A stretch of 64,000 bases of DNA from Alphaproteobacteria bacterium (lineage in GTDB: Bacteria; Pseudomonadota; Alphaproteobacteria; RF32; CAG-239): NCBI GenBank assembly GCA_017445475.1, contig JAFSUB010000013.1, positions 1-64,000 on the forward strand, read 5' to 3'. The position numbers and the translations under genes were made by a program. How positions within the stretch are numbered: position 1 is the stretch's first letter; every line of letters starts with the position of its first letter. This document shows, in pieces, positions 1 through 64,000 of the stretch. The notes below the pieces were generated by a model, which worked only from the letters and a program-made list of their open reading frames with translations, was not told the origin of the DNA and searched no databases.

Positions 1-406
1 CTTCTAATGCTTTACCCTGTGCTTTGGCAAGAGGTTTAAACATTTCAGGAAAATCTGGTGTATCCACAACTTGCATAGTATGCTCTTTATTCACATAAAG
101 GCTACCAGCACCACCAACAACCAACAATCTTGTATCGCTGTTGGATAATATATCGCACAAGTGTTTTAATGATTTGCTATGTAACGGTAAGGTATCTTCC
201 GTCCACGCACCGAAAGCATCAATCACCACATCAAAATCTTTTAAATCTTCTTGGCTTAAATCAAATAAATCTTTCTCAATGCTTTTGGTTGCTACTGTTT
301 CATTTTTGCCACGAACAAATACCGTGACATCCAAACCTCTGTCAACCGCTTCTCTGGTAATCAATTTTCCTGCTCTGCCATTGGCGCACACGATTGCAAT
401 TTTCAT
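1..406 (-). CDS. NAD(P)-binding oxidoreductase, atypical SDR type (partial, C-terminus outside window)
   Basis: Only the first 135 residues are present; the gene runs off the left edge. The N-terminus MKIAIVCANGRAGKLI is a Rossmann nucleotide-binding loop (variant of the NGxxGxxI pattern), followed by a strand ending in DVTVFVRG and a DLFDLSQEDLKDFDVVIDAFG stretch typical of NAD(P)H-binding NmrA/YwnB-like proteins. The ATG at 406 is preceded by a good ribosome binding site (TAGGAG). Such proteins are usually cytoplasmic reductases or redox sensors; the substrate cannot be told. It sits beside several other redox genes on the same strand. Confidence 0.75.
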   Translation of the reverse strand, partial: MKIAIVCANGRAGKLITREAVDRGLDVTVFVRGKNETVATKSIEKDLFDLSQEDLKDFDVVIDAFGAWTEDTLPLHSKSLKHLCDILSNSDTRLLVVGGAGSLYVNKEHTMQVVDTPDFPEMFKPLAKAQGKALE

Positions 407-533
407 TGTATTTCTCCTAATTGTAATAAACTTTGTTACATTTCATTTATGTATATAAAACACATTTTTTGTAATGTCAATAGTTACAATTATTTTTGTG
501 TTCATATATGCACAAATCTTTGGAATAAACTTT

Positions 534-557
534 AAGCCGAGCGGTTAAACTCGGCTT
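534..557 (-). terminator. Candidate terminator downstream of the CDF transporter
   Basis: A perfect 8-bp stem (AAGCCGAG / CTCGGCTT) with an 8-base loop lies 23 bp beyond the stop of the CDF gene. The minus-strand T-run after it is weak, so intrinsic termination is plausible rather than certain. Confidence 0.5.
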
Positions 558-579
558 GGTTTTGTTGGATTCGCCATTT

Positions 580-1689
580 TCAATCCGTTGTTGAAACATC
601 AACATCGGGGGCAACTGTCAAGTCATATTGCGGATAGGCTTGACGTATTTCTTCATAAAGGGTTTTTACGCCGTCTTCCGGTATAATACCAAAACTCATT
701 ACCACATCAAAGCGCATCTTTTTTGCCTCAATATCCAAATAAAATCCGTGAACCTGAACCGCCCATTTATGCTGTAATACACGTTTTTTGACATCTTTTT
801 CAATTTTCATAGCCTCGTCATTTTTTGTATTATAGGCATATACGCCGACACCAGCCAAAATAACGCCCGTTTGTTCATATATTTTTGCTTCTGCCTGACG
901 GGTCAGACGGTCTATTTCTTTGGCGCTCATCGTATCCGGTACCTCTATATGCACTGAAGCATAATACTTATCCGGCCCGTAATTATACATAACCAAGTCA
1001 TAAGCCCCGCGCACCTCCGGCATTTGTGCTAAAAGATGCTTAATTTTGCTTGTGATTTCCGTATCGGCTCTGGTGCCCAAAATCTCATTCAATGTTTCCA
1101 TCATCATTTCAATACCGGATTTGATGATAAAACCGGAAATGACCACGCCGACATAGGCTTCCAGAGAAAGTCCGCTGAAAATAAAGATAATTGCCGATAC
1201 CAATACCGAAGCAGATAATATGGCATCCGACAGGGCATCGGAACCGGAAGCGACCAAAGAACCTGAATTGACCTTTTTGCCTTGTGCTTTGACGTATTTT
1301 CCCAAGATAACTTTTACAACGACCGCAACTGCTATAATAACGAGCGAAGTAATACTGTAATCCGGTATTTCAGGAGAAATGATTTTCTTGATTGATTCCA
1401 CAAGTGAAGTAATACCGGCATACAGCACAATCCCCGACACAATCATTGCGCTTAAGTATTCAATGCGTCCGTAACCCAACGGGTGTTTTTTATCCGGCAG
1501 TTTTCCCGCCAGTTTTGTTCCTACAATCGTAATAATGGATGAAAGCACATCGGATAAATTATTCACCGCATCCAATATCACGGCAATAGAGTTGGATACA
1601 ATTCCGACAGCAGCCTTAAATGCCGCCAAAAGCACATTGGTTAAAATACCCATAATGCTGGTTTTTATAATGATTTTATCACGATTCAT
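580..1689 (-). CDS. Cation diffusion facilitator family metal/proton antiporter
   Basis: 369 aa. Inner-membrane exporter of divalent metals (Zn, Mn, Fe or similar; the metal cannot be assigned). The N-terminal two thirds hold the expected six membrane segments, with DAVNNLSD in TM2 and SGSDALSD in TM5, the places where CDF proteins carry their paired metal-site Asp/His residues. The HPLGYGR loop after TM2 is a family hallmark. Residues from about 210 form the soluble ferredoxin-like cytoplasmic domain, and the tail to residue 369 is longer than in minimal CDF proteins. The gene precedes the left-edge oxidoreductase and follows the glutathione peroxidase gene by 15 bp on the same strand, so co-transcription with the redox genes is possible. 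Confidence 0.9.
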   Translation of the reverse strand: MNRDKIIIKTSIMGILTNVLLAAFKAAVGIVSNSIAVILDAVNNLSDVLSSIITIVGTKLAGKLPDKKHPLGYGRIEYLSAMIVSGIVLYAGITSLVESIKKIISPEIPDYSITSLVIIAVAVVVKVILGKYVKAQGKKVNSGSLVASGSDALSDAILSASVLVSAIIFIFSGLSLEAYVGVVISGFIIKSGIEMMMETLNEILGTRADTEITSKIKHLLAQMPEVRGAYDLVMYNYGPDKYYASVHIEVPDTMSAKEIDRLTRQAEAKIYEQTGVILAGVGVYAYNTKNDEAMKIEKDVKKRVLQHKWAVQVHGFYLDIEAKKMRFDVVMSFGIIPEDGVKTLYEEIRQAYPQYDLTVAPDVDVSTTD

Positions 1690-1704
1690 ATTATCAACTT
1701 CCTA

Positions 1705-2247
1705 TTAAAGCAATTTTGCGATTTTGGCTTCAACATCGTTCATATCGGCGGTTGGCTCAAAGCGTTCCACAACTTCGCCGTTTTTATTAACCAAAAACTT
1801 GGTGAAGTTCCACTTGATATCCGGCTTTTTATTCCAATCTTTATCTTCTTTAGAGAGCATTTCCGCCAAGAGTTTGCTCAATTTATGCTCCCAAAATCCG
1901 GCAAAGCCTTTTTGTGCTTTTAAATAAGTATAAAGAGGTAATTCATTTACACCGTTTACATCGGATTTCTTCATTTGAGCAAATTTGGTATTGTAATGCA
2001 ATTGGCAGAACTCGTGCACTTCATCATCTGTTCCAGGTGTTTGATGTCCGAATTGGTTGCAAGGAATATCAATAATTTCCAATCCTTTATCGTGATACTT
2101 CTCATACATTTGTTCCAATGCCTCATATTGCGGTGTAAATCCGCATCCGGTTGCCGTGTTGACAATCAGCATAACTTTGCCCTTCAAATCTGCCAGTTTC
2201 AATTCTTCACCATTTGGCTTGGTGACACTATAACTATAAATATTCAT
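1705..2247 (-). CDS. Glutathione peroxidase family protein
   Basis: 180 aa, cytoplasmic thiol peroxidase. The catalytic Cys35 lies in NTATGCGFTPQ, the conserved Gln is in PCNQFG and the catalytic Trp/Asn are in IKWNFTKFLV, so the peroxidase tetrad is intact. Bacterial members of this family usually use thioredoxin rather than glutathione to reduce peroxides. Length is normal (about 160-180 aa). It lies 13 bp downstream of a flavodoxin-like reductase and 15 bp upstream of the CDF transporter gene, suggesting an oxidative-stress transcription unit. Confidence 0.93.
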   Translation of the reverse strand: MNIYSYSVTKPNGEELKLADLKGKVMLIVNTATGCGFTPQYEALEQMYEKYHDKGLEIIDIPCNQFGHQTPGTDDEVHEFCQLHYNTKFAQMKKSDVNGVNELPLYTYLKAQKGFAGFWEHKLSKLLAEMLSKEDKDWNKKPDIKWNFTKFLVNKNGEVVERFEPTADMNDVEAKIAKLL

Positions 2248-2260
2248 CTTCCATTCTCCT

Positions 2261-2929
2261 TTACATCTTCATTGTTGCTAATCTTTTACCCATTTCGTAT
2301 GCGGCTTCTAAATCTTTCGGGAATTGCTCGTCACGAACTTTGGCTTTATGAACTGGGTCAAATAAATCACAATCGTATTTGGAATAATCTGTGTATTGGA
2401 ATGTATCAAAGGCGTATAACGTTTCCGAATAGCCAAAGATAGCACGCAGGCTCCATTCATTATCACCCAATACAACATCATAATGATGTTGTTTGAATTG
2501 TTCTTCGGTAGCATTCATCGTCATAATGACACCAACAGGCAACGTATGGTTTAAAATGCGTTTCAAACCACCATTTTCCTTATCAATCAAATATGTATGT
2601 GCCGGAAACATAAAACGTTCTAAAAAACTCCGAAACATACCTGTTGGATAAGAATGATACACAGGTGAACCGACAATAACCGCATCGGCATTAAGACATT
2701 TTTCCAGTATCGGTGTCAGGGCATCTTTATAAAAGCATAATCCCTTTTGTTCAACGCCCTTGCGCTTACATATCAAACAACTGATACAGCCCTTATAGGC
2801 AATATCATATAAATTAACATATTCAACTTCCGCACCAGCGTCGTTTGCCCCACGCATTGCTTCTTTTAATAACTTAGCTGTATTAAAGTTCTTACGGGGT
2901 CCACCATTGATTATCATTACTTTTGCCAT
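2261..2929 (-). CDS. Flavodoxin-fold NAD(P)H-dependent FMN oxidoreductase
   Basis: 222 aa. The start MAKVMIINGGPRKNFNTAKL matches the FMN phosphate-binding loop of NADPH-dependent FMN reductases/iron-sulfur flavoproteins (NGSPRKxxNT). It is followed by CISCLICKRKG, a Cys-containing segment at the place where iron-sulfur flavoproteins bind a cluster (here C-x2-C plus a later Cys), and VGSPVYHSYPTG, the second flavin contact. Cytoplasmic reductase of unknown acceptor. It may be the first gene of a reductase-peroxidase-CDF unit; the ATG has an AGGAG-type site upstream. Confidence 0.85.
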   Translation of the reverse strand: MAKVMIINGGPRKNFNTAKLLKEAMRGANDAGAEVEYVNLYDIAYKGCISCLICKRKGVEQKGLCFYKDALTPILEKCLNADAVIVGSPVYHSYPTGMFRSFLERFMFPAHTYLIDKENGGLKRILNHTLPVGVIMTMNATEEQFKQHHYDVVLGDNEWSLRAIFGYSETLYAFDTFQYTDYSKYDCDLFDPVHKAKVRDEQFPKDLEAAYEMGKRLATMKM

Positions 2930-3076
2930 TATAATCTCCTAATTTTATGATGTTCTAATATATAAAAACAATCTTAAAATTAAAGTTAATTTTGGTGAGA
3001 TCTTTAATCACTTAAATTTTTATTCACTATTTTGTTATATAGGTTCCTTATCATATCCAGATTAAGGAACACTATA

Positions 3077-3256
3077 ATGCAATATCAGTTAATTTTACTT
3101 GCCGTTTTGTTTGTGATAACATTTCTGTTGCACAAACCGTTTAATGTGCATCAAACGGATAAGAAATGGCTGCAACGCTTACATTATGCTTTGGAAACAA
3201 TGTTTACCGTTCAGGCAATGATTATCTTAAATGAATGGCTGAAAACATTAAATTAA
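3077..3256 (+). CDS. Small membrane protein of unknown function
   Basis: 59 aa from the ATG at 3077 (MQYQLILLAVLFVITFLLHK), preceded by AAGGA; a longer in-frame start at 3032 has no comparable site. One N-terminal transmembrane helix (about residues 4-19), then a basic loop and a second amphipathic or hydrophobic stretch (MFTVQAMIILNEWL). Not recognised as a family. It lies alone between two flavodoxin-like genes transcribed the other way. Confidence 0.5.
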   Translation: MQYQLILLAVLFVITFLLHKPFNVHQTDKKWLQRLHYALETMFTVQAMIILNEWLKTLN

Positions 3257-3278
3257 AACCGCCACGTTTCCGTAGCGG
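3253..3278 (-). terminator. Rho-independent terminator after the 180-aa flavodoxin-like gene
   Basis: On the minus strand an 8-bp stem with one mismatch (CCGCTACG / CGTGGCGG), GAAA loop, then TTTTAATTT. It lies 25 bp past the stop of the 3303-3845 gene and overlaps the end of the small plus-strand gene. Confidence 0.65.
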
Positions 3279-3302
3279 CTCTTATAAGAGATAGTATAAA
3301 AT

Positions 3303-3845
3303 TTACACATTCTTTCCTAATTCGTAGGCTTTTTGCAATAAATCTTCACGCGAAGCCGCGTCTTTCGGCTCATTCACACCACCACCGGCCAGAACTCCTG
3401 CCAAATGCGATTGTTCAAAACAGGTTATCCAGCCTTGCAAACCTTTTGCAGCCGTATCCGAAGCATTTTCAGCATCATCATAAGAAGATGTTATCAAATA
3501 CACGTCCTTAAATTTATTTTCTTGTGGAAATAATGGATTGCAACGGTCTAAAAAGGTTTTGAGTTGTCCGCTTAATTCATAGTAGTAAATCGGTGTCGTA
3601 AAAATTAACACATCGGCATTTTGCACTTTGCCAATCATATCCGCCATATCATCTTTTTGCACGCATTTACCGGTTTTCTGACAGGCTAAACAACCGATGC
3701 AGAATTTAATATCTTTCCCTTTAAGAGATAAGAATTCCACATTGTTTCCGGCATCTTTCGCACCTCTTTCGGCTTCGTGTGCCAAAATTTCAGAATTGCT
3801 TCCGCCACGCAAACTTGATGAAACTATCAATACTTTCTTTGTCAT
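3303..3845 (-). CDS. Flavodoxin-like NADPH-dependent FMN reductase / iron-sulfur flavoprotein
   Basis: 180 aa. VSSSLRGGSNSEILA is the flavin phosphate loop; CIGCLACQKTGKC gives four closely spaced cysteines in the arrangement of iron-sulfur flavoproteins; FTTPIYYYELSGQLKTFLDR is the conserved second flavin-binding segment. Probably a cytoplasmic electron-transfer or quinone/azo-type reductase in an oxygen-sensitive bacterium. It is a distant relative of the 222-aa reductase at 2261-2929. The ankyrin gene lies upstream by 12 bp on the same strand, so the two are probably co-transcribed. Confidence 0.85.
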   Translation of the reverse strand: MTKKVLIVSSSLRGGSNSEILAHEAERGAKDAGNNVEFLSLKGKDIKFCIGCLACQKTGKCVQKDDMADMIGKVQNADVLIFTTPIYYYELSGQLKTFLDRCNPLFPQENKFKDVYLITSSYDDAENASDTAAKGLQGWITCFEQSHLAGVLAGGGVNEPKDAASREDLLQKAYELGKNV

Positions 3846-3857
3846 TATATTTCCTTT

Positions 3858-4247
3858 CTATTCAAAAGTTATGGTTACACTGCCATGACCGAGCAGGTGC
3901 ATTAAAGGCGTATCGCCATTAATATCTTGAGCATTAACATCTGCGCCGTGCGCAATCAATACCTCCAAAGCATCAAAAAAACTTCTTCTGTTTGCCATTA
4001 TATGAAGCGGTGTTTCTTTATTGATTGTTGTTTGTGTCACGCTGCCGCCGTGATTGATTGCCCATTCAATAATATCGGGCGAAATATGCTCCTTGCATAT
4101 TTTAAGAAAAGGCGTGTATCCGCTTTCGTTATAAGGCGTGTTGAGCGAAGCACCTTTTTTGATGGCATCTTCCATGCCTTTGAAGTCATCGGCAAACAAT
4201 GCTTTGAGCATTTGTTCATCTGCCTCGGTTCTTTGATTGTCGGCCAT
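3858..4247 (-). CDS. Ankyrin-repeat protein, 129 aa
   Basis: Two to three ankyrin repeats cover residues about 22-125: the segment around SGYTPFLKICKE, then KETPLHIMANRRSFFDALEVL followed by HGADVNAQDINGDTPLMHL. No signal peptide, so probably cytoplasmic and protein-binding. The ATG at 4247 has AAGGAG nine bases upstream. It is one of three ankyrin-type genes within 3 kb (with 5258-6340 and 6436-6699). Confidence 0.85.
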   Translation of the reverse strand: MADNQRTEADEQMLKALFADDFKGMEDAIKKGASLNTPYNESGYTPFLKICKEHISPDIIEWAINHGGSVTQTTINKETPLHIMANRRSFFDALEVLIAHGADVNAQDINGDTPLMHLLGHGSVTITFE

Positions 4248-4456
4248 TTGTTATTCTCCTTGATAAGTGGGCTACTTTCACGCTGATTGTAGTTAACGAT
4301 ACTTTCATCAGGACAGATCACAAGAATCTTGTCAAGCTAGTTTTTTATGCCTCGGGAGAAAAAAGCTGAAATGTTTATAAATCTTAAAATTAACTAAATT
4401 TTTATGTCTCTTTAATATGCTTTAGATAACTGAAACATCACATAAGGAGATTAGAT

Positions 4457-4729
4457 ATGAAAAAAATAACTTACGTTGTTGTCTTTTGTTTAGGTGTAGT
4501 TGTGATGTGCATATATAGCCACATATCTCTTATTAAATCAGCTGCAGCAGAAAATCCGGGAAAACAAAAACTATTAAATCAAATGGCATACAGACTAGCT
4601 TCTCAATGTGCTACTTATCTTGATATTAAAAATGGGACAGCTTGTGCTGATTATTACCAATATTATCAAAAACTTGGTGGAACAAACGAATTAATTTATT
4701 CCGCACAAGAAAACGGATGGGAAAAATAG
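4457..4729 (+). CDS. Small exported or membrane-anchored protein of unknown function
   Basis: 90 aa. A lysine start and a hydrophobic helix (about residues 5-24) make a signal anchor or uncleaved signal peptide, then a polar domain with Cys54 and Cys66 that could form a disulfide in the periplasm. The ATG follows AAGGAG. It ends 9 bp before the HEPN gene on the same strand, so the two look like one operon. The locus is AT-rich compared with the housekeeping genes to the right. Confidence 0.6.
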   Translation: MKKITYVVVFCLGVVVMCIYSHISLIKSAAAENPGKQKLLNQMAYRLASQCATYLDIKNGTACADYYQYYQKLGGTNELIYSAQENGWEK

Positions 4730-4738
4730 GAATATGTA

Positions 4739-5173
4739 ATGGAATATGATAAATTTTCTCATGACTTTATTTCAAGATGTCTTGAAAATTATAAAAACTT
4801 AGTTACAAAGACAGAATTTAATGTGACTCTTTCCATCACAACTTTATTGACAATATGCTGTGTCATCAAATCTGATAATAAAGCAAATAGTGAGAGAGAT
4901 AATATTTTAAGTAAGTTGAAGGAAAACCTAGATGGTTTATTTGAAAAATACCATAGCCTTAAAACAAATGGTGAAACATACAAAACCATTAGTGATATTC
5001 GCAATGGTTTTGCGCATATGATAGAAAATAATCTTAAGGTTATGTCAAATGAGGAAAAACAAATTACAGCTGTGAAATTTAAATCTAATAATATGGCGAC
5101 AGAGCAAGAAGCTTCAGTTGATGATATTCATCATTTTTTACTGGATTTGTATGAAATGATTAAAAAAGCATAG
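4739..5173 (+). CDS. HEPN-domain protein with R-x4-H motif (putative ribonuclease)
   Basis: 144 aa, all-helical. Residues 88-93, RNGFAH, form the R-x4-H signature of HEPN domains, many of which are metal-independent ribonucleases in toxin-antitoxin, abortive infection and CRISPR systems. The length and the position of the motif in the C-terminal half fit stand-alone HEPN proteins. It is preceded by a small exported protein, not by a recognisable nucleotidyltransferase or other known HEPN antitoxin, so a toxin-antitoxin role is unsupported beyond the motif. Confidence 0.6.
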   Translation: MEYDKFSHDFISRCLENYKNLVTKTEFNVTLSITTLLTICCVIKSDNKANSERDNILSKLKENLDGLFEKYHSLKTNGETYKTISDIRNGFAHMIENNLKVMSNEEKQITAVKFKSNNMATEQEASVDDIHHFLLDLYEMIKKA

Positions 5174-5257
5174 TAACTCTAATTAAAATCCCAAAATTTC
5201 TTTTGATTTTGTTAAAAAACGTGAATATTATATACTAAAATTATATGGAGAATGGGT

Positions 5258-6340
5258 ATGAATAAAGCACTTTTAATTGCTGTTGGTATGTTTTTTATCG
5301 CCAATGTTACACAAGCGTTTTTAGTGGAAGAACATTGTGATGATTATCAAGCATTTAGTATTAGCAGCAGGAATTCCTGCGAACAAATATGCCCCAACAG
5401 AAAAACAATTATCTCTGGTGGATCAGGAGGATATGATGTTGCTTGTGTCTCTAAGAAAAAATATGCAGACGCAAATAAATCTGAAGAAAAGTGCTGGGAT
5501 GATTTAGTAAGAGCAACAACAGATATCGAATGTCTTGATGGTACATTAAATGAACAGGAGAATTGTGTTCAGTATGCCATCAAAGAAAAAAAAGATGTTA
5601 TATATATAAACGGAAAAAGTTTACAACACTTATGTGATGAAGCAAGTGAATATTATAATGAAATTTATTCTATGTGGAATGGAACGACATGTGCAAAAAA
5701 ATGTCCGGCAGATAAACCATTGAGAGGAAAAGAAGGAGATTGTTACCCTTGCGATACAAAATACGTAGTAATATTATCCGGTAAATTTGGTTTTTCATAC
5801 AGGGATGCTGACTTTAAGAATGTTTGCCCTGATAGAGTTATCGTGGGAGGGGATAGCTATGATAAAAACATCATTAATTCTTTCAACACTATTGAAAAGA
5901 TTCAAAATATCATTGAAAGTAAAGAATATAAAAGTAAAGATTATTGTATTACTGAACCTTGCATGGGTTATTCACTATTATCCTGGAATGTGATTCTTAA
6001 TCAAGATCCGGAAATTATTAAATATTTGTTGGAGCACGATACCAGAGGAAAAGAATCTTTGTATTATGTACTTCAAATTGCTATTGATCAGAAAGTTCCG
6101 GAATCTATCTTAAAAATTTTATTGGATTATGCCGAACATGACGATTTAATCGTCTTTGTTCCTCGCGGATGGCTCTATGGGATAGCACTTGAACCTGCTC
6201 AAGAGTGGGGTTTTAATGTGCCTATGTCTTTTTATGCAAAATATGCAGGAGCAAGCGAATCAACTCAGAAACTTATAAAATCTTATGAAGATAAAGTTGG
6301 TGTTGATTATGAACCCATATTTGAGGATATGCGTGATTAA
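5258..6340 (+). CDS. Secreted cysteine-rich protein with ankyrin-like C-terminus
   Basis: 360 aa from the ATG at 5258, which is 7 bases after GGAG; an ATG six bases earlier is less well placed. Residues 1-20 are a signal peptide (cleavage after TQA). The N-terminal half has more than a dozen cysteines, including a C-x3-C...C-x2-C stretch (about residues 149-170) resembling small disulfide-rich repeats. Residues about 220-310 look like degenerate ankyrin units (SLLSWNVILNQDPEIIKYLL, VLQIAIDQK, ILKILLDYAEH). A periplasmic or surface location with disulfides is inferred. Function unknown. Confidence 0.65.
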   Translation: MNKALLIAVGMFFIANVTQAFLVEEHCDDYQAFSISSRNSCEQICPNRKTIISGGSGGYDVACVSKKKYADANKSEEKCWDDLVRATTDIECLDGTLNEQENCVQYAIKEKKDVIYINGKSLQHLCDEASEYYNEIYSMWNGTTCAKKCPADKPLRGKEGDCYPCDTKYVVILSGKFGFSYRDADFKNVCPDRVIVGGDSYDKNIINSFNTIEKIQNIIESKEYKSKDYCITEPCMGYSLLSWNVILNQDPEIIKYLLEHDTRGKESLYYVLQIAIDQKVPESILKILLDYAEHDDLIVFVPRGWLYGIALEPAQEWGFNVPMSFYAKYAGASESTQKLIKSYEDKVGVDYEPIFEDMRD

Positions 6341-6435
6341 AACTTATTGAGTTTATCATTTAAAATAAGTTGAAGTATCACAAAATCCATTTTTTTTAGA
6401 TAAATACTTATGTGATAAATAGTATGGAGAAGAAA

Positions 6436-6699
6436 ATGGAAGAAATGAAAAAAATGAAGAAAATGATACATAAAATAGATAAAATACAAAAGAAAAAGAT
6501 GCATAACTATTTGCTAAGGCAATTAACAGAAGCTGTTGCACAGAATAATTTTGGAAAGGTTGAAGAATTGCTCAAAAATGGCGCGACCATTAACGGCAAA
6601 GATTGTTTTGGAATGACCCCGCTTGAATATGCCATCAGAAACGGAAATGTGAAGATGATGGAATATTTAATTCAAGCCGGTGGATATCACAAAATATGA
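6436..6699 (+). CDS. Small ankyrin-repeat protein
   Basis: 87 aa from the ATG at 6436, set by GGAGA six bases upstream; GTG at 6412 and ATG at 6424 are alternatives. A Lys/Met-rich charged N-terminus (about 25 residues) leads into two ankyrin repeats: AVAQNNFGKVEELLKNGATI and GMTPLEYAIRNGNVKMMEYL. The reading frame stops inside the beginning of the LysR remnant, so the C-terminus may have been created by the same rearrangement that truncated the regulator. Confidence 0.7.
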   Translation: MEEMKKMKKMIHKIDKIQKKKMHNYLLRQLTEAVAQNNFGKVEELLKNGATINGKDCFGMTPLEYAIRNGNVKMMEYLIQAGGYHKI

Positions 6700-7126
6700 T
6701 AATATTACTTTGCCGACAAGTGATACTTGGGGCGTTTTAATGCGTAAAGATTCGCCATTGGCTAAATTTAAAACTGTTAAACTGGAAAATCTTAAAAATC
6801 TTCCTTTAATCACTTCACGTCAAGTTACCAAAAAATCACAGAATAATGATTACACAAAGTGGTTTCAGGGAAAGTTTGAAACCCTAAATATTGTTGCTAC
6901 CTATAATTTGATTTACAATGCGGCATTGCTTGTTAAATTCGGTATCGGTTATGCTGTTGCATTGGATAGATTAGCCGATACATCAAGCGAAAGCGAATTA
7001 TGTTTCCGACCGTTTGAACCAAAATTGGAAGCAAAATTAGATATTGTTTGGAATAAATTCCAAGTTCGCTCTGCCGCCACCAATCTGTTTTTACAAAAAC
7101 TGCAAGAAAAGTTCGAATGCCCCTAA
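6680..7126 (+). pseudogene. LysR-type regulator remnant (effector-binding domain only)
   Basis: The frame encodes about 145 residues that match the C-terminal half of a LysR regulator: the TWGVLMRKDSPLA segment, LENLKNLPLITSRQ, a central ligand-domain loop, then VKFGIGYAVALDRL and a normal C-terminus. The DNA-binding helix-turn-helix and linker that should precede it are missing; upstream is the ankyrin gene, overlapping by 20 bp in another frame. There is no ribosome binding site suited to the nominal ATG. Most likely a 5'-truncated leftover. Its former targets may have been the nearby flavodoxin-type reductases (inference). Confidence 0.7.
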
Positions 7127-7202
7127 ATCCTATTCATATGATTTTATTTCTCCGCAAAATACGATAAATTAACATATTGATTTTTAAGGATAAAAATGGA
7201 CT

Positions 7203-7285
7203 GGTCTGTCCCGACCAAAAGTATCTATTTTGGTATCTTTTTTGGGAAATGGGTAAAAATAAAAAATAGATACTTTGGCCAGACC
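7203..7285. repeat. Long imperfect inverted repeat in a gene-free stretch
   Basis: Left arm GGTCTG (7203-7208) plus CCAAAAGTATCTATTTT (7215-7231); right arm AAAATAGATACTTTGG followed at once by CCAGACC (about 7263-7285). The arms pair almost fully with one bulge and a small internal loop. Bases 7127-7659 contain no credible gene; this repeat and the tRNA-derived pieces are what can be seen there. Confidence 0.6.
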
Positions 7286-7395
7286 ACCGCATAAATTCAC
7301 CTGTAAATGAGAATAACAAAAAATCGGAAAGTGCCGGAAAATAAGGGATATAGAGGCAATATTTTAAGCTGAAATCGCGCCGGCAAATTTAAAAC

Positions 7396-7421
7396 AAAAA
7401 AACCTCTTCTTTGCGAAGAGG
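7396..7421 (-). terminator. Terminator-like hairpin next to the tRNA 3'-end copy
   Basis: On the minus strand GCCTCTTC, loop GCAAA, GAAGAGG, then seven T. It occupies the same position relative to the tRNA 3'-end copy as the true tRNA terminator does to the tRNA, although the stem sequence differs. Confidence 0.6.
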
Positions 7422-7422
7422 C

Positions 7423-7450
7423 TTTTATATGGTGGGCGCTGTAGGACTCG
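7423..7450 (-). repeat. Duplicate of the tRNA(CAU) 3' end with flank
   Basis: Twenty-eight bases identical to 7653-7680: seven flanking bases plus CCA, the acceptor strand and part of the T arm of the tRNA at 7660-7736. Identity stops abruptly inside the T loop. Pattern expected of an attachment-site duplication or a decayed tRNA copy. Confidence 0.75.
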
Positions 7451-7595
7451 TCTTGCAAGGCTTTGCCTTGCTTCGGGCACTCGTTTTCTAAGTTCATTTA
7501 TTCGCTGTCGCATCATAAATTCACTAAGAAAACTTCGCCGCTTGCGGTAAAAACAACATTTTGAGGTTGTTTTTATCCTCGCGCCTACGACGGTC

Positions 7596-7630
7596 TCCGG
7601 TTCGAGTTACAGCATACCACCATATAAAAA
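7596..7630 (+). repeat. Degenerate inverted copy of the tRNA 3' end
   Basis: GGTTCGAGT, then TACAGC, CCACCATATAAAAA follow the T-arm, acceptor, CCA and downstream flank of the adjacent tRNA, but on the plus strand and with small deletions and substitutions. It abuts the terminator of the real tRNA. Confidence 0.45.
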
Positions 7631-7656
7631 TACCACCTGCAAGAGGTGGTATTTTT
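7626..7656 (-). terminator. Rho-independent terminator of tRNA(CAU)
   Basis: Perfect 8-bp stem TACCACCT / AGGTGGTA with a five-base loop, followed on the minus strand by TTTTT. It lies 3 bases beyond the tRNA CCA end. Confidence 0.85.
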
Positions 7657-7659
7657 ATA

Positions 7660-7736
7660 TGGTGGGCGCTGTAGGACTCGAACCTACGACCAGACCGTTA
7701 TGAGCGGCCGGCTCTAACCAACTGAGCTAAGCGCCC
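7660..7736 (-). tRNA. tRNA with CAU anticodon (elongator Met or Ile2)
   Basis: 77 nt including an encoded CCA. Acceptor GGGCGCT / AGCGCCC, D arm GCTCAGTTGGTTAGAGC, anticodon stem GGCCG / CGGTC with loop CTCATAA (anticodon CAU), T arm GTAGG TTCGAGT CCTAC. It lacks the initiator features (no C1-A72 mismatch, no three G-C pairs at the loop), so it is elongator Met or, if C34 is modified to lysidine, Ile2. The sequence alone does not decide. Confidence 0.93.
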
Positions 7737-7906
7737 GATGGCAACAAAACTTAAATAAGTCAAAAAATTTTTGAAGTCAAGCTTTTATTTATTCTTTGTC
7801 GTTGCATATTTTCGTTTCTGCTGATTTTTCCATATTAACTTTTATTTTCTTGACCTTTTCCTTTTGCCTGTTTATCATGAGCCTTAAAAAAATGGAAGGC
7901 TTAAAA

Positions 7907-8584
7907 ATGCAAAAAACACTTTTGATTTGGGATTTTGACGGTGTTCTTGCCGACAGCGAGCGCTTATGGCTTCAAATTTGGTATGATATGCTTGTTCAAA
8001 AGCGCGGGCTCAAACTTTCTGAAGATGAAGTTCAAAAATATTTAGTGGGTTTATCTGCGAAAACAAAATGTGCATATTTGAACACATATTTCAATGCTGA
8101 GATTGATGAAGATTTTATATCAGATGTTCACACTGAAGAAATCCGCCAAATCAAAACGATTATGCAGCCAATTTCCGGTGCAAAAGACATTGTTGCCGAC
8201 AATGCGTATGCCCACTGTGTTGCAACCGGCGGAATTTCAAAGCTCACAAAGCTTAAGCTTGAAAAAGTCGGTTTATGGCAAACATATATTGATGAACACA
8301 ATTGTTTTACATCGGATATGGTTCAAAACGGCAAGCCGGCGCCCGATTTGTTTTTGTTTGCCGCAAAAAAAATGGGCTACAAACCCGAAAATTGTTTGGT
8401 GATTGAAGATTCCATCAACGGAATCAAAGCCGCTTTGGCCGCCAAAATGCGCGTTGTTGCCTTTATCGGCGCTCAAAACAACAACAATGAATCTTATGCC
8501 AAACTCTGCAAAGACACAGGCGCAATTGCCGCTTTCAACACAATGCCCAAATTACATCAATTTTTGAAAAACAATAACTTCTAG
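7907..8584 (+). CDS. HAD-superfamily hydrolase, phosphoglycolate phosphatase-like
   Basis: 225 aa from the ATG at 7907, which follows GGAAGG; the longer upstream frame has no site. All four HAD motifs are present: IWDFDGVLADSE (nucleophile Asp9, Asp11), VATGG (motif II), NGKPAPDLF (Lys, motif III) and VIEDSINGIKAA (acidic motif IV). The helical cap between motifs I and II is the C1 type of phosphoglycolate phosphatase/beta-phosphoglucomutase. Cytoplasmic sugar-phosphate phosphatase; substrate not assignable. Only 55 bp upstream of uvrB. Confidence 0.9.
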   Translation: MQKTLLIWDFDGVLADSERLWLQIWYDMLVQKRGLKLSEDEVQKYLVGLSAKTKCAYLNTYFNAEIDEDFISDVHTEEIRQIKTIMQPISGAKDIVADNAYAHCVATGGISKLTKLKLEKVGLWQTYIDEHNCFTSDMVQNGKPAPDLFLFAAKKMGYKPENCLVIEDSINGIKAALAAKMRVVAFIGAQNNNNESYAKLCKDTGAIAAFNTMPKLHQFLKNNNF

Positions 8585-8639
8585 CCCAAACCAAAATATC
8601 TGTTTTGTTTTTAAAAAAAAAGAGATATAGTTTTTTCAA

Positions 8640-10625
8640 ATGATTAAAAATGAGTTCAAAATTGAAAGTCCGTTTGAACCTTCCGGCGACCAGCCTGAAG
8701 CCATAAACGAGCTTGTGCAAGGCTTAAAAAACGGCCTTAAAAACCAAGTTTTGCTTGGCGTAACGGGTTCGGGCAAAACATTTACGATGGCAAAAATCAT
8801 CGAAGCCGCCAAAAGGCCGGCGCTTATTATGGCACCCAATAAAATTTTGGCCGCACAGCTTTATTCTGAAATGAAAGAATTTTTCCCGCACAACCACGTG
8901 GAATATTTTGTTTCATATTATGATTATTATCAGCCGGAAGCGTATATTCCCAAAACCGACACATACATCGAAAAAGATTCCGCCATCAACGAGCAGATAG
9001 ACCGTATGCGCCACGGCGCAACCCGAAACGTACTCGAATCATCAGATGTCATCATTGTCGCCTCCGTTTCGTGCATATACGGTTTGGGCAGCATGGAATC
9101 ATATTCTGCAATGGTTTTTGAGCTTAAAGTCGGCGACGAAATTGATCCAACCGAGATTTGCCGCCGTCTGGCCGAGCTTTTGTATGTGAGAAATCAAATT
9201 TCCTTCACGCGTTCGACATTTCGCTTAAACGGCGACACGCTTGAAATTTTCCCCGCCCACTATGAAGACCGCGCATGGCGCATCACATTTTTCGGCGACG
9301 AGGTGGAAGCGATTGTCGAATTTGATCCCCTAACGGGCAAAAAGACCGCAGATTTGCAAGAAATAACGGTTTATCCCGCAAACCACTACGTTACGCCGCG
9401 TCCCGCACTTTCGCAGGCCATTGTTCACATCAGGCAAGATTTGGCTCTTCGCCTGCAAGAACTTAAAAATGAAAACAAACTTTTAGAGGCCCAGCGTCTT
9501 GAACAGCGCACACGGTTTGATTTGGAAATGATTGAAACAACCGGCCATTGCAAAGGCATTGAAAACTATTCGCGTTATTTAACGGGGCGCAAGAAAGGTG
9601 AGCCGCCCCCGACTCTTTTTGAATATTTGCCCAAAAACGCCATTTTGTTTGTTGACGAAAGCCACATATCCGTGCCGCAAATCGGTGCGATGTATCGGGG
9701 CGATTTCAATCGCAAGTCAACGCTTGCGGACTATGGCTTTCGCCTGCCCTCGTGTTTGGACAACCGCCCCTTAAAGTTTGAAGAATGGGATAAAATGCGT
9801 CCGCAAACAATTTTTGTTTCGGCAACCCCCGGAGATTTCGAACTTAAGCAAAGCGGCGGCGCTTTTGCCGAACAGATTATCCGCCCCACCGGCTTAACAG
9901 ACCCCGAATGCATTGTTCGCCCCGCGGTTTCGCAAATTGATGATTTGATGCACGAGTGCAGGCAAACGGCCGCGAAAGGCGAGCGCGTGCTCATCACAAC
10001 GCTCACAAAGAAAATGGCCGAAGATTTAACCGAATATTTTGAAGGTGTCGGCATTAAAGTCCGCTATATGCATTCGGACATCGACACTTTAGAACGCATT
10101 GAAATTATCCGCGATTTAAGACTCGGCGCATTTGATGTATTGGTTGGAATCAATCTTCTCCGCGAAGGCTTGGACATTCCCGAGTGTTCGCTTGTGGCAA
10201 TTTTAGACGCCGATAAAGAGGGCTTTTTGCGTTCAACGCGCTCACTGATACAAACCATCGGAAGGGCTGCGCGCAACGCACACGGCAGAGTGATTTTATA
10301 TGCCGATAAAATAACCGATTCCATTAAATTTGCAATGAACGAAACAAATCGTCGCCGCGAAAAGCAACAAGCCTATAACAAAAAGCATAACATCACGCCG
10401 AAAACCATTCAAAAAAGCATTTCAACAACCCTGTCTGAAATGACCGAAACGCAGCTTGATAAAAACACTTTACCGACAGCCGAAGATGTTAAAAATGTTG
10501 AAAAGCAAATTAAAGAATATACAAAGCTGATGAAAGAAGCGGCCTTAAATCTTGAATTTGAACAAGCGATGCTCTACCGCGACAAACTAAAAGAGCTTGA
10601 GGCAATGGCCTTGAGGAATTTATAA
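8640..10625 (+). CDS. uvrB: Excinuclease ABC subunit B (UvrB)
   Basis: 661 aa, the normal length. Nucleotide excision repair helicase that receives the lesion from UvrA and positions UvrC. Walker [10 protein letters not shown] near residue 40; beta-hairpin [12 protein letters not shown] for lesion verification near residue 92; DESH Walker B near 338; SATPGDFE; C-terminal helicase motifs EGLDIPE and QTIGRAARN; and a UVR domain for UvrC contact at the C-terminus ([20 protein letters not shown]). No GTTC-N7-GTTC box is visible upstream, so LexA control is not supported. Its last 37 bp are duplicated 956 bp downstream (11546-11582). Confidence 0.98.
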
Positions 10626-10626
10626 A
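10590..10626 (+). repeat. 37-bp direct repeat, left copy (3' end of uvrB)
   Basis: Covers the last codons and stop of uvrB. Matches 11546-11582 at 35 of 37 positions. The two copies bracket the Bro-N gene. Confidence 0.9.
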
Positions 10627-10702
10627 GTTATTTCATTTAGCAAAATTTTAAGTGTTTCAATTTTAAGATTATGCAGCATAAACCATATAAAAGGCATAAA
10701 AA

Positions 10703-11545
10703 ATGCACAAAGATACGGCAATTAAACTTTTTGAAGAGCAAAAAGTTCGTGTGGAATGGAATGACGCAGAAGAAAAATGGTATTTTTCTATTGTTGATGT
10801 TGTTGCCATTTTAACGGACAATCCTTATCAGCAGGCAAGAAATTATTGGAAGGTGTTGAAACATCGCCTATCTCAAGAGGGAAATGAGTCGGTTACAAAT
10901 TGTAACCAACTGAAAATGAAAGCAACAGATGGCAAAATGTATTTGACTGATGTTGCCGACACAGAGCAGCTTTTACGTCTTATTCAAAGTATTCCAAGCC
11001 CTAAAGCCGAACCGTTTAAGATGTGGCTTGCCAAGGTTGGCCGCGAACGTATTGATGAAATTGAAGATCCTGAAATTGCCATCAATCGGGCTTTAGAAAC
11101 ATATTTGAAAAAAGGTTATTCTCTAAATTGGGTTAATCAGCGCTTAAAATCTATTGAAATCCGCAAAGGTTTAACCGATGAATGGGACAGAGGCGGCATT
11201 CAAAAAGGTTTGGAATATGCCATTTTAACCGATGAATTAACAAAAGCTTGGTCCGGTATGACGACCAAAGAATATAAAAAATTGAAAGACCTAAAAAAAG
11301 AAAATCTGCGTGATAATATGACGAATTTGGAGTTGGTCTTAAATATGTTGGCTGAAGTTTCGGCAACGGAAATATCAAAGGCGCAAAATCCGAAAGGACT
11401 GTCGCAAAATGCAAAGGTGGCCAGAGCCGGCGGAGAAGTTGCAAAAAAGGCGCGCAAAGAATTAGAAAATAAAACCGGTAAAAAGGTTATCACAAATAAA
11501 AATGCCAAACAATCGCTCAACCAAATTGAAGATTTTACCGATTAA
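10703..11545 (+). CDS. Bro-N family (phage antirepressor-like) DNA-binding protein
   Basis: 280 aa. Residues about 1-115 are a BRO-N domain: KWYFSIVDVVAILTDNPYQQARNYWKVL and a downstream YLTDVADTEQLLRLIQSIPSPKAEPFKMWL signature found in phage antirepressors and many stand-alone bacterial copies. The C-terminal half is helical, basic and ends in a Lys/Asn-rich tail. Bro-N proteins bind DNA; the regulatory target is unknown. The gene sits alone between two copies of the uvrB 3' end, which marks it as an acquired cassette. No integrase or other phage gene is nearby. Confidence 0.85.
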   Translation: MHKDTAIKLFEEQKVRVEWNDAEEKWYFSIVDVVAILTDNPYQQARNYWKVLKHRLSQEGNESVTNCNQLKMKATDGKMYLTDVADTEQLLRLIQSIPSPKAEPFKMWLAKVGRERIDEIEDPEIAINRALETYLKKGYSLNWVNQRLKSIEIRKGLTDEWDRGGIQKGLEYAILTDELTKAWSGMTTKEYKKLKDLKKENLRDNMTNLELVLNMLAEVSATEISKAQNPKGLSQNAKVARAGGEVAKKARKELENKTGKKVITNKNAKQSLNQIEDFTD

Positions 11546-11582
11546 AAAGAGCTTGAGGCAACGGCTTTGAGGAATTTATAAA
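11546..11582 (+). repeat. 37-bp direct repeat, right copy (uvrB 3'-end duplicate)
   Basis: Starts at the stop codon of the Bro-N gene and repeats the end of uvrB with two substitutions. Together with 10590-10626 it delimits a 956-bp unit. Confidence 0.9.
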
Positions 11583-11708
11583 ATCGGACGGCTTATAAAT
11601 CGGTATTTGCGGATTTTTTTGTATCAAAAAAGAAATTTAGTGCTTTTCAAATCTCATTTATTATATATAATAAGCGAAGTTTGAAAGATTTTTTTAAAGG
11701 AAAAACAG

Positions 11709-13238
11709 ATGAAAAAACCTGTTATGCTGCTTGTGCTGGACGGCTGGGGCTATCGCGAAAACAAAACACCGGATAATGCCATTGAAAACGGAAAAACGCC
11801 GAATTGGCACAAATTGCTTGAAACCTGCCCTCATGGCTTTATTGAAACATCGGGCCTCAATGTCGGTTTGCCCGAGGGGCAAATGGGCAATTCCGAAGTC
11901 GGTCATATGAATTTGGGCGCAGGACGCGTTGTGATGCAAGATTTGCCCAAAATAGATTTGGCCGTTAAAGACGGTTCCATCGCCAAAAATCCGGTTTTGC
12001 TCAAGCTTATCAACACCTTAAAGCAAACCGGCGGCACGTGTCATCTGATGGGGTTGATGTCTGACGGCGGCGTTCACTCGCACCAAAACCATATTTTGGC
12101 GCTTGCAACCGTTTTGTCGCAACAGGGCATTAAAGTTGCCGTTCATGCCTTTATGGACGGGCGCGACACGCCGCCGACGTCGGGCGCTGAATTTTTAAGA
12201 AAATTTGAGGCCGACATTGCCGGTTTGAAAAACGTTGGCATTGCCACAATTTCTGGTCGTTTTTATGCAATGGATCGCGACAAGCGCTGGGACAGGGTTG
12301 AAGCAGCATACAACAACATCGTTTCGGCGACAGGTGCGCGTTATCAAACCGTGCAAGAGGCTATGGCACACACTTATGCGCAAAATGTAACCGACGAATT
12401 TATTGTGCCTTGCGTCATCGGTTCTTATCAGGGCGCAAATGACGGCGACGCCGTTTTGATGGCCAATTTTAGGGCCGACCGCGCACGCGAAATTTTATAT
12501 GCTTTGTCTGACAAAGATTTTTCGGGCTTTAAGCGCCAAAAAACAGTTCGCTTTTGCGCATCTGTCGGCATGACCGAATATTCTGCCGACCACAGGCGCT
12601 TTATGCAAACCCTTTTTGCCCCTGAAGAGCTCAACGACATTTTCGGGCAAATTGTTGCCGAGCACGGGCTCACGCAGCTGCGTATTGCCGAAACGGAAAA
12701 ATATGCACACGTTACCTTCTTTTTTAATGGCGGCGAAGAACGCGAGTTTGAAGGCGAAAGCCGAATTTTGGTGCCGAGTCCGAAAGTTGCAACCTATGAC
12801 CTATTGCCCGAGATGAGCGTTTATGAAGTAACCGACAGGCTTGTTGACGCCATTGAAAACAAAAAATTTGATGTGATTATTTGCAACTTTGCAAACGGCG
12901 ATATGGTTGGTCATACGGGCATTATGGAAGCTGCGCTAAAGGCTGTTGCCGCCGTTGACGAAAACTTGGGGCGTGTGATGGAAGCCATCAAAAAAGCCGA
13001 TGGTGTGCTTTTTGTGACTGCCGATCACGGCAATGTTGAAAAAATGGTTGATGAAAAAACAGGCGCGCCATACACGGCCCATACTGTCGGCAAGGTTCAG
13101 GCGGCGTTGTTTAATGCACCGTCTGACGTGAAAGGCTTAAAAAACGGCAGGCTTGCCGATGTTTCGCCAACATTGCTTGATTTGCTGGGGCTTAAACAAC
13201 CTTCAACCATGACGGGGAAATCTTTGCTTGAGAAATAA
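11709..13238 (+). CDS. gpmI: 2,3-bisphosphoglycerate-independent phosphoglycerate mutase
   Basis: 509 aa, normal length. Interconverts 3- and 2-phosphoglycerate in glycolysis using two Mn ions. Asp11 in VLDGWGYR and the phosphoryl-carrier Ser62 in GNSEVGHMNLGAGR are present, as are FMDGRDTPP, FRADRAREI, ANGDMVGHTG and TADHGNVEKM, which supply the remaining metal and substrate ligands. ATG preceded by AAAGGA. First gene of the gpmI-envC-ctpA-rppH unit (gaps 6 and 21 bp, then a 4-bp overlap), an order known from alphaproteobacteria. Confidence 0.98.
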   Translation: MKKPVMLLVLDGWGYRENKTPDNAIENGKTPNWHKLLETCPHGFIETSGLNVGLPEGQMGNSEVGHMNLGAGRVVMQDLPKIDLAVKDGSIAKNPVLLKLINTLKQTGGTCHLMGLMSDGGVHSHQNHILALATVLSQQGIKVAVHAFMDGRDTPPTSGAEFLRKFEADIAGLKNVGIATISGRFYAMDRDKRWDRVEAAYNNIVSATGARYQTVQEAMAHTYAQNVTDEFIVPCVIGSYQGANDGDAVLMANFRADRAREILYALSDKDFSGFKRQKTVRFCASVGMTEYSADHRRFMQTLFAPEELNDIFGQIVAEHGLTQLRIAETEKYAHVTFFFNGGEEREFEGESRILVPSPKVATYDLLPEMSVYEVTDRLVDAIENKKFDVIICNFANGDMVGHTGIMEAALKAVAAVDENLGRVMEAIKKADGVLFVTADHGNVEKMVDEKTGAPYTAHTVGKVQAALFNAPSDVKGLKNGRLADVSPTLLDLLGLKQPSTMTGKSLLEK

Positions 13239-13244
13239 AAAACG

Positions 13245-14564
13245 ATGAAACAAGGCTTTTTTTATATCAACATCTTTTTTCTTGCACTCGCAATTTGTTT
13301 TGCAAGCCGGGCGCTTGAAGCCGCACCTGTTTCAAGCCAGCAGATTGAAACTTTAGAGCAAAAGTCCGACCAAAAAAAGATGGAATATAAGCGGCTTCAG
13401 GCCGAAGCCTTGGCCTTGAGTTTAGAGCTTGCAAAAATGAACAAAGAACTGGTTGAAGCTGCCAAACGCGTTCAAAAAGACGAAGATAAAATTATGCAAA
13501 CCGAAAAAGAGCTGGCTGTTCTTCAAAACAAACTCAAAATTGCCGAAGAAAACTTCAAAAAAGAACATCAAAATTTAGAGCTCATGCTTGTCAGTTTGCA
13601 AAATTTGGCGTTGCACCCGACAGACTCGCTTCTTTTTCAACCCCTAACACCTGTTGAAATTATTCAAAGCGCTATTTTGATGCGTTCAAGCGTGGGCTTT
13701 TTAAGCCAAAATTCCCAAAAACTTAAGGCCGATTTGGAAGATTTGAACGCGCAACATAAGGCTCTCAATCAAAAACTTTTAGAGCTTTCCACCCAAACCC
13801 AAAATTTGAAAAAAAAGCAAGAATCAATCAAACAAATGGCCTTAAAGAAAAACAAAATCCGCACCACGCTTGAGGGCGAAAGCTCAAAAGCCCGAAAAGA
13901 GGCGCTTGAGCTTGCCTCAAAAGCCTCTGATTTGCGCGACTTAATGGAAAAAGCCATTGAAGAAGCCGAGCTTAAACGCCGCAAACAGGAAGAACTCAAG
14001 CGTGCGGCACGCGAACGCGAAATAGCGGCGCAAGAAAAGCTTGAACAAGAACAGCAGCTTCGGCTTCAAAAACTGCGTGAGCAGGCACAAAGCCAAAGCG
14101 CGGATATGCTTTCAGATGATTCTCTTATTGAAGATGAAAAAGCTTATGACACCGTCAAAGCGCAAGATGTTTCGGAAAGCGCCCCGAAACCCTCTGCCGG
14201 ACAATTTCTGCGCCCTGCACGCGGCGAAATTGTAACTTTTTACGGACAAGAGCTTTCCAAGGGCGTCAATTCGAAAGGCATCATCATTCAAACACGTTCA
14301 AACGCGCAGGTTGTTGCACCTTATGACGGAACCGTCTTGTTTTCAGGGCCTTTTAAGGGATACGGACATCTAGTGATTATTTCGCATGGCGATGATCTTG
14401 TGTCGCTGATTGCCGGCATGCAAAACAACGACACCGAAAACGCTCAAATGGTTTTGGCAGGCGAACCCATCGGCTTAATGCCCGATACCGCACAGCCAAA
14501 ACTTTATATGGAAATTCGAAAAAACAAAAAACCGATCAACCCAATTGTTTGGCTTGGTCAATAA
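13245..14564 (+). CDS. EnvC-type murein hydrolase activator (degenerate M23 domain)
   Basis: 439 aa. A signal peptide (about residues 1-26), a long coiled coil (about 30-300, rich in Glu, Lys and Gln) and a C-terminal LytM/M23 fold (about 320-439). The zinc ligands of active M23 enzymes are absent: the usual HxGxD region reads SKGIIIQTR and the HxH site reads LYMEIRK. This is the EnvC/NlpD situation, where the protein activates amidases during septum splitting instead of cutting peptidoglycan itself. Partner amidase is not in the window. Six bp after gpmI and 21 bp before the protease gene. Confidence 0.88.
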   Translation: MKQGFFYINIFFLALAICFASRALEAAPVSSQQIETLEQKSDQKKMEYKRLQAEALALSLELAKMNKELVEAAKRVQKDEDKIMQTEKELAVLQNKLKIAEENFKKEHQNLELMLVSLQNLALHPTDSLLFQPLTPVEIIQSAILMRSSVGFLSQNSQKLKADLEDLNAQHKALNQKLLELSTQTQNLKKKQESIKQMALKKNKIRTTLEGESSKARKEALELASKASDLRDLMEKAIEEAELKRRKQEELKRAAREREIAAQEKLEQEQQLRLQKLREQAQSQSADMLSDDSLIEDEKAYDTVKAQDVSESAPKPSAGQFLRPARGEIVTFYGQELSKGVNSKGIIIQTRSNAQVVAPYDGTVLFSGPFKGYGHLVIISHGDDLVSLIAGMQNNDTENAQMVLAGEPIGLMPDTAQPKLYMEIRKNKKPINPIVWLGQ

Positions 14565-14585
14565 TTTTTAACAAAGGAAACGATA

Positions 14586-15902
14586 ATGCTCAAAAAATTT
14601 TTACTTCTCATCGCAATGTTCAGCCTTTTTTCTTTCAATGCCGAAGCGGCCGAAAAAAAGAAAAAAGAGCAAACGCACAACACCTATGAAATGCTCAACT
14701 TGTTCGGTGAGGTGATGGAACGCACAAAAGCCGGCTATGTTGAAGATGTTAATGATCAGGAACTCATTGAACAAGCCTTAAACGGTATGCTTTCGTCGCT
14801 TGATCCCCACAGCAGCTATTTAGATGCTCAAAGCTACAAATATATGTCCGAACAAACAAAAGGCAAGTTCGGCGGACTCGGCATTGAGGTTACGATGGAC
14901 AACGGACTTGTCAAGGTTGTTTCCCCGATTGATGACACACCTGCGGCAAGAGCGGGCTTTAAGGCGGGCGATTACATCACGCACATCGACGGCGAAACGG
15001 TTATCGGGCTCAACTTAAACGAAGCTGTTTCCAAAATGCGCGGCAAAGTCGGCACCAAAGTCAAACTATCCGTCAGACGCGAAGGTGAAAAACCGTTTGA
15101 TGTTGTCATTAAGCGTCAGGAAATCAAAATTCAATCCGTTAAAACAGACATCAAGAGCGATGACATTTTATACATCCGCATTTCTTCTTTCACCGAAGAA
15201 AATGACAAAGCGATTGTCAAAGCCTTTAACGAAACGCAAAAAAAGCTCAAAAACAAGCTCTCCGGCATCATCATCGATGTTCGAAACAACCCTGGTGGTT
15301 TGCTTGATCAAGCGGTTGCCGTGTCCGATTTGTTTTTAGACAAGGGCGAAATTGTTTCAACCCGTTCGCGTGATGAAAAGGACACTGTCAAATTTTCCGC
15401 CGAAGCGGGCGACATTTCAAACGGTTTGCCGATTGTGGTTTTAATCAACGAAGGTTCGGCATCGGCTTCCGAAATTGTGGCAGGCGCCCTGCAAGACCAT
15501 CACCGCGCCATCATCTTGGGGCAAAAATCGTTTGGCAAAGGCTCGGTTCAAACCGTTATTCCGCTGGGTGATTTCGGTGCAATGCGAATCACCACCGCGC
15601 GTTATTACACGCCGTCCGGACGTTCCATTCAAGCCAAAGGCATTGAGCCAGACATTGAGGTTATTCCCGCTCAAGTCAAACCTTTGGAAAATTATGCCTT
15701 AACGTTAAAAGAATCGGAGCTCAGCGGTGCCTTAAAAAATGAAGAAGACGATAAGCAAAACAAAGACAAAACAACAAACGGCAAGGCCGAAAACATAGAT
15801 GATTATCAGCTTTCCCGCGCCATTGATTTGGTTCACGCTTTAAACATTTATCGTGCAAACTTATCCGGCAACGACCAAACTGAAAAACAAGGCCAGCAAT
15901 GA
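14586..15902 (+). CDS. ctpA: S41 family carboxy-terminal processing protease (CtpA)
   Basis: 438 aa. Signal peptide (1-21, cleavage around AEA), N-terminal helical region, PDZ domain (about residues 95-170, GGLGIEVTMDNGLVKVVSP...), and the S41 catalytic core with Ser in EGSASASEIVAGA and Lys in KSFGKGSVQT, the Ser-Lys dyad. Periplasmic processing of proteins from their C-termini; in this operon position it probably acts on cell-wall enzymes or their regulators. The ATG follows AAAGGA. The stop overlaps the rppH start (ATGA). Confidence 0.95.
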   Translation: MLKKFLLLIAMFSLFSFNAEAAEKKKKEQTHNTYEMLNLFGEVMERTKAGYVEDVNDQELIEQALNGMLSSLDPHSSYLDAQSYKYMSEQTKGKFGGLGIEVTMDNGLVKVVSPIDDTPAARAGFKAGDYITHIDGETVIGLNLNEAVSKMRGKVGTKVKLSVRREGEKPFDVVIKRQEIKIQSVKTDIKSDDILYIRISSFTEENDKAIVKAFNETQKKLKNKLSGIIIDVRNNPGGLLDQAVAVSDLFLDKGEIVSTRSRDEKDTVKFSAEAGDISNGLPIVVLINEGSASASEIVAGALQDHHRAIILGQKSFGKGSVQTVIPLGDFGAMRITTARYYTPSGRSIQAKGIEPDIEVIPAQVKPLENYALTLKESELSGALKNEEDDKQNKDKTTNGKAENIDDYQLSRAIDLVHALNIYRANLSGNDQTEKQGQQ

Positions 15903-16399
15903 TCGGCACATATCGCAACTGCGCCGGCATCATACTCTTTAACGATGAGGGAAAGGTTTTGATGTGCACACGGCGCGACAAAAGCGGCAACCAATGGCAA
16001 TTTCCGCAAGGCGGCATCGAAAAGGGCGAACGTCCCTCTCAAGCTGCCTTGCGCGAGCTTAAAGAAGAAACATCAATCACATCGGCAAAAATCATCTTTT
16101 CCATGCCCCATCCGCTCATATACAACTTTCCACCATACATCAGAGAAAGTTTGCTTGCCAAAGGACGCACAAACATCGGCCAGAAAATGTATTGGTTTTT
16201 ACTTCATTTTGAGGGAGACAATTCCGAAATCAACCTTGAAACGAACGAGCCGGAATTTCGCACTTTTGAATGGGCAAATATATCGGAAGCACCAAAGCGT
16301 ATCATTTATTTCAAGCGTGCTGTTTATATGAAGGCTTGCAAAACCTTCGAACCTCATATCAAATCATTTTTGGAAAAACACAAACCGCATTTAAACTAA
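15899..16399 (+). CDS. rppH: RNA pyrophosphohydrolase (Nudix)
   Basis: 166 aa. Removes pyrophosphate from the 5' end of mRNAs, starting decay. The complete Nudix box runs from GGIEKGE through AALRELKEET (about residues 39-60). The start YRNCAGIILFN and the QWQFPQGGIEKGE context are those of alphaproteobacterial RppH/IalA. Start overlaps the ctpA stop by 4 bp, so translation is coupled. Its 3' end overlaps by 4 bp the end of the convergent gene at 16396-17157. Confidence 0.95.
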   Translation: MIGTYRNCAGIILFNDEGKVLMCTRRDKSGNQWQFPQGGIEKGERPSQAALRELKEETSITSAKIIFSMPHPLIYNFPPYIRESLLAKGRTNIGQKMYWFLLHFEGDNSEINLETNEPEFRTFEWANISEAPKRIIYFKRAVYMKACKTFEPHIKSFLEKHKPHLN

Positions 16400-17157
16400 T
16401 AGTTTTTCACATTTTTATTTTGAGCAGGCAACATAATGGCTTTTTCGGTTTTATCAATTTCTTCAACCATCTTTTTTGCAAGTTTCGGACTGATTTTAGA
16501 AACGTCATCAACCGCCTTGTGCACATAATTCATAACCACATCCGATTTTTTATGCCGATTGATTGCTTCTTTGAAAACACCTAAAATCTTTTTTTCCAAC
16601 TTGGGTTTTGCTTTGGCGCAATAGCCCATTGTTTTGCACGCAGCATTCACAAAAAGACTGCCGCGCGGCCACATCGTCGTTGCATGTTGCAGTGTGTCAA
16701 CAGCTTCTTCCGTCAGCTCCGGCCTTTTTTCAACCACGCCATCTAAAACACGGCAGGCAAAATACGACGAGTTCATATCATTTTTCTTCAAATCAAGCGT
16801 TTCGTTTAGGGCTTGAAACACGGGCTTTGCCAAGTCGGGCCTTGCTTTCACAATTTCGCCCATCGCTCGATATGCTGCTTCATAAGTCAAACTGGTATTT
16901 TTTCGGTTTTGCAAAGCAACTTTGAGCACATCGAAAACATCTTCTCCGAGTTCGGGCTCTTCTTTCACAATTTGCGACAAAACCTCATAAGCCGAACGCA
17001 TCGACACCGCATCATTTTTAGAAGAAGAGGCAGCCTGTCCATATGCCTCGAAAATATTATCTCTGTTTTGAGGATGCGCACACACTTCGCTACCGAGCAT
17101 TTTGTAAACATCCGTCGAAATGACCTTAAAACTTTTTATAAAACCTTTATCACTCAT
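16396..17157 (-). CDS. Helical-repeat protein of unknown function downstream of virB11
   Basis: 253 aa, no signal peptide. Six or so helix-pair units of about 37-40 residues recur, each with a phrase such as IVKEEPELGEDVFDVLKVAL, IVKARPDLAKPVFQAL, VVEKRPELTEEAVDTL, CAKAKPKLEKKILGVF and VSKISPKLAKKMVEEI; this is HEAT/ARM-like, a protein-binding solenoid. Not assigned to a named family. It lies 94 bp beyond virB11 on the same strand, so it may be co-transcribed with the secretion genes and be a chaperone, adaptor or substrate, but nothing in the sequence proves that. Confidence 0.6.
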   Translation of the reverse strand: MSDKGFIKSFKVISTDVYKMLGSEVCAHPQNRDNIFEAYGQAASSSKNDAVSMRSAYEVLSQIVKEEPELGEDVFDVLKVALQNRKNTSLTYEAAYRAMGEIVKARPDLAKPVFQALNETLDLKKNDMNSSYFACRVLDGVVEKRPELTEEAVDTLQHATTMWPRGSLFVNAACKTMGYCAKAKPKLEKKILGVFKEAINRHKKSDVVMNYVHKAVDDVSKISPKLAKKMVEEIDKTEKAIMLPAQNKNVKNY

Positions 17158-17251
17158 CGTTTAACCTTAAAAAAAATCTCCTTTTCGAAGATTATTTTAA
17201 CCGAACACCTCAAAGCTGTCAATCTTTTTTTTGACAAAAGAAAACTTTGCT

Positions 17252-18223
17252 TTAAGTAACTTCGGTAATGGCGCGCAGATTCCCCTCGCGGTTAATTTGC
17301 ACAACTTTGAGTTTTTTGCGCATCTCATTCATTGTTTTAACTTGGTCGATATGCGGGTTTGTGGCCATAATTCTGTCGATAAAAGCCTTAAACGCGGCTT
17401 CGGAACTTTCCGCGTGAATTGTTGCAAAAAAGTTGTCATGGCCTGTGCCCATCAGCTGCCAGATAGCGTCCGCATTTTTTGTTGAAAGCTCACCGCCGAT
17501 AATGGCGTCCGGCGTAAAGCGCACAACAAGATCGATAATGTCGGAATAGTTCATCTCGTTTGTCTGTCCCGTTCGCGACATCACAAGGTGAACACGGTTT
17601 TTATGCGGCACAATCAGCTCACGCGTATCTTCAATGGTAATCACGCGTTTATGGGGGTCCAAAATTTTAAGCAAATTGTTCAAAAAAGTCGTTTTACCGG
17701 TTGCCGTCGCACCGCTGATTAAAACGTGGTCGCCACGTTTGATGTATAAGAGTAGCCTTTCATAAGGATCATCTGGGTCTTTAAGGTCTTTTAACGGGTT
17801 AATTTTCAAAAGCGACTTTCCTTGCTCCAAACCATAATCTGCCAAACCGAAAGCAACTTCTTCACTGTGCACGCGGATTGTGAGAGCCACGCCGCCGGTT
17901 AAGTCATTTTCATCATACATCACATTTTGCCCCGCAATCGCCGAAAAACGATGTCCGCCCGGCAAATCCGTAAACACCAAAGGCGTTCCCTGCATCGGAT
18001 CAAACGGTTTTTCATAGGTGTTGGCAATAATATAAAGCAAGTCGGTCAAATATTCTTTTGAAAGTTTTTCATCTTCATACATAACCCACGGATAAGCTCT
18101 TTTGCCGCGAAGACGAAGCCAAACTTGCTTTTCACGGTCAATGGCAACTTCTTCGATATTGTCCTGATTATACCAATATGAGAGCGGCCTTAAAACAGAT
18201 TCCAAAACACGAAAAGAGCTCAT
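17252..18223 (-). CDS. virB11: VirB11-family secretion ATPase
   Basis: 323 aa from the ATG at 18223 (MSSFRVLESVLRPLSYW), preceded by AGGGGA; a longer frame upstream lies inside the virB10 gene and is not used. Cytoplasmic hexameric ATPase that drives substrate passage and pilus assembly. N-terminal domain about 1-140; Walker A GATATGKTT near residue 170; Asp box TIEDTRELI; Walker B region RFTPDAIIGGELS; His box ATIHAES. The GHDNFFATIHAES form resembles VirB11 of type IVA systems more than DotB. Starts 10 bp after the preceding virB10 stop. Confidence 0.93.
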   Translation of the reverse strand: MSSFRVLESVLRPLSYWYNQDNIEEVAIDREKQVWLRLRGKRAYPWVMYEDEKLSKEYLTDLLYIIANTYEKPFDPMQGTPLVFTDLPGGHRFSAIAGQNVMYDENDLTGGVALTIRVHSEEVAFGLADYGLEQGKSLLKINPLKDLKDPDDPYERLLLYIKRGDHVLISGATATGKTTFLNNLLKILDPHKRVITIEDTRELIVPHKNRVHLVMSRTGQTNEMNYSDIIDLVVRFTPDAIIGGELSTKNADAIWQLMGTGHDNFFATIHAESSEAAFKAFIDRIMATNPHIDQVKTMNEMRKKLKVVQINREGNLRAITEVT

Positions 18224-18233
18224 TTCATATCCC

Positions 18234-21200
18234 CTAAAAAAGTTGCCCCGTTGACGGATCAGGCGAAGAAGATGTTGAAGAAGATGAAGAAGACGCACCC
18301 GAACTTGTTGATGAAGGCGGCGGCGGAACAGCCCCCGGCGCTTTTGCCCGTCTTTGTCTTGCATAAGCACTATCATCAATTAAAGGACTCGAAGGCTCAA
18401 TTTTGTCATCTTTGCCGCTGTAAACAACCTGCGAGCCGCCGCCGGCCGCATCTGAAGCATTAGTCGTTCTACCGCGTTGGAGACTGCCAATCGGATCGCT
18501 ATCATCAATGAGCACTTCCGGCTTTTTGAGGCTCTCTTTAAGATGTGCTTTTTCTCTTTGAGCCGTGCGCAGCCACAAATCCACCTTCGGAAAGATAATC
18601 AATCGCGTTCCGGCCGGCACGTATGTAACCGAGTTAATCGCCATCTTGCGTTGAATCAAATCATTAAAGATATAATCCATCTGGTCTAAAAAGTTTTGCC
18701 GCGCCTGATTTGAAGCTGCTGCTTTTGAATCTTGAACCGTATTGCCATCCGAGCTGGTTGTTGTCTGGCCGCTTGCGGTCATATAAACCAAAGCGCTTGA
18801 CATCAAAGATGTTGCAATCGGCGCCGTATAGCGTTGTAGCAATTGCTCGTCCAAATAACCCAAAGCACCGCCGCGGCCCTGTGCGTCGCCCGTTTGTGCC
18901 GATGCAAATTCAAACGCCACACCATCAGGTCTGATAAGCCTTGTCCACGTAATGTCAACTCGAACCGCACTTCCCGACGAACTCGCGCCACCACCCGAAG
19001 AATATCCCATCACGCGACTTCCTGCCGGAATAACCACATTGCGTCCGTCTTCAGCATAAACATTTCTTTCCACAATTGCGGTTACCGGCACATTTGATGC
19101 GCCGCCGCTGTCCATAATCGTTCTGGCCAAAACCGCCGGAATCGGCTTGTCCGCCAAAATCATTTCGCTCATATCAACCCGCCACGACGACAATTTATAA
19201 TCCGCATTGTCCCAATTGTCCTGCCAGCCCGTAATGCTTGAAGGATTCACGCCGGAACTAATTCTTCCGACTTTAACCTCTTGCTGGCGCACATTTTGCG
19301 CTTCCGAAAGCAATCTTGCCCTCACGGGGTCATACCGCTCACCCGGACCAAAACCGCCTCCGGGGCCCAAATTTGACGGAACTTTCGATGTACCGTATGC
19401 ATCGGGCGGTAAAAAGATGGGCGAAGTTGCTCCGGCCGATTTTCTGCGCCCCTCAATAATGCCAACTCTTGTTCCGTCTTGTTCATCAATCGGTTCAATC
19501 GTGCCCAAAACATCACCGTTTTCATCTATGGCCAAACCATCTTCGCTGCGACCGATAATGCGGCCCGTTTTCGGATCAATCACATCTCCCGTTTCGAGCA
19601 AATCAGCCAAATAATCGCCGTTCGGAGAAACAACAACACCAATCACTTTTTCGGAATATGAAGGCAGTTTTTCTTTTGCCTCCGGAACAACGACAGGTTC
19701 AACCTGAATGCCCGTTCTTTCATCTTCCGGAATACCGGCCCAACCGGCTGATTTTTTGGCTGAGCGAACATAATATTGCAACGGTTTTGCTTGTCCCAAA
19801 AGTTTTCCGCTTTCATCTCGAAGCTCACCGCTGTTTGAAATTGTCCCCAAAACCTCACCGCTATTTCCGACAACCTCGCCCGAAAGCATCAGCTCACCGA
19901 CAGCGTTGTTTTGTTTGTCGCGCACAAAATAGTCGCGGGAGCCTCTGCCGATAAGCTGCCCGTCTTTTGAAACCAAGAAACCTCTGTCAGCTTTTCCAAG
20001 CCTTGAGCCCGAAAAACTCATCACTGTGCCGTTTTTCGTTAAATAACCGATAGCCTTTCCGTTTTCATCATAAACATACAAATCATAAAGCGCATAGCCG
20101 ATGATCTTGTTTTTGAAAAACAGCGCACCGTCGTTTGAAACGTTGCCGACCACCGCGCTTTTGTCGTCCAAAACCTCACCGCTTGCCATCACATAACCCA
20201 AGAAATTGTTATCTCTGTCAAAAGCAAATTTATATTTGAAAACCAAACCGAGGACTTTTTCATCATCACTCATCACGCCTCCGTCGGGCAAGGCATATCC
20301 CGCATCTTCGTTTTTGGGGGAAATGAGCCTATTTTTCAAATTAACACGCCCTAAAATTTTGTTTTCAAAGCTCATCACAGGATAAAGCTGAACCAAACCC
20401 GCTTTCAAAGCACCGTTTTCATCATAAACCCTTCCGTTTTGATTTAAGCACCCCTCAATGCCTTTTTGCGCGTTCAAAACCTGCCCGATTTCATTGGCCG
20501 TGCCCACAAAACGCCCGTTTGTGTCATAAACCGGCCCAAGCCACGCAATGTGGCCGACATTCTGCCCAACCTCGGATATTGCCTGCCTGTTTAGCAAAAC
20601 TTTGCCCAAAACGTTGTCGCGCCCGTTTCGAACTTCGCCCTTTAAGCCCACCACACCGAGCGGTTCGCAGTTTGCATTCACAACAGCCCCGAAACCGATG
20701 TTTTGGCCCAAAAATGCTCGGTTTGCGTTCAAAATAAGCTGACCTTCGCCCATTTTTCCAACATTTGCACCAACACTCAAAACATCGCCCGAAAAACTGA
20801 CATATCCCAACATTTCGCCCTTAACATTTAAGGCCACGCCACGCTCGTTTGAGGCTGTTCCGATAACATCATCTTTTTTGCCTTCAAGGGCAACAACATC
20901 ATATTCCGGAACAATTTTCGCAATCGGATTTTCTTTTTCGTCATAAAAAATGTTGGTTTGAGACAACACATCACTTTCACTGCCATCAAACAAAAAAGCA
21001 AATGCCGGATTAATCTGACGCGCCTTAATTTCGTTTTGCTCATCAATCACCAATCCGCTGTTTTCAATTTTCAGTGTCCGGCCGGTTTGCATATCAAGCT
21101 CTATATAGGCAAACAATTCGCCATTTTCATCGTATGACGGTGCCAAAGAAATGGTCTGTCCCGAAACCACGCCGTCAACATTATAAACATATCCCATCGG

Positions 21201-22445
21201 TGAAACTTTATATGTTTGAGCACCATGCACAAAATCCGAGCTGATTCCGGTCAGGCCTAAATTTTCCTGCTTTGTGTTCAACACAAATGCCGGTTTTAAA
21301 ACGCCACCCATCATCACGCCGGCCTCATTAAAGGCCACATCATTTTTCATAAAACCGAGCCTCGAACCTTCAAACGAAACAACATATCCGCTCGTTACGG
21401 CCTCGGCTTTGAGCCTTCCCAAATGGTCAAAAACAGGCCCTGTCGCCGCAATAAAGCCGATTGTTTTGCCCTTTTTATCAACCACAATGCCTCTCGGTCC
21501 GACAACGCCAACCTCACTTGTGCCCCTGACAATTTTGCCTTCAGGAACCAAATAACCGAGATACTGCCCTTTGTCATCAAGCGCAACACTCGAAAGCGGC
21601 AACGAAAAACCGATAACTTCCCCTTTTAAGGTTGAAACAAGACCGTCAGCTCTTAATTTTCCCACAATTTTTGACTTGCTGACAATTTCTCCGTTATAGC
21701 TCACAAGTCCCAAATAAGCACCCTGATTGTCAAACGCATATCCGCCTTTCAGCGCGCGGCCGATAATTTTTGAGCCGTTGTCATAAACATATCCGTTTGC
21801 ATGAACTTTGCCGATTGGCGCACCTTCAAAATTCGAAACCTGTCCGCCCGGGGCAACACTGCCGATAAACTGACCGGCAAGATCCACAACCATTTTTGCG
21901 GCAAGCAACCTGCCCTCAAGAACAACAGAGCCCTCTGCGCGCCGATAAGCATAACCCGACGGCGAAACAAACCCGATGTTGTTTCCGGCCAAATCAACAT
22001 ACGAACCGTTGCCCGCAACGCGACCAACTGCTTTGCCCGAATCATTATACACAATGCCCGAAGACAAAACGCTTCCGATAACTTCAAACGTGTCGTCAAC
22101 CACCAAACCGCTGGGCAAAATCTTTCCCGCAATGTTTCCCGAAGGCAACCGAACCGTGCCGTCGCCCAAAACCTTTCCCAAATATTTATAATCGTTTCCG
22201 AGGGCAAAACCCTGTGCAACAACGCCGCCGATAATGTCGCCTTTTGAATTTAAAACAAAACTGTCTGCCGTGAGTTGCCCGATAATCTCGTTTTTGAAAT
22301 TGATAACCGTTCCATCCGGAATCACTTTTCCGATGGGTTCACCGTTAAAATTTATCGCCGTAATATCTTGTGCGACGGCCATGCCGACATTGAAAACAAC
22401 AAGTCCCAAACATATTGCGATATATTTCATCATTTTTTGACACAT
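18234..22445 (-). CDS. VirB10-like protein, downstream part: giant periplasmic repeat protein with VirB10/TrbI domain
   Basis: 1403 aa from the ATG at 22445, set by AGGAGG ten bases upstream. It has its own cleavable signal peptide (about 1-26, ends GMAVAQ). Residues about 38-985 hold about 45 copies of a 17-residue repeat (consensus IGxVxxDGxVxDxxGxx). Residues about 1095-1295 are a clear VirB10/TrbI C-terminal domain: LADKPIPAVLARTIMDSG, VIPAGSRVMGY, WTRLIRPDG, and an antenna-like hydrophobic stretch around TSLMSSALVYMT. The tail is Ser/Pro-rich. Expected role: outer-membrane part of the secretion core channel. Lacks the inner-membrane anchor of normal VirB10 (about 380-480 aa), which the adjacent gene supplies. 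Confidence 0.88.
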   Translation of the reverse strand: MCQKMMKYIAICLGLVVFNVGMAVAQDITAINFNGEPIGKVIPDGTVINFKNEIIGQLTADSFVLNSKGDIIGGVVAQGFALGNDYKYLGKVLGDGTVRLPSGNIAGKILPSGLVVDDTFEVIGSVLSSGIVYNDSGKAVGRVAGNGSYVDLAGNNIGFVSPSGYAYRRAEGSVVLEGRLLAAKMVVDLAGQFIGSVAPGGQVSNFEGAPIGKVHANGYVYDNGSKIIGRALKGGYAFDNQGAYLGLVSYNGEIVSKSKIVGKLRADGLVSTLKGEVIGFSLPLSSVALDDKGQYLGYLVPEGKIVRGTSEVGVVGPRGIVVDKKGKTIGFIAATGPVFDHLGRLKAEAVTSGYVVSFEGSRLGFMKNDVAFNEAGVMMGGVLKPAFVLNTKQENLGLTGISSDFVHGAQTYKVSPMGYVYNVDGVVSGQTISLAPSYDENGELFAYIELDMQTGRTLKIENSGLVIDEQNEIKARQINPAFAFLFDGSESDVLSQTNIFYDEKENPIAKIVPEYDVVALEGKKDDVIGTASNERGVALNVKGEMLGYVSFSGDVLSVGANVGKMGEGQLILNANRAFLGQNIGFGAVVNANCEPLGVVGLKGEVRNGRDNVLGKVLLNRQAISEVGQNVGHIAWLGPVYDTNGRFVGTANEIGQVLNAQKGIEGCLNQNGRVYDENGALKAGLVQLYPVMSFENKILGRVNLKNRLISPKNEDAGYALPDGGVMSDDEKVLGLVFKYKFAFDRDNNFLGYVMASGEVLDDKSAVVGNVSNDGALFFKNKIIGYALYDLYVYDENGKAIGYLTKNGTVMSFSGSRLGKADRGFLVSKDGQLIGRGSRDYFVRDKQNNAVGELMLSGEVVGNSGEVLGTISNSGELRDESGKLLGQAKPLQYYVRSAKKSAGWAGIPEDERTGIQVEPVVVPEAKEKLPSYSEKVIGVVVSPNGDYLADLLETGDVIDPKTGRIIGRSEDGLAIDENGDVLGTIEPIDEQDGTRVGIIEGRRKSAGATSPIFLPPDAYGTSKVPSNLGPGGGFGPGERYDPVRARLLSEAQNVRQQEVKVGRISSGVNPSSITGWQDNWDNADYKLSSWRVDMSEMILADKPIPAVLARTIMDSGGASNVPVTAIVERNVYAEDGRNVVIPAGSRVMGYSSGGGASSSGSAVRVDITWTRLIRPDGVAFEFASAQTGDAQGRGGALGYLDEQLLQRYTAPIATSLMSSALVYMTASGQTTTSSDGNTVQDSKAAASNQARQNFLDQMDYIFNDLIQRKMAINSVTYVPAGTRLIIFPKVDLWLRTAQREKAHLKESLKKPEVLIDDSDPIGSLQRGRTTNASDAAGGGSQVVYSGKDDKIEPSSPLIDDSAYARQRRAKAPGAVPPPPSSTSSGASSSSSSTSSSPDPSTGQLF
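19490..22335 (-). repeat. 51-bp periodic coding repeat array in the downstream VirB10 part
   Basis: About 45 diverged copies of a 17-codon unit, read on the minus strand, most starting IG, VG or LG and carrying a central xxGxVxD. DNA identity between copies is low, so the array is old and selected at protein level. Some units carry insertions of 10-50 residues. Confidence 0.85.
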
Positions 22446-22449
22446 CGTT

Positions 22450-25400
22450 TTAGTTCCTCCGATTCTGCGCGACTTCTTGCAGAGCGTAACCCGCAACATT
22501 TTTATCATTATCTACAAACGAGCCGTTGCTTTTCAAATGGCCGATATAGTCCCCTTTGGCATTTTTCACGCGGCCGTCATAGGTTAAATAGCCCAGATAT
22601 TTTCCTTCAACGGACAGAACGGCCGTTCCGAGCTTAAATGTTTTGCCCAAAACATCGTTTTGGTTGTCAATCGCCAAACCGCCCGAAAGCACCCGACCGA
22701 TTTTTTTGTTGTCGCTTGAACGCAATGTGCCGTCAAACGCCACAAAACCGACAACCTGATCATCTGCGCCAATCACAATGTCGCCGCTGACAACCTCACC
22801 GACCAAACGCCCCTGATTGCTTAAAACTTTACCGTCCTGATAAACACGCCCGATAAGTGCGTTTTTCTTGCCCATAACCGTGCCGTCAGGCAAAACAAAA
22901 CCGATGGGTTCGCCGTTAAAATTCACCACAACGCCTTTTTTCAGAAGGCCTAAATTCCGGTCTGTCATACCCCCCGGCAAAACGGCCGAAACAATTTTGC
23001 CCGAAACGTCCGAAACTTCGCCTTTTGCATTCACAAAACCGCTGTATGCCCCAAACAAATCAATCATAACCTCTTCCGGCACAACTTCGCCTTTGACAAC
23101 ACCGTTAAGGTCTTTAATCAGCCCTTCGCCCGTTTCATAACCGACAACGTTGCCCCTTACATCTAAAACCCGACCTTCGGCATTAACATATCCCAAATAC
23201 GACCCGTCATATCCGATGGCCGGTCCCTGTTTCACAACACCGCCGGCATAGTTGTTGTCCAAATCAAACCATCGTCCTGCGCTGTCCGTTTTGCCCAAAA
23301 TTTCGCCGAACTTATTCACGATGCGGCCGTCAAAATTTACAAAACCTTTTGCTTCGCCCTGTTCATCAACAACCACAGCCAAAGGCAAAAAGCGCCCGAG
23401 CGTTTCATTATAAAAACTCAAACCCTCACCGTGTATTTTATCAACGGCCACCCCGTTGTCGCTATAAATATAACCGTCGGCAAACAGATGTCCCAAAACA
23501 TTTCCTTCCGATGTCATCACAACATTTCTTTGCGGCAACACAACGCCGATAATTTTGTTTTGCCTGTCCGCCAAATAGTGATGAAGCAAAATTTTCGCAC
23601 CTGTATATTTTTCCAAGCTCAATGTGCCGTCATTTGAAACATTGCCAAGCAGATTTCCATTCAAATCGAAAGCATAATAAAGCTCGTTGATTCTGCCGAT
23701 GTAATTTCCTCTCAAAGAGTAAACATCACCGTAAAAATCGGTGCAGCCCACTTTTGAAAGCGCATTTGAAGCAACATCACCGCTCTCGACAAGCATACCG
23801 ATTGTCTGGCCCGAAGCATCTATTGCAACTCTATAGCGCGCAACGCGGCCGACAACATTCCCGCTGTCGTTTAACACACGTCCGTCCGGATTAACGCAGC
23901 CCACATATTTTTGCCGTTCATTATACACAAGCCCCGCGTCATCAACAAAACCGATTTCCTGACACGCATCATTAAGCACCTTGCCTTTTTGCACAACCGC
24001 ACCCAAAAACAAACCTTTGTCGTCATATATGCTGCCATCGGGATAAATGCGATATTTTCTGTCTTGATGAAGGCTTGAAACAATACCTTTTTTATCTAAA
24101 ATTCCGACATTTGCACATCCCCAACCGACAACCGTTCCGCCTTCAATGCCCTGACCGATGATTTTTGAACCACCGGCCTGCTTGATTAACCGGTTTGGCA
24201 AAATACGCCCCAAAACCTTTCCCTTGTCGTCAACAACATCACCTGTCGGCGCAATTTCACCCAAAATCACACCGGTCGGCGAAACGGCAATCAAATCCGT
24301 ATCCACAACCGAGCCGAGCTTAACCCACGCCTCAACCAAGAGTTGGCCGTCTTCGCTTAAATGTCCGACAATTTTACCGTTTGCATCAACAATTTCATTT
24401 TTATCATTCAAATAACCGATAACACGCCCATCATCGCCGAAAATCACGTTTGTTTCATCGCCGGCACGACCGATAACGTTTCCATTGGCATCAACAAGCG
24501 TTCCATCTTCAAGCATTTTACCAATTTGATTGCCGTCAAAATCCATCACATTGCCGTTTTCATCGACATATCCCAAAAGATGCCCGCTTTCGTCATAGGC
24601 CATTTTCAACTTTTTAACATTAGAACTCGTTGCTCTGCCAATAACCTTTCCTTTGCTGTCAACAACCGTTCCGTCAGCAAGAACTCTGCCGATAACCTTA
24701 CCGTTTGCATCAATCACGTTACCGTTTGCGTCAACCATGCCGATGATGTTGCCGTCTTTGTCATAAGCAATCCCCTGCTCGCCGACAAGTGCGCCGACAA
24801 CTTTTTGCTTTAGAGCAAACAAATCGCCGTTTGCATCAAGCTTTCCGATGATGTTGCCGTTTTCATCAATCACCGAGCTGTCCGGCAAAACAACACCAAG
24901 CGCTCGTCCGTTTTCATCAATCACCGTCTTGCCCGTTTGGCTCACGTGCCCGATAACTTTTCCTTCCAAATCGACAACCTCGCCGTTTTGATTGAGCCGC
25001 CCGATAACATTTCCGTCATCATCAACCACCGTTCCATCATCCAAAACCCTGCCGATAATCTCGCCCTCATCATTAAAAACATAGCCCGCTTGAACCGCTC
25101 TGCCGACAATTTCGCCGCGTTCGTTAATTATCGTGCCGTCGGCAAGTTGCCTGCCGATAACGTTTCCGTCCAAATCAAACGCCACCCCGTTTGCCGCAAC
25201 ATAGCCCACAACCTTGCCGTTTTCATCAAACACAAGCTTTTTGTTGCCTGCCACACCGATGATGTTGCCGTCATTGTCAATCACCAAACCATCGCCGTTG
25301 ATACGGCCGATCACGCGGCCGGCCTCATTATAAACCAACCCGTCTTCGCCCACATAGCCAATCGGACTGCCTGTCGGTCCGTATGCAATTTGGCGCTTTG

Positions 25401-26052
25401 CGGCATCTTGCTCGTCAAAATCAAGCGCGCCCGCACTCAAACCCGCTTCGCAAAAATTACATTCTTCTTTTGTAATGGCATTACCGTCAACCGGAACTTT
25501 TTCCGCTTTGGCGTTCTGCGCGCTCAAATTTGTTTCGTGCCATGAAACAATAAAGTTATTTTGCACATTTCCGGCAACAACGGGCGCCCAACTAATCACA
25601 ACATTACACGTCTGGTTACCGCGCAGTTCGGCACTTGTGCAATTGTCCTGATACACAAACCCGTCAAACGGCGGTTCCGCAAGCTTAACCGAAACAACCC
25701 GAATAGCCGATTTTCCGTTTGTGCCGATGGTCAAAACATTTTTGGCCTCCGTGCCCAAAACAACTTGGCCCATATTCACCGGATTGGGCGTTGTCGTAAT
25801 CGGCTTTTCTTGGGGTTCAATTTCATCAAACTCAATATCACTCATTAGCGGATTTGTGTTGCCTTGCGCCCCTAAAACATCATCATCTGCCGTAAACACG
25901 GGTTCTTGATATTCATCATTAGGCACTTTGCTTGAAAACAAAAGCAAAAGCCCAAACAAAAAGGCAACAAAGGAAACCAAACCGATTACCAAAATAATGC
26001 GGTTTGTTTTTCGAACATATCGTTCCGAGTGTGTTAACTGTTGTTTTGCCAT
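22450..26052 (-). CDS. VirB10-like protein, upstream part: membrane-anchored Ig-like and repeat protein
   Basis: 1200 aa from the ATG at 26052 (AAGGA just upstream). Residues 1-19 are cytoplasmic and basic, about 20-42 a single transmembrane helix, the topology of the VirB10 N-terminus. About 85-195 is an Ig-like domain of the DUF1573/ASPM-Hydin kind (TIGTNGKSAIRVVSVKL, two cysteines, VISWAPVVAGNVQNNF). About 230-1190 contains about 50 copies of the 17-residue repeat shared with the next gene. There is no VirB10/TrbI C-terminal domain. The stop is 4 bp before the next start, so both parts are made together. Likely spans the periplasm and works with the downstream half. Confidence 0.8.
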   Translation of the reverse strand: MAKQQLTHSERYVRKTNRIILVIGLVSFVAFLFGLLLLFSSKVPNDEYQEPVFTADDDVLGAQGNTNPLMSDIEFDEIEPQEKPITTTPNPVNMGQVVLGTEAKNVLTIGTNGKSAIRVVSVKLAEPPFDGFVYQDNCTSAELRGNQTCNVVISWAPVVAGNVQNNFIVSWHETNLSAQNAKAEKVPVDGNAITKEECNFCEAGLSAGALDFDEQDAAKRQIAYGPTGSPIGYVGEDGLVYNEAGRVIGRINGDGLVIDNDGNIIGVAGNKKLVFDENGKVVGYVAANGVAFDLDGNVIGRQLADGTIINERGEIVGRAVQAGYVFNDEGEIIGRVLDDGTVVDDDGNVIGRLNQNGEVVDLEGKVIGHVSQTGKTVIDENGRALGVVLPDSSVIDENGNIIGKLDANGDLFALKQKVVGALVGEQGIAYDKDGNIIGMVDANGNVIDANGKVIGRVLADGTVVDSKGKVIGRATSSNVKKLKMAYDESGHLLGYVDENGNVMDFDGNQIGKMLEDGTLVDANGNVIGRAGDETNVIFGDDGRVIGYLNDKNEIVDANGKIVGHLSEDGQLLVEAWVKLGSVVDTDLIAVSPTGVILGEIAPTGDVVDDKGKVLGRILPNRLIKQAGGSKIIGQGIEGGTVVGWGCANVGILDKKGIVSSLHQDRKYRIYPDGSIYDDKGLFLGAVVQKGKVLNDACQEIGFVDDAGLVYNERQKYVGCVNPDGRVLNDSGNVVGRVARYRVAIDASGQTIGMLVESGDVASNALSKVGCTDFYGDVYSLRGNYIGRINELYYAFDLNGNLLGNVSNDGTLSLEKYTGAKILLHHYLADRQNKIIGVVLPQRNVVMTSEGNVLGHLFADGYIYSDNGVAVDKIHGEGLSFYNETLGRFLPLAVVVDEQGEAKGFVNFDGRIVNKFGEILGKTDSAGRWFDLDNNYAGGVVKQGPAIGYDGSYLGYVNAEGRVLDVRGNVVGYETGEGLIKDLNGVVKGEVVPEEVMIDLFGAYSGFVNAKGEVSDVSGKIVSAVLPGGMTDRNLGLLKKGVVVNFNGEPIGFVLPDGTVMGKKNALIGRVYQDGKVLSNQGRLVGEVVSGDIVIGADDQVVGFVAFDGTLRSSDNKKIGRVLSGGLAIDNQNDVLGKTFKLGTAVLSVEGKYLGYLTYDGRVKNAKGDYIGHLKSNGSFVDNDKNVAGYALQEVAQNRRN
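22480..25362 (-). repeat. 51-bp periodic coding repeat array in the upstream VirB10 part
   Basis: About 50 units of 17 residues; typical copies are IGRVLADGTVVDSKGKV and IGRLNQNGEVVDLEGKV. Units near the N-terminal end of the array are closest to consensus; later ones diverge and some carry insertions. Confidence 0.87.
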
Positions 26053-26063
26053 CAATATCCTTC

Positions 26064-27692
26064 TTATTGTATTCTAATCACACTGCAAAATACACCGTTT
26101 CTGCCGAGCGCGCCGCAAATTTCATCACCGACATCAATCGAATCAACCGGACCTATTCTCAAATGAAACAGCTCTTTGCCTTGCCCGTCTGCCGGCGCAT
26201 CGACAGAATAAAACGGCTGGTAGCCCTTAAGTATCGAACCGTAATTTCTTGCCAAATCACTCCACAAAGTTTCAAGGTTCGCCACATTCGAATCTGTCCC
26301 GAGCTCAACGGAAATGCTGGCTGCATCATCGCTTTCAAAGCCGACACCATAACGATAGCCTTCAAGCGAATTTGCAAACGTCATTTTGTTTTCACCCGGT
26401 TGAAGCTTATACATTTTGCGATACCCCGAATTTTGCGCGCCTGCCTGTCGGCCGTTTTGGAAAGCATATTCCGGAACCAAAAGCTCGCCCGAGGGGCCCA
26501 TGTTGATTTCATATTCGCCCGTAAGCTTTGCCTGTCCGTCGGGGGTTTGCCACATTGATTTGGTGTTGCTGTCAACCGTGCCGCCCGTCAATTCAAATCC
26601 CTGAACCTCAGAATTTTTGGTTTGCCCGTTTTTGCCCGAAGGAAGCGGCGGCGGAACGTCCCAATCATTTGTTTTGGCTCTGATATCATACATACCCGCA
26701 TCGTCCGAGCGTCTTAATTTTAAACAAACGATACGCTTGCCGTTTCGAAGCACCATATCACCCACACCTTCAACAACAATCAGCCTGTTGTTCGGCCCTT
26801 TTGCACGAAAGCCGACCGGCGTTTCCACACGTTCGACAATCAGCGTTACAATCGGGCGCTGTGTCATATTCAAAGCCTTTTCACCCAAATCGATATATGT
26901 GAAAATATCATCGCGCCAAACGCGTTCAGGCGCAATCACCACATCATCAGGGTTCGGAACATAAACTTCAATATCAAACTTAAATTGCGAAGGATCAAGC
27001 GGAATGCTCTGAATCCAATCTTCTTTTTGATAGCGACGCGTAAACGTTGCATCAACCGATTTATTGTCGCCCGCACCGTATGCGTTTGCGTTTAGCCGTC
27101 CGCCAAAAGAACCGCCCGAGCCGCTACCTCCCGCGCTTTTTTTTTGCCCGCCGACAACCTCAATATCAATCACCGAGTTTGTCAAACGCTCCGTGTTTAC
27201 GTCTTCGCTTCGAACATAAAACACATATTTATTGCCCGAACGCCCAAACACCATCACATTTGTGTCAACGCCAACGGTTGATGTGCCCTGCGCCGGATAA
27301 AGCAAAAGCGTGTTCGGTCCCGTAATTTCACCGTTAAACGTGCTTTCATCGCCGATATAAACGTTTTCCAAAAGTTCCCATTCAGGAAAGTTGATTAAAG
27401 TGAGCATACCCGTTCTTACTCTGACGGGCAAAACCAAATCGGGCGACCAATAATATTTTGAATAAGCCGGTTTTGTTTGCCCCTCACCCAAATTTTGAAG
27501 CGGATCAAGCCACGCGCTTTGCATCATTCCGAGCGAACCCATACCGGCATAATCCAAATTCATCACCGGATAACTTCCCTGCGACTGGTCGGCGTTTTGG
27601 TTCAAACTGTCTATTGTTGCTTGCGACAAAGCGTTGCCCGAAAAAAACACAACGCTCAAAAACACCGCTATTTTCTTGAATTCAACTTTCAT
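26064..27692 (-). CDS. VirB9/TrbG-like core protein with C-terminal SPOR domain
   Basis: 542 aa. Signal peptide (1-24, ends NALSQ). About 95-190 is a VirB9 N-terminal beta domain: RTGMLTLINFPEWELLENVYIGD and TNVMVFGRSGNKYVFYVRS. About 240-345 is the VirB9 C-terminal domain: VWRDDIFTYIDLG, RPIVTLIVER, VEGVGDMVLRNGKRIVCLKL. About 470-542 fits a SPOR domain (ELFHLRIGPVDSIDVGDEIC, then LGRNGVFCSVIRIQ), a peptidoglycan-binding fold not part of usual VirB9 (about 260-300 aa). The domain would tether the outer-membrane core complex to the wall. ATG preceded by AAAGGA; 11 bp before the virB10 genes. Confidence 0.87.
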   Translation of the reverse strand: MKVEFKKIAVFLSVVFFSGNALSQATIDSLNQNADQSQGSYPVMNLDYAGMGSLGMMQSAWLDPLQNLGEGQTKPAYSKYYWSPDLVLPVRVRTGMLTLINFPEWELLENVYIGDESTFNGEITGPNTLLLYPAQGTSTVGVDTNVMVFGRSGNKYVFYVRSEDVNTERLTNSVIDIEVVGGQKKSAGGSGSGGSFGGRLNANAYGAGDNKSVDATFTRRYQKEDWIQSIPLDPSQFKFDIEVYVPNPDDVVIAPERVWRDDIFTYIDLGEKALNMTQRPIVTLIVERVETPVGFRAKGPNNRLIVVEGVGDMVLRNGKRIVCLKLRRSDDAGMYDIRAKTNDWDVPPPLPSGKNGQTKNSEVQGFELTGGTVDSNTKSMWQTPDGQAKLTGEYEINMGPSGELLVPEYAFQNGRQAGAQNSGYRKMYKLQPGENKMTFANSLEGYRYGVGFESDDAASISVELGTDSNVANLETLWSDLARNYGSILKGYQPFYSVDAPADGQGKELFHLRIGPVDSIDVGDEICGALGRNGVFCSVIRIQ

Positions 27693-27706
27693 ATCTGTTT
27701 CCTTTT

Positions 27707-28447
27707 TTATTCGACTTTATTGTGCGAAAGCGAATATCCCGTAACCGTAAAGCCAATCGGATTATTCAACCTTTCGCCGTATTTAACCGTTTTTTTGCGA
27801 TACACAATCCTTAAAGACGCCGTCCAATAATCAACCTGCGGCGCGCTTGAATCGGGATACATATCCCGCGTTTCATATTCAACCTGCCACAAACCGCGGC
27901 TAAGCTCATTAACCGTCATAATGCGCACAACCCTGATGAGCCCTTTGTTTTTAATAATGTCAAGTGCTCTTTTGGCCGTCTTATCAATAAATGCCTGATA
28001 AACCGCCGATGACGACATTTCCTGCAATTGGCTGCCGGGCATCCAGCGTGATTCCATTTCCTGCACATCGCCGACAAAAGCACTTCGAAGCAAAACATAT
28101 TCGCGCACAAAAACTTCGGTGATGGCCTTCTGATTTTCCATATTGCTCAAAGGCACAATGTCATAAACCTGTTCCTGCTTGTTTTCAAAAGTCAGCAAAA
28201 AGGGCTCCACACGGTATAGCGGAATAAGTTGAGCAATAGTCAAAATCAAAACCAAATTGCAACAAAGGCTGATGGCAACAATAACAGCAAACGCGCGCGC
28301 CGTCCACAAATACCTTTTTTCGGATGCATTCACAACCACATCGCTGCTTTGCCCGCGCGCGGGCGCAGGCCCGCTTGGCCTTTTCGGATTTGTCCTTGAG
28401 CCAATCAGTTTTTGCTCAACGTTATCAACGCCTAATTTTTCCGCCAT
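27707..28447 (-). CDS. VirB8-like inner-membrane protein (copy 2)
   Basis: 246 aa from the ATG at 28447 (AAGGA seven bases upstream; a TTG three bases earlier is less likely). A cytoplasmic tail of about 45 residues rich in Pro, Arg and Ser, one transmembrane helix (about 48-75), then the VirB8/TrbF periplasmic NTF2-like domain beginning LYRVEPFLLTF and ending LNNPIGFTVTGYSLS, the family's NPxGF-V-Y signature. Bridges the inner-membrane complex to the core channel. Paralogue of the gene at 28789-29541, from which it is separated by a VirB7-like lipoprotein gene. Confidence 0.88.
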   Translation of the reverse strand: MAEKLGVDNVEQKLIGSRTNPKRPSGPAPARGQSSDVVVNASEKRYLWTARAFAVIVAISLCCNLVLILTIAQLIPLYRVEPFLLTFENKQEQVYDIVPLSNMENQKAITEVFVREYVLLRSAFVGDVQEMESRWMPGSQLQEMSSSAVYQAFIDKTAKRALDIIKNKGLIRVVRIMTVNELSRGLWQVEYETRDMYPDSSAPQVDYWTASLRIVYRKKTVKYGERLNNPIGFTVTGYSLSHNKVE

Positions 28448-28457
28448 CAAATTTTCC

Positions 28458-28637
28458 TTATATCAAAACGGCAAACCACTGGGGCAACCCTTTTTCGAGC
28501 TCAACTTCCATACACGCGCACGGCGATAATTTGAGCTCGTTCACATTTTTACCGATACCGACCGGCTCGGGTTCATAGTACGAACCGCAAGCGCCAAGCA
28601 CCAGAAGCAGAAAAAGAACGACCACCCTTTTAAACAT
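28458..28637 (-). CDS. VirB7-like small outer-membrane lipoprotein
   Basis: 59 aa. The ATG at 28637 has AGGAAA upstream. The signal peptide MFKRVVVLFLLLVLGACGS carries a textbook lipobox, LGAC, with Cys17 as the lipidation site. The mature part is about 43 residues with a CAC pair and ends LPQWFAVLI. Length, lipobox and location inside the virB8-virB9 region match VirB7, which binds VirB9 and helps anchor the outer-membrane ring. VirB7 sequences are too divergent for a firm match. Confidence 0.7.
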   Translation of the reverse strand: MFKRVVVLFLLLVLGACGSYYEPEPVGIGKNVNELKLSPCACMEVELEKGLPQWFAVLI

Positions 28638-28788
28638 CTCTTTGTTTCCTTTTTTTCAATATACCAAACATTTTCATGCTATTCTTTTTTTTTGAAAAAG
28701 TCTAACACGAACATGCGCCAATCCCCAACTTATCTAAAGTTTAGAGAACTCGCTTTATGGTAGCATACATTTAAAAGATTAACATATA

Positions 28789-29541
28789 TTAAAGAATTTC
28801 AACTTGTGTTTGAGAATATCTTGTAACGGTAAAACCAAGCGGATTCATCAGGCGTTTTGCCATAAAAAGACGTTCCTTAATGAAAAATGCCGTAACCGAT
28901 GCCGTCCAATAATTTGTTTTCAAAACGAGTCTGTTTCCACCTGTGCCCAAAGCGGAAGGCGATAAATCGTATGTTCTGAAATCAACTTTCCAAACGGGGC
29001 TTTTTTCACCGCCGACCTTACCGATTGAAATAATCTCCACGTCGCGCACAACCCCTTTTTGCAGCAAATTTGAAAGCTCTGAAACCTGCGTGCGCTTAAA
29101 ATCGATATAAACGGAAGGCGACGACAGATAATTGACCACCCCGCCGGCAAACCATCTTGATTGCATTTCTCTTTCGTCATTTAAAACCGTATTACGCATA
29201 ATCACATATTGCCGAATAAAATTTTCCATCATCTGCCTTGACGAAGCCATGTCCGGCGCAATCGCCTCATAGCGAACCATCGAATCCGAATTATCTTGGC
29301 TGATAATCAAAAAAGGCTCAACACGCACGAGTGGCGCCATCTTAAACAAAACAAGCGACGCAGAAGTAAAAAACGCAAGCGACAAAACGCAAAAAAGCAT
29401 CACAAGCCTTGAAACCCACTGATAATATGTTTCCTTAAAGGTTTTGAGCCTGCTTTCTTCGTCGGTGATATAATTTTGAGCCATTTGGCGCGTGCCCTCA
29501 AGCGCCAAAACATCATCTTTTGCTGTCAAACGCTTTGCCAT
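28789..29541 (-). CDS. VirB8-like inner-membrane protein (copy 1)
   Basis: 250 aa; ATG at 29541 after AAGGAG. A cytoplasmic tail of about 45 residues, one transmembrane helix (about 47-70: LVMLFCVLSLAFFTSASLVL) and a VirB8 periplasmic domain starting MAPLVRVEPFLII and ending LMNPLGFTVTRYSQT. Parallels the second copy along its whole length, but most positions differ, so the duplication is old. A 151-bp AT-rich gap separates it from the VirB7-like gene and could hold an internal promoter; I see no convincing one. Confidence 0.88.
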   Translation of the reverse strand: MAKRLTAKDDVLALEGTRQMAQNYITDEESRLKTFKETYYQWVSRLVMLFCVLSLAFFTSASLVLFKMAPLVRVEPFLIISQDNSDSMVRYEAIAPDMASSRQMMENFIRQYVIMRNTVLNDEREMQSRWFAGGVVNYLSSPSVYIDFKRTQVSELSNLLQKGVVRDVEIISIGKVGGEKSPVWKVDFRTYDLSPSALGTGGNRLVLKTNYWTASVTAFFIKERLFMAKRLMNPLGFTVTRYSQTQVEIL

Positions 29542-29550
29542 TTCAACTCC

Positions 29551-32500
29551 TTAAAAATATTTCGCGCGATACGGTGTTTCAAACCGCTCCATATTCTTTT
29601 CAAATTCTTCTTCCGCTTCCTTGTCGTATTTTTCCAAAACGACTGCGTCTGTTTTCTTTTGCTTAATGTTTTCTTCAAGCGTTGCGTCCGGTTCTGTTAA
29701 ATCCGAAAGCGACACAAGCTCTTCTTTGTCCATCTGCATTGACTTAAGCATCTTGTCAAGTTTTGTTTTTCTTTCAAGCAAATAGTCGTTCATCTCGGGC
29801 AGCGTATTCATCATCTCAAGCGCCTCGCTTAAAAACATATTTTTGCCCTCGTCCAAACATTTCAAAACACTTTGATAAGTTTCTTCGTCTGCAATAAACT
29901 CCGATGAAATCACCGTCTTTGTTTTTTGCGTTTTCAAATATTCGCCCGACACTTTTTGGGTAAATGTGCAGCTTGCCTTTGACAGCGCTTCGTCTATTGT
30001 CGCACGCGCGTCGTCAACCTTCACGCGAAGTTTTGCAAGCGCTTTTTGATATTCCCGTTCTTGGTCAACAAACTGCAGATAATCGGCAATTTGATTGCGT
30101 GAGAGCATTCTGTTGCTTTTTTCTCTGATTTCGTCCTCATCGCCGTCGTCGTCTCTTGAAGCCGTATCATCAAAAAACTTGCCCAAGTCATACATCGGCG
30201 TCGTCAATGTCAACCCTTTTTCATATTTCACGAAAACGGAAAGCTCGCTTTCCGGTCCGGCCGGTTTTTCACCCTTTACCTTCAAGAAGTTGTCGCTTTT
30301 TGAGTCACTTCCGACTTTTAAGATGTCCTCAATGTCCACATCTCTTTCGCCCAGCCCGTTTTTAAGCAAAATTCTTGTCCAAACCGACGGAACTTCCTGT
30401 TTCATCTTCCAAAACTCATAACGCGTCGTTTTCGGATTTATATTTCTTGGGGTTTTTGTTTTCACAACTTCGTCATAATCCACCGAATCAAAATGGATAG
30501 ATTCTCTTAAAGGCGGCCAATACGAAACCGTAATTCTTTTCGGCGTCCACAAATCTCTTTTTCCGGCGTCAATACAAACAAAATATTGGCTGTCTTCCTG
30601 CCGATAGTTACCCGAGTTTCCTGCCGAGCACTCCTCTTTTCCATTGTCAAACACCGCTTTTCGAACATAATTTGCCGAAGATGCCGCAAAATTTGCCGTG
30701 CTCATGATAAAGTCCGGATACCCTGCGCTTCTAACCACTCTTGATGCAAAAGCATGATTTTCGATATAATCCAATATTTGCTGATGAAGTTTGTTGACGG
30801 TGCCGTAATTTCTCGGATCATAGAGCTTATCTCCCAAAGCAAACATTTGTTTCACGCGGCTTTGAATAAAGCTGATAACATTATTATGCCAAGCATTAAA
30901 TGTTGCCTCTGCCAAACTTAAAACCGTCATACCTCCTGCCCCGAAATAACCGGCACTAAAACCAATAACCGACGTGCGCGCCTCAAGCTCCTTAATTTTT
31001 TCGGCCATCTGAGCAATAAACGCTGCCTCCATCGCAACGGCCTGTGCAATATAAGTTTCATTTTCGCTTTCAATCTGCGCGTCAATTTGTTCAATCTGCT
31101 CTTTCAAAACATCGATTTGTGTTTCGTAAATTCCAACCTGCCGCAAAGCCTCGTCTGCTTTCGGGCTCACTTCTTCAGATTTTTTCTGTTGCTGTGTCTT
31201 GCGCTCATCGGCATCGACATTCAACGCGCTTGTATAGGTGGAATCCTGCTGCCTTTTTTGCTCTTCAAGCTTGATGAGCTCTTCTTGGGCCAAAACATTT
31301 TCATCGGCCTCGTTTCTTTGCTGCGCATTATCGGCATGAACCATCTTTTGCGCATTCATTTTCGGCGCAATCTCATCCATTCTTTCATAAATAGCCTCTT
31401 TCCGCGCAATAAGCGAAGCAATTTTCTGTTCGTGTGCTTTCACAAACGCGTCCATTTTCGCATCGCCTTGCTTTTTAAATTCGACAACAGGCTTTCCTCT
31501 CAACTGCTTAGCAAACGCAGATTCGAAATTTGCCCTATCTGCTGCCAAAAGCGCCGCATTTGACGCCTTCATTTCAGCCACTTCTTCTTCAAGCTCATGC
31601 TGTCTTTTGTCGCAGGCTTCTAAACGCTCTTCATAAGCCTTTTGAGCCGCATCTTCACAATATACGAGCGAACCACGACACGCCTTACCGCACTCTGATT
31701 TGCGCGCAGAAGCCTCTGCGGCCGTTTCTCCCTCCGGTCCGGTTGCCCCTGCGCAATTTGATGAGCAAGTGTCATAGTTTTTATTGCAGGTTTTAACGTC
31801 TTTTTGTCTTGCCTCTTCGGCATCACTTGTGCACCTAACCATAAACATCGGATCAACATCAAAACTCTCGTTAACGGAGGCCACCAAATCATAGATAATT
31901 TGCTTAACATAATCCGAGTTCAAATAAAGCAAAATATTGCCATATTTCAAATTAAGATATTGATCGTAAAAACGCTTTTCATCGCCCCAAACAGGATATC
32001 TTTTCGCACTCGGTCCGAAAACACCGCCCCCTTGACTCATATCCAAACCCACTTTTTTTGAAAGTGCCGAACCAATCTGAAAACGATTTAACTTCCCTTC
32101 GCGAACGGCATCTTCGGCATACGCCTCATTTGAAGGCAAACTCAACTCATCGGCATCTTTCATCACACTCTTTACTTTTGTTTTTTTATTATATTTTTTA
32201 AGCTCTCTGGGCGTTTTTTCATCAATTGTTGCCGTGCCGACTTCCACATCTTCATTATTCATCAACACATCTGTCCTTGAACGCACATAAGCCGAAATCG
32301 CGGCACCGGAAAGCCCGCGCCTTTGAGCATATTGGTTGACGGCAAAATTGATACGCTCATCAAAAGTCCGTCCGTCAACCGGCTCATCTTCCGTGCCAGA
32401 AACGCCGCCTCTGACATCATATGTCGTCATTTCAAAAACTTTGTTCGGACAAACAACATCGGCAAAGCTCACATAATCATATTCGTTTTCGCTTTTACAG

Positions 32501-33708
32501 CCCTTCAAATTCGGACAATATTTCATTGCGCGGTCTTTTAGGTGGCAACCGTCGCCAAACCACACATCATCAGCATTAGAACCGTAATAATCCGCAAAAT
32601 ACGCTTTTGATTTGCGCTCCGAATCAGCCAGCCGTTTCACAGCTTCGCGATGCAACTGAACAAATTTTTCATATTCAATGAACGGTTTTCTTAAATCGGG
32701 CATTTGCTGCTTTGTGTTGTGCATCACCTGTGCTTCGCGAAGCAAATTATATACGCCGTCTAAAATGGCCAGTCCCTTAGCCTTTTCTATTGCATCACCC
32801 TCAAAAGGAACATGTCCTTCAAATTTTTCCATCGGCGCAAGCTCAAGCCCCGTATTCGGCTTAAAAGCCTTAAGATTAATACCTTCACCGAACAATTTGC
32901 CGCTACTGTCCGCACTTTGAGATGCGGCTGACACTTCCTGCATATTGATATCTTCATTTAAAGGCCTGACACCTCTTTGCAGCGCTTCGCCTGAAAAAGA
33001 TTGCGCTTCAATTGCCGTCAATTCTTCTTTTAACCTCAGCATTGAATCATACATTTCCTGCAATTTGTAAGCATTCGCCCAGTTTCCAAGTTCTTCATCC
33101 GAAGCCGACGCACTTTGACAAACCGACGAGTTCGACTCGTTTCCTTCAACAAAACAATTTGTTAACGTTGAGAACTCGGCCTCCAGCGCTTTCAATCTAC
33201 CTTCATCCAAGTCGCGCACAGCCAAATAATTTTCCATCAAATTATCGTTAACAAACTCGGCCCGTTTGCCTTCAGCCAATTTTAAAACATATTCTCTGTT
33301 TTCCGGCGCATATTTTCCGGCAAGTTCGGTCGGATTTTCCAAAAACAGCTTTTTGAACCCTTCGGCAAGCGAAGCTTCGCTTTTAACATCAACAACTTCT
33401 GCTTCTTTAATTTCTCTTGAAAGCGCCAAAGCCGAATCGCCCTCGTCTTTTTGCAGAGGCACTTCCTTATAATCAAGCCCGATATAATTGCCGAGTGATT
33501 TAAGCAAATTGAGGCTTCCGTCTTGATTGAGTTGCAAATTATCCGCATATGTTCGAACCGTTTTAAGCGCGCCTTTCGCCGCAACAATTGCGTCATTTGC
33601 CCCGTCAAAAGTCGGGCAAATCAAGCACGGCGGCTCAATGTAGGCAAAAACCTTTGCCGAACAAAGCAGCCCTACTAAAAAAACATACCCGATAGCATTT
33701 TTTCTCAT
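29551..33708 (-). CDS. Giant exported coiled-coil protein of the secretion locus
   Basis: 1385 aa; ATG after AAAGGAGG. Signal peptide about 1-22 (ends VFA), then CLIC. Long coiled-coil stretches dominate. A cysteine-rich segment (about 619-716) has regularly spaced pairs such as CNKNYDTCSSNC and CGKACRGSLVYC. A short glycine-rich hydrophobic stretch (about 911-940, IGFSAGYFGAGGMTVLSL) might insert in a membrane. An Asp/Glu-rich C-terminal third follows. No family recognised. It occupies the place of virB6 but lacks VirB6's several transmembrane helices. It may be an extracellular or periplasmic part of the apparatus or a very large minor pilin relative (inference). Confidence 0.65.
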   Translation of the reverse strand: MRKNAIGYVFLVGLLCSAKVFAYIEPPCLICPTFDGANDAIVAAKGALKTVRTYADNLQLNQDGSLNLLKSLGNYIGLDYKEVPLQKDEGDSALALSREIKEAEVVDVKSEASLAEGFKKLFLENPTELAGKYAPENREYVLKLAEGKRAEFVNDNLMENYLAVRDLDEGRLKALEAEFSTLTNCFVEGNESNSSVCQSASASDEELGNWANAYKLQEMYDSMLRLKEELTAIEAQSFSGEALQRGVRPLNEDINMQEVSAASQSADSSGKLFGEGINLKAFKPNTGLELAPMEKFEGHVPFEGDAIEKAKGLAILDGVYNLLREAQVMHNTKQQMPDLRKPFIEYEKFVQLHREAVKRLADSERKSKAYFADYYGSNADDVWFGDGCHLKDRAMKYCPNLKGCKSENEYDYVSFADVVCPNKVFEMTTYDVRGGVSGTEDEPVDGRTFDERINFAVNQYAQRRGLSGAAISAYVRSRTDVLMNNEDVEVGTATIDEKTPRELKKYNKKTKVKSVMKDADELSLPSNEAYAEDAVREGKLNRFQIGSALSKKVGLDMSQGGGVFGPSAKRYPVWGDEKRFYDQYLNLKYGNILLYLNSDYVKQIIYDLVASVNESFDVDPMFMVRCTSDAEEARQKDVKTCNKNYDTCSSNCAGATGPEGETAAEASARKSECGKACRGSLVYCEDAAQKAYEERLEACDKRQHELEEEVAEMKASNAALLAADRANFESAFAKQLRGKPVVEFKKQGDAKMDAFVKAHEQKIASLIARKEAIYERMDEIAPKMNAQKMVHADNAQQRNEADENVLAQEELIKLEEQKRQQDSTYTSALNVDADERKTQQQKKSEEVSPKADEALRQVGIYETQIDVLKEQIEQIDAQIESENETYIAQAVAMEAAFIAQMAEKIKELEARTSVIGFSAGYFGAGGMTVLSLAEATFNAWHNNVISFIQSRVKQMFALGDKLYDPRNYGTVNKLHQQILDYIENHAFASRVVRSAGYPDFIMSTANFAASSANYVRKAVFDNGKEECSAGNSGNYRQEDSQYFVCIDAGKRDLWTPKRITVSYWPPLRESIHFDSVDYDEVVKTKTPRNINPKTTRYEFWKMKQEVPSVWTRILLKNGLGERDVDIEDILKVGSDSKSDNFLKVKGEKPAGPESELSVFVKYEKGLTLTTPMYDLGKFFDDTASRDDDGDEDEIREKSNRMLSRNQIADYLQFVDQEREYQKALAKLRVKVDDARATIDEALSKASCTFTQKVSGEYLKTQKTKTVISSEFIADEETYQSVLKCLDEGKNMFLSEALEMMNTLPEMNDYLLERKTKLDKMLKSMQMDKEELVSLSDLTEPDATLEENIKQKKTDAVVLEKYDKEAEEEFEKNMERFETPYRAKYF

Positions 33709-33719
33709 CTCCGCCTCCT

Positions 33720-34955
33720 TTAGTTTCCAATCCCCGCTTTTTTCACATCATCTTCGGTCAGCACATAATCATCCATATTAATTTCGGCCGGATTTTTTTC
33801 GGGGTTTTGAACCCTGAAATCGCGATTTTGCATATAGCGTGATGTTTTAAGTCTTTGCTTGGCAGCTTCCAGCTTGATTTCTTCGGTTAAAAGCTCCAAT
33901 TCCTGAACGCGCTGCTGATTTTGAAGTGCCAGTGCCGTAATTTCATAATCAACCGCTTCAATATTGTTCACCAAATCATCTTTTTTCTGGTCAAGAGCCG
34001 CCATTTTTTGGCGCACACCGATAAGCTGAACCAAAGCATTTGCCATATCTTTTTTCACATTTTCGCGGCGCTCGTTTTGAATGCGATCAACCGCCTCTTG
34101 GTTCATCGGCTCGTCAGGCAAAATGTAATTTTTGGCAATACCTTCCTCATAAGCGGCCTTCTTGTCTTCGGGCGATTTTTTAACCATACCTTTCACAATA
34201 TCGGCGGCAAGTCCTTTGGCCGACGTTTCAAGCACCGATTTTGCCGCGTCGTATTTTTGCTGTGTTTCCCGCTTTTGCGCCAAAAGCGCCTGATATTGCT
34301 CGTCTGAATCCAAATACGAATTGCCTTCCTCGCCCATTGTGTTTAGAGCTTTTTCATATTCTCCTTTTAGGGCTGTCGTCTCAGCCAGTTGTTTGGCAAT
34401 TGAAGCTTTGGTATCTTCATGTTCTTCCGCATCATACAATTCTTTTAAGATTTTCTCGTTTTTTTGGGCATCTTCTAAACGTGCATTCAATTCTTTGGAG
34501 GCGGCAACCCTGCGTGCCTCAAGGTTTGCATCAATCTCATCAAGCTGTTTTTTCAAGCTCACACTTGAAACGGCTTGCGAATTTTTCAGTTTTTCCATCT
34601 GCTGTTCGTATGTTTCCGTGCCTTGCGTATAAAGCGAATGCGCATCATCATAAACACCTTTTGCGCCTTCATAAAGTTCTTTTCCTGTGTTGATATCTTT
34701 TTGAATGCGTTGTTTTAAGGCCTGCGCCTTTTCATAGGTTGTTTTCAAACTTTGCCCGATTTTACTTTCCGTAACTTTTTTGGCAGCGGCATTCACACGT
34801 TTAAGGGTTTGTTCAACAAACGTTTCAACGGCACCCAGCGTGCGTGCACCTGCCGCATCGCCGTCAGCTTTAAGCTGTGCCTGCAAAGGAGGGCAAAACA
34901 AACACACCGCGAGGGCAGCCGCAACAAACAAAATCTTCTTATTTTTCACTGTCAT
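33720..34955 (-). CDS. Exported coiled-coil protein of the secretion locus
   Basis: 411 aa. Signal peptide about 1-26 (ends LQAQ), then almost continuous helix and coiled coil. The stretch TGKELYEGAKGVYDDAHSLY resembles a matching stretch in the 242-aa neighbour (NKGKQIYSSAKEK), so the two share a module. The start overlaps the end of the 242-aa gene by 17 bp, implying translational coupling. Probably periplasmic. A distant VirB5 relationship is possible but not shown. Confidence 0.65.
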   Translation of the reverse strand: MTVKNKKILFVAAALAVCLFCPPLQAQLKADGDAAGARTLGAVETFVEQTLKRVNAAAKKVTESKIGQSLKTTYEKAQALKQRIQKDINTGKELYEGAKGVYDDAHSLYTQGTETYEQQMEKLKNSQAVSSVSLKKQLDEIDANLEARRVAASKELNARLEDAQKNEKILKELYDAEEHEDTKASIAKQLAETTALKGEYEKALNTMGEEGNSYLDSDEQYQALLAQKRETQQKYDAAKSVLETSAKGLAADIVKGMVKKSPEDKKAAYEEGIAKNYILPDEPMNQEAVDRIQNERRENVKKDMANALVQLIGVRQKMAALDQKKDDLVNNIEAVDYEITALALQNQQRVQELELLTEEIKLEAAKQRLKTSRYMQNRDFRVQNPEKNPAEINMDDYVLTEDDVKKAGIGN

Positions 34956-35667
34956 ACCCCCCCTCTAAATTATGAATGCCCATCATATGATCAAAGCCTG
35001 CCATTGATGCTTTCATTTCTATAATTTTCAGATTTCTCTTCATCGAGCGCAACGACGCTTTCTGCGACAAATCTATTGCCTCATCAATGCTTTCGACATT
35101 CACAAGCTCGTCTTCTTCACCACGAATATTTTGCCTTAAAACCATTGTTTTAGAAAACAAAGCCGACATATCTTCCGCATTTTGTTTGTTTAAGGCATAA
35201 CTTAAAGCCATCTGGTTTGCAATCGAATCAGCACCTTTTTTACGCACCATCACATCAACAACAGCGTCTGCGGCCTCATTGTCCGACATTTTGCCGTCAA
35301 ATTTGCCTTTAAGGGGTGAAAGCACCGTATAGCCCAAACCTTCCAAATCTCTTTCATGAACGGCCGTAATGGTTGCCTCAACCCCACCTTTAATTGCCCT
35401 TGCCTTTTCTTTTGCGCTTGAATAAATCTGTTTGCCCTTATTATAGGTCGATTTGGCATCATCAACATATTTCTTGGCTTGTTTGGCGCGCTGCTCAATC
35501 GTTTGCTTTAATGATTGTGCCTTTGCAATTTTTTCTTTATAGCCCTGAACATTATCCAAAACTGTCGTCAAAACAGCTTGCAACGCCTCAATATCGGCAC
35601 GCGCGGGAGGGCTGAACATCAAACCCGCCGCAACCAAAACCGCACATAACACACTTCGTTTTGCCAT
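34939..35667 (-). CDS. Exported coiled-coil protein of the secretion locus, VirB5-like size
   Basis: 242 aa from the ATG at 35667 (MAKRSVLCAVLV); a longer frame would start inside the previous gene. Signal peptide ends PARA. The mature part has the size and helical make-up of VirB5 minor pilins (about 200 aa): N-terminal helix DIEALQAVLTTVLDNVQGYK, coiled coil, and a C-terminal helical region ending in a GGYDSEK tail. Five bp after the previous gene's stop and overlapping the next by 17 bp. Confidence 0.65.
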   Translation of the reverse strand: MAKRSVLCAVLVAAGLMFSPPARADIEALQAVLTTVLDNVQGYKEKIAKAQSLKQTIEQRAKQAKKYVDDAKSTYNKGKQIYSSAKEKARAIKGGVEATITAVHERDLEGLGYTVLSPLKGKFDGKMSDNEAADAVVDVMVRKKGADSIANQMALSYALNKQNAEDMSALFSKTMVLRQNIRGEEDELVNVESIDEAIDLSQKASLRSMKRNLKIIEMKASMAGFDHMMGIHNLEGGYDSEK

Positions 35668-35671
35668 CGTC

Positions 35672-37060
35672 TCACTCTTTTGCCTGATCTTTAAGCCCGT
35701 ATGTTGACGCAAATTCTTCTATGCTGCGCAAAACCTCTTTTTCCAAAAGCGCCGCGTTCACAAGAAGATTTTGCTTTAAAAGTTCTATGTTTGCCGCACC
35801 GACCTCACCGTTGCCGGACATCTGCGTTCTGGCATTATCACCGGCCTTGTCCAAAATATTTTGCATATTTTCCGAAACTTCTGAATCTGCCGCAGCACTT
35901 CTCGCCTTTTTGGCCTGAACAAAACTGTTTGCCGATTCTTCTTTTTGCACCTCGCCAAATCTGTCTTTAAACTGCTTTGCCACAACGGCGTCCGACTCAT
36001 TCATATTGCTGACGATGGTGTCAATACACGCCGTTGCCTTGTCCTGATCAATTTCATCGTCAAAATTAAACCCGCACCAGTTCGCAAGCGTGTCCGAAAA
36101 TATATAGTTGCCTTCATCGTCCGTTCCCGTTTTGGTGTTTATCTCGAAAGCAAAACTTTGCGTTTCATACCATTTAAACGAAACCTTTTCAAAAGCCTTC
36201 CTTACGCTCTGCTCTTCGGGTTCTTCTTCATCACCTTTTAAGGTATCTTCGCCCATCTCATCTACCGACGCGTTTTCTTTATCTGAGTCATCAACAGCCT
36301 GCCACAAATCATCAATGTTTTTTTCATCAAGCATCCCTTCATCAATCAGATACGTTTGGCTTGACACGCCTTCGCCGTCTTCCGCCGATTCTTTTTTTAT
36401 CTTTACGGTTTGCACATCGTCAGTTTTCTGCAAACCTTCCGTTGTCTGTGCCTCATCTTGCGCCGCCGAAAAACCTCTGCTTAAAGCACCCTGATTGCTC
36501 ACTTGCTCGGCGGTGGTGTTCACACTTTGAGTCGAGCCATAATTTCTCGTCGCACTTTGTGTGCCGTCGGTATATGCATTGATGCGCTCTTCAAGCGCTT
36601 CGGCCTGATTTGCAACAGATGTTGCCGCTTGAGAAGCCGTATTTACATAGCCCTCCACCTTCTTTTTTGTGAAATCAATTTGCGTTTTTGTTTTTTGATA
36701 TTCTTCCATCGCGCTGTCAAATTTTTTCTTGGCATTTTCATAATCGGCCTTAAGTTTTTTCAATTTTTCAACACGCGCGGCAATTCTTTCGGCTTTTTCT
36801 TTTTGCTTTTCAAGCTCTTTTGCCTGATCTTTAATTTTTGAAAGTCCGCCTAAATTATCACCGATGGCTTGCAAAATGTTTGATGTTGAATATGTCTCCT
36901 GCACGGTTGAAACCTGTGCTTCAATCTGCGAAATACCCGTCATAATGGTGTTGGCAATTTCCGTAATATCAAAAGACGGCCACACAAACGCCTGCGCGGG
37001 CAAAGCAAACCCCAAGCCCAAAACAGCGCCGCCAAAAATCTTTACATATTCTTTTTTCAT
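35672..37060 (-). CDS. VirB5-like exported coiled-coil protein
   Basis: 462 aa from the ATG at 37060, which follows GGAGG. Signal peptide about 1-23 (ends AQAF). The mature N-terminus VWPSFDITEIANTIMTGISQ, then IEAQVSTVQETYSTSN, is the pattern of VirB5-family N-termini (short Pro/Asp start, helix, then a long coiled coil with Lys/Glu repeats). An acidic region (about 225-300) and a C-terminal helical domain make it about twice the normal length. Positioned right after virB4, the usual virB5 place. VirB5 caps pili and contacts targets. Confidence 0.7.
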   Translation of the reverse strand: MKKEYVKIFGGAVLGLGFALPAQAFVWPSFDITEIANTIMTGISQIEAQVSTVQETYSTSNILQAIGDNLGGLSKIKDQAKELEKQKEKAERIAARVEKLKKLKADYENAKKKFDSAMEEYQKTKTQIDFTKKKVEGYVNTASQAATSVANQAEALEERINAYTDGTQSATRNYGSTQSVNTTAEQVSNQGALSRGFSAAQDEAQTTEGLQKTDDVQTVKIKKESAEDGEGVSSQTYLIDEGMLDEKNIDDLWQAVDDSDKENASVDEMGEDTLKGDEEEPEEQSVRKAFEKVSFKWYETQSFAFEINTKTGTDDEGNYIFSDTLANWCGFNFDDEIDQDKATACIDTIVSNMNESDAVVAKQFKDRFGEVQKEESANSFVQAKKARSAAADSEVSENMQNILDKAGDNARTQMSGNGEVGAANIELLKQNLLVNAALLEKEVLRSIEEFASTYGLKDQAKE

Positions 37061-37139
37061 AACAACCTCCATTATCAAAGGATTTCTCAAAATAAATTAT
37101 ACCTCATAATTTGTTCAAAGCCCAACGTTTTTTGCCCTG

Positions 37140-39572
37140 CTATGCAATATTTAAATATTTTGTAACAAAGTTCTCCTCGCCATATTCTTTGATTAAACTT
37201 TCCACCAGCAAAACGTTGTTTCTTCCCGAATTATAAAGCTTCAAATAAGGCCCGAGCGCCCCGAGGTTCACATCTAAAATCACCGATTCGCCCGTCGGGG
37301 GACGCGAAAGCAAAATCGCATATTCAAAATCGCGATACGTTTTACCGAGAATAAAATCAAGTTCCGTCTGCGTCAAATTCCAAGTTGCATAATCTTCGGG
37401 CATGGCTTGCGGATTTCTGAAAAACAAAACAGTCTGGCACTGTCCTCTGATGGCTTCGCCAACCCCCAATTTATCAATAATATTCGGTTGTTGAAACGCG
37501 CAAAGATAGGCCTGCCTTTTTTTACGTCCTTCTTGCAAACCCTGCACAAAATAATCTTTAAACATCGGGTGTTTAAGCATCGGCGCCGTTTCATCAATCA
37601 TAATCAGCGACGGCACACCTGTCTCGCCTGTCTCGCTTTGAATTCTGTGCATCACATAACTAATCACGGCCGGCGCCAGTGTTTCATCTTCAAAAATATG
37701 CGTAAAGTCAAACGCCATAAACCGTTTTGACTTCAAATCAAGACTGTCGGTATCGGCATTAAAGATTTTGCCGTATTGGTCCGGATTAACCCACCGATAC
37801 ATTTCGCGGCGCATATTGCCTGTCGGCGAAAAACAGCTTTTATATAAATTTTTCATCACACGCTCTTCGGGGCGCAGATAATCAAAAGCGGTTGTTACGG
37901 CGCGCGCGACTTCACGTTCCGAAAGGGCATCATCTGTCAATGTAATCGCCTTCATCCAGCGCCTTAAAAAGGCGCGATTGTTCGGTGTATCCGACGCATC
38001 AAACGGATTTAAGGAAACATTTTTGTTGTCGCCGTCAAAACCCACATACGCCCCGCCGATGGCACGTGTGAAGATTTCCGCACCTCTGTGGCGGTCAAAG
38101 AAGAACACTTTTAAGTCTTTATGGCGCATTGCCTGACCTGCCAAAAAGGTAAGCAACGTTGTTTTACCTTTTCCGGTCGGACCGATAATGCAACAGTGCG
38201 CCACAGCGCCTTCTTCAGGTGAAACGTGAAACTGAAACTGATATGCCGAACCCGACATTGTCCGAAACGTTGTGATGGCGCCGTTTCCCCAGTCTGATTT
38301 TGAAAAACCCTCCGAGGGCTTATCAAACGAAACGGCCAAAGCCACAATACGCGACAAATAGCGATATGTTCTGGGATATGTGTCATACGTCGGAAATTGG
38401 CCGAAAAACGTTGCCTGCGTCACCCACCCCTCGCGCACGGGCGTAACCGAAAACGAGCGGCATATACGCTGCACTTCGCTTTCGCCGAAGTTAATTTCTT
38501 CTTTTGTTTCACCTTTAACAATAATGCTCATGGCATATTCGGTTAAGGCCTGATAATCTGCATCACTGTCCTCAATCGCAGACAAAGCGGCGCTATATTG
38601 ATCGACAACGCCGGAAGAAAAGCTTGTCATCATCGCCATTCTCTGTTGTTGCATCAACATCAAACGCGCCTGAGGCCTGAAAATCGGGCGAATATTGTGC
38701 AGCAACACAAGCTCGCAATCAATCGATAAGAGCGACACAACCATACTTTCGTCCATATAATCGCCGGTTGTCCTAACACCCATCACAATTTCATACAAAT
38801 CCTTATCACCCGAGAAAAAGTGAATAATACCTTTTTCTTTTGTAAAGTGGATATGGTCGGCCGAAAGCATTTCGTTAAGTTCGGTATTTTGTGCTTTGCG
38901 CACTTTCGGTTCGGGCTTCGAAACCGGACTGCAAAGGCGTGAAAAAACATAAAACGGACTGTCGGTTGCCGCGCTGTCCGCATTTTCATACATCTGAAAA
39001 ACGCCATATTCCCCAAGCGTTGCAATCAGCGATTGGCAGGCATAATTCAAATCTTTCAAGGCATCTTTTCGGTCAATCACGGTCAACACAACGTAGTGCG
39101 TGTTCACATAAACGCGATCCATACTTTGCGCCCAAACCTCATTAACCTTTTCCAAAATCTCATTATTAAAATCGCCCTCATCGGCTTTTCTCTTAACGCG
39201 TTCGCGCAGCGTAATAACCCTGCACACAATCGAAAGCTCCGACAGATTGTCAATCGTTGCCTTTCGCGCCTCCATCATCGAATAGGCCTTTTCCGGCGTC
39301 ACGGCAGCCAAATCCAAGCCGGAAATGCGAAAAACGCGTGCATACGTCCCATTGGCACATTTAATGGTAATACCGTCCTCCATCAGGCTCGCAAAAGGCA
39401 AAAAGTCCGACACGCGTGATTCTCTGGGGGAAGGCAAAACCCAATTTCCGAAGCGTGTTGCAAGCAAAACGGCAAAAGCTGCCGCCGAGATCATACCGAT
39501 AATGGCAAGCATCACCTCAACGCTTGTCAAACCTTCCACAAAAACAGATGTAAAATCGAAACTAGGGTTCAA
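37140..39572 (-). CDS. virB4: VirB4/TrbE-family secretion ATPase
   Basis: 810 aa, the family norm. Two hydrophobic N-terminal segments (about 17-48), the VirB4 N-terminal domain with FRISGLDLAAV, and the C-terminal motor: Walker A GPTGKGKTTLL near residue 463, Walker B SLIMIDETAPML near 657, and a QxxR-like QGLQEGRKKRQAY stretch. Drives assembly and substrate transfer at the inner membrane. The start is TTG (39570-39572), eight bases after GAGG and overlapping the virB3 stop by 11 bp; the first in-frame ATG would remove the first membrane segment. Confidence 0.95.
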   Translation of the reverse strand: MNPSFDFTSVFVEGLTSVEVMLAIIGMISAAAFAVLLATRFGNWVLPSPRESRVSDFLPFASLMEDGITIKCANGTYARVFRISGLDLAAVTPEKAYSMMEARKATIDNLSELSIVCRVITLRERVKRKADEGDFNNEILEKVNEVWAQSMDRVYVNTHYVVLTVIDRKDALKDLNYACQSLIATLGEYGVFQMYENADSAATDSPFYVFSRLCSPVSKPEPKVRKAQNTELNEMLSADHIHFTKEKGIIHFFSGDKDLYEIVMGVRTTGDYMDESMVVSLLSIDCELVLLHNIRPIFRPQARLMLMQQQRMAMMTSFSSGVVDQYSAALSAIEDSDADYQALTEYAMSIIVKGETKEEINFGESEVQRICRSFSVTPVREGWVTQATFFGQFPTYDTYPRTYRYLSRIVALAVSFDKPSEGFSKSDWGNGAITTFRTMSGSAYQFQFHVSPEEGAVAHCCIIGPTGKGKTTLLTFLAGQAMRHKDLKVFFFDRHRGAEIFTRAIGGAYVGFDGDNKNVSLNPFDASDTPNNRAFLRRWMKAITLTDDALSEREVARAVTTAFDYLRPEERVMKNLYKSCFSPTGNMRREMYRWVNPDQYGKIFNADTDSLDLKSKRFMAFDFTHIFEDETLAPAVISYVMHRIQSETGETGVPSLIMIDETAPMLKHPMFKDYFVQGLQEGRKKRQAYLCAFQQPNIIDKLGVGEAIRGQCQTVLFFRNPQAMPEDYATWNLTQTELDFILGKTYRDFEYAILLSRPPTGESVILDVNLGALGPYLKLYNSGRNNVLLVESLIKEYGEENFVTKYLNIA

Positions 39573-39852
39573 ATTTGTTTCCTCTCTCTTGATATAAGTT
39601 TTTTGAAACTTTGTTGGTTTGCCCGAACGCCTGAATCATTGTTGAAAGATGCGGCTCTTTAACACCCGCGGCAACAATGGCCACGTGCACCAAAATAATG
39701 GTCGTCACAAAAAACAGCGGGTTCACGTTAGCCACCCCGACCGCCATAAACATCATCGGCACTTGCACCCCAAAGTTAATGGCCGTCGGCAACACCGGCC
39801 CCCAAAAAAGCTTCGGAGGCTGCGCCACTGCTTTTAAAATCATATCCCTCAT
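39562..39852 (-). CDS. virB3: VirB3-like inner-membrane protein
   Basis: 96 aa. The N-terminal AVAQPPKLFWGPVLPTAIN stretch matches the TRPxxFxGVP region of VirB3/TrbD, followed by two membrane helices (about 25-42 and 46-65) and a polar C-terminus. VirB3 partners VirB4, and here the two genes overlap. Length is normal. Confidence 0.82.
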   Translation of the reverse strand: MRDMILKAVAQPPKLFWGPVLPTAINFGVQVPMMFMAVGVANVNPLFFVTTIILVHVAIVAAGVKEPHLSTMIQAFGQTNKVSKNLYQERGNKFEP

Positions 39853-39912
39853 CTTTCAATCCTCATAAAAAACAATAATTCTCTCTTGCTTTACAAAGCG
39901 TTAACACCTTGT

Positions 39913-41256
39913 TTATTTTTTCTTGCCAAACAACCCTTTAATTTTACCAAACATATTTTGAAACGTATGCACGGAAGAATCAATATTTTGCCCCAAATTA
40001 TGCGCCGTATTTCCGACATTTGCACCCCTATCAACAGAGGCACCGACACCCGAAACCTTTTGTTGCTGATTGCGGAATATTTGATTCCAAGTATTCATCA
40101 AAGCCGTTGTTGCGTTTGCGCCTTGTTTGTTGTTTTCATAATCAACCGACCAATCTTTTGCCGTATCACCCACATTTTGTGACACACCGATAAAACCGCC
40201 GACAATTGAGTTGACATCATGCGTAACCGAGCCTGTCACACCATATGTATTGTGCGTCAAATTTGCTATGTGTTTCACTTTATCCAAAAACGTCATATCG
40301 GAACCGGCAATTGATTGGGCTTGTCCGAAGGCTGCCGCACTGTCAGTTAAAACTGAAACGGCAGCCACACCGGCATTACCGATATTTTGCGTTGCTGCAA
40401 CCGCATTAGCGGCTGTCCGATACAAATCAGTAACAACCTGCTTGGTCGTTTTGCCGCACGTTCCGTCCGACTTCACCTTGCCTTGGCAAACTTCTTTTTC
40501 AACCCGAACACCACCGTTTTGATCAACCGTGCACACATTGCGCACACCATCTTTCCAAGCACTTTTTGACGATGTGGAATTTGTATCGCAACCGGCCAGT
40601 TGCATTGCCGACCAATCCCTGAAACTCACTTCTTTATCGCCAACTTTCACTGTATCGGTCAACTTCAAATCATGAGCATTAATATCGTTTATCGTCTCAT
40701 CCAGCGCTTTTTGTGATTCATAATCTGCCTCTGCTTCCACCTGTTTGAGCCATGCGTTCATTTCCTCGTCGCTCATCTGGCTCGGATCGTCGGGTGTTCC
40801 TCCTTTATAATTATCTGTACCGCTTGTAATTTCGTCGCTTCCGGTTCCCTGAACCTGATAGGTGTGTGAATTCGGATCATATTTATACGACTTCTGCGCA
40901 TTAATAAACGTGCCGTAAACAACATCGCGCTGCTCTTTTGTATCCCAATCCGAATCGCCGCTGAAATATTCAATAAACGGAAACATCAGCGCCAAGAGCG
41001 AAAGCCCGATCATAATATAGCCCAAATGTTTATAGCTGATTTTGTTAAAAACGGCCAAAACCGCAAACATCACGAGCCCGAATCCGGCAATCACATAAAC
41101 AATCTGCCGCAAATCTTGCAGTGTTGTAATCAGTTTTCCCTGAATGGTTGTGAACAAATCTTTATCATCTGCCGCAAACGCCAGCGCCGGCATCATCACA
41201 TAGCAAAAAGCTGCCAAACACAGGCTTATACTCAAAATCTTAAAAAATTTTTTCAT
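39913..41256 (-). CDS. VirB2-like protein with a long C-terminal extension
   Basis: 447 aa; ATG after AAGGAGG. A signal peptide (1-28, ends AFAA) and two closely spaced transmembrane helices (about 45-66 and 71-92, IVYVIAGFGLVMFAVLAVF and LGYIMIGLSLLALMF) reproduce the VirB2/TrbC pilin layout of the three genes upstream, including a short basic turn between helices. A 350-residue hydrophilic, Asn/Thr/Ser-rich extension follows, with a Cys cluster (about 230-272), a Gly/Ala-rich stretch and a basic tail GLFGKKK. Possibly a pilus base or tip variant or a protein exposed by the pilus (inference). Not VirB6, which has more helices. Confidence 0.68.
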   Translation of the reverse strand: MKKFFKILSISLCLAAFCYVMMPALAFAADDKDLFTTIQGKLITTLQDLRQIVYVIAGFGLVMFAVLAVFNKISYKHLGYIMIGLSLLALMFPFIEYFSGDSDWDTKEQRDVVYGTFINAQKSYKYDPNSHTYQVQGTGSDEITSGTDNYKGGTPDDPSQMSDEEMNAWLKQVEAEADYESQKALDETINDINAHDLKLTDTVKVGDKEVSFRDWSAMQLAGCDTNSTSSKSAWKDGVRNVCTVDQNGGVRVEKEVCQGKVKSDGTCGKTTKQVVTDLYRTAANAVAATQNIGNAGVAAVSVLTDSAAAFGQAQSIAGSDMTFLDKVKHIANLTHNTYGVTGSVTHDVNSIVGGFIGVSQNVGDTAKDWSVDYENNKQGANATTALMNTWNQIFRNQQQKVSGVGASVDRGANVGNTAHNLGQNIDSSVHTFQNMFGKIKGLFGKKK

Positions 41257-41274
41257 GGCAACCTCCTTTTTTTA

Positions 41275-41637
41275 CTAACCATCAGTTTTAAGCGTGTCCG
41301 TAATGCCTTTCACACTTGTATCCGCACCCGTTCCGATTGTCAAATAACTCACAAGCGCACCGGTTGCCGCAATCACCACCACGCCGATAATAATTGCCGC
41401 AAGCCACTTCCAGTTCAACCCGCCGAAAAGCGCACCGATGGCAACGGCGATAATACCGAAACCGGCCGCCGCAAAAATAATCTTGCGCATACCGGTAAAA
41501 ATCGTTGCACCGGTTGAGGTCAATCCCTCAAAAACTTCGGCATGAGAAACCGTTGCACATAAAATCGAAGAAACCGCAAAGACAAAAAGCCCTTCCAGCA
41601 TTATTTTTTTAAGTTTCTTAAAATTTATATCCAACAT
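41275..41637 (-). CDS. VirB2-like pilin, divergent copy
   Basis: 120 aa; the start at 41637 follows AGGAAAAACGG. Signal peptide ending SHA, then the VirB2 core of two hydrophobic helices (IIFAAAGFGIIAVAIGALF and LAAIIIGVVVIAATGALVSY) joined by GGLNWKW. The short polar C-terminus ends KTDG. Shares the helix-KW-helix plan with the two pilins upstream but is far less similar to them than they are to each other. 18 bp before the extended VirB2-like gene. Confidence 0.82.
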   Translation of the reverse strand: MLDINFKKLKKIMLEGLFVFAVSSILCATVSHAEVFEGLTSTGATIFTGMRKIIFAAAGFGIIAVAIGALFGGLNWKWLAAIIIGVVVIAATGALVSYLTIGTGADTSVKGITDTLKTDG

Positions 41638-41719
41638 TTTCCGTTTTTCCTTTCTTTTTAAGCATTATCTTTTTTTATTGTCATCCTATTTTATGTCATC
41701 CTATTTTATGTTATTTTAT

Positions 41720-41749
41720 GTCATCCTAGGGCTTGTCCCTAGGATCTAC
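41720..41749. repeat. Dispersed palindrome GTCATCCTAGGG-CTTGT-CCCTAGGATCTAC
   Basis: Nine-bp perfect stem with a CTTGT loop; identical copy at 42624-42653 and a stem-covarying copy at 43544-43572. The 346-bp gap 41638-41983 holds no gene; besides this it contains GTCATCCTATTTTAT repeats and the elements listed next. Confidence 0.85.
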
Positions 41750-41757
41750 CTTCCTCT

Positions 41758-41797
41758 GTCATCCCTCGTTTTCGCCAGAAAATGTCAAAGGATCTAC
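41758..41797. repeat. Second palindromic repeat type (GTCATCCCTCGTTTTC...GATCTACC)
   Basis: Outer ATCCCT/AGGGAT-like ends with an inner GTTTTC-GCCA-GAAAA(C) stem. A better-preserved copy lies at 42701-42740. Confidence 0.7.
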
Positions 41798-41942
41798 CGT
41801 TTCATAACTCGAAGATGCCTTGACTTCGGCTGACGCCTCAGAGGCATGACATCTCTTCTCCTTTCCCGTCGCCCCTCCGAGCGGGCGAAGCCATCGTCAA
41901 GGGATCTACAAATTTTTAATACACCCATCATAATACGTTTAC

Positions 41943-41976
41943 TCAAGGGAAAGCCCGCAAGCGAGCCTTCCCTTGA
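41943..41976 (-). other. 3' stem-loop after pilin copy A
   Basis: TCAAGGGAA / TTCCCTTGA outer stem with a further GC-rich inner stem (CGC / GCG), 7 bases past the stop codon. No T-run follows, so it looks like an RNA-stabilising or processing hairpin, not a classic terminator. Identical element at 42862-42895. Confidence 0.65.
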
Positions 41977-41983
41977 CATAAAA

Positions 41984-42376
41984 TTAATTGGTAATATCCG
42001 GATTGTAATCTCCGCCCGTTCCTGTCTCTCTGAACGTATCGTTATAATTTTTACTTGTAACATCACTACCCGTTGCATATTCAATCACGGCACCGGCAGC
42101 GGCTAAAACACCAAGTCCGACGGCAAGTGCACCAAACCAAGGCCATTTCACTTTGCCGAAAATAGCTTGCACGGCCAAACCGACCAAACCGAAACCGCCG
42201 ACAACGAACACAATCGTTCTGACAGATCTGAAAACGTTACCCGCTTTTCTAATTGCCGCACCGACAATCGTTCCGCCGGTCAAATCTGACTGTGCGAAGG
42301 CATCACCTGTCATGGCAACCATCAAAACAAGCGCCAAGCCAAGCAATGTCCAAAAATTGTTTTTGAAGATTTTCAT
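41984..42376 (-). CDS. virB2: VirB2-like pilin, tandem copy A
   Basis: 130 aa from the ATG at 42376 (AAAGGAG upstream); a longer in-frame start lacks a site. Signal peptide ends DAFAQ. The mature pilin has an amphipathic N-terminus, helix IVFVVGGFGLVGLAVQAIF, basic turn GKVKWPW, helix GALAVGLGVLAAAGAVIEYA, and a polar tail ending DYNPDITN. This is the VirB2/TrbC layout. About 90% identical to copy B. It has its own upstream region and 3' hairpin, so it is probably transcribed on its own at high level. Confidence 0.87.
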   Translation of the reverse strand: MKIFKNNFWTLLGLALVLMVAMTGDAFAQSDLTGGTIVGAAIRKAGNVFRSVRTIVFVVGGFGLVGLAVQAIFGKVKWPWFGALAVGLGVLAAAGAVIEYATGSDVTSKNYNDTFRETGTGGDYNPDITN

Positions 42377-42414
42377 AGTCCTTTCTCCTTTAATGAATGA
42401 AAATTCTTTATACA

Positions 42415-42420
42415 ATTATA
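42415..42420 (-). promoter_or_regulatory. Candidate -10 element for pilin copy A
   Basis: TATAAT on the minus strand, 39 bases upstream of the start codon and conserved in copy B (43340-43345). No good -35 hexamer is visible at the normal distance, so the call is weak. Confidence 0.35.
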
Positions 42421-42623
42421 GATTACCAGATTTTTTAATTTTTGACCAGCCTTTTTTGACGCACCAACATTTCGATAACACATTGTTTTTGCATTAAATT
42501 TAAGCCTGTAACAAAAATTTCATAATCATCTGATATCTAAAACCTCTTTTTTATACCTCAAAAAGGTTAAAACAATTTAAACCCCGTCATCCCTCATTTT
42601 ATGTCATCCTAAGGCACTATATT

Positions 42624-42653
42624 GTCATCCTAGGGCTTGTCCCTAGGATCTAC
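42624..42653. repeat. Dispersed palindrome, second identical copy
   Basis: Identical to 41720-41749 including flanks GTC and CTAC. It sits in the 526-bp gene-free gap 42377-42902, together with further partial GTCATCC copies near 42585, 42602 and 42665. Confidence 0.85.
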
Positions 42654-42700
42654 CTTCTCTCACCGTCATCCCTCGCACGGCGCTGCGCATCTTTTTTCCT

Positions 42701-42740
42701 GTCATCCCTCGTTTTCGCCAGAAAACGTCAAGGGATCTAC
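42701..42740. repeat. Second palindromic repeat type, best copy
   Basis: GTCATCCCTC then GTTTTC-GCCA-GAAAAC, then GTCAAGGGATCTAC. Ends pair as ATCCCT/AGGGAT, the centre as GTTTTC/GAAAAC. Confidence 0.75.
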
Positions 42741-42861
42741 CGATTAACAGTAGACGCCTGAACTTCGGTTGACATATCAGAGGCATAAGCTCTCATCCGT
42801 CATGGCTTGTTTTCAGAAATCTTCCGATTCTTTTCAAATACACCCATCATAATACGTTAAG

Positions 42862-42895
42862 TCAAGGGAAAGCCCGCAAGCGAGCCTTCCCTTGA
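42862..42895 (-). other. 3' stem-loop after pilin copy B
   Basis: Same sequence and position as 41943-41976, 7 bases past the stop codon of copy B. Confidence 0.65.
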
Positions 42896-42902
42896 AATAA
42901 AA

Positions 42903-43298
42903 TTAATTGGTAATATCCGGATTGTAATCTCTACCGGTTCCTGTCTCCCTAAATGTATCTTGATAATTTTGAGATGTAACATTACTACCTGTTGCGTATT
43001 CAATCACGGCACCGGCAGCGGCCAAAACACCAAGTCCGACAGCAAGCGCACCGAACCAAGGCCATTTCACCTTACCGAAAATGGCTTGCACGGCCAAACC
43101 GACCAAACCGAAACCGCCGATAACAAACACAATCGTTCTGACTGATTTGAAGACGTTGCCCGCTTTTAGAATTGCCGCACCGACAACCGTTCCGCCGGTC
43201 AATCCGCCGCTCTGTGCGAAGACATCACCTGTCATGGCAACCATCAAAACAAGCGCCAAGCCAAGCAATGTCCAAAAATTGTTTTTAAAAAGTTTCAT
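42903..43298 (-). CDS. virB2: VirB2-like pilin, tandem copy B
   Basis: 131 aa from the ATG at 43298, which follows AAGGAGG. Signal peptide ends DVFAQ; two helices flank the GKVKWPW turn exactly as in copy A. Differences from copy A cluster at the mature N-terminus (SGGLTGGTVV against SDLTGGTIV) and in the polar tail, the parts most likely exposed on a pilus; both helices are nearly unchanged. This is the first gene of the secretion locus in transcription order. Confidence 0.87.
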   Translation of the reverse strand: MKLFKNNFWTLLGLALVLMVAMTGDVFAQSGGLTGGTVVGAAILKAGNVFKSVRTIVFVIGGFGLVGLAVQAIFGKVKWPWFGALAVGLGVLAAAGAVIEYATGSNVTSQNYQDTFRETGTGRDYNPDITN

Positions 43299-43339
43299 GG
43301 CTTCCTCCTTTTTAGTTAAAAACAAAACTTCTTTATACA

Positions 43340-43345
43340 ATTATA
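43340..43345 (-). promoter_or_regulatory. Candidate -10 element for pilin copy B
   Basis: TATAAT on the minus strand, 42 bases upstream of the start codon, in the duplicated upstream block. The -35 is not clear. Confidence 0.35.
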
Positions 43346-43543
43346 GATTACCAGATTTTTTAATTTTTGACCAGCCTTTTTTGACGCACCAACATTTCGA
43401 TAACACATTGTTTTTGCATTAAATTTAAGCCTGTAACAAAAAATTCATAATCATCTGATATCTAAAACCTCTTTTTTATACCTCAAAAAAGTTAAAACAA
43501 TTTAAACCCCGTCCTCCCCCCCCCCTTTACCTCATTTTTTCTT

Positions 43544-43572
43544 GTCATTCTCGGCCTTGTGCCGAGAATCCA
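43544..43572. repeat. Dispersed palindrome, covarying copy
   Basis: GTC, then ATTCTCGGC-CTTGT-GCCGAGAAT, then CCA. Loop and outer flank match the two copies at 41720 and 42624, while the stem differs on both sides and still pairs. The 343-bp gap 43299-43641 also has a run of ten C at 43516-43525 and no gene. Confidence 0.8.
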
Positions 43573-43641
43573 ACCCCGACATCAAATCATTTAAAAAAAA
43601 CATTGACAACGGCTCAAAAAGAAACTAATTAAAAACCTGTC

Positions 43642-43728
43642 GCTCCGGTGGCGAAATTGGTAGACGCGTATGCTTCAGGTGCATATTGGGGGTTCCCAGT
43701 GAAAGTTCAAGTCTTTTCCGGAGCACCA
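43642..43728 (+). tRNA. tRNA-Leu (anticodon CAG)
   Basis: 87 nt with encoded CCA. Acceptor GCTCCGG / CCGGAGC; D arm TGGCGAAATTGGTAGACGCG; anticodon stem TATGC / GCATA with loop TTCAGGT (CAG); long class II variable arm TTGGGGGTTCCCAGT; T arm with GTTCAAGTC. It borders the secretion locus on its promoter side. Confidence 0.95.
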
Positions 43729-43753
43729 TTATCTTATATCCTTTCAAAAAAAA

Positions 43754-43777
43754 GAGCCTCTGCAAAGGGGCTTTTTT
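43754..43777 (+). terminator. Rho-independent terminator of tRNA-Leu
   Basis: Stem AGCCTC / GGGGCT (one G-T pair), followed by CTTTTTT; 25 bases after the tRNA end. Confidence 0.8.
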
Positions 43778-43860
43778 GCGCTTAAATAAAAGCTTGATTT
43801 TAAGCAAAAAATTTTATACCTTTTAGGGTGTTTTTAAAAAATTATCAAAGGCCGAATGTC

Positions 43861-44748
43861 ATGCGTTTTTTTCTTTTATTGTTCTCTTTTATCGTCTTCC
43901 CATACAGTCATTTGTCTGCAAATGAGCAAGAAATCTTTGAAGTCAGAGCCAAAACCTGCGAAAAATCGATTGAAGGCGAAAGTCCTTCAAGCACACGCGT
44001 CAGAGCGGTTGACAAAGCCGTTTTCTTAAGCATTAAAAACCTCGACATTTTAAGAAACGACAAGAAAAACCTCAATGATCACGACTTAAACGTCATGATA
44101 TATCGCTTGGTTGATGATTATATTGAAGATTTAAGCGTCAAAACCATCAAGTCGGAAGAAGATAAAGTTTGCGTTGAAACGTTCGGCTATATCAGCGCAC
44201 AAAACATTGAAAAAGTGCGCGCAGAGTTTCAAAATACGCAGCAACAAAATGATGACGAACTGGTTGCACAAATTGCCGAAGATGTCAAAAAAGAAATCAC
44301 GCTTAACCCCAAACACGCCGAAAATTTGGCGCTTGTTTATGTTGCTGATTTAACATATTACAACGGCGCCACCTCAAAAAAACATGCAGCTTTTCTCAAA
44401 AAAGCCATTGATCAGAATCCGTATTATTACATCACCGATAAAAAAGATTTGGCAGATTATGTCATCAAACCAAAAGTCTTAAAAGCCAAAACAGACCTTC
44501 TTGACAGCACGCACAAACGGCTTCATATGGTCTTAAATTTAGAAATATCGGGTTTGGAAGACGAAACGGTAAATGTTGTTCAAAACAGATTTGTTTTGTT
44601 TTCAACCGAAGAAAACGATCAAAACGTTGCAACGCGCCTTCTCAAAAAGCTTCTAACGCAGGCAGGCAAAGACGCCGTTCGTAAAATCGAGAAAACAGAA
44701 CAGGCTAGGCTCGAACAAAACCTTTTGGGCCGCAACCTTTCCGAATAA
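43861..44748 (+). CDS. Exported protein of unknown function
   Basis: 295 aa from the ATG at 43861 (MRFFLLLFSFIVFPYSHLSA is a clear signal peptide); an earlier in-frame ATG at 43828 would put eleven extra residues before it. The mature N-terminus (EIFEVRAKTCEKSIEGESPS, then STRVRAVDKAVFLSIKN) resembles the LPP20/FlgT-N/CsgG-like alpha-beta motif in which repeated alpha-helices start with A-R-x-x-A; this similarity is from memory and weak. A central NAENLALVYVADLTYYNG-like segment may be a second domain. Periplasmic; role unknown. Confidence 0.6.
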   Translation: MRFFLLLFSFIVFPYSHLSANEQEIFEVRAKTCEKSIEGESPSSTRVRAVDKAVFLSIKNLDILRNDKKNLNDHDLNVMIYRLVDDYIEDLSVKTIKSEEDKVCVETFGYISAQNIEKVRAEFQNTQQQNDDELVAQIAEDVKKEITLNPKHAENLALVYVADLTYYNGATSKKHAAFLKKAIDQNPYYYITDKKDLADYVIKPKVLKAKTDLLDSTHKRLHMVLNLEISGLEDETVNVVQNRFVLFSTEENDQNVATRLLKKLLTQAGKDAVRKIEKTEQARLEQNLLGRNLSE

Positions 44749-44781
44749 TTTTTTTAAAAGAAAAAACAAATCCCGCAAAGA

Positions 44782-44958
44782 CTATTTTTTGCGGTTTTTC
44801 TTAACTTCCGCAATTTTCTTTTCGGCCTTTTCCTTGCCGCTTTTTGCAACTTCAATGCTCTTATCTTTGAGCAACTTCAACTCTTCTTTTATGGCCGGAA
44901 ACTTGTGCGCGGAAAAAACAGCCACAACAAAAACAATGACTAAAAACCAACCAAACAT
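44782..44958 (-). CDS. TatA-like small membrane protein
   Basis: 58 aa. The ATG follows the nagZ stop with no gap (TAAATG), with GGAGAA inside the nagZ end as the site. One N-terminal helix (FGWFLVIVFVVAVFS), then HKFPAIKEELKLLKDKSIEVAK, an amphipathic charged helix and a Lys-rich tail. The plan is that of TatA/TatB (short helix, FGxxKLP-like hinge, amphipathic helix), and in many alphaproteobacteria tat genes lie downstream of nagZ-scpA-scpB. The hinge glycine is missing and scpA/scpB/tatC are not here, so the assignment stays tentative. Confidence 0.5.
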   Translation of the reverse strand: MFGWFLVIVFVVAVFSAHKFPAIKEELKLLKDKSIEVAKSGKEKAEKKIAEVKKNRKK

Positions 44959-46020
44959 TTACTTTTCTCCCTTTTCCAATTCAAATAAAACTTCTGTTGC
45001 GTCATAGTCTATTTTTTCCTCGGCAAACAGATTAAGCATAGCGTAATACTTTTTTCTGATGAAATCAAGATTTGTTTGACACTTTTGCCGAGAAAAAACG
45101 GATTTTATTTTTTCAAGCCTTTCAAGCGCCTTGTCTTCAAGATATTTATTCAAAGCGCAAATTTCGTTCATCTCATCTAATTTTCCCATACAATAGCAAA
45201 CCGCATCACAGCCTGCGTCAAGCGCCGCAAGCGTGCGCTCGGCCATACTGCCTTTTAGGGCGTGCATATCAATCGAATCGGAAAACAAAAAACCCTGATA
45301 ATCGATTTTGCCTCTGACAATTTCGGCAATCGCTTTTTTTGAAAAAGTAACCGGATTTTGCCCGTCAACCGCCTTAATCAAAATATGCGCCGTCATCGCC
45401 GCCGGACAATCTTTGTTTTGTTCAAACGGATAAAAATCAGCCGCCATCGTTTCAATCGGGGCTTCTATAACCGGAAGCTCAAGGTGCGGATCGTTTTGCG
45501 CAAGCCCATGCCCCGGTATATGTTTGATGCACGGACAAATGCCTTCATTAAAGTATGTCTGCCACATCACGCGCCCGAAATGTGCAACTTTTTTTCTATC
45601 CGAACCGAACATGCGCGTTTTAAGCGCTTTGGTTGTTTGTTCATATTCCACGTCGACAACCGGTGCAAAATTAAGATTTGCGCCGACGCTTTTCATATCA
45701 AAGGCCATCAACGCGGCGTGCATTTCAACAATATGCTCATCGTCTGTTTTTGAGAGCAAACCTTGCGAAGCATATTTTCCAAACCCCGCCTTCTCAAGAC
45801 GATTCACGCGTCCCCCTTCCTCGTCAAGCCCAATCAAAACATCATCTCGTGCAATGGCTTGTTTGATATCGCTTATCAACTTTTGAAGCTGTGTGGGGGT
45901 TTCAACATTTCGGGAAAAAAGCGCAACGCCGAGCGGATTAAACGTTTCGAACAAGCGCTTTTCATCATCGCTTAAAACCGTGCCCTGAACAGACAGCATT
46001 GCACTTAAAACAGGTTTCAT
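44959..46020 (-). CDS. nagZ: Beta-N-acetylhexosaminidase (GH3)
   Basis: 353 aa from the ATG at 46020; a TTG one codon earlier is less likely. Cytoplasmic enzyme that removes GlcNAc from recycled muropeptides. GH3 signatures: GLDEEGGRVNRL, NLNFAPVVDVE, KHIPGHGLAQNDPHLELP (Asp/His acid-base loop) and FLFSDSIDMHAL with the nucleophile Asp. Length is typical for NagZ. Ten bp after the SPOR protein gene, a linkage common in alphaproteobacteria. Confidence 0.95.
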   Translation of the reverse strand: MKPVLSAMLSVQGTVLSDDEKRLFETFNPLGVALFSRNVETPTQLQKLISDIKQAIARDDVLIGLDEEGGRVNRLEKAGFGKYASQGLLSKTDDEHIVEMHAALMAFDMKSVGANLNFAPVVDVEYEQTTKALKTRMFGSDRKKVAHFGRVMWQTYFNEGICPCIKHIPGHGLAQNDPHLELPVIEAPIETMAADFYPFEQNKDCPAAMTAHILIKAVDGQNPVTFSKKAIAEIVRGKIDYQGFLFSDSIDMHALKGSMAERTLAALDAGCDAVCYCMGKLDEMNEICALNKYLEDKALERLEKIKSVFSRQKCQTNLDFIRKKYYAMLNLFAEEKIDYDATEVLFELEKGEK

Positions 46021-46030
46021 CAAGCAGAGC

Positions 46031-46924
46031 CTAATTTTGTTTAACCAAACAGCTTGAACCGCTTTTTTTCAGCTCATCACAAAGTTTTTGTGCGCTGTCT
46101 TTTGTTTCAAAAGCACCCACCATCAACCGATAAAGCTTATCCTGCGGCCCTTGTTTAATGTTATGCGGCAAATTTTTAAGCTGCGGATGTTTTTTTACAA
46201 GCTCATTATATCCTTTTTCTAAGGCTTCCTGCTTTGAAAGTGCCATGAGCTGAACTTGAAACTTGGCCGCTTGCGGTGCCGCGCTTTTGGACTCGCTTTC
46301 AACTAAATCTTTGTCTGTTTTTTGAGCTTGAACAGACTTTTCGACCGCCTTTAAGGGCTCATCTTTCGGCTCGGCTTTTGCAACGCTCACTTCAATGGCC
46401 GGCAATTTTTGCGGAATATTTACTCTTTCGGTTGCCGTCGTTTGGACAGATTCAATCAAATCGGTCATATCCGAAGGCGCTTCTTCGGGCAAAATATCCT
46501 CATCTGCAACATTTTTTTCTTCTTCAGGCTCAATGGTCGGCATTTGAGGTGTTTCCGGCGGCGGTAACAAACTTTCAACTTTTGTATTAAGGTCGGCATT
46601 TTTTTCAACAAGCGCATAAACCGTTTTGTCTTGGTTTGAAATTTCCATACCTCCCGGATCACTCGGCTGAATCTTAACAGGCAAAACCGGCCGCCTGATA
46701 ACAGGCACCTCTTTAGGCTGGCCAATTCCGAAATGCGGCAACAAAAAAAACCAGCTCACAACAACCGCCAAAACAATGCCCGTAATCGTTCCGATAAAGC
46801 CGTTCCGCGAACGCTCCAAATCGCGCTTGCGTTGCTCAATATCATCTTGCATCTCCTGTGCAACTTTTTGCCTGAATTCACTCAAATATTCATTTTCTTT
46901 CGGATTGTTCAGCAATTCTTTCAT
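46031..46924 (-). CDS. SPOR-domain membrane protein
   Basis: 297 aa from the ATG at 46924; a longer frame back to 47029 has no ribosome binding site. A cytoplasmic N-terminus of about 45 charged residues, one transmembrane helix (about 45-65, FIGTITGIVLAVVVSWFFLL), a Pro/Glu-rich periplasmic linker, and a C-terminal SPOR domain (about 225-297, FQVQLMALSKQEALEKGYNE then RLMVGAFETKDSAQKLCDEL). SPOR domains bind peptidoglycan strands stripped of stem peptides at division sites. Co-oriented with nagZ. Confidence 0.9.
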   Translation of the reverse strand: MKELLNNPKENEYLSEFRQKVAQEMQDDIEQRKRDLERSRNGFIGTITGIVLAVVVSWFFLLPHFGIGQPKEVPVIRRPVLPVKIQPSDPGGMEISNQDKTVYALVEKNADLNTKVESLLPPPETPQMPTIEPEEEKNVADEDILPEEAPSDMTDLIESVQTTATERVNIPQKLPAIEVSVAKAEPKDEPLKAVEKSVQAQKTDKDLVESESKSAAPQAAKFQVQLMALSKQEALEKGYNELVKKHPQLKNLPHNIKQGPQDKLYRLMVGAFETKDSAQKLCDELKKSGSSCLVKQN

Positions 46925-47032
46925 TTTTTCGGCCCCTTTTTCCTGATTTAATGCCAAGATACACGCTAAAACTTTACAATCATTTAATTTTCTTTGTTGA
47001 GTTTGAAAAAAAAATTGAATAAACTGCATCTT

Positions 47033-47800
47033 ATGAAAATTGCAACATTTAACATCAATTCCATCAATGCGCGGCTTGAAACTTTAATCAGCTGGCTGCG
47101 CGCAGCTTCGCCCGATGTTGTTTTTTTGCAGGAAATTAAAACAACTGCCGACAATTTTCCGTTTTTAGAACTTCAAATGGCCGGTTACCACGCAGAACTT
47201 GTCGGGCAAAAAAGCTACAACGGCGTCGCTGTTTTATCAAAAGAAAAAACAAAGGTTGTTTGCACCGCTTTAGAGGGTTTTGACAGCTCGCAGGCGAGAT
47301 ATTTGGAAGTTGAACTTTCCCAAAAAATGTCGCTTGCTTCGGTTTATATGCCGAACGGCAACCCGAAAACAAGCGACAAATTCAAAGACAAACTCTCGTT
47401 TATGAGCGCCTTTAACAAACACGCCAAAAAACTTCTCCTTGAAAAGGAATATGTTGTCTTAGGCGGTGATTTTAATGTCATCTTACAAGATAGTGATGTT
47501 TATCAACCCGAACTTTTCAAAAACAATGCCCTAACCGACGAGGCCGCAAGAAAACATTTAACCGCACTTTCTTATATGGGCTTTTATGATGCATATCGAA
47601 TGCTTCACACCGATTCGGGTTACACATTTTGGGACTACACCGCTCGTGCGTTTGAGTCAGATTTCGGCATGCGCATTGACTATCTCTTTTTGTCGCCGAA
47701 AATGGCAGACTTGTTGCAAGAATGTTTTGTTGAAAAGTCTTTAAGGGCGAGCGCAAAACCTTCCGATCATGCGCCCCTTGTCGCTTTGTTTGATGTGTGA
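47033..47800 (+). CDS. xth: Exodeoxyribonuclease III (AP endonuclease)
   Basis: 255 aa from the ATG at 47033 (MKIATFNINSINARLETLI). Mg-dependent 3'-5' exonuclease and AP endonuclease in base excision repair. FLQEIKT holds the metal-binding Glu, LGGDFNVI the Asp/Asn pair, and KPSDHAPL the catalytic Asp-His. Normal length. Divergent from the SPOR gene (108-bp gap) and followed at 10 bp by the S41 protease. Confidence 0.95.
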   Translation: MKIATFNINSINARLETLISWLRAASPDVVFLQEIKTTADNFPFLELQMAGYHAELVGQKSYNGVAVLSKEKTKVVCTALEGFDSSQARYLEVELSQKMSLASVYMPNGNPKTSDKFKDKLSFMSAFNKHAKKLLLEKEYVVLGGDFNVILQDSDVYQPELFKNNALTDEAARKHLTALSYMGFYDAYRMLHTDSGYTFWDYTARAFESDFGMRIDYLFLSPKMADLLQECFVEKSLRASAKPSDHAPLVALFDV

Positions 47801-47809
47801 GGCCGCAAA

Positions 47810-48859
47810 ATGAAACGTTTGCTAACCATCTTGTTTTTTGCTCTAATTCCTTTGAAAACTTTTGCCGACACCGATGTCATCCGTGAGGTTTTTAACCGCT
47901 TAAATCAAGATTACCTCCAAGATGTTCAAAATGAAGAAATTGCCCTTAAAGGCCTTGAATCTTTAAACAAGATTGATTCGAAAATGACGCTCAAAAAAGT
48001 CGGCAATCAGTTTGTTTTATTTGAAAACCAAAAAGTCGCCGAAACATTTAATCTGCCGGAAAATACGCAAGACAAAGAGGCGTGGATTGCTTTAAGCAAA
48101 AACATCATAAACCGTGCGACAAGTTTTTCCGAAAGGTTGGATGTGCTCGACTTTGAACTTCCCGACAGGTTTGCACAGGCCGTTTTTGAAAATCTTGACG
48201 GCTATTCACATTATTTCAGTGCCTTTGAAGATGAGACAGAAAAACCTTTCAAAATCCGGCGTCAATTTGCCGCACGCATCATTGACGACGTCATGCTCAT
48301 CAAAATTTTATCATTTCAAAAAGGGGTTGCCGAGCGCGTCAAAAAAAACGTAATCGAATGTTCAAAGTGCAGCGCCCTGATTTTGGATTTACGTGCAAAC
48401 GGCGGCGGTTTTTTAAACGAAGCCATTGAAATTGCCGATCTTTTTTTAGATGAAGGCATCATCACATACACCTCAAGCGCTCAAAACGACACGCTGCATT
48501 ATTTTACGGCAAATTCCGGCGACATTTTCGCCGGCAAACCGATTGTTTTGATTTCCGACGGCAAAACCGCATCTGCGGCTGAAGTTTTGATTGCCGCCTT
48601 AACCGAACAAGATCGCGCCGTTTTAATCGGCACCCGAACACACGGCAAAGGCACCGTTCAAGATGTCACAAAAATGGCAAGCGACCGCGCCATTTCCGTT
48701 ACAACCTCTTTGTTTTACACACCGTCCGGACAAACCATCGAGAAGCGCGGTTTAACACCTCTTATTTGCACCGGAGAGGGCGACAGTTGCGCGCCTTCTG
48801 ATCGCTTCGGCAAAGAAGAAGACATCGAAGCCGCCTTGCGTTATTTAAAAGAAGAATAA
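47810..48859 (+). CDS. S41-family protease without PDZ domain
   Basis: 349 aa. Signal peptide about 1-19 (ends TFA). The catalytic core (about 160-330) has ALILDLRANGGGFLNEAIEI, Ser in DGKTASAAEVLIAA and Lys in RTHGKGTVQD, so the Ser-Lys dyad is intact; the end YTPSGQTIEKRGLTP is also typical. The usual PDZ domain between the helical N-terminus and the core is missing or reduced to a short segment. A paralogue of ctpA (14586-15902) with different domain make-up. Periplasmic, target unknown. Confidence 0.87.
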   Translation: MKRLLTILFFALIPLKTFADTDVIREVFNRLNQDYLQDVQNEEIALKGLESLNKIDSKMTLKKVGNQFVLFENQKVAETFNLPENTQDKEAWIALSKNIINRATSFSERLDVLDFELPDRFAQAVFENLDGYSHYFSAFEDETEKPFKIRRQFAARIIDDVMLIKILSFQKGVAERVKKNVIECSKCSALILDLRANGGGFLNEAIEIADLFLDEGIITYTSSAQNDTLHYFTANSGDIFAGKPIVLISDGKTASAAEVLIAALTEQDRAVLIGTRTHGKGTVQDVTKMASDRAISVTTSLFYTPSGQTIEKRGLTPLICTGEGDSCAPSDRFGKEEDIEAALRYLKEE

Positions 48860-48883
48860 ACAAAACGAACCGACCGACATTCA

Positions 48884-50092
48884 TCAATCGGAAAGTGCGG
48901 CACGTTTCTTTTTGTCTTGAACCGACACAACGATTTTCTTTTGCACCGTATCATAAGAAAGCGTTGCCAAGCCTTTTCTGAAGGCCAGTGCTTCTTTGCC
49001 GAAAAGCTCATAGCGCCAACCTTTTAAGATGAGATTATCTTTGTCGTTGCCGCAAGCCAAATCTCTGATTTCCTGCTCGGAGGCGACCACATTTTCCACA
49101 ACGCCGTTTTGTTCGCATTTAATTTTCAAAAGCAATTTCAAAACCTCAACCAAGGCACTTGCGCTCGGGGGACAATGCACTTTTTTTTCACGGTCTATTT
49201 TTTTAAGCTCGCCTGTCATCGGCATTTTTTTTGCCCTGTCTAAAACCTCTAAAATTTCGGCCGCAAACTTGCCTTTCACAAAATCGGGGCGAATGTTGCG
49301 CACAAGCTTAAGCTCTGCCAAATTTTTAGGCAAACTTGAGGCTAGTGCAACCAAAAGCTCGTCTTTGGCGATTGTTCTTTTCGGAACATTATATCTCATC
49401 GCGCGCCGCTCACGCCAAGCCGCCAATTCTTTTAACGCCGCTAAAAAAAGTCCGCTGTGCGCCGAATGCTTAATTTTTTGCCACGCATTTTCAGGATCAA
49501 TCTGATAACAGCGCTCATCTAAAAGTTCCTCTGTTTCTTCAATAATCCAACTTGTGCGGTTGTGTTTTTGAAGATAGTCTTTCAAAAATTCATAACACGG
49601 AATCAAAAACGTAACATCACGAAGCGCATATTGAAGCTGTTTTTCTTCCAAAGGCCTTACTGACCAATCGGTTAAACGGCTTGATTTATCGAGCTCTGTT
49701 TTTGTAATGCTTTCAACCAAATTGTCATAGCTGACAGAGCGCCCGAATCCGCAAACAGAAGCCGCAATCTGTGTGTCAAAAACAGGTGTCGGAATTTTTT
49801 TTGAAAGCTGATAAAAAATTTCAATATCCTGCTTACCGGCATGAAACACTTTCAAAACATTTGAATTGGTTAAAACATCAAAAAACGGTGCCAAATCAAG
49901 CCCTTTTGAAAGCGGATCGACAATTGCCGCCCCGTCTTTGAATGCAACCTGAATAAGGCACAGTTTCGGAAAATAAGTTTTTTCGCGCACAAACTCCGTA
50001 TCTATGGTGATGTATTCTTGCCCGCAAAGTTCTCGGCATAAATCTTCAAGCGAAATGTTGTCTTCTACCAAACGCATTGTTTTTCCGTTCAT
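48884..50092 (-). CDS. rnd: Ribonuclease D
   Basis: 402 aa. 3'-5' exoribonuclease that trims tRNA precursors. DEDDy motifs: TIDTEFVREKTY (Asp, Glu), HAGKQDIEIF (Asp) and LQYALRDVTFLIPCYE (Tyr and Asp). An HRDC domain spans about 215-290 (AWRERRAMRYNVPKRTIAKD). The start at 50092 lies 3 bp past the upstream stop; an ATG five codons later is also possible. Longer and slightly acidic C-terminus as in other alphaproteobacterial homologues. Confidence 0.93.
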   Translation of the reverse strand: MNGKTMRLVEDNISLEDLCRELCGQEYITIDTEFVREKTYFPKLCLIQVAFKDGAAIVDPLSKGLDLAPFFDVLTNSNVLKVFHAGKQDIEIFYQLSKKIPTPVFDTQIAASVCGFGRSVSYDNLVESITKTELDKSSRLTDWSVRPLEEKQLQYALRDVTFLIPCYEFLKDYLQKHNRTSWIIEETEELLDERCYQIDPENAWQKIKHSAHSGLFLAALKELAAWRERRAMRYNVPKRTIAKDELLVALASSLPKNLAELKLVRNIRPDFVKGKFAAEILEVLDRAKKMPMTGELKKIDREKKVHCPPSASALVEVLKLLLKIKCEQNGVVENVVASEQEIRDLACGNDKDNLILKGWRYELFGKEALAFRKGLATLSYDTVQKKIVVSVQDKKKRAALSD

Positions 50093-50095
50093 CTC

Positions 50096-50713
50096 TTAAA
50101 AATTTAATCTGTATCCGCCGCTTTCGGTCGAAATCAGCTGTCGGCATGCCTTGCCCTGCTCAACTTTCTGTCGAAGCCTATAAATATGCGTTTCAATCGT
50201 ATGTGTTGATGTTTCGGCGTTATATCCCCAAACATGGGTTAAAAAATCAGTTTTTGTGGTTGTTTTGTTTTTTTGCTTGTAAAGATATGAAAGCATCGAA
50301 ACTTCCCGCTCGGTTAATTTAACCTTTTGACCGGTTTTAAGATTTTTAATCTCTTTTTCCAAAATTGACAATGCATACCCGTTAAAGGTCAGCACACCGG
50401 CCTCCGAATTGATAATTAAATTCAGCGCCGAACGAAGCATATCCAAAAAAGCGTGCAAAGCAACCGGCTTAAAAACAAATTTCAAAAAAGGCGATTCGGG
50501 CAGCTTTTTATCACCCTTGCTGAGCAAAACGAAAATCGGCGTACGCTCAAATTTTTCCCTAATTTCAGCAAGTTTTGACGCGTCGCCGTCCAAAATCACA
50601 ATATCCGGCTTAAGCGCTTCATCGCAGGTATAATTTTCAATCAAAGTTGAAATTTGCTCGGCCAAATCTTTTTTAAACGCCGTATTTTTGGAAATGATAA
50701 CAACATTAACCAT
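50096..50713 (-). CDS. OmpR-type response regulator with degenerate receiver
   Basis: 205 aa. N-terminal receiver fold (about 1-95): phospho-acceptor-like Asp in DIVILDGD, FVLLSKGD in the place of the Thr/Ser site, and FKP for the conserved Lys. The acidic pair that binds Mg (usually DD near residue 8) is absent: the strand reads VVIISKNTAF. The C-terminal winged helix (about 110-205) is intact: KLTEREVSMLSYLYKQKN, then HVWGYNAETSTHTIETHIYRL and GGYRLNF. Probably regulates DNA without normal phosphorylation. Lies between lexA and rnd, gaps 9 and 3 bp, so likely one operon with them. Confidence 0.85.
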   Translation of the reverse strand: MVNVVIISKNTAFKKDLAEQISTLIENYTCDEALKPDIVILDGDASKLAEIREKFERTPIFVLLSKGDKKLPESPFLKFVFKPVALHAFLDMLRSALNLIINSEAGVLTFNGYALSILEKEIKNLKTGQKVKLTEREVSMLSYLYKQKNKTTTKTDFLTHVWGYNAETSTHTIETHIYRLRQKVEQGKACRQLISTESGGYRLNF

Positions 50714-50722
50714 GCCCCCTCC

Positions 50723-51379
50723 TTAATGATAGTGGCGAATAATTGAGCTTAAAACGCCCTGAACCTTAACTCTGTTCAAAGCAATTTTTTTTGTTTCGTA
50801 ATTTTTGTTGCAAGGCATAAGCCAAGCTTCGTTTTCTTTTTTATAAAATTTTTTCAAAGTCGCATTTTCATCATCAACCAGCGCCACCACAATCGAACCG
50901 TTTTCAGCCGTATCTGCTTTTTTAATGATGGCGACATCACCGTCCAAAATGCCGGCTTCAATCATCGAATCGCCCTCAATTTTCAAACCGTAAAACTGTC
51001 CTTTGGAAACCATCTCAAAAGGCACCGCAATGGTTTGGCTTTCATCAGCAATGGCCTCAATCGGTATGCCTGCCGCAATTTTACCGTAAAGCGGAATAAG
51101 CGCCGCCGAATTTTTAAGTGCAATTTCGCGCTTTCTTTCTTCTTCCAAAATTGCCTTAGGCTTAAATTTCGGAAGCCGAATAACCTCAAGCGCACGCGCC
51201 TTGTGCGGCAATTTTTTGATAAACTCGCGTTCTTCCAAAGCGTTAATCAGCGAATGAATGCCCGATTTCGATTTCAAACCGATGGCATCTTTCATTTCAT
51301 CAAAAGACGGGCAACACCCTGTTTCTTTGGTCATTTTGTTGATAAACATCAAAAGTTTATATTGTTTTTCGGTCAACAT
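50723..51379 (-). CDS. lexA: LexA SOS repressor
   Basis: 218 aa. The winged helix DNA-binding domain (about 1-65) is of LexA type; self-cleavage site Ala103-Gly104 in KIAAGIP; catalytic Ser138 in EGDSMIEAG and Lys176 in NATLKKF. RecA filaments trigger autocleavage and so induce DNA repair genes. A GTTC-N7-GTTC box lies 29 bp upstream, so lexA represses itself, probably together with the response regulator and rnd behind it. Confidence 0.97.
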   Translation of the reverse strand: MLTEKQYKLLMFINKMTKETGCCPSFDEMKDAIGLKSKSGIHSLINALEEREFIKKLPHKARALEVIRLPKFKPKAILEEERKREIALKNSAALIPLYGKIAAGIPIEAIADESQTIAVPFEMVSKGQFYGLKIEGDSMIEAGILDGDVAIIKKADTAENGSIVVALVDDENATLKKFYKKENEAWLMPCNKNYETKKIALNRVKVQGVLSSIIRHYH

Positions 51380-51407
51380 TCTTCAGGCCCTCTTATTTGT
51401 GTTTAAT

Positions 51408-51422
51408 GTTCTACTTTAGTTC
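51408..51422. promoter_or_regulatory. LexA operator (GTTC-N7-GTTC)
   Basis: GTTCTACTTTAGTTC reads GTTC, seven bases, GTTC exactly, the direct-repeat SOS box of alphaproteobacteria. It lies 29 bp upstream of the lexA start codon. Confidence 0.88.
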
Positions 51423-51445
51423 TTTTTAACACTTCTTGTCAAGTG

Positions 51446-52792
51446 CTATTTCAACCTGTTAATTGTTTCAACAATTCTGGCATATGCGCCAAACACCGTG
51501 CTTTCGTCTTGAGCTTCCACTTTAACTTTCAAAACGGGTTCGGTTCCCGATTTCCGAACAATCACCGAGCCTTCCTTTTTAATTTTTTCTTCTATTGAGG
51601 CAACAACCTCTGCCAATTGCGGTGCATCTGCAACATCCGACAGTTTTTCAAAATTTTCAAACCGAATGTTGCCGGCTTTGAAGGGATATTTTTCAAAAAG
51701 CGGAAAAATATCGCTTGCTTCGCGCCCGTCTTCAGCCAAAGCCAAACAAAAAACAATTGCCGCAATCAAACCATCGCCCGTTCGCGCGTAATCAAGCAAA
51801 ACGATGTGCCCCGATTCCTCGCCGCCGAGACATGCCGCCGTTTGACGCATTTTTTCAATCACATAACGTTCACCAACCGGCGCGCGATAAAAATCAAGCC
51901 CCAATGCGTGCAAATATTTTTCAAGACCAATGTTCGACCAAACGGTTGCCACAACCGCGTTGTTTTTCAGCTTTTTTGCAATGCTTAAATAGGTTGCGAG
52001 AAATGCAATAAGCTGATCGCCCTCAATGCGGTTTCCTTTATTGTCAATCACCACAAGCCTGTCGCCGTCGCCATCGACGGCTATCCCCGCATCAGCGTGG
52101 CTGCCGATAACAACCTGAGATAAAAAATCGGTGTGCTGCGAACCGCAATTTTCGTTAATGTTATACCCGTCGGGCTTATCGGCAAGGGTTATAATGCCGG
52201 CGCCCAATTCTTTGAAAACCTGCGGCATAATTTTCGAAAAAGCCCCGTTTGCGCAATCAACAACAAGGCGAAGTCCTTTGAGCGCCCCCTCGGAAGGCGC
52301 GATCTGTAAAATGCTGTCAATATAGTTTAAAACCGATTTTTTGTCTTTATACACGCGGCCGACTGCCTCGCTTGAAGAGATAAATTTCCTGTCAGATATC
52401 AGCATAGCCTCAATTTTTGCCGTGCGCTCGTCCGAAAACTTGTTTCCCAAAGCGCCGATAAGCTTAATTCCGTTGTCAAAATACGGATTGTGCGATGCCG
52501 TAATCATCACGCCCATATCAACTTTCAAGTCTTGAATTTGAGAAGTCATCAGAGGTGTCGGCACCACTCCCATTTTCACGACATCAACACCCATCGACGT
52601 AAACCCCGCTGTTAAGGCCGCCTCCAACATATAGCTTGAAACGCGCGTGTCTTTACCGATGGCCACACGCTTGGTCGAAACGCAAACATCGCTTGAAAGA
52701 ACCTGCGCCAACCGAAAACAAAATTCCGCCGTCATCGGAAAAACGTTTGCAACGCCTCTGATACCGTCAGTTCCAAAAAGTTGACATGCCAT
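51446..52792 (-). CDS. glmM: Phosphoglucosamine mutase
   Basis: 448 aa from the ATG at 52792 (MACQLFGTDGIRGVAN), preceded by AAAGGAGG; a longer frame to 52855 is not needed. Converts glucosamine-6-phosphate to glucosamine-1-phosphate for peptidoglycan and LPS precursors. Active-site serine loop ITASHNPYFDNGIKL, metal loop DGDGDRLVVID, substrate loop GGEESGHIVL and phosphate loop VRKSGTEPVLKV are all present. Normal length. Located beyond the SOS box, in the same direction as lexA but with its own site. Confidence 0.97.
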   Translation of the reverse strand: MACQLFGTDGIRGVANVFPMTAEFCFRLAQVLSSDVCVSTKRVAIGKDTRVSSYMLEAALTAGFTSMGVDVVKMGVVPTPLMTSQIQDLKVDMGVMITASHNPYFDNGIKLIGALGNKFSDERTAKIEAMLISDRKFISSSEAVGRVYKDKKSVLNYIDSILQIAPSEGALKGLRLVVDCANGAFSKIMPQVFKELGAGIITLADKPDGYNINENCGSQHTDFLSQVVIGSHADAGIAVDGDGDRLVVIDNKGNRIEGDQLIAFLATYLSIAKKLKNNAVVATVWSNIGLEKYLHALGLDFYRAPVGERYVIEKMRQTAACLGGEESGHIVLLDYARTGDGLIAAIVFCLALAEDGREASDIFPLFEKYPFKAGNIRFENFEKLSDVADAPQLAEVVASIEEKIKKEGSVIVRKSGTEPVLKVKVEAQDESTVFGAYARIVETINRLK

Positions 52793-52836
52793 GGCTTTCC
52801 TCCTTTTATCAAAGCAATTTTTTAAAATACTAAAAT

Positions 52837-52868
52837 AAAAGAGAGTCTTTTTCAAGGACTCTCTTTTT
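52837..52868 (-). terminator. Terminator of the outer-membrane barrel gene
   Basis: GAGAGTC (52841-52847) pairs with GACTCTC (52857-52863). On the minus strand a TTTTATTTTA run follows; the plus strand also has a T-run. It lies 20 bp past the stop at 52888. Confidence 0.82.
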
Positions 52869-52887
52869 GTTTTGCTCGTCTTTTATA

Positions 52888-53460
52888 TTAGAAAACGTAA
52901 CGAATACCGCCGTAAACTTCCTGTGCAGAAGCGTCAGAATTGTGCGGATTGTTGAAATCATAATAACGATAACCGAGATCAACATTGAAACGATTTGTAA
53001 CTTTCAAAGACAAACCGCCGCCCAAAGACCACGTAAACTTGGTTGTGTCCCAGCCATATCTGAAATCAGCTGCCGTATCTAAACTGTCATATTTGACTTT
53101 TGTTGCACCAAGACCACCGCCGACATAAGGCGTCCACCAATTGTAAGGCAGAATATCATAGTAAACATTAAACATATATGAATACGTTTTCAAATCTCTT
53201 TTATGATAAGCAAGGCTATCATCTTTTATGCTTTTACGCCAAACATATTCAAGTTCTGCTCTTAAATATTCATAGCGATAACCCAAAGCACCCGAAAGCA
53301 TCAAACGATTTTTATCCAAGTCGCCCTGAATTTTTTTGATGTCGTGTTGCACAACGCCACCGCGAAGAGCCGCATAAATGCCGTCGCATTCTGCATTTGC
53401 TTTACCGGCAAAAGCCGCAAATACGGCAATCAAAGAAGTTGTCAGTAACAATTTTTTCAT
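52888..53460 (-). CDS. Outer-membrane beta-barrel protein (OmpA/OmpW-like, 8-stranded)
   Basis: 190 aa. Signal peptide about 1-23 (ends ANA). Mature protein consists of alternating hydrophobic/polar strands rich in Tyr and Gly and ends YGGIRYVF, with the C-terminal Phe needed for BAM-dependent insertion. Motifs such as WWTPYVGGGLGATKV, WSLGGGLSLKV and VDLGYRYYDF fit the porin-like barrel of Rickettsia/Anaplasma-type surface antigens and other alphaproteobacterial OMPs. Function as pore or adhesin unknown. Strong terminator follows. Confidence 0.88.
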   Translation of the reverse strand: MKKLLLTTSLIAVFAAFAGKANAECDGIYAALRGGVVQHDIKKIQGDLDKNRLMLSGALGYRYEYLRAELEYVWRKSIKDDSLAYHKRDLKTYSYMFNVYYDILPYNWWTPYVGGGLGATKVKYDSLDTAADFRYGWDTTKFTWSLGGGLSLKVTNRFNVDLGYRYYDFNNPHNSDASAQEVYGGIRYVF

Positions 53461-53553
53461 GAATTTAAACTCCTCCTAAAAAATTAAATTCAGGCCTATT
53501 GTGGGTTGAAATTACTTAAAATATCTTTAACAAAGCAAAACTTTTAAAAAAGA

Positions 53554-53582
53554 TTGCTTTTTATTTCAAGATTGTGTAGTGT
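53554..53582 (+). promoter_or_regulatory. Candidate rnpB promoter
   Basis: TTGCTT (53554-53559), 17-base spacer, TAGTGT (53577-53582); RNase P RNA starts about 7 bases later. Confidence 0.55.
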
Positions 53583-53588
53583 GATTTT

Positions 53589-53984
53589 CGGGTGGCCGGA
53601 TGGCCGCGCGGCGGAAGGGAAAATCCGTTTGCGAGGAAAGTCCGGGCTTCATGGAAACAAGATACCGGATAACTTCCGGCCGAAGCGATTCGAGGGAAAG
53701 CGCCACAGAAAATTACCGCCGAAGCATGTTCTTCGGTAAGGTTGAAAAGGCGAGGTAAGAGCTCACCGCCGTCATAGCAATATGGCGGGCATCAGGCAAG
53801 CCCTATCTGATGTAAGACCAAATGAGGTGTATCGGGAATTTTCCCGACGGAGCGTTTCCACTCCGTCCAAAGGTAGGTCGCACGAGCAAATCGGCAACGG
53901 TTTGCCAAGATGAATGGCCATCGAGGCTATCTTTGCTTTTGCAAAGCAATGGCTTTGAACAGAACCCGGCTTACAGGCCACCAG
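53589..53984 (+). ncRNA. rnpB: RNase P RNA (class A)
   Basis: Catalytic RNA that matures tRNA 5' ends. P1 is formed by GGTGGCC (53591-53597) and GGCCACC (53976-53982). Universally conserved blocks are present: GAGGAAAGTCCGGGCT at about 53632, ACAGAAAATTACCGCC at about 53705, GAGCTCACCG at about 53759, and the 3' block AGAACCCGGCTTACAG at about 53960. Length near 395 nt is normal for type A. Ends about 30 bp before the lpxC start. Confidence 0.96.
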
Positions 53985-54013
53985 TTTTATTTTTTGGAGA
54001 TAAAAAAAAGAAA

Positions 54014-54856
54014 ATGAAACAGAAAACACTTCTCAAACCGCTTGAAATAAAAGGAATCGGGTTACACAGCGGCAGACAGACCACCGTCAAAATCAAACCG
54101 GCAGATGAAAACACCGGTATATTGTTTGAAAAAGACGGCGTGCGCATGAAAGCCTTATATCAAAATGTAAAAGACACACAAAACTGCACGTTGCTCGAAA
54201 AAGATGGCGTTCAAATTTCAACAATCGAGCATTTGATGGCAACTTTATGTGTTTTGGGCATTGACAACGCGCTGATTGAATGCTCAAGCACCGAACTGCC
54301 CATTTTAGACGGCAGCGCCAAAGAAATTTTAACCTGTTTTGAAAATGCGCACCTTCAAACGCAAAAAGCTCCAAAGCGTTTTTTGAAAGTTATGAAGTCT
54401 GTTTCTTTTAAAGACGACAAAGGCAATTTTATTGAACTCTGCCCTCCAAAAAATGAAAATTTGCATATATATTTCAAAATAGAATTCCCCTCAAAAATCG
54501 TCGGCACACAGATTTTTGACGGCGACATTACAAAAGACATTTTTGCCTCAAAAATTGCGCCTTGTCGCACTTTCTGCGAAAAATATCAGATTGACTACTT
54601 GCGCACACTGGGCCTGATTAAAGGAGGAAGTTTGGACAATGCCGTTGTTTTGGACGGCGAAAAAATCTTAAATGAAGGCGGTTTTCGTCTTCAAGATGAG
54701 TGTGTCGGCCACAAGGTGCTTGACCTTGTGGGCGATTTATACACTTCGGGCTATGCGCTGCTTGCTGATGTCAAGGCTTATAAAACGGGGCATTACCACA
54801 ACAATATGGTTTTAAGAAACCTTTTTGAAACAACAGATAACTACGAAATTTTGTAA
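54014..54856 (+). CDS. lpxC: UDP-3-O-acyl-N-acetylglucosamine deacetylase
   Basis: 280 aa from the ATG at 54014; an earlier in-frame ATG lies inside the RNase P RNA gene and is rejected. Committed zinc enzyme of lipid A synthesis. Zinc ligands: His73 in IEHLMATL, His233 and Asp237 in GHKVLDLVGD; catalytic His260 in KTGHYHNN; catalytic Glu72 beside His73. Typical length 300 or a little less. Shows that the cell makes LPS. Followed 15 bp later by bamD. Confidence 0.96.
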   Translation: MKQKTLLKPLEIKGIGLHSGRQTTVKIKPADENTGILFEKDGVRMKALYQNVKDTQNCTLLEKDGVQISTIEHLMATLCVLGIDNALIECSSTELPILDGSAKEILTCFENAHLQTQKAPKRFLKVMKSVSFKDDKGNFIELCPPKNENLHIYFKIEFPSKIVGTQIFDGDITKDIFASKIAPCRTFCEKYQIDYLRTLGLIKGGSLDNAVVLDGEKILNEGGFRLQDECVGHKVLDLVGDLYTSGYALLADVKAYKTGHYHNNMVLRNLFETTDNYEIL

Positions 54857-54871
54857 AAAGGAAAGAAAAAA

Positions 54872-55609
54872 ATGAAAAGAGTTTTGATTGTTTTATGCTT
54901 ATCGCTCGGTGTTATACTCGGCGGCTGCGCCTCAAAAAAAGAGGACACAAGCTTAATGTCGCCCGAGCTGTTATACACCAAGGGCTACCGCCGTTTGATA
55001 AAACACAAATACAAACAGGCAGCCGAATATTTTGAAAGAATCGAGATTGAACACCCTTATTCCAAATGGGCGGTTAAGGCAAAATTGATGGGCGCTTATG
55101 CACACTACAAAAAAGAAAGTTATGATGATGCGGTCATGAGCTTAGAGCGTTTCATCAAATTCCACCCCGGCAATGACAACATCGCGTATGCTTACTATTT
55201 AAGGGGCATTTGCTATTACGACCAAATCAGCACTTCGGATAAAGACCAATCAAACACGCAAAAAGCGCAAGATGCTTTAGGTGCGGTTACCGCGCTTTTC
55301 CCAAACACGGAATATGCCGAAGATGCCCTCAAAAAACTCAACTTAACTTACGAATACCAAGCCGGTCAAGAAATGGAAATCGGCCGTTATTATTTAAACA
55401 ACGGCAGTTATTTGTCAGCCTTAAACCGTTTTCAAACGGTGGTTGAAAAATATCAAACAACCCCGCACATTGAAGAAGCGCTTTACCGCGAAGTGGAAAT
55501 ATACACCTTGCTTGGCTTAACCCGCGAAGCCAAAAAGGCAGCCAAAGTGTTAAATTTGAACTATCCCGACAGTTCATGGAATAAAAAGGCGCAAAAACTG
55601 ATTAAATAA
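54872..55609 (+). CDS. bamD: Outer membrane assembly lipoprotein BamD
   Basis: 245 aa; AAAGGA upstream. Lipobox LGGC with Cys about residue 19. The mature part is TPR-rich (five tetratricopeptide units, beginning LYTKGYRRLIKHKYKQAAEYF; the phrase YAYYLRGICYYDQIS is a BamD hallmark). Part of the BAM complex that folds outer-membrane barrels. Gene order lpxC-bamD-recN is standard in alphaproteobacteria. Confidence 0.95.
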   Translation: MKRVLIVLCLSLGVILGGCASKKEDTSLMSPELLYTKGYRRLIKHKYKQAAEYFERIEIEHPYSKWAVKAKLMGAYAHYKKESYDDAVMSLERFIKFHPGNDNIAYAYYLRGICYYDQISTSDKDQSNTQKAQDALGAVTALFPNTEYAEDALKKLNLTYEYQAGQEMEIGRYYLNNGSYLSALNRFQTVVEKYQTTPHIEEALYREVEIYTLLGLTREAKKAAKVLNLNYPDSSWNKKAQKLIK

Positions 55610-55614
55610 GAAAA

Positions 55615-57288
55615 ATGTTAACGCGCCTTCTCATTTCAAACGTTGTCTTAATCGAAAAGCTTGAGCTTGATTTTTCAAGCGGGCTCACGATATTTTCGGG
55701 TGAAACGGGCGCGGGCAAATCCATTTTGCTTGAAAGCTTGGGCTTTCTCTTGGGCGCACGTGCCGAAACGGATATGATCAGGCAAAATGCCGATAAAATG
55801 AGCGTAACGGGTGTTTTTGACATTTCAAACAGACAAAGCCCCGTCTTCGACATATTGCGCGAAAATGAAATTTTGCTTGAAAAAGATGAAGACATCATCA
55901 TCAAGCGCAGCCTTGATAAAAGCGGCAAAGGCAAAATTTTAATCAACGACACACCTGTCAGCTTGAAGCTTTTAAGGCAAATTTGCCTCAATCTTGTTGA
56001 AATTCATGGACAATTTGACAGTCAAGGCTTGCTCGATTCTTCAACCCACATTGATGTTTTGGATTGCTTCGGTGCCAACCAAAACGAACGATTGACAGTT
56101 AAAAACAATTTCAATGCCTTAAAAGACATTGAAAAAAGATTGAGTGTTGCGCTTGCCTTAAATGCGCAATGTGCGCAGGAAGAACAAACGCTTTTGCACT
56201 ATAAAACAGAGCTTGAAAACATCAATGCGCAAAAAGGCGAAGAAGAAACCTTAAGCAGCAAGCGCACAGAAGCGATGATGGGCGAAAAACTGGTGGAAAA
56301 TTTCAATGCGGCATACGGCGCACTTGAAGGGCAAGGTTTGGCGGCAAACATCAGACATGCCCTTTCGGCGCTTGATAAAATCAACCGTCTCACAAACGGC
56401 AAATATCAAAACATTTCCGAAACTTTAGACGGCGCGCTTATTGAGCTTGACGAGGCAACCGCGCAAATTGAAAAAGCCTCGTCGGAAATTTCGTTAAACG
56501 CAACTGAAACCGACGCAATCGAAGAACGGCTTTTTGCTTTAAGAGCGCTTGCACGAAAACACGCCTGCAACGTTGATGAATTGCCCGATGTTTTAAAAAC
56601 CATCAACCAAAAGCTTTCATCACTTAAGCAAAACAGCGATGAGATTATTTTCCTTCAAAAAGAAATGATTTCCGCCAAAGAAGCATATCTTCAAAGCGCG
56701 GCGATTTTGCGGCAAAAAAGATTAAACGCGGCCAAACTTCTTGAAACAAGTGTTCAAAGCGAACTTTCGTTTTTAAGGCTCGACAAAGCCCGCTTTCGCG
56801 TGCGCGTTGAGCCTTCAGACGATGTGCATTTAACCGAAAAAGGCACCGACAGTGTTGTCTTTGAAGTTTCAACCAATACCGGCCAGCCGTTTGGCGCATT
56901 AAACAAAATTGCTTCAGGCGGCGAACTTGCGCGCTTTATGCTTGCCTTAAAGGTTCATCTGGCACAAAGTTCGGGCGTTGAAACACTCATTTTTGACGAG
57001 ATAGACAGCGGTGTCGGCGGCAGTGCGGCCGAAGCTGTCGGCAATCGCCTATCAAAACTTTCCAAAACCGTTCAAGTGATGGCCGTAACACATTCGCCGC
57101 AGGTTGCAGCCTTTAGCGACACCCATTTTAAGGTCAGCAAACAAACCATCAATCAAACAACAATAACCGAAGTTCAGAAACTCTCTCAACTTGAGAAAAA
57201 AGAAGAAATCGCGCGTATGATTTCAGGCGAAAAAATTTCAAACGAGGCGCGCGCCGCCGCCGACATCTTAATCAAACCTGCTTCTTAA
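55615..57288 (+). CDS. recN: DNA repair protein RecN
   Basis: 557 aa. SMC-like ATPase for double-strand break repair. Walker A GETGAGKSILLE near residue 30, central coiled coil (about 160-370), ABC signature ASGGELARFMLALK near 434, Walker B TLIFDEIDSGVGG near 460, then VTHSPQVAA. Five bp after bamD. No LexA box is seen directly upstream, as expected for an internal operon gene. Confidence 0.97.
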   Translation: MLTRLLISNVVLIEKLELDFSSGLTIFSGETGAGKSILLESLGFLLGARAETDMIRQNADKMSVTGVFDISNRQSPVFDILRENEILLEKDEDIIIKRSLDKSGKGKILINDTPVSLKLLRQICLNLVEIHGQFDSQGLLDSSTHIDVLDCFGANQNERLTVKNNFNALKDIEKRLSVALALNAQCAQEEQTLLHYKTELENINAQKGEEETLSSKRTEAMMGEKLVENFNAAYGALEGQGLAANIRHALSALDKINRLTNGKYQNISETLDGALIELDEATAQIEKASSEISLNATETDAIEERLFALRALARKHACNVDELPDVLKTINQKLSSLKQNSDEIIFLQKEMISAKEAYLQSAAILRQKRLNAAKLLETSVQSELSFLRLDKARFRVRVEPSDDVHLTEKGTDSVVFEVSTNTGQPFGALNKIASGGELARFMLALKVHLAQSSGVETLIFDEIDSGVGGSAAEAVGNRLSKLSKTVQVMAVTHSPQVAAFSDTHFKVSKQTINQTTITEVQKLSQLEKKEEIARMISGEKISNEARAAADILIKPAS

Positions 57289-57292
57289 AGCT

Positions 57293-58081
57293 TCACGGCT
57301 TAATAATGATTTGTTCAATGTTGGTTGCAAGCCCCGTTGCGTCATCTGTCTCAAACAAAACGGCGCAAAGTGTTCCTGCCCCTTTTGAAGGAACAAGCCT
57401 TTCCGGCGGATATTTTCGGCAAAGACGCGCAATCGGCGCCGGCTCTTCAAAACCCAAAACCGAATCATAATCACCGCACATACCGACATCTGTCATATAC
57501 GCCGTGCCTTTTTTCAAAATTGAGGCATCAGCGGTCGGAACATGCGTATGTGTGCCGAAAACAGCGGAAACGCGACCGTCGAAATAGTGCGCAAATGAAA
57601 TTTTTTCAGACGTCGCTTCGGCGTGAATATCAACCATAATCGCATCAACACCTCTTTTCATCTGATAGGTTTTAAGCACATTTTCAAGTGCCTTAACCGG
57701 ACAATCGAGCGCTTCCATAAACACGCGCCCCATCACTTGAGCGACAAGCAGTTTTTTACCATTTAAAAGTTCGAAAACGCTAAAGCCGAAACCGGCCGTG
57801 CCTTCGGGATAATTCAGCGGCCGAACAATGCGTTTGTTCTCGCCCAAAAAAGGGATAATCTCTTGTTGGTCAAAAACATGATTTCCTGTTGTAATCACAT
57901 CACAACCCGCCTCAAACAGATCGCGGCAAATACTTGGTGTTAAGCCAAAACCGTGCGCCGCATTTTCACCGTTAACAACAACCGCATCAAGTTTTAAGCT
58001 TTGGCGAAGTGCCTTAATGTTTTTGACAACGGCCTCGCGCCCCGGCCTGCCGACCACATCACCGCAATATAAAACTTTCAT
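57293..58081 (-). CDS. YmdB-family metallophosphoesterase
   Basis: 262 aa. Phosphodiesterase-like fold with binuclear metal site: CGDVVGRPGREAV, VVNGENAAHGFG, TTGNHVFDQ, VDIHAEATSEK and GTHTHVPTAD contain all expected Asp, Asn and His ligands. Bacillus YmdB cleaves 2',3'-cyclic nucleotides; the substrate here is not known. Ends 4 bp from the recN stop (convergent) and starts divergently from parE with a 152-bp gap. Confidence 0.93.
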   Translation of the reverse strand: MKVLYCGDVVGRPGREAVVKNIKALRQSLKLDAVVVNGENAAHGFGLTPSICRDLFEAGCDVITTGNHVFDQQEIIPFLGENKRIVRPLNYPEGTAGFGFSVFELLNGKKLLVAQVMGRVFMEALDCPVKALENVLKTYQMKRGVDAIMVDIHAEATSEKISFAHYFDGRVSAVFGTHTHVPTADASILKKGTAYMTDVGMCGDYDSVLGFEEPAPIARLCRKYPPERLVPSKGAGTLCAVLFETDDATGLATNIEQIIIKP

Positions 58082-58233
58082 ACTTAAAACCTTTCTTTTT
58101 TAAAAATTACCTTTAGCATCCCGCCAAAGGCTTGTCAAGAGAGCAAAAAGCTTTTGATTCTTTTTGATTTTAGCTTGTGCAAACAAAAAAAAAGAGATAA
58201 GACAATGAAAATATAAAGCAACAGGAAAAATAA

Positions 58234-60222
58234 ATGGCAGATTTATTTGAAACAAATTTAGCCCCGAAAGAACAATACAGCGCTCAAGATATTGATGTTT
58301 TAGAGGGGTTAGAGCCGGTGCGTTATCGCCCCGGAATGTATATTGGCGGAACAGACGAAACGGCACTTCATCATTTGGTTGCCGAAATTTTAGACAACTC
58401 GATGGACGAAGCAGTTGCCGGTTTTGCAAACCACATTGATGTTTTCGTGCACGAAGGCAATTCAATCACAATTTCCGACAACGGGCGTGGCATTCCGGTT
58501 GACAAACACCCGAAATATCCCGATAAATCTGCTTTGGAAGTCATTTTAACAACACTTCACTCGGGCGGCAAATTCACCAATTCGGTTTATAAAGTCTCCG
58601 GCGGGCTTCACGGCGTCGGCCTGTCGATTGTCAACGCCCTCTCATCAGAGCTTATCGTTGAAGTTGCGCGCGACAAAAAACTTTACCGTCAAACATATTC
58701 CAAAGGCAAACCCATCACACCTTTAGAATTTGTTTCAAACGTGCCAAACAGACGCGGCACGTCAATCACATTCACACCGGATGTTGAAATTTTCGGCGCT
58801 TCATCAAAGTTCAACGCCGCCCGTGTTTATCGTATGGCACGTTCAAAAGCCTTTTTGTTTAAGGGTGTCAAAATCAACTGGGGGTGTGATGAAGCCGCAA
58901 GAAGCGATGACGAAACGTTGCCGCTTGAAGCACAGCTTCATTATCCGAACGGTCTGAAAGATTTTTTAAATTTTCAAATCGGAAGTCGCACCACAATCAA
59001 CCGCAAAATGTTTTCCGGCGAGCAAGATTTTGCGGGCGGAGAGGGACGTGTTGAATGGGCAATCACATGGCCTTTAGATGAAAACGGGTTCACCTATTCT
59101 TATTGCAACACCGTGATAACACCTTTCGGCGGCACACATGAACAGGGTTTCAAATCGGCGCTTTTAAAAAGCCTCAAAGAATATGCCGACATGGCCGGTG
59201 TCAAAAAGGCCGCAACAGTTACGGCCGAAGACTTTTTATCCGACAGCGCCCTAATGCTTTCGGTTTTCATCACCGATCCTCAATTTCAAGGGCAAACAAA
59301 AGATAAACTCACCTCAAGCAAAGCCGTGCGCTTGGTTGAAACAGCCGTTAAAGATGCCTTTGACCATTATCTTTCAACCGATCCGGAAAATGCGGCCGCT
59401 TTGCTTGAGTATGTTGTTGCCAAAGCCGAGCTTCGAAAAAAACGCAAGGAAGAAAAGGTTCAGCTCAGAAAAACCCCAACCAAAAAATTAAGACTCCCCG
59501 GAAAATTGGCAGATTGCTCAAAGGCGGCGGCCGAAGACACCGAAATTTTCATTGTTGAGGGTGATTCTGCGGGCGGTTCGGCCAAACAAGGGCGCGATCG
59601 TGTCACGCAAGCAATTTTGCCTTTAAGAGGAAAAATCTTAAACGTCGCAAGCGCAAGCTTGGAAAAAATCACACAAAATCAAGAAATTAAAGACTTAATT
59701 GAGGCTTTGGGCTGCGGCATTAAAGATGACTACAAGCAAGAAAATCTGCGCTATGAGCGTGTCATTATTATGACCGATGCCGATGTTGACGGTGCGCACA
59801 TCACATCGCTTTTAATGACATTTTTCTATTCTCATATGCCAAAACTGATTGAAGAAGGGCATTTGTTCATCGCAACACCGCCGCTTTATAAAATCGTTCT
59901 CGGCGGCAAAAACTATTACGCGCTCGATGACGAGCAAAAAGATAAAATCTTAAAACGCTATGCAAAAACAAATTCAAAACCGGACATCAGTCGTTTTAAG
60001 GGCTTGGGTGAAATGAGCGCCCAACAGCTCAAAGAAACGACGATGGATAAAAACAACCGCATGCTGCTCAAGGTAACGCTTCCGTCAACAAACACCGAAG
60101 AAGGCAAAGAAGAGGCTTTTGCAACCAGAAGACAAGTTGAGCGCCTGATGGGCAAAAATCCGGAACTTCGTTTTCAGTTCATCATTGAACACGCCAAATT
60201 TGCCGAAAATCTGGACATCTAA
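58234..60222 (+). CDS. parE: DNA topoisomerase IV subunit B
   Basis: 662 aa. GHKL ATPase that with ParC decatenates chromosomes. GMYIGGTDETALHHLVAEILDNS-like Bergerat fold (about 30-55), GRGIPVDKHPKYP, HSGGKFTNSVYKVSGGLHGV, TOPRIM domain with EGDSAGGSAKQGR and TDADVDGAHI, and a C-terminal RFKGLGEMSAQQL. The N-terminus, and ALHHLVAEILDNSMDEAVAG, favour ParE over GyrB. GyrB would normally be longer (about 800 aa). Confidence 0.94.
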   Translation: MADLFETNLAPKEQYSAQDIDVLEGLEPVRYRPGMYIGGTDETALHHLVAEILDNSMDEAVAGFANHIDVFVHEGNSITISDNGRGIPVDKHPKYPDKSALEVILTTLHSGGKFTNSVYKVSGGLHGVGLSIVNALSSELIVEVARDKKLYRQTYSKGKPITPLEFVSNVPNRRGTSITFTPDVEIFGASSKFNAARVYRMARSKAFLFKGVKINWGCDEAARSDDETLPLEAQLHYPNGLKDFLNFQIGSRTTINRKMFSGEQDFAGGEGRVEWAITWPLDENGFTYSYCNTVITPFGGTHEQGFKSALLKSLKEYADMAGVKKAATVTAEDFLSDSALMLSVFITDPQFQGQTKDKLTSSKAVRLVETAVKDAFDHYLSTDPENAAALLEYVVAKAELRKKRKEEKVQLRKTPTKKLRLPGKLADCSKAAAEDTEIFIVEGDSAGGSAKQGRDRVTQAILPLRGKILNVASASLEKITQNQEIKDLIEALGCGIKDDYKQENLRYERVIIMTDADVDGAHITSLLMTFFYSHMPKLIEEGHLFIATPPLYKIVLGGKNYYALDDEQKDKILKRYAKTNSKPDISRFKGLGEMSAQQLKETTMDKNNRMLLKVTLPSTNTEEGKEEAFATRRQVERLMGKNPELRFQFIIEHAKFAENLDI

Positions 60223-60233
60223 CTGTAAAAAAA

Positions 60234-60264
60234 CAAAAAACCTCGGAAGAACCGAGGCTTTTTT
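60234..60264. terminator. Bidirectional terminator between parE and the 188-aa gene
   Basis: CCTCGG / CCGAGG stem, AAGAA loop, A-run before and CTTTTTT after, so it works for both convergent genes. Confidence 0.85.
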
Positions 60265-60280
60265 GCTACTTTCCATGCAG

Positions 60281-60847
60281 TTATTCGAAAGACATACGCT
60301 CGAAATACCTCCTGCACAGCTCATACAAGCACCATGGCACAGACCCGACCTTTACATACCGTTTGTTCCAAATGTCATAGAGTTTCCTCTGCACATCGTG
60401 CATGTCTCTTTTGGTCTGGAAATAGTCCCCAAAGTGCGCCAAAATATACCGACACACTTCTTCGTCATCGAGCGCCAGAAAAGCACCCAACTTCCAGCCC
60501 GTAATGTCAAGCAGACGAACCCTGCCGTCAAAGGCAACGCCGAACTTGAAAACGGCAAAGGTAAACTCCTGAATCTGCGGCCACTGATAAAGATACCTGT
60601 CTTTATCGTGGGCCCCCTGAAAATCTTTGAAGAATCGCCCCAAAGACTCAAGAGCCGTCTTATTGGCTTCACAAAAGGCCAAAAAATTGTCGGCCCTACG
60701 AAGCTCGTCAACTTCAAGAACATCCTGCTCATCAATGTCCTTTTCAAAGGCGTCAACCGCCGCCTGAATAAGGATTTTTACATTTTTTTTGTGCGCTTCG
60801 GGCGCAAATGCGGAACGCTGATAGTTCCAATTAATGATCTGTTCCAT
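60281..60847 (-). CDS. Cytoplasmic protein of unknown function
   Basis: 188 aa. No signal peptide or membrane segment; helical, aromatic-rich (YLYQWPQIQEFTFAVFKFG, YDIWNKRYVKVGSVPWCLYE). No family recognised and no clear ribosome binding site before the ATG. Codon use looks like that of the housekeeping genes nearby and the gene has a shared terminator, so it is probably real. Confidence 0.55.
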   Translation of the reverse strand: MEQIINWNYQRSAFAPEAHKKNVKILIQAAVDAFEKDIDEQDVLEVDELRRADNFLAFCEANKTALESLGRFFKDFQGAHDKDRYLYQWPQIQEFTFAVFKFGVAFDGRVRLLDITGWKLGAFLALDDEEVCRYILAHFGDYFQTKRDMHDVQRKLYDIWNKRYVKVGSVPWCLYELCRRYFERMSFE

Positions 60848-60944
60848 ATAATAATGTGTTAATGGTTAATTCTGCCCCAAAGATATCTCTTTTAGAAAAA
60901 TTTGTCAAGAACTATTTTTAAGTTTAAAAGATAAAGAAAAAAAG

Positions 60945-60972
60945 TTGCATTCAAAAGAAAATGTGTTATAGA
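60945..60972 (+). promoter_or_regulatory. Candidate promoter of the pyruvate:ferredoxin oxidoreductase gene
   Basis: TTGCAT (60945-60950), 16-base spacer, TATAGA (60967-60972), 56 bases upstream of the ATG. Confidence 0.5.
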
Positions 60973-61028
60973 AAAGCCAGATAAAAAATTTTTAAGCATG
61001 CACAATTGCTTTTTATGAGGAAAACGAA

Positions 61029-64000
61029 ATGTCAGAGCAAAAGATGAAAATGATGGACGGCAACGAGGCGACGGCTTCGGTTGCACACCGTATGAACGAA
61101 GTTTGCGTGATTTATCCCATCACGCCGTCATCGCCGATGGGCGAATGGGCGGACGCATGGTCGGCAGCAAACCAAAAAAACCTTTGGGGTGTTACACCGC
61201 TCGTTCAAGAAATGCAATCTGAAGCAGGTGCGGCAGGCGCATGCCACGGTGCTCTTCAAGCAGGTGCCTTAACAACAACTTTCACTGCCTCGCAAGGCTT
61301 GCTTTTGATGATTCCGAATATGTATAAAATCGCGGGTGAACTCAGCCCGTTTGTGATGCATGTTGCGGCGCGCTCGCTTGCATATCATGCACTTTCGATT
61401 TACGGCGACCATTCCGATGTGATGGGGTGTCGTCAAACAGGTTTTGCCATGCTCGCTTCAAATTCTGTTCAAGAAGCGCACGACATGGCTGCCATCGCAC
61501 AAACTTCAACTTTGCGCTCGCGTGTGCCGTTTTTGCACTTTTTTGACGGTTTCAGAACATCTCATGAAATCAAAAAAATCAGCCTTTTATCAGATGATGA
61601 TTTGCGCAAAATGCTAGAGGGTGTTGATTATAAGTTCAATGTCAAACACGCCTTAAAGCCCGAAAAGCCCGTCATCAGAGGCACAGCGCAAAACCCCGAT
61701 GTGTTTTTCCAAGGAAGAGAAGCCTCTAATCCGTTTTATGATAAAGTTGAAGGCATTGTTCAAGAGGAGATGGACAAGTTTTATGCCATTACGGGACGCC
61801 GTTATAGCGTTGTGGACTACGCGGGCGATGAAAACGCCGAGCACGTCATTGTGGTCATGGGCTCAGGCGCCGAAACGGTTCAAGAAGCCATTGAATATTT
61901 GAACGCGCACGGGCAAAAACTCGGCGTGTTAAAAGTTCATCTATATCGTCCTTTCCCGACCGAATCTTTCTTAAAGGCGATGCCGAAATCGCTCAAAACA
62001 GTTTCTGTTTTAGACAGAACAAAAGAATCGGGGGCTTTGGGCGAACCGCTTTATCTTGACGTTGTAACGGCACTTTCACAGGCCTTTTCAAACGGCAAGA
62101 TTGAGAGTCTGCCAAAGATATACGGCGGACGTTACGGTTTGTCTTCCAAAGAGTTCACACCGGCAATGGCCAAAGCCGTGTTTGATAACGCCGCCTCATC
62201 AAATCCGATTAACGGCTTCACGGTTGGCATTGTTGATGATATAACGCACAAGTCGCTTGCTTATGACGAAAGTTTTGATGTTGAGCCGAAAGATGTCGTG
62301 CGGGCCGTCTTCTTCGGGCTTGGCGCCGATGGAACGGTGGGCGCAAACAAAAACTCGATTAAAATTATTGCCGAAGATGCCGGAAAATACGGACAGGGCT
62401 ATTTTGTTTACGATTCGAGAAAATCAGGCTCAATGACCACTTCACACTTAAGATTTTCGGACAATCCCATTCGCTCGGCATATTTAATTACATCGGCTGA
62501 TTTTGTGGCTTGCCATCAATTTCAGTTTATGAACAAGGTCGATATTTTAAAAATCGCGAAAGAGGGCGCAACATTCCTTTTGAATGCGCCGTATAATCAT
62601 GACGAAGTTTGGAATCGTTTGCCCATTGAAGTCCAACAGCAAATAATTTCAAAAAAGCTGAAATTTTACACCATCAATGCGGTTGACGTTGCACGCAAAA
62701 CAGGTATGGGACAGCGCATTAACACCGTCATGCAAACCTGTTTCTTTGCCATCTCAAACATTTTACAAAAAGATGTGGCCATTGCACAAATTAAAGCAGC
62801 CATTAAGAAAACATATTCGAAAAAAGGTGATGCGGTTGTCCAAAAGAACTATGCGGCAGTTGATGCTTCGCTTGAACATTTGTTTGAGGTGCAATATCCA
62901 GACCATGTAACGTCAACGTTCCACCGTTTGGCTGCCGTTCCCGCAAATGCACCCGAATTTGTGCAAAAGCTGACGGCAAAGCTCATTGCCGAAAAGGGCG
63001 ATGAGGTTAAAACGTCCGAACTTAAAGAGGTTGTTGACGGCACATGGCCGACAGGCACAACGCAATATGAAAAACGCTGCATTGCAACCGAAATTCCGGT
63101 TTGGGACGAAAACACGTGCATTCAATGCGGCAAATGCTCAATTGTTTGCCCGCATGGCGTCATCAGAATGAAAGTTGCGACGAATGAAGAACTTAAAAAT
63201 GCGCCGGCAACATTAAAATGCGCCGATTATAAAGGCAAAGAGTTTGCCGGCAAAAAGTTTATGCTTCAAATTTCGCCTGAAGATTGCACGGGTTGCGGTT
63301 TGTGCGTGAGCGCGTGTCCGGCAAGAAACAAACAAAATCCCGAATTGCGCGCCATCAACATGGACCACATTGAAAATCATCTTGAGGCTGAAAAAGCAAA
63401 CTGGGCATTTTTTGAAACATTGCCTTATGTCAAACGCACGGAAGTTGTAAAAAATCTGCCCAAAACAACGCAGCTTATCAAACCTTTGTTTGAGTTTTCG
63501 GGTGCGTGTGCAGGCTGTGGCGAAACACCGTATATCAAACTTTTGACACAGCTTTTCGGCGATCGTATGGTTGTGGCAAACGCAACCGGTTGCAGCTCGA
63601 TTTATTCGGGCAATCTGCCCACAACGCCTTACACCAAAGATGAAAAAGGGTGCGGCCCTGCTTGGGCAAACTCGCTTTTTGAAGACAATGCCGAGTTCGG
63701 TCTTGGTATGCGCCTTTCAATTGACCACGGGCGCGAAACGGCCTTAACGCTGCTTGAAAGCTTAAAAGAAAAGCTCTCCGACGTTTTTGATAAGATTGTT
63801 TCAAATCCGCAAACAACCGATGCCGAAATTGAAATGCAGCGCGAGTATGTGGTTGAGCTTAAAAAAGAACTTGCCGAGATAAACACCGAAGAATCAAAGC
63901 ATTTAAGCGAAATTGCCGATTATCTTGTTAAAAAATCCGTATGGATTATCGGTGGCGACGGTTGGGCGTATGACATCGGGTTTGGCGGCGTTGATCACGC
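61029..64000 (+). CDS. nifJ: Pyruvate:ferredoxin (flavodoxin) oxidoreductase, partial (3' end outside window)
   Basis: 990 residues visible of a family of about 1170-1200. Oxidises pyruvate with CoA to acetyl-CoA and CO2 while reducing ferredoxin, in fermenting or anaerobic cells. In order: pyrimidine-binding domain (EVCVIYPITPSSPMGEWAD), domain II, gamma-type domain (GLGADGTVGANKNSIKI), then CIQCGKCSIVCPHG and CTGCGLCVSACPA for two [4Fe-4S] clusters, and the TPP domain with GACAGCGETPYIKLL for the proximal cluster and GGDGWAYDIGFGG at the right edge. Open throughout, single-chain type. Confidence 0.97.
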   Translation, partial: MSEQKMKMMDGNEATASVAHRMNEVCVIYPITPSSPMGEWADAWSAANQKNLWGVTPLVQEMQSEAGAAGACHGALQAGALTTTFTASQGLLLMIPNMYKIAGELSPFVMHVAARSLAYHALSIYGDHSDVMGCRQTGFAMLASNSVQEAHDMAAIAQTSTLRSRVPFLHFFDGFRTSHEIKKISLLSDDDLRKMLEGVDYKFNVKHALKPEKPVIRGTAQNPDVFFQGREASNPFYDKVEGIVQEEMDKFYAITGRRYSVVDYAGDENAEHVIVVMGSGAETVQEAIEYLNAHGQKLGVLKVHLYRPFPTESFLKAMPKSLKTVSVLDRTKESGALGEPLYLDVVTALSQAFSNGKIESLPKIYGGRYGLSSKEFTPAMAKAVFDNAASSNPINGFTVGIVDDITHKSLAYDESFDVEPKDVVRAVFFGLGADGTVGANKNSIKIIAEDAGKYGQGYFVYDSRKSGSMTTSHLRFSDNPIRSAYLITSADFVACHQFQFMNKVDILKIAKEGATFLLNAPYNHDEVWNRLPIEVQQQIISKKLKFYTINAVDVARKTGMGQRINTVMQTCFFAISNILQKDVAIAQIKAAIKKTYSKKGDAVVQKNYAAVDASLEHLFEVQYPDHVTSTFHRLAAVPANAPEFVQKLTAKLIAEKGDEVKTSELKEVVDGTWPTGTTQYEKRCIATEIPVWDENTCIQCGKCSIVCPHGVIRMKVATNEELKNAPATLKCADYKGKEFAGKKFMLQISPEDCTGCGLCVSACPARNKQNPELRAINMDHIENHLEAEKANWAFFETLPYVKRTEVVKNLPKTTQLIKPLFEFSGACAGCGETPYIKLLTQLFGDRMVVANATGCSSIYSGNLPTTPYTKDEKGCGPAWANSLFEDNAEFGLGMRLSIDHGRETALTLLESLKEKLSDVFDKIVSNPQTTDAEIEMQREYVVELKKELAEINTEESKHLSEIADYLVKKSVWIIGGDGWAYDIGFGGVDH

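What the first reader, a model, noticed from the sequence alone, without database searches (positions are those of the whole stretch)
17252..43298. A modified type IVA secretion locus without mobilisation genes, embedded in core chromosome
The order pilins-B3-B4-B5-like-...-B8-B7-B8-B9-B10-B11 follows virB2-virB11. No relaxase, VirD4, VirB1, recognisable VirB6, partitioning, replication or integrase gene lies in the window. The left border is an rppH operon with overlapping 3' ends and the right border a tRNA-Leu gene. A fixed chromosomal apparatus for protein secretion, DNA uptake or cell contact therefore looks more likely than a conjugative element. VirB6 and VirD4 may be elsewhere, as in Rickettsiales.
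Basis: partly seen in the sequence, partly recalled or inferred. Interest (0 to 1): 0.75.

Follow-up and report, generated by a model that had tools for sequence, protein, structure and literature searches.

The report
Fixed gut-bacterium secretion machine, split core
Almost every member of a family of tiny-genome gut and rumen bacteria carries, as a permanent part of its chromosome, a probable protein-injection machine descended from DNA-transfer machinery, whose central channel protein has been stretched with long repeats and cut into two genes.

Summary
In detail: window 17252-43298 is a minus-strand pilin-B3-B4-[4 secreted genes]-B8-B7-B8-B9-VirB10-B11 operon. VirD4 is on contig C19 with partner genes; five tandem VirB6 are on C26, one with an M23 peptidase domain that may replace VirB1. 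A type IVb pilus operon (C12 here) adjoins the T4SS in most relatives. VirB4 is single-copy in 29 of 33 family genomes; three relaxase families are absent from own. The rppH/tRNA-Leu neighbours are not conserved, and no empty site was seen. Closest named relatives are MobA/MobL-linked loci on alphaproteobacterial plasmids (VirB4 34-39%); the Rickettsiales-like layout looks convergent. They are separate in 8 of 8 family loci, one giant ORF in another family. Most likely it delivers proteins into contacted cells; substrates and targets are unknown. New variant of a known kind.

The parts
17252..18223 (-). VirB11 ATPase (start by alignment with relatives; ORF opens at 18379)
   Evidence: PF00437 1.2e-19; start; 77-80% identity in 6 relatives
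18234..22508 (-). VirB10 outer-membrane half: signal peptide (probable start 22433), about 1000 aa of 17-residue beta repeats, TrbI barrel
   Evidence: PF03743 6.1e-30, PF21785 6.2e-41; solved ComB10/TrwE/VirB10/CagY matches; conserved mature N-terminus after a signal-peptide-like stretch in 7 relatives
22450..26055 (-). VirB10 inner-membrane half: cytosolic N-terminus, one TM, Ig-like domain, about 1000 aa of beta repeats (ATG at 26052)
   Evidence: PF21785 1.9e-72, PF15780 0.0076; hhalign to plasmid VirB10 N-half 87.8%, reversed control 4.0%; fused with the other half in G054
26064..27692 (-). VirB9
   Evidence: PF03524 1.6e-13
27707..28450 (-). VirB8 copy b
   Evidence: PF04335 1.3e-21
28458..28637 (-). 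VirB7 lipoprotein, 59 aa, LGAC lipobox, NELKLSPCAC motif
   Evidence: ORF and coordinates; same NxLKxxPCAC motif in the plasmid VirB7 (sequence read); plasmid VirB7 hits the same position in G033 and G054
28789..29541 (-). VirB8 copy a
   Evidence: PF04335 4.5e-16; paralogue of copy b 5.9e-32
29551..33708 (-). 1385-aa protein with signal peptide, unknown, fast-evolving
   Evidence: position conserved; 26-32% identity in 6 relatives
33720..34955 (-). VirB5-like helical secreted protein 3
   Evidence: hhalign to plasmid VirB5 91% over C-terminal region; helical model, no solved match with E<=0.001
34939..35712 (-). VirB5-like helical secreted protein 2
   Evidence: hhalign 81-94% to the N-termini of its two neighbours' families, but only 8% to plasmid VirB5
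35672..37090 (-). VirB5-like helical secreted protein 1
   Evidence: hhalign to plasmid VirB5 92% over C-terminal region
37140..39572 (-). VirB4 ATPase
   Evidence: TIGR00929 6.7e-107; tree
39562..39852 (-). VirB3
   Evidence: phmmer to plasmid VirB3 2.5e-6
39913..41256 (-). VirB2-like pilin with about 350-aa C-terminal extension
   Evidence: PF04956 2.9e-5, just under cut-off
41275..41637 (-). VirB2 pilin
   Evidence: PF04956 6.5e-9
41984..42415 (-). VirB2 pilin
   Evidence: PF04956 3.7e-7
42903..43298 (-). VirB2 pilin, near-copy of the preceding
   Evidence: PF04956 3e-7; sequences

Best explanation
A chromosomally fixed, vertically inherited VirB/D4-type (T4A) secretion system of a family of small-genome gut/rumen Alphaproteobacteria, derived from a plasmid-type conjugation system that lost its relaxase. 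Shown by sequence: the main operon here, five VirB6 on C26, VirD4 with four neighbouring genes on C19. Inferred working: VirD4 with its two-TM partners selects protein substrates; VirB4/B11 power an inner-membrane complex built with several VirB6; the M23 domain of one VirB6 opens peptidoglycan in place of VirB1. The VirB7/B9/VirB10-C ring sits in the outer membrane and is joined to the inner membrane by a separate VirB10-N chain, both lengthened by beta repeats into a long stalk. VirB2 and diverse VirB5-like tips, helped by the type IVb pilus encoded next door in relatives, contact another cell and proteins are delivered. The target (rumen ciliates, gut epithelium or other bacteria) is not known.
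For: Fixation and co-inheritance: VirB4 29/33 and VirB6 33/33 family genomes, orthologous VirD4 45/49; VirB4 tree follows family and order. No relaxase of three families in own; 0/20, 0/20 and 1/20 (sub-cut-off) order members. VirD4 kept, with the 477-aa partner beside it in the own genome and 6 of 6 relatives inspected. M23 motifs complete in 10 of 10 VirB6a proteins. VirB10 split: Ig-like domain homology, separate ORFs in 8/8 family loci, one ORF in G054. Identity gradient: VirB4 and VirB11 74-83%, VirB3/B8/B9/VirB10 halves 39-77%, secreted proteins 22-32% across 6 relatives, as expected if the tip meets variable targets. Pilus operon adjacent in 16 of 18 loci.
Against: No effector was identified or sought. 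VirD4 was not found in three near-complete family genomes (G015, G066, G077), one of which (G015) has VirB4. MOBH, MOBC, MOBV relaxases and oriT were not searched. VirB5 identity rests on coiled-coil-rich profiles. Long-stalk geometry rests on repeats whose model has pTM 0.33.
Confidence: 0.62

Rival explanations
1. A bacteria-killing system working like the Xanthomonas X-T4SS, with periplasm-acting effectors and immunity proteins, aimed at rival gut bacteria.
For: Chromosomal, relaxase-free, VirD4 kept; dense bacterial habitat; PMC6536674 passages expect further such systems.
Against: VirB7 is 59 aa with no room for the N0 domain used to define X-T4SS; no effector-immunity pair recognised among ORFs listed in the window.
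Confidence: 0.2
2. A still-conjugative system that mobilises DNA using a relaxase encoded elsewhere or of an untested family.
For: Closest named relatives are MobA/MobL-linked loci on plasmids; VirD4 is related to theirs.
Against: No PF03432/PF03389/PF08751 in own or almost all order members; VirD4 and VirB6 dispersed; fixed single copy; no integrase or partition gene recognised in the window.
Confidence: 0.09
3. A DNA-uptake (ComB-like) system.
For: TrbI part best matches ComB10 among NCBIfam models and solved structures.
Against: As recalled, ComB works without VirD4, whereas an orthologous VirD4 is in 45 of 49 genomes here; pilins and VirB5-like proteins are elaborated.
Confidence: 0.05
4. 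An adhesion organelle: pilus and tip proteins attach to cells or particles, and little is translocated.
For: Four VirB2-like and three VirB5-like genes, type IVb pilus next door in relatives.
Against: All three ATPases and a coupling protein with a conserved partner are kept.
Confidence: 0.04

Closest known systems
MobA/MobL-linked T4SS loci on plasmids of Microvirga sp. VF16, Sphingosinicella sp. BN140058, Erythrobacter aureus (L100, L101, L099)
   Same: Closest named VirB4 (34-39%; next hits about 27% or less); same order B2-B3-B4-[VirB5-like]-B8-B9-B10-B11-D4, with a VirB7 read in L099; VirB10 with TM, Ig-like domain and TrbI barrel
   Different: They have a relaxase gene, VirD4 in line, one VirB8, ordinary 529-590-aa VirB10 in the two read (L099, L100), and our VirB6e finds no match in the plasmid set
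rvh T4SS of Rickettsiales
   Same: Dispersed islets, five VirB6, duplicated VirB8 (PMC2653234 passages)
   Different: Single VirB4 and VirB9; VirB4 on a different branch from the rvh-like locus L148; repeat-laden split VirB10; VirB5-like genes present
Helicobacter pylori Cag system (CagY)
   Same: VirB10 homologue enlarged by a long repeat region (title and abstract starts in search listing)
   Different: CagY repeats are alpha-helical and in one chain; here beta repeats in two chains
Dot/Icm-type systems, e.g. the Dot/Icm-like plasmid locus of Teredinibacter purpureus
   Same: Giant TrbI/VirB10-type protein (2131 aa)
   Different: Not the same gene set; that protein does not match the beta-flower models
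Type IVb (R64 thin / toxin-coregulated type) pilus
   Same: TcpQ, secretin and PilO matches in the relatives' operon, plus ATPase, GspF-like and prepilin-like genes (last three names by eye)
   Different: Here it is a neighbour or partner of the T4SS, not part of it

Membership tests
VirB/D4-type (P-type, T4A) secretion system | VirB2, B3, B4, B7-B11 present | tested here: met
VirB/D4-type (P-type, T4A) secretion system | VirB6 and VirD4 present in the genome | tested here: met
   C26 five VirB6-like (best over cut-off, 3.5e-6), C19 VirD4 1.5e-41
VirB/D4-type (P-type, T4A) secretion system | VirB1 transglycosylase | tested here: inconclusive
   none among the locus ORFs scanned; no genome-wide search made; M23 domain on VirB6a may replace it
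VirB/D4-type (P-type, T4A) secretion system | VirB5 | tested here: inconclusive
   two of three profiles match plasmid VirB5 C-terminus at 91-92%, one at 8%; model gives no solved match with E<=0.001
Conjugative element | relaxase | tested here: not met
   PF03432, PF03389, PF08751 absent from own; other MOB families not tested
Conjugative element | oriT | not tested
   no oriT search made
rvh (Rickettsiales) | five tandem VirB6 | tested here: met
   L080 5742-14657, all related to one another
rvh (Rickettsiales) | duplicated VirB4 and VirB9 | tested here: not met
   one VirB4 in own; one VirB9 in the locus; a second VirB9 elsewhere was not searched for
rvh (Rickettsiales) | common descent of VirB4 | tested here: not met
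   tree, 48 rows: putative rvh L148 groups with other plasmids, not with this clade; identity of L148 as rvh is inferred from its layout
X-T4SS (bacteria-killing) | VirB7 with N0 domain | tested here: not met
   VirB7 is 59 aa; criterion from PMC6536674 passages
X-T4SS (bacteria-killing) | effectors with XVIPCD | not tested
ComB DNA uptake | no VirD4 (recalled) | tested here: not met
   orthologous VirD4 in 45 of 49
Beta-flower repeat family (PF21785) | Pfam score over cut-off | tested here: met
   240.7 and 139.2 bits against 38
Beta-flower repeat family (PF21785) | closed five-petal barrel | tested here: inconclusive
   all-beta hairpins, pLDDT 66.6, pTM 0.33; nearest solved matches are RHS repeats with low TM

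The most novel reading that the evidence does not exclude
A T4SS whose VirB10 has been cut into an inner-membrane chain and an outer-membrane chain, each carrying long runs of 17-residue beta hairpins, so that envelope-spanning coupling is made by two stacked repeat tubes instead of one continuous polypeptide, with a VirB6-borne M23 enzyme cutting the wall and a type IVb pilus pulling target cells in: a new architecture for energy transmission and reach in type IV secretion.
Probability: 0.35. Interest if true: 0.78.

Novelty: new variant of a known kind. Interest (0 to 1): 0.62.

Why it matters
[quoted passage not shown] A family in which that chain is cut, both halves kept and each lengthened, makes the question whether continuity is needed directly testable. 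The family is found in many mammalian gut and rumen assemblies, so a permanent, probably protein-injecting machine there, of unknown target, bears on rumen and gut ecology. It is also a case of a conjugation-type system turned into a fixed machine outside Rickettsiales, with a convergent layout.

Tried and rejected
Rejected: an empty rppH-tRNA-Leu site (none seen; fragmented assemblies limit this). Rejected: shared descent with rvh as the reason for five VirB6 (VirB4 tree). Rejected: the two VirB10 genes as a frameshift or assembly error (separate in 8 of 8 family loci, conserved mature N-terminus of the second). Rejected: the Teredinibacter giant VirB10 as the same repeat family. Led nowhere: structure of the third VirB5-like protein (pTM 0.36, no solved match with E<=0.001); solved structures similar to the 1201-aa protein; repeat counting by a home-made profile (empty seed). 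The C25 TrbL hit is a lone 702-aa ORF and was not counted as VirB6. Papers: searches showed no description of this system in the open-licence library (listings only, plus the passages cited).

Weak points of my own calls: the window row was empty, and the window-neighbour queries (rppH, nagZ and others) were empty, because a script picked an alignment row as the window; both were redone. One search failed for the same reason. In one search I used 13 of the 28 loci, those with a regular four-gene arrangement (and no duplicates), and left out the others.
Full report
What is there. The window lies in a 1.33-Mb, 99.6%-complete genome in 27 contigs. Relatives found by VirB4 are mostly gut and rumen Alphaproteobacteria assemblies, by their titles; the GTDB order name RF32 comes to mind but is recalled and untested. 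On the minus strand from 43298 down to 17252 run four VirB2-like pilins, VirB3, VirB4, four secreted genes, VirB8, VirB7, VirB8, VirB9, a 1201-aa repeat protein, a 1424-aa TrbI protein and VirB11. Composition is like the flanks. Codon use follows the minus-strand neighbours (r=0.967) more closely than plus- and minus-strand neighbours follow each other (0.905); a random-split test does separate T4SS genes from neighbours (0 of 500 splits reach the observed difference). Two of 26 neighbour genes were dropped from that test because the coordinates I gave were out of frame. Composition thus gives no sign of recent arrival, but it is not proof.

The missing parts. VirD4 is on contig C19 (1.5e-41), followed by 477-, 178-, 740- and 320-aa genes with no informative Pfam match; the first two share a two-TM N-terminus (phmmer 6.9e-8; sequences). 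The virD4-477 pair stands together in the own genome and in 6 of 6 relatives inspected, and in G023 the 178-aa, 320-aa and rluD neighbours too. VirB6 is on C26: five adjacent membrane proteins of 1250, 440, 293, 437 and 540 aa, related to one another. The first has an M23 peptidase domain (1.5e-15) with complete HxxxD and HxH motifs in 10 of 10 genomes examined and in G023. In six relatives (G016, G020, G021, G023, G030, G054) the VirB6 array lies on the VirB4 contig; for G016, G020, G021, G023 and G054, where the VirB11 side was also read, it is about 6-10 kb beyond VirB11. In G016, G021 and G023 the gap holds a TM protein, a secretin-like lipoprotein, two further genes and an XRE-type regulator (names by eye); the own VirB6 array keeps the regulator.

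Type IVb pilus. In 16 of 18 loci with enough upstream DNA (VirB4 identity at least 71%) a pilus operon with TcpQ and secretin, mostly also PilO and the ATPase, starts just beyond the T4SS pilins, facing away. The own genome keeps this operon on C12. So the likely ancestral block was VirB6 array, T4SS, pilus, and this genome has it in pieces. Whether the last break is real or an assembly error I cannot tell.

Fixation. VirB4: 29 of 33 family genomes, one copy each. VirB6a relatives: 33 of 33, one of them (G010) weak. Orthologous VirD4: 45 of 49; missing from G015, G066 and G077 although these are 98-100% complete, and from G024, which has only the divergent type. Gene order is the same in the eight loci read through (seven family members and G054) and in what could be read of G033 (in G027 the stretch ends before VirB11). 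rppH, ctpA, nagZ, xth and the two ORFs next to the locus turned up in 0 of 53 fetched locus stretches, and in 27 loci scanned no tRNA-Leu was found. rppH and nagZ share a contig in 0 of 16 other family genomes that have both.

Relaxases. PF03432, PF03389 and PF08751 are absent from own; among 20 order members the only hit is one below cut-off (G009, PF03432). Three MOB families and oriT remain unsearched.

Descent. In the plasmid set the best VirB4 matches are 39, 35 and 34% (Microvirga, Sphingosinicella, Erythrobacter), then at most 27%. Those three loci are compact and carry MobA/MobL. In a 48-row VirB4 tree the window falls in a 26-row clade (99/100) of alphaproteobacterial genome-assembly systems from many families, the own family being a clean subclade (100/100); the join to the Microvirga plasmid is weak (83/70) and long branches are flagged. 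A locus with the rvh-like layout (L148, VirB4 followed by three TM-rich ORFs) falls with other plasmids. Across the class 64 of 289 genomes have a VirB4 match at 1e-20.

The split VirB10. VirB10 in the Erythrobacter and Microvirga plasmids is one 529-590-aa chain: TM, Ig-like domain, linker, TrbI barrel. Here the 1201-aa gene has a TM and an Ig-like domain that matches theirs (hhalign 87.8%, E 3.3e-6; reversed control 4.0%), and the 1424-aa gene has a signal peptide and the TrbI barrel. In the window and seven relatives they are two ORFs, and the second begins after its signal-like stretch with a conserved motif close to EITAIDFNGDLIGKVIPDG. In G054, another family, they are one ORF of at least 2822 aa with TM, Ig-like part, 18 Bflower_2 stretches and TrbI. 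Since ordinary VirB10 is one chain, fission in this family is the simpler history; G033 could not be read that far. The first half varies from 1137 to 2419 aa.

The repeats. Self-similarity peaks at 17 residues and multiples. Pfam calls them five-fold beta-flower (1.9e-72 and 6.2e-41), a fold described in passages I read of PMC10584680. NCBIfam sees YD repeats weakly. A model of residues 195-560 of the first half is all beta hairpins, pLDDT 66.6, pTM 0.33, made with other window repeat segments as its alignment; nearest solved matches are RHS repeats with low TM. Stacked flowers or an RHS-like ribbon are both open.

Tip proteins. Four secreted genes stand between VirB4 and VirB8 in the 13 loci used for profiles. 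Two of the three smaller ones match plasmid VirB5 in the C-terminal region (91-92%), the third only 8%, though it resembles its neighbours. Identity across six relatives falls from 74-83% (VirB4, VirB11) through 39-77% (VirB3, B8, B9, VirB10 halves) to 22-32% (secreted parts); the lowest values are near the noise of global alignment.

Function. Keeping VirD4, VirB4 and VirB11 in a fixed single copy while lacking known relaxases points to protein delivery. Rumen work read in passages reports undefined Alphaproteobacteria enriched with ciliates (PMC6217230) and discusses secretion systems in ciliate survival (PMC6079354), which makes protists a plausible target, no more. X-T4SS membership fails on VirB7; killing of bacteria by other effectors is not excluded.

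Noticed in passing
22 of 49 family genomes (not own), e.g. L097 9172-11517 (G023): A second, divergent VirD4-like protein (about 30% identity, about 780 aa); in G023 next to a pentapeptide-repeat-like gene. VirB4 stays single-copy in the family.
   Followed up: partly
L157 11967-18362: Teredinibacter purpureus megaplasmid carries a Dot/Icm-like locus with a 2131-aa TrbI/VirB10 protein.
   Followed up: partly
L061 5475-12734 and L057 10532-15241: The VirB10 inner half is 2419 aa in G027 and 1569 aa in G021, so repeat number varies within the family.
   Followed up: partly
window 16396-17157: 253-aa helical-repeat-like ORF overlapping rppH by 4 bases; not found beside the T4SS in relatives.
   Followed up: partly
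window 41984-42415 and 42903-43298: Two nearly identical VirB2 pilin genes separated by about 0.5 kb, which looks like a recent duplication.
   Followed up: no
window 10703-11545: 280-aa ORF that looks by eye like a Bro-N/DinD type protein between uvrB and gpmI (name recalled, not tested).
   Followed up: no

Follow-up and report, generated by a model that had tools for sequence, protein, structure and literature searches.

Our data indicate that, in a family of Alphaproteobacteria, a chromosomal type IV secretion system (T4SS) has its VirB10 subunit divided between two adjacent genes, one encoding the inner-membrane half (part 1) and the other encoding the outer-membrane half (part 2). VirB10 is the sole T4SS subunit known to link the inner-membrane complex with the outer-membrane core (review, PMC12857230). 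In place of a single bridging polypeptide, two genes were found in the window (the whole stretch of 64,000 nucleotides analyzed here) and at 69 readable loci of relatives. We consider it probable that this is a VirB10 split by fission whose halves rebuild a strut spanning the envelope.

Two adjacent genes encode the halves of VirB10

The two genes contain the following features.

22450-26052, minus strand: part 1, VirB10 inner-membrane half, 1200 aa from ATG
25933-25995, minus strand: part 1 single transmembrane (TM) helix, after a cytoplasmic tail of ~19 residues; hydropathy (KD) 3.03
25474-25803, minus strand: part 1 Ig-type ASH/PapD-like domain, residues about 84-193; weak Pfam ASH match, E=0.0076
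22483-25392, minus strand: part 1 beta-hairpin repeat array, residues 221-1190; Pfam Bflower_2 1.9e-72, DUF3659 1.2e-39
22453-22482, minus strand: part 1 near-invariant C-terminus LQEVAQNRRN; short helix in the model
22456-22460, minus strand: part 2 Shine-Dalgarno GGAGG, within the RR codons of part 1
18234-22445, minus strand: part 2, VirB10 outer-membrane half, 1403 aa
22371-22445, minus strand: part 2 Sec signal peptide, AVA before QD, from sequence features
19509-22367, minus strand: part 2 array of the 17-residue repeat unit shared with part 1; Bflower_2 4.6e-41
18570-19160, minus strand: TrbI/VirB10 C-terminal outer-membrane domain, residues 1096-1292 of part 2; PF03743 E=6e-30

The tail, TM helix, Ig-type domain, and repeats that the initial annotation had assigned to the upstream gene were all confirmed on the minus strand between the ATG at 26052 and the stop codon at 22452-22450. 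In an AlphaFold model of the whole of part 1 (pLDDT 82.8, pTM 0.67), a helix spans residues 8-40, and hairpins with continuous strands run near-unbroken from residue 221 to residue 1190. A disordered stretch lies between the TM helix and the Ig-type domain, which Foldseek matched to the ASH domains of HYDIN and CEP192 (prob 1.00, TM-score 0.64-0.74 over the target). The tail and TM helix are kept in relatives, including the single-chain outgroups. The N-terminal tail and single TM helix of a VirB10 protein are present here, yet on part 1 and not on the chain that contains the TrbI domain.

Part 2 begins, as had been noted, four bases past the part 1 stop, with an ATG at 22445, and the combined length of both parts (2603 aa) agrees with the ~2600 residues first estimated. 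Its leader, MCQKMMKYIAICLGLVVFNVGMAVA followed by Q, bears out the claim of a separate signal peptide. Leaders were scored by rules (n-region charge, core, and -3/-1 residues), and by these rules every one of the 70 distinct leaders combines a positive n-region and a hydrophobic core with small residues at -3/-1. A signal anchor was rejected since the small -3/-1 residues of all 70 leaders favor cleavage. The mature N-terminus is (Q)EITAIDFNG-like across relatives. The TrbI domain, also recognized from the outset, scored 104.9 bits against PF03743 (cut-off 35), and its profile matches solved structures of ComB10 (2bhv, 2.9e-35), CagY, TrwE, and TraF.

We found that the ribosome site of part 2, annotated as AGGAGG, is GGAGG (context CGGAGGAAC) and is embedded in the last codons of part 1 instead of being free-standing. 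Of the 31 junctions listed, 28 have GGAGG and three (L044, L045, and L047) have variants; in 62 of 70 loci, part 2 starts 1-4 nt past the stop codon of part 1. The codons at the junction vary: part 1 ends in TAA (29), TAG (26), or TGA (15), while part 2 starts with TTG (26), ATG (23), or GTG (21). The relative frame of the halves varies as well (20/31/19 over 70 loci), and the halves are in phase at 20 of these loci. Since the layout is conserved while the frame is not, this arrangement argues for coupled translation of part 1 and part 2, as opposed to frameshifting or read-through.

The split is conserved and the two halves co-occur

The named relatives of the family are MAGs, mostly from animal gut, including Azospirillum sp. 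CAG:239. Among 80 named gut-MAG records, VirB10 is split at all 69 loci that are readable on both sides; the remaining 11 comprise contig ends, stretches of N, and variants of the motif, and one of them (L122) proved to be split on inspection. Genomes representing 14 genus-level groups within the family are split as well, as are those of another family of the order (f2) and of a family farther away (f51), in which a leader occupies the matching position. Part 1 almost always ends in NRRN followed by the stop codon, with a single NRRD within the family. No fused frame was found within the family (69 readable named loci), the fused relatives outside it being outgroups, and a leader accompanies the second gene in every relative. 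The survey of relatives proposed with the initial annotation thus upholds its view that the split is conserved and that an assembly error is unlikely, the same junction recurring at 69 loci.

Four near-complete genomes of the family lack TrbI, the repeats, and VirB4 altogether, and both halves are gained or lost together. Two apparent cases of VirB10 loss with VirB4 kept (G041 and G001) were set aside as contig ends. We found no report of a naturally split VirB10 in the open-access literature searched.

The split is a derived fission

Unbroken chains occur outside the split families: about 1280 residues in f4 (L051), about 2000-2500 in f74 (L074-L077), about 2200 in f91 (L079 and L080), and 2838 in f23 (L041). 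These chains share the tail-TM-Ig domain, repeats, and TrbI domain of the split pair. The best-domain E-value of the tail-TM-Ig domain is 1e-31 to 1e-59 in six single-chain forms and 5e-17 in one f91 genome; in two further forms the domain is off the contig or broken. In one f91 genome, the gene immediately upstream of the single-chain VirB10 encodes a VirB9 with a SPOR domain, as in the window. The idea that part 1 is some unrelated repeat protein was ruled out, its N-terminal domain being present in the single-chain orthologs. We sought a position equivalent to the junction in the single-chain relatives; repeats match everywhere and no position was singled out.

In a TrbI tree of 67 rows, the split forms of the window's family (f1) and f2 constitute one clade (97/96), nested with single-chain forms in a group separate from ordinary VirB10 (98/93). 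The single-chain f4 and the split f51 adjoin this clade with ambiguous exact placement. The split label takes two changes on this tree, so one origin of the split is likely, not proven. Because the distant Alphaproteobacteria f23, f74, and f91 keep one chain, the split reads as derived, and its origin by fission of a giant single-chain VirB10 is well supported. Of the forms available, those of f23, f74, and f91 give the closest picture of the ancestor.

The split VirB10 lies in a type IV secretion gene cluster

Both genes follow the VirB9-VirB10-VirB11 order within a T4SS cluster that contains VirB4, VirB8, VirB2 in the form of several VirB2-like pilins, and three secreted proteins besides the 1385-aa one described below.

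17252-18379, minus strand: VirB11 ATPase, directly downstream; TIGR02788 6e-43
26064-27692, minus strand: VirB9 (CagX domain), immediately upstream; SPOR-like domain at the C-terminus
27707-28450, minus strand: VirB8 copy A; PF04335 1.3e-21
28789-29541, minus strand: VirB8 copy B; PF04335 4.5e-16
37140-39572, minus strand: VirB4 ATPase; TIGR00929 6.7e-107

VirB9 is about 520-610 aa with a SPOR-like end in the window, L088, L079, and 16 listed relatives. This domain, of a peptidoglycan-binding type, is conserved in sequence throughout the family; it scores above the Pfam cut-off in L079 and just below it in the window and L088. The two VirB8 genes are adjacent and diverged. Also within the cluster is a 1385-aa protein (29551-33708, minus strand) that matches no Pfam family and whose N-terminus resembles a signal peptide. 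A tandem pair of near-identical genes for VirB2-like pilins occupies 41984-42415 and 42903-43340 (minus strand), and further VirB2-like genes lie at 41275-41637 and, with a long extension, at 39913-41256.

Other T4SS genes lie elsewhere in the genome. VirB6/TrbL-like matches were found away from the main cluster (G000 C26 47566-47913 and 51926-52327; C25 47767-48105) in frames of 1250, 439, and 713 aa, the first alone exceeding the Pfam cut-off. A VirD4 coupling protein is on a separate contig, L172 (PF02534 4.4e-56). It is flanked there by proteins of 178-740 aa without a Pfam family (6622-7383, 9614-11640, and 11603-13825, minus strand), which are candidate effectors or parts of the system. 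VirD4 does not decide the substrate, as conjugation systems carry it too. A search of the genome for the PF03432 relaxase, the one class covered, found none. A scattered, chromosomal T4SS that lacks this relaxase suggests the transport of effectors rather than conjugation.

Both halves contain a beta-hairpin repeat array

Common to both parts is a 17-residue beta-hairpin unit with the consensus IGRVLPDGLVVDLDGNV, known to Pfam as beta-flower/DUF3659. We counted 44 units above threshold in part 1 and 36 in part 2, compared to 6 or fewer in shuffled sequences; one of the 44, at residue 50, falls outside the array. The earlier counts of ~50 and ~45 are higher than these, and with diverged units included there is room for about 55 units per array, or ~110 slots altogether. 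Across the genome, PF21785 repeats are confined to the part 1 and part 2 genes. Tandem Repeats Finder detected no tandem DNA repeats in either gene. A sequence search gave no solved homologue of the array, and Foldseek gave no solved fold like it (TM-score at most 0.17), with nothing useful from a viral library. AlphaFold predicts the repeats to be all-beta without an alpha-helical module. The repeats take the position of the linker, while short proline-bearing stretches lie near the TM helix and before the TrbI domain.

The length of part 1 ranges widely across relatives, from about 1040 to 2520 aa. In one genus-level group, g4 (L071, L046, L047, and L038), part 1 is 2094-2518 aa while part 2 is about 1380-1470 (stop to stop), so that length varies in the inner half.

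The halves are predicted to dock end to end

Majority identity, calculated in 50-residue blocks, is 0.42-0.47 in mid-array but reaches 0.72 where part 1 ends and 0.76 where part 2 begins. The ends at the junction are therefore conserved to the level of the TrbI domain (0.75). This rise extends over at least about 200 residues to either side of the break; conservation of NRRN itself is due in part to the embedded Shine-Dalgarno sequence. We folded the in-frame junction of L099 as one chain with 17 relatives, reading its TAG as Q and including the last ~330 residues of part 1, the leader, and the first ~330 residues of part 2. AlphaFold returned a pLDDT of 83.9 and a pTM of 0.83, although it might stack the open ends of any pair of beta arrays. 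By arithmetic from the pTM formula, a pTM of 0.83 corresponds to a mean error between the halves of roughly 5-6 angstroms, and two equal domains placed freely would be expected to give a pTM of about 0.5. Disorder in the model is limited to residues 327-358, the signal-peptide stretch.

The model thus predicts end-to-end docking of the halves through their repeats, restoring a continuous beta array. The joint presence or absence of the halves in family genomes is a further line in favor of joining. The initial annotation had proposed that the repeats join the halves by side-to-side packing; joining agrees with the rise in conservation and the predicted docking, but end-to-end stacking fits better than side-to-side contact. 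Of the mechanisms considered, a non-covalent strut is the likeliest, and we judge it to be likely in its own right. We propose that an ancestral fission cut a giant, repeat-bearing, single-chain VirB10 of a chromosomal T4SS. Part 1 would keep its inner-membrane anchor, its tail facing the ATPases, and would extend a rod of beta-hairpin repeats, tethered by the Ig-type domain, into the periplasm. Part 2 would be exported on its own by Sec and shed its signal peptide, its TrbI domain making the outer-membrane ring and its repeat array facing inward. The new ends, where the part 1 array stops and the part 2 array begins, would dock to produce one envelope-spanning strut, and translational coupling between the two genes would hold the halves near 1:1. 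The rings would assemble, keep their stoichiometry, and pass signals over a non-covalent joint. More tentatively, and with less than even confidence, VirB10 here might bridge and sense energy without a covalent chain through a joint that makes and breaks or holds unequal copies, acting as a clutch between the inner-membrane motors and the outer-membrane channel.

Alternative readings of the split

It is also conceivable, if unlikely, that the halves are not bound one to one and that the inner and outer rings are uncoupled, each with its own copy number. Known T4SSs have symmetry mismatches, and VirB10 counts differ by layer (14/16/12/2x6; PMC12624023). Bridging would then fall to other proteins such as VirB9 with its SPOR-like domain, the VirB8 pair, and the 1385-aa secreted protein, and the SPOR-like domain and the second VirB8 copy are indeed present here. 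However, conservation climbs toward both junction ends, AlphaFold docks these ends, and the tight gene coupling suggests near-equal synthesis.

We give a low probability to the arrays being mainly surface-exposed and host-facing like the middle repeat region of CagY, with the split allowing the outer half to vary or be presented while the inner half is undisturbed. The CagY repeat region is variable and surface-expressed (PMC5954226), the named family records are gut-type MAGs, and array length differs widely among relatives. Yet it is mainly part 1, on the inner-membrane side, that varies in length, the genes lack DNA-level tandem repeats for rapid recombination, and CagY repeats are alpha-helical (PMC2581425) while those of the window are beta.

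That programmed frameshifting or stop read-through additionally yields a fused chain is very improbable: read-through at the in-phase loci would result in fusion, but the frame relation and the stop codon vary among loci, and the signal peptide would end up mid-chain. A sequencing or assembly frameshift in one gene, as in the genuine mid-repeat frame break without leader or start site in one f91 genome (G272, L078), is refuted for the family by the recurrence of one junction, with a signal peptide, a start site, and three relative frames, at 69 named loci across many independent assemblies, and has a negligible probability.

Comparison with known secretion systems

Our data place the pair alongside VirB10/TrbI/TrwE (PF03743; TrwE of R388, VirB10 of A. 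tumefaciens, and ComB10 of H. pylori) by the TrbI outer-membrane domain, the tail and one TM helix, and the VirB9-VirB10-VirB11 gene order. These proteins are one chain of ~400 aa with a short proline-rich linker, whereas here there are two polypeptides, the second with its own signal peptide, and about 110 beta-repeat slots in place of the linker. CagY of H. pylori is likewise a giant, repeat-bearing VirB10 of an expanded T4SS. However, CagY is one chain (1927 residues in solved entries) with alpha-helical repeats that stem from direct DNA repeats (PMC5954226), unlike the beta array described here. DotG of Legionella is a single chain and is by description set apart from the pair. The single-chain giant VirB10 proteins of other Alphaproteobacteria share the tail-TM-Ig domain, the repeats, and the TrbI domain with the pair and differ in being unsplit.

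Models of gating and ATP sensing by VirB10 rest on one chain. Counting against the proposed strut, an engineered split of the neighboring subunit CagX in H. pylori abolished activity (PMC13417560), so that tolerance of splitting is not general among OMCC subunits. 'Split CagX' resembles the pair in presenting an OMCC subunit as two chains, the second with a foreign signal sequence, but it is an inactive laboratory construct of VirB9, whereas the window contains a natural and conserved split of VirB10. A whole bacterial family works with the VirB10 chain cut and its outer half separately exported. This is a natural experiment on whether VirB10 needs continuity, with the unsplit relatives as controls, and the split defines a conserved joint that is open to direct testing.
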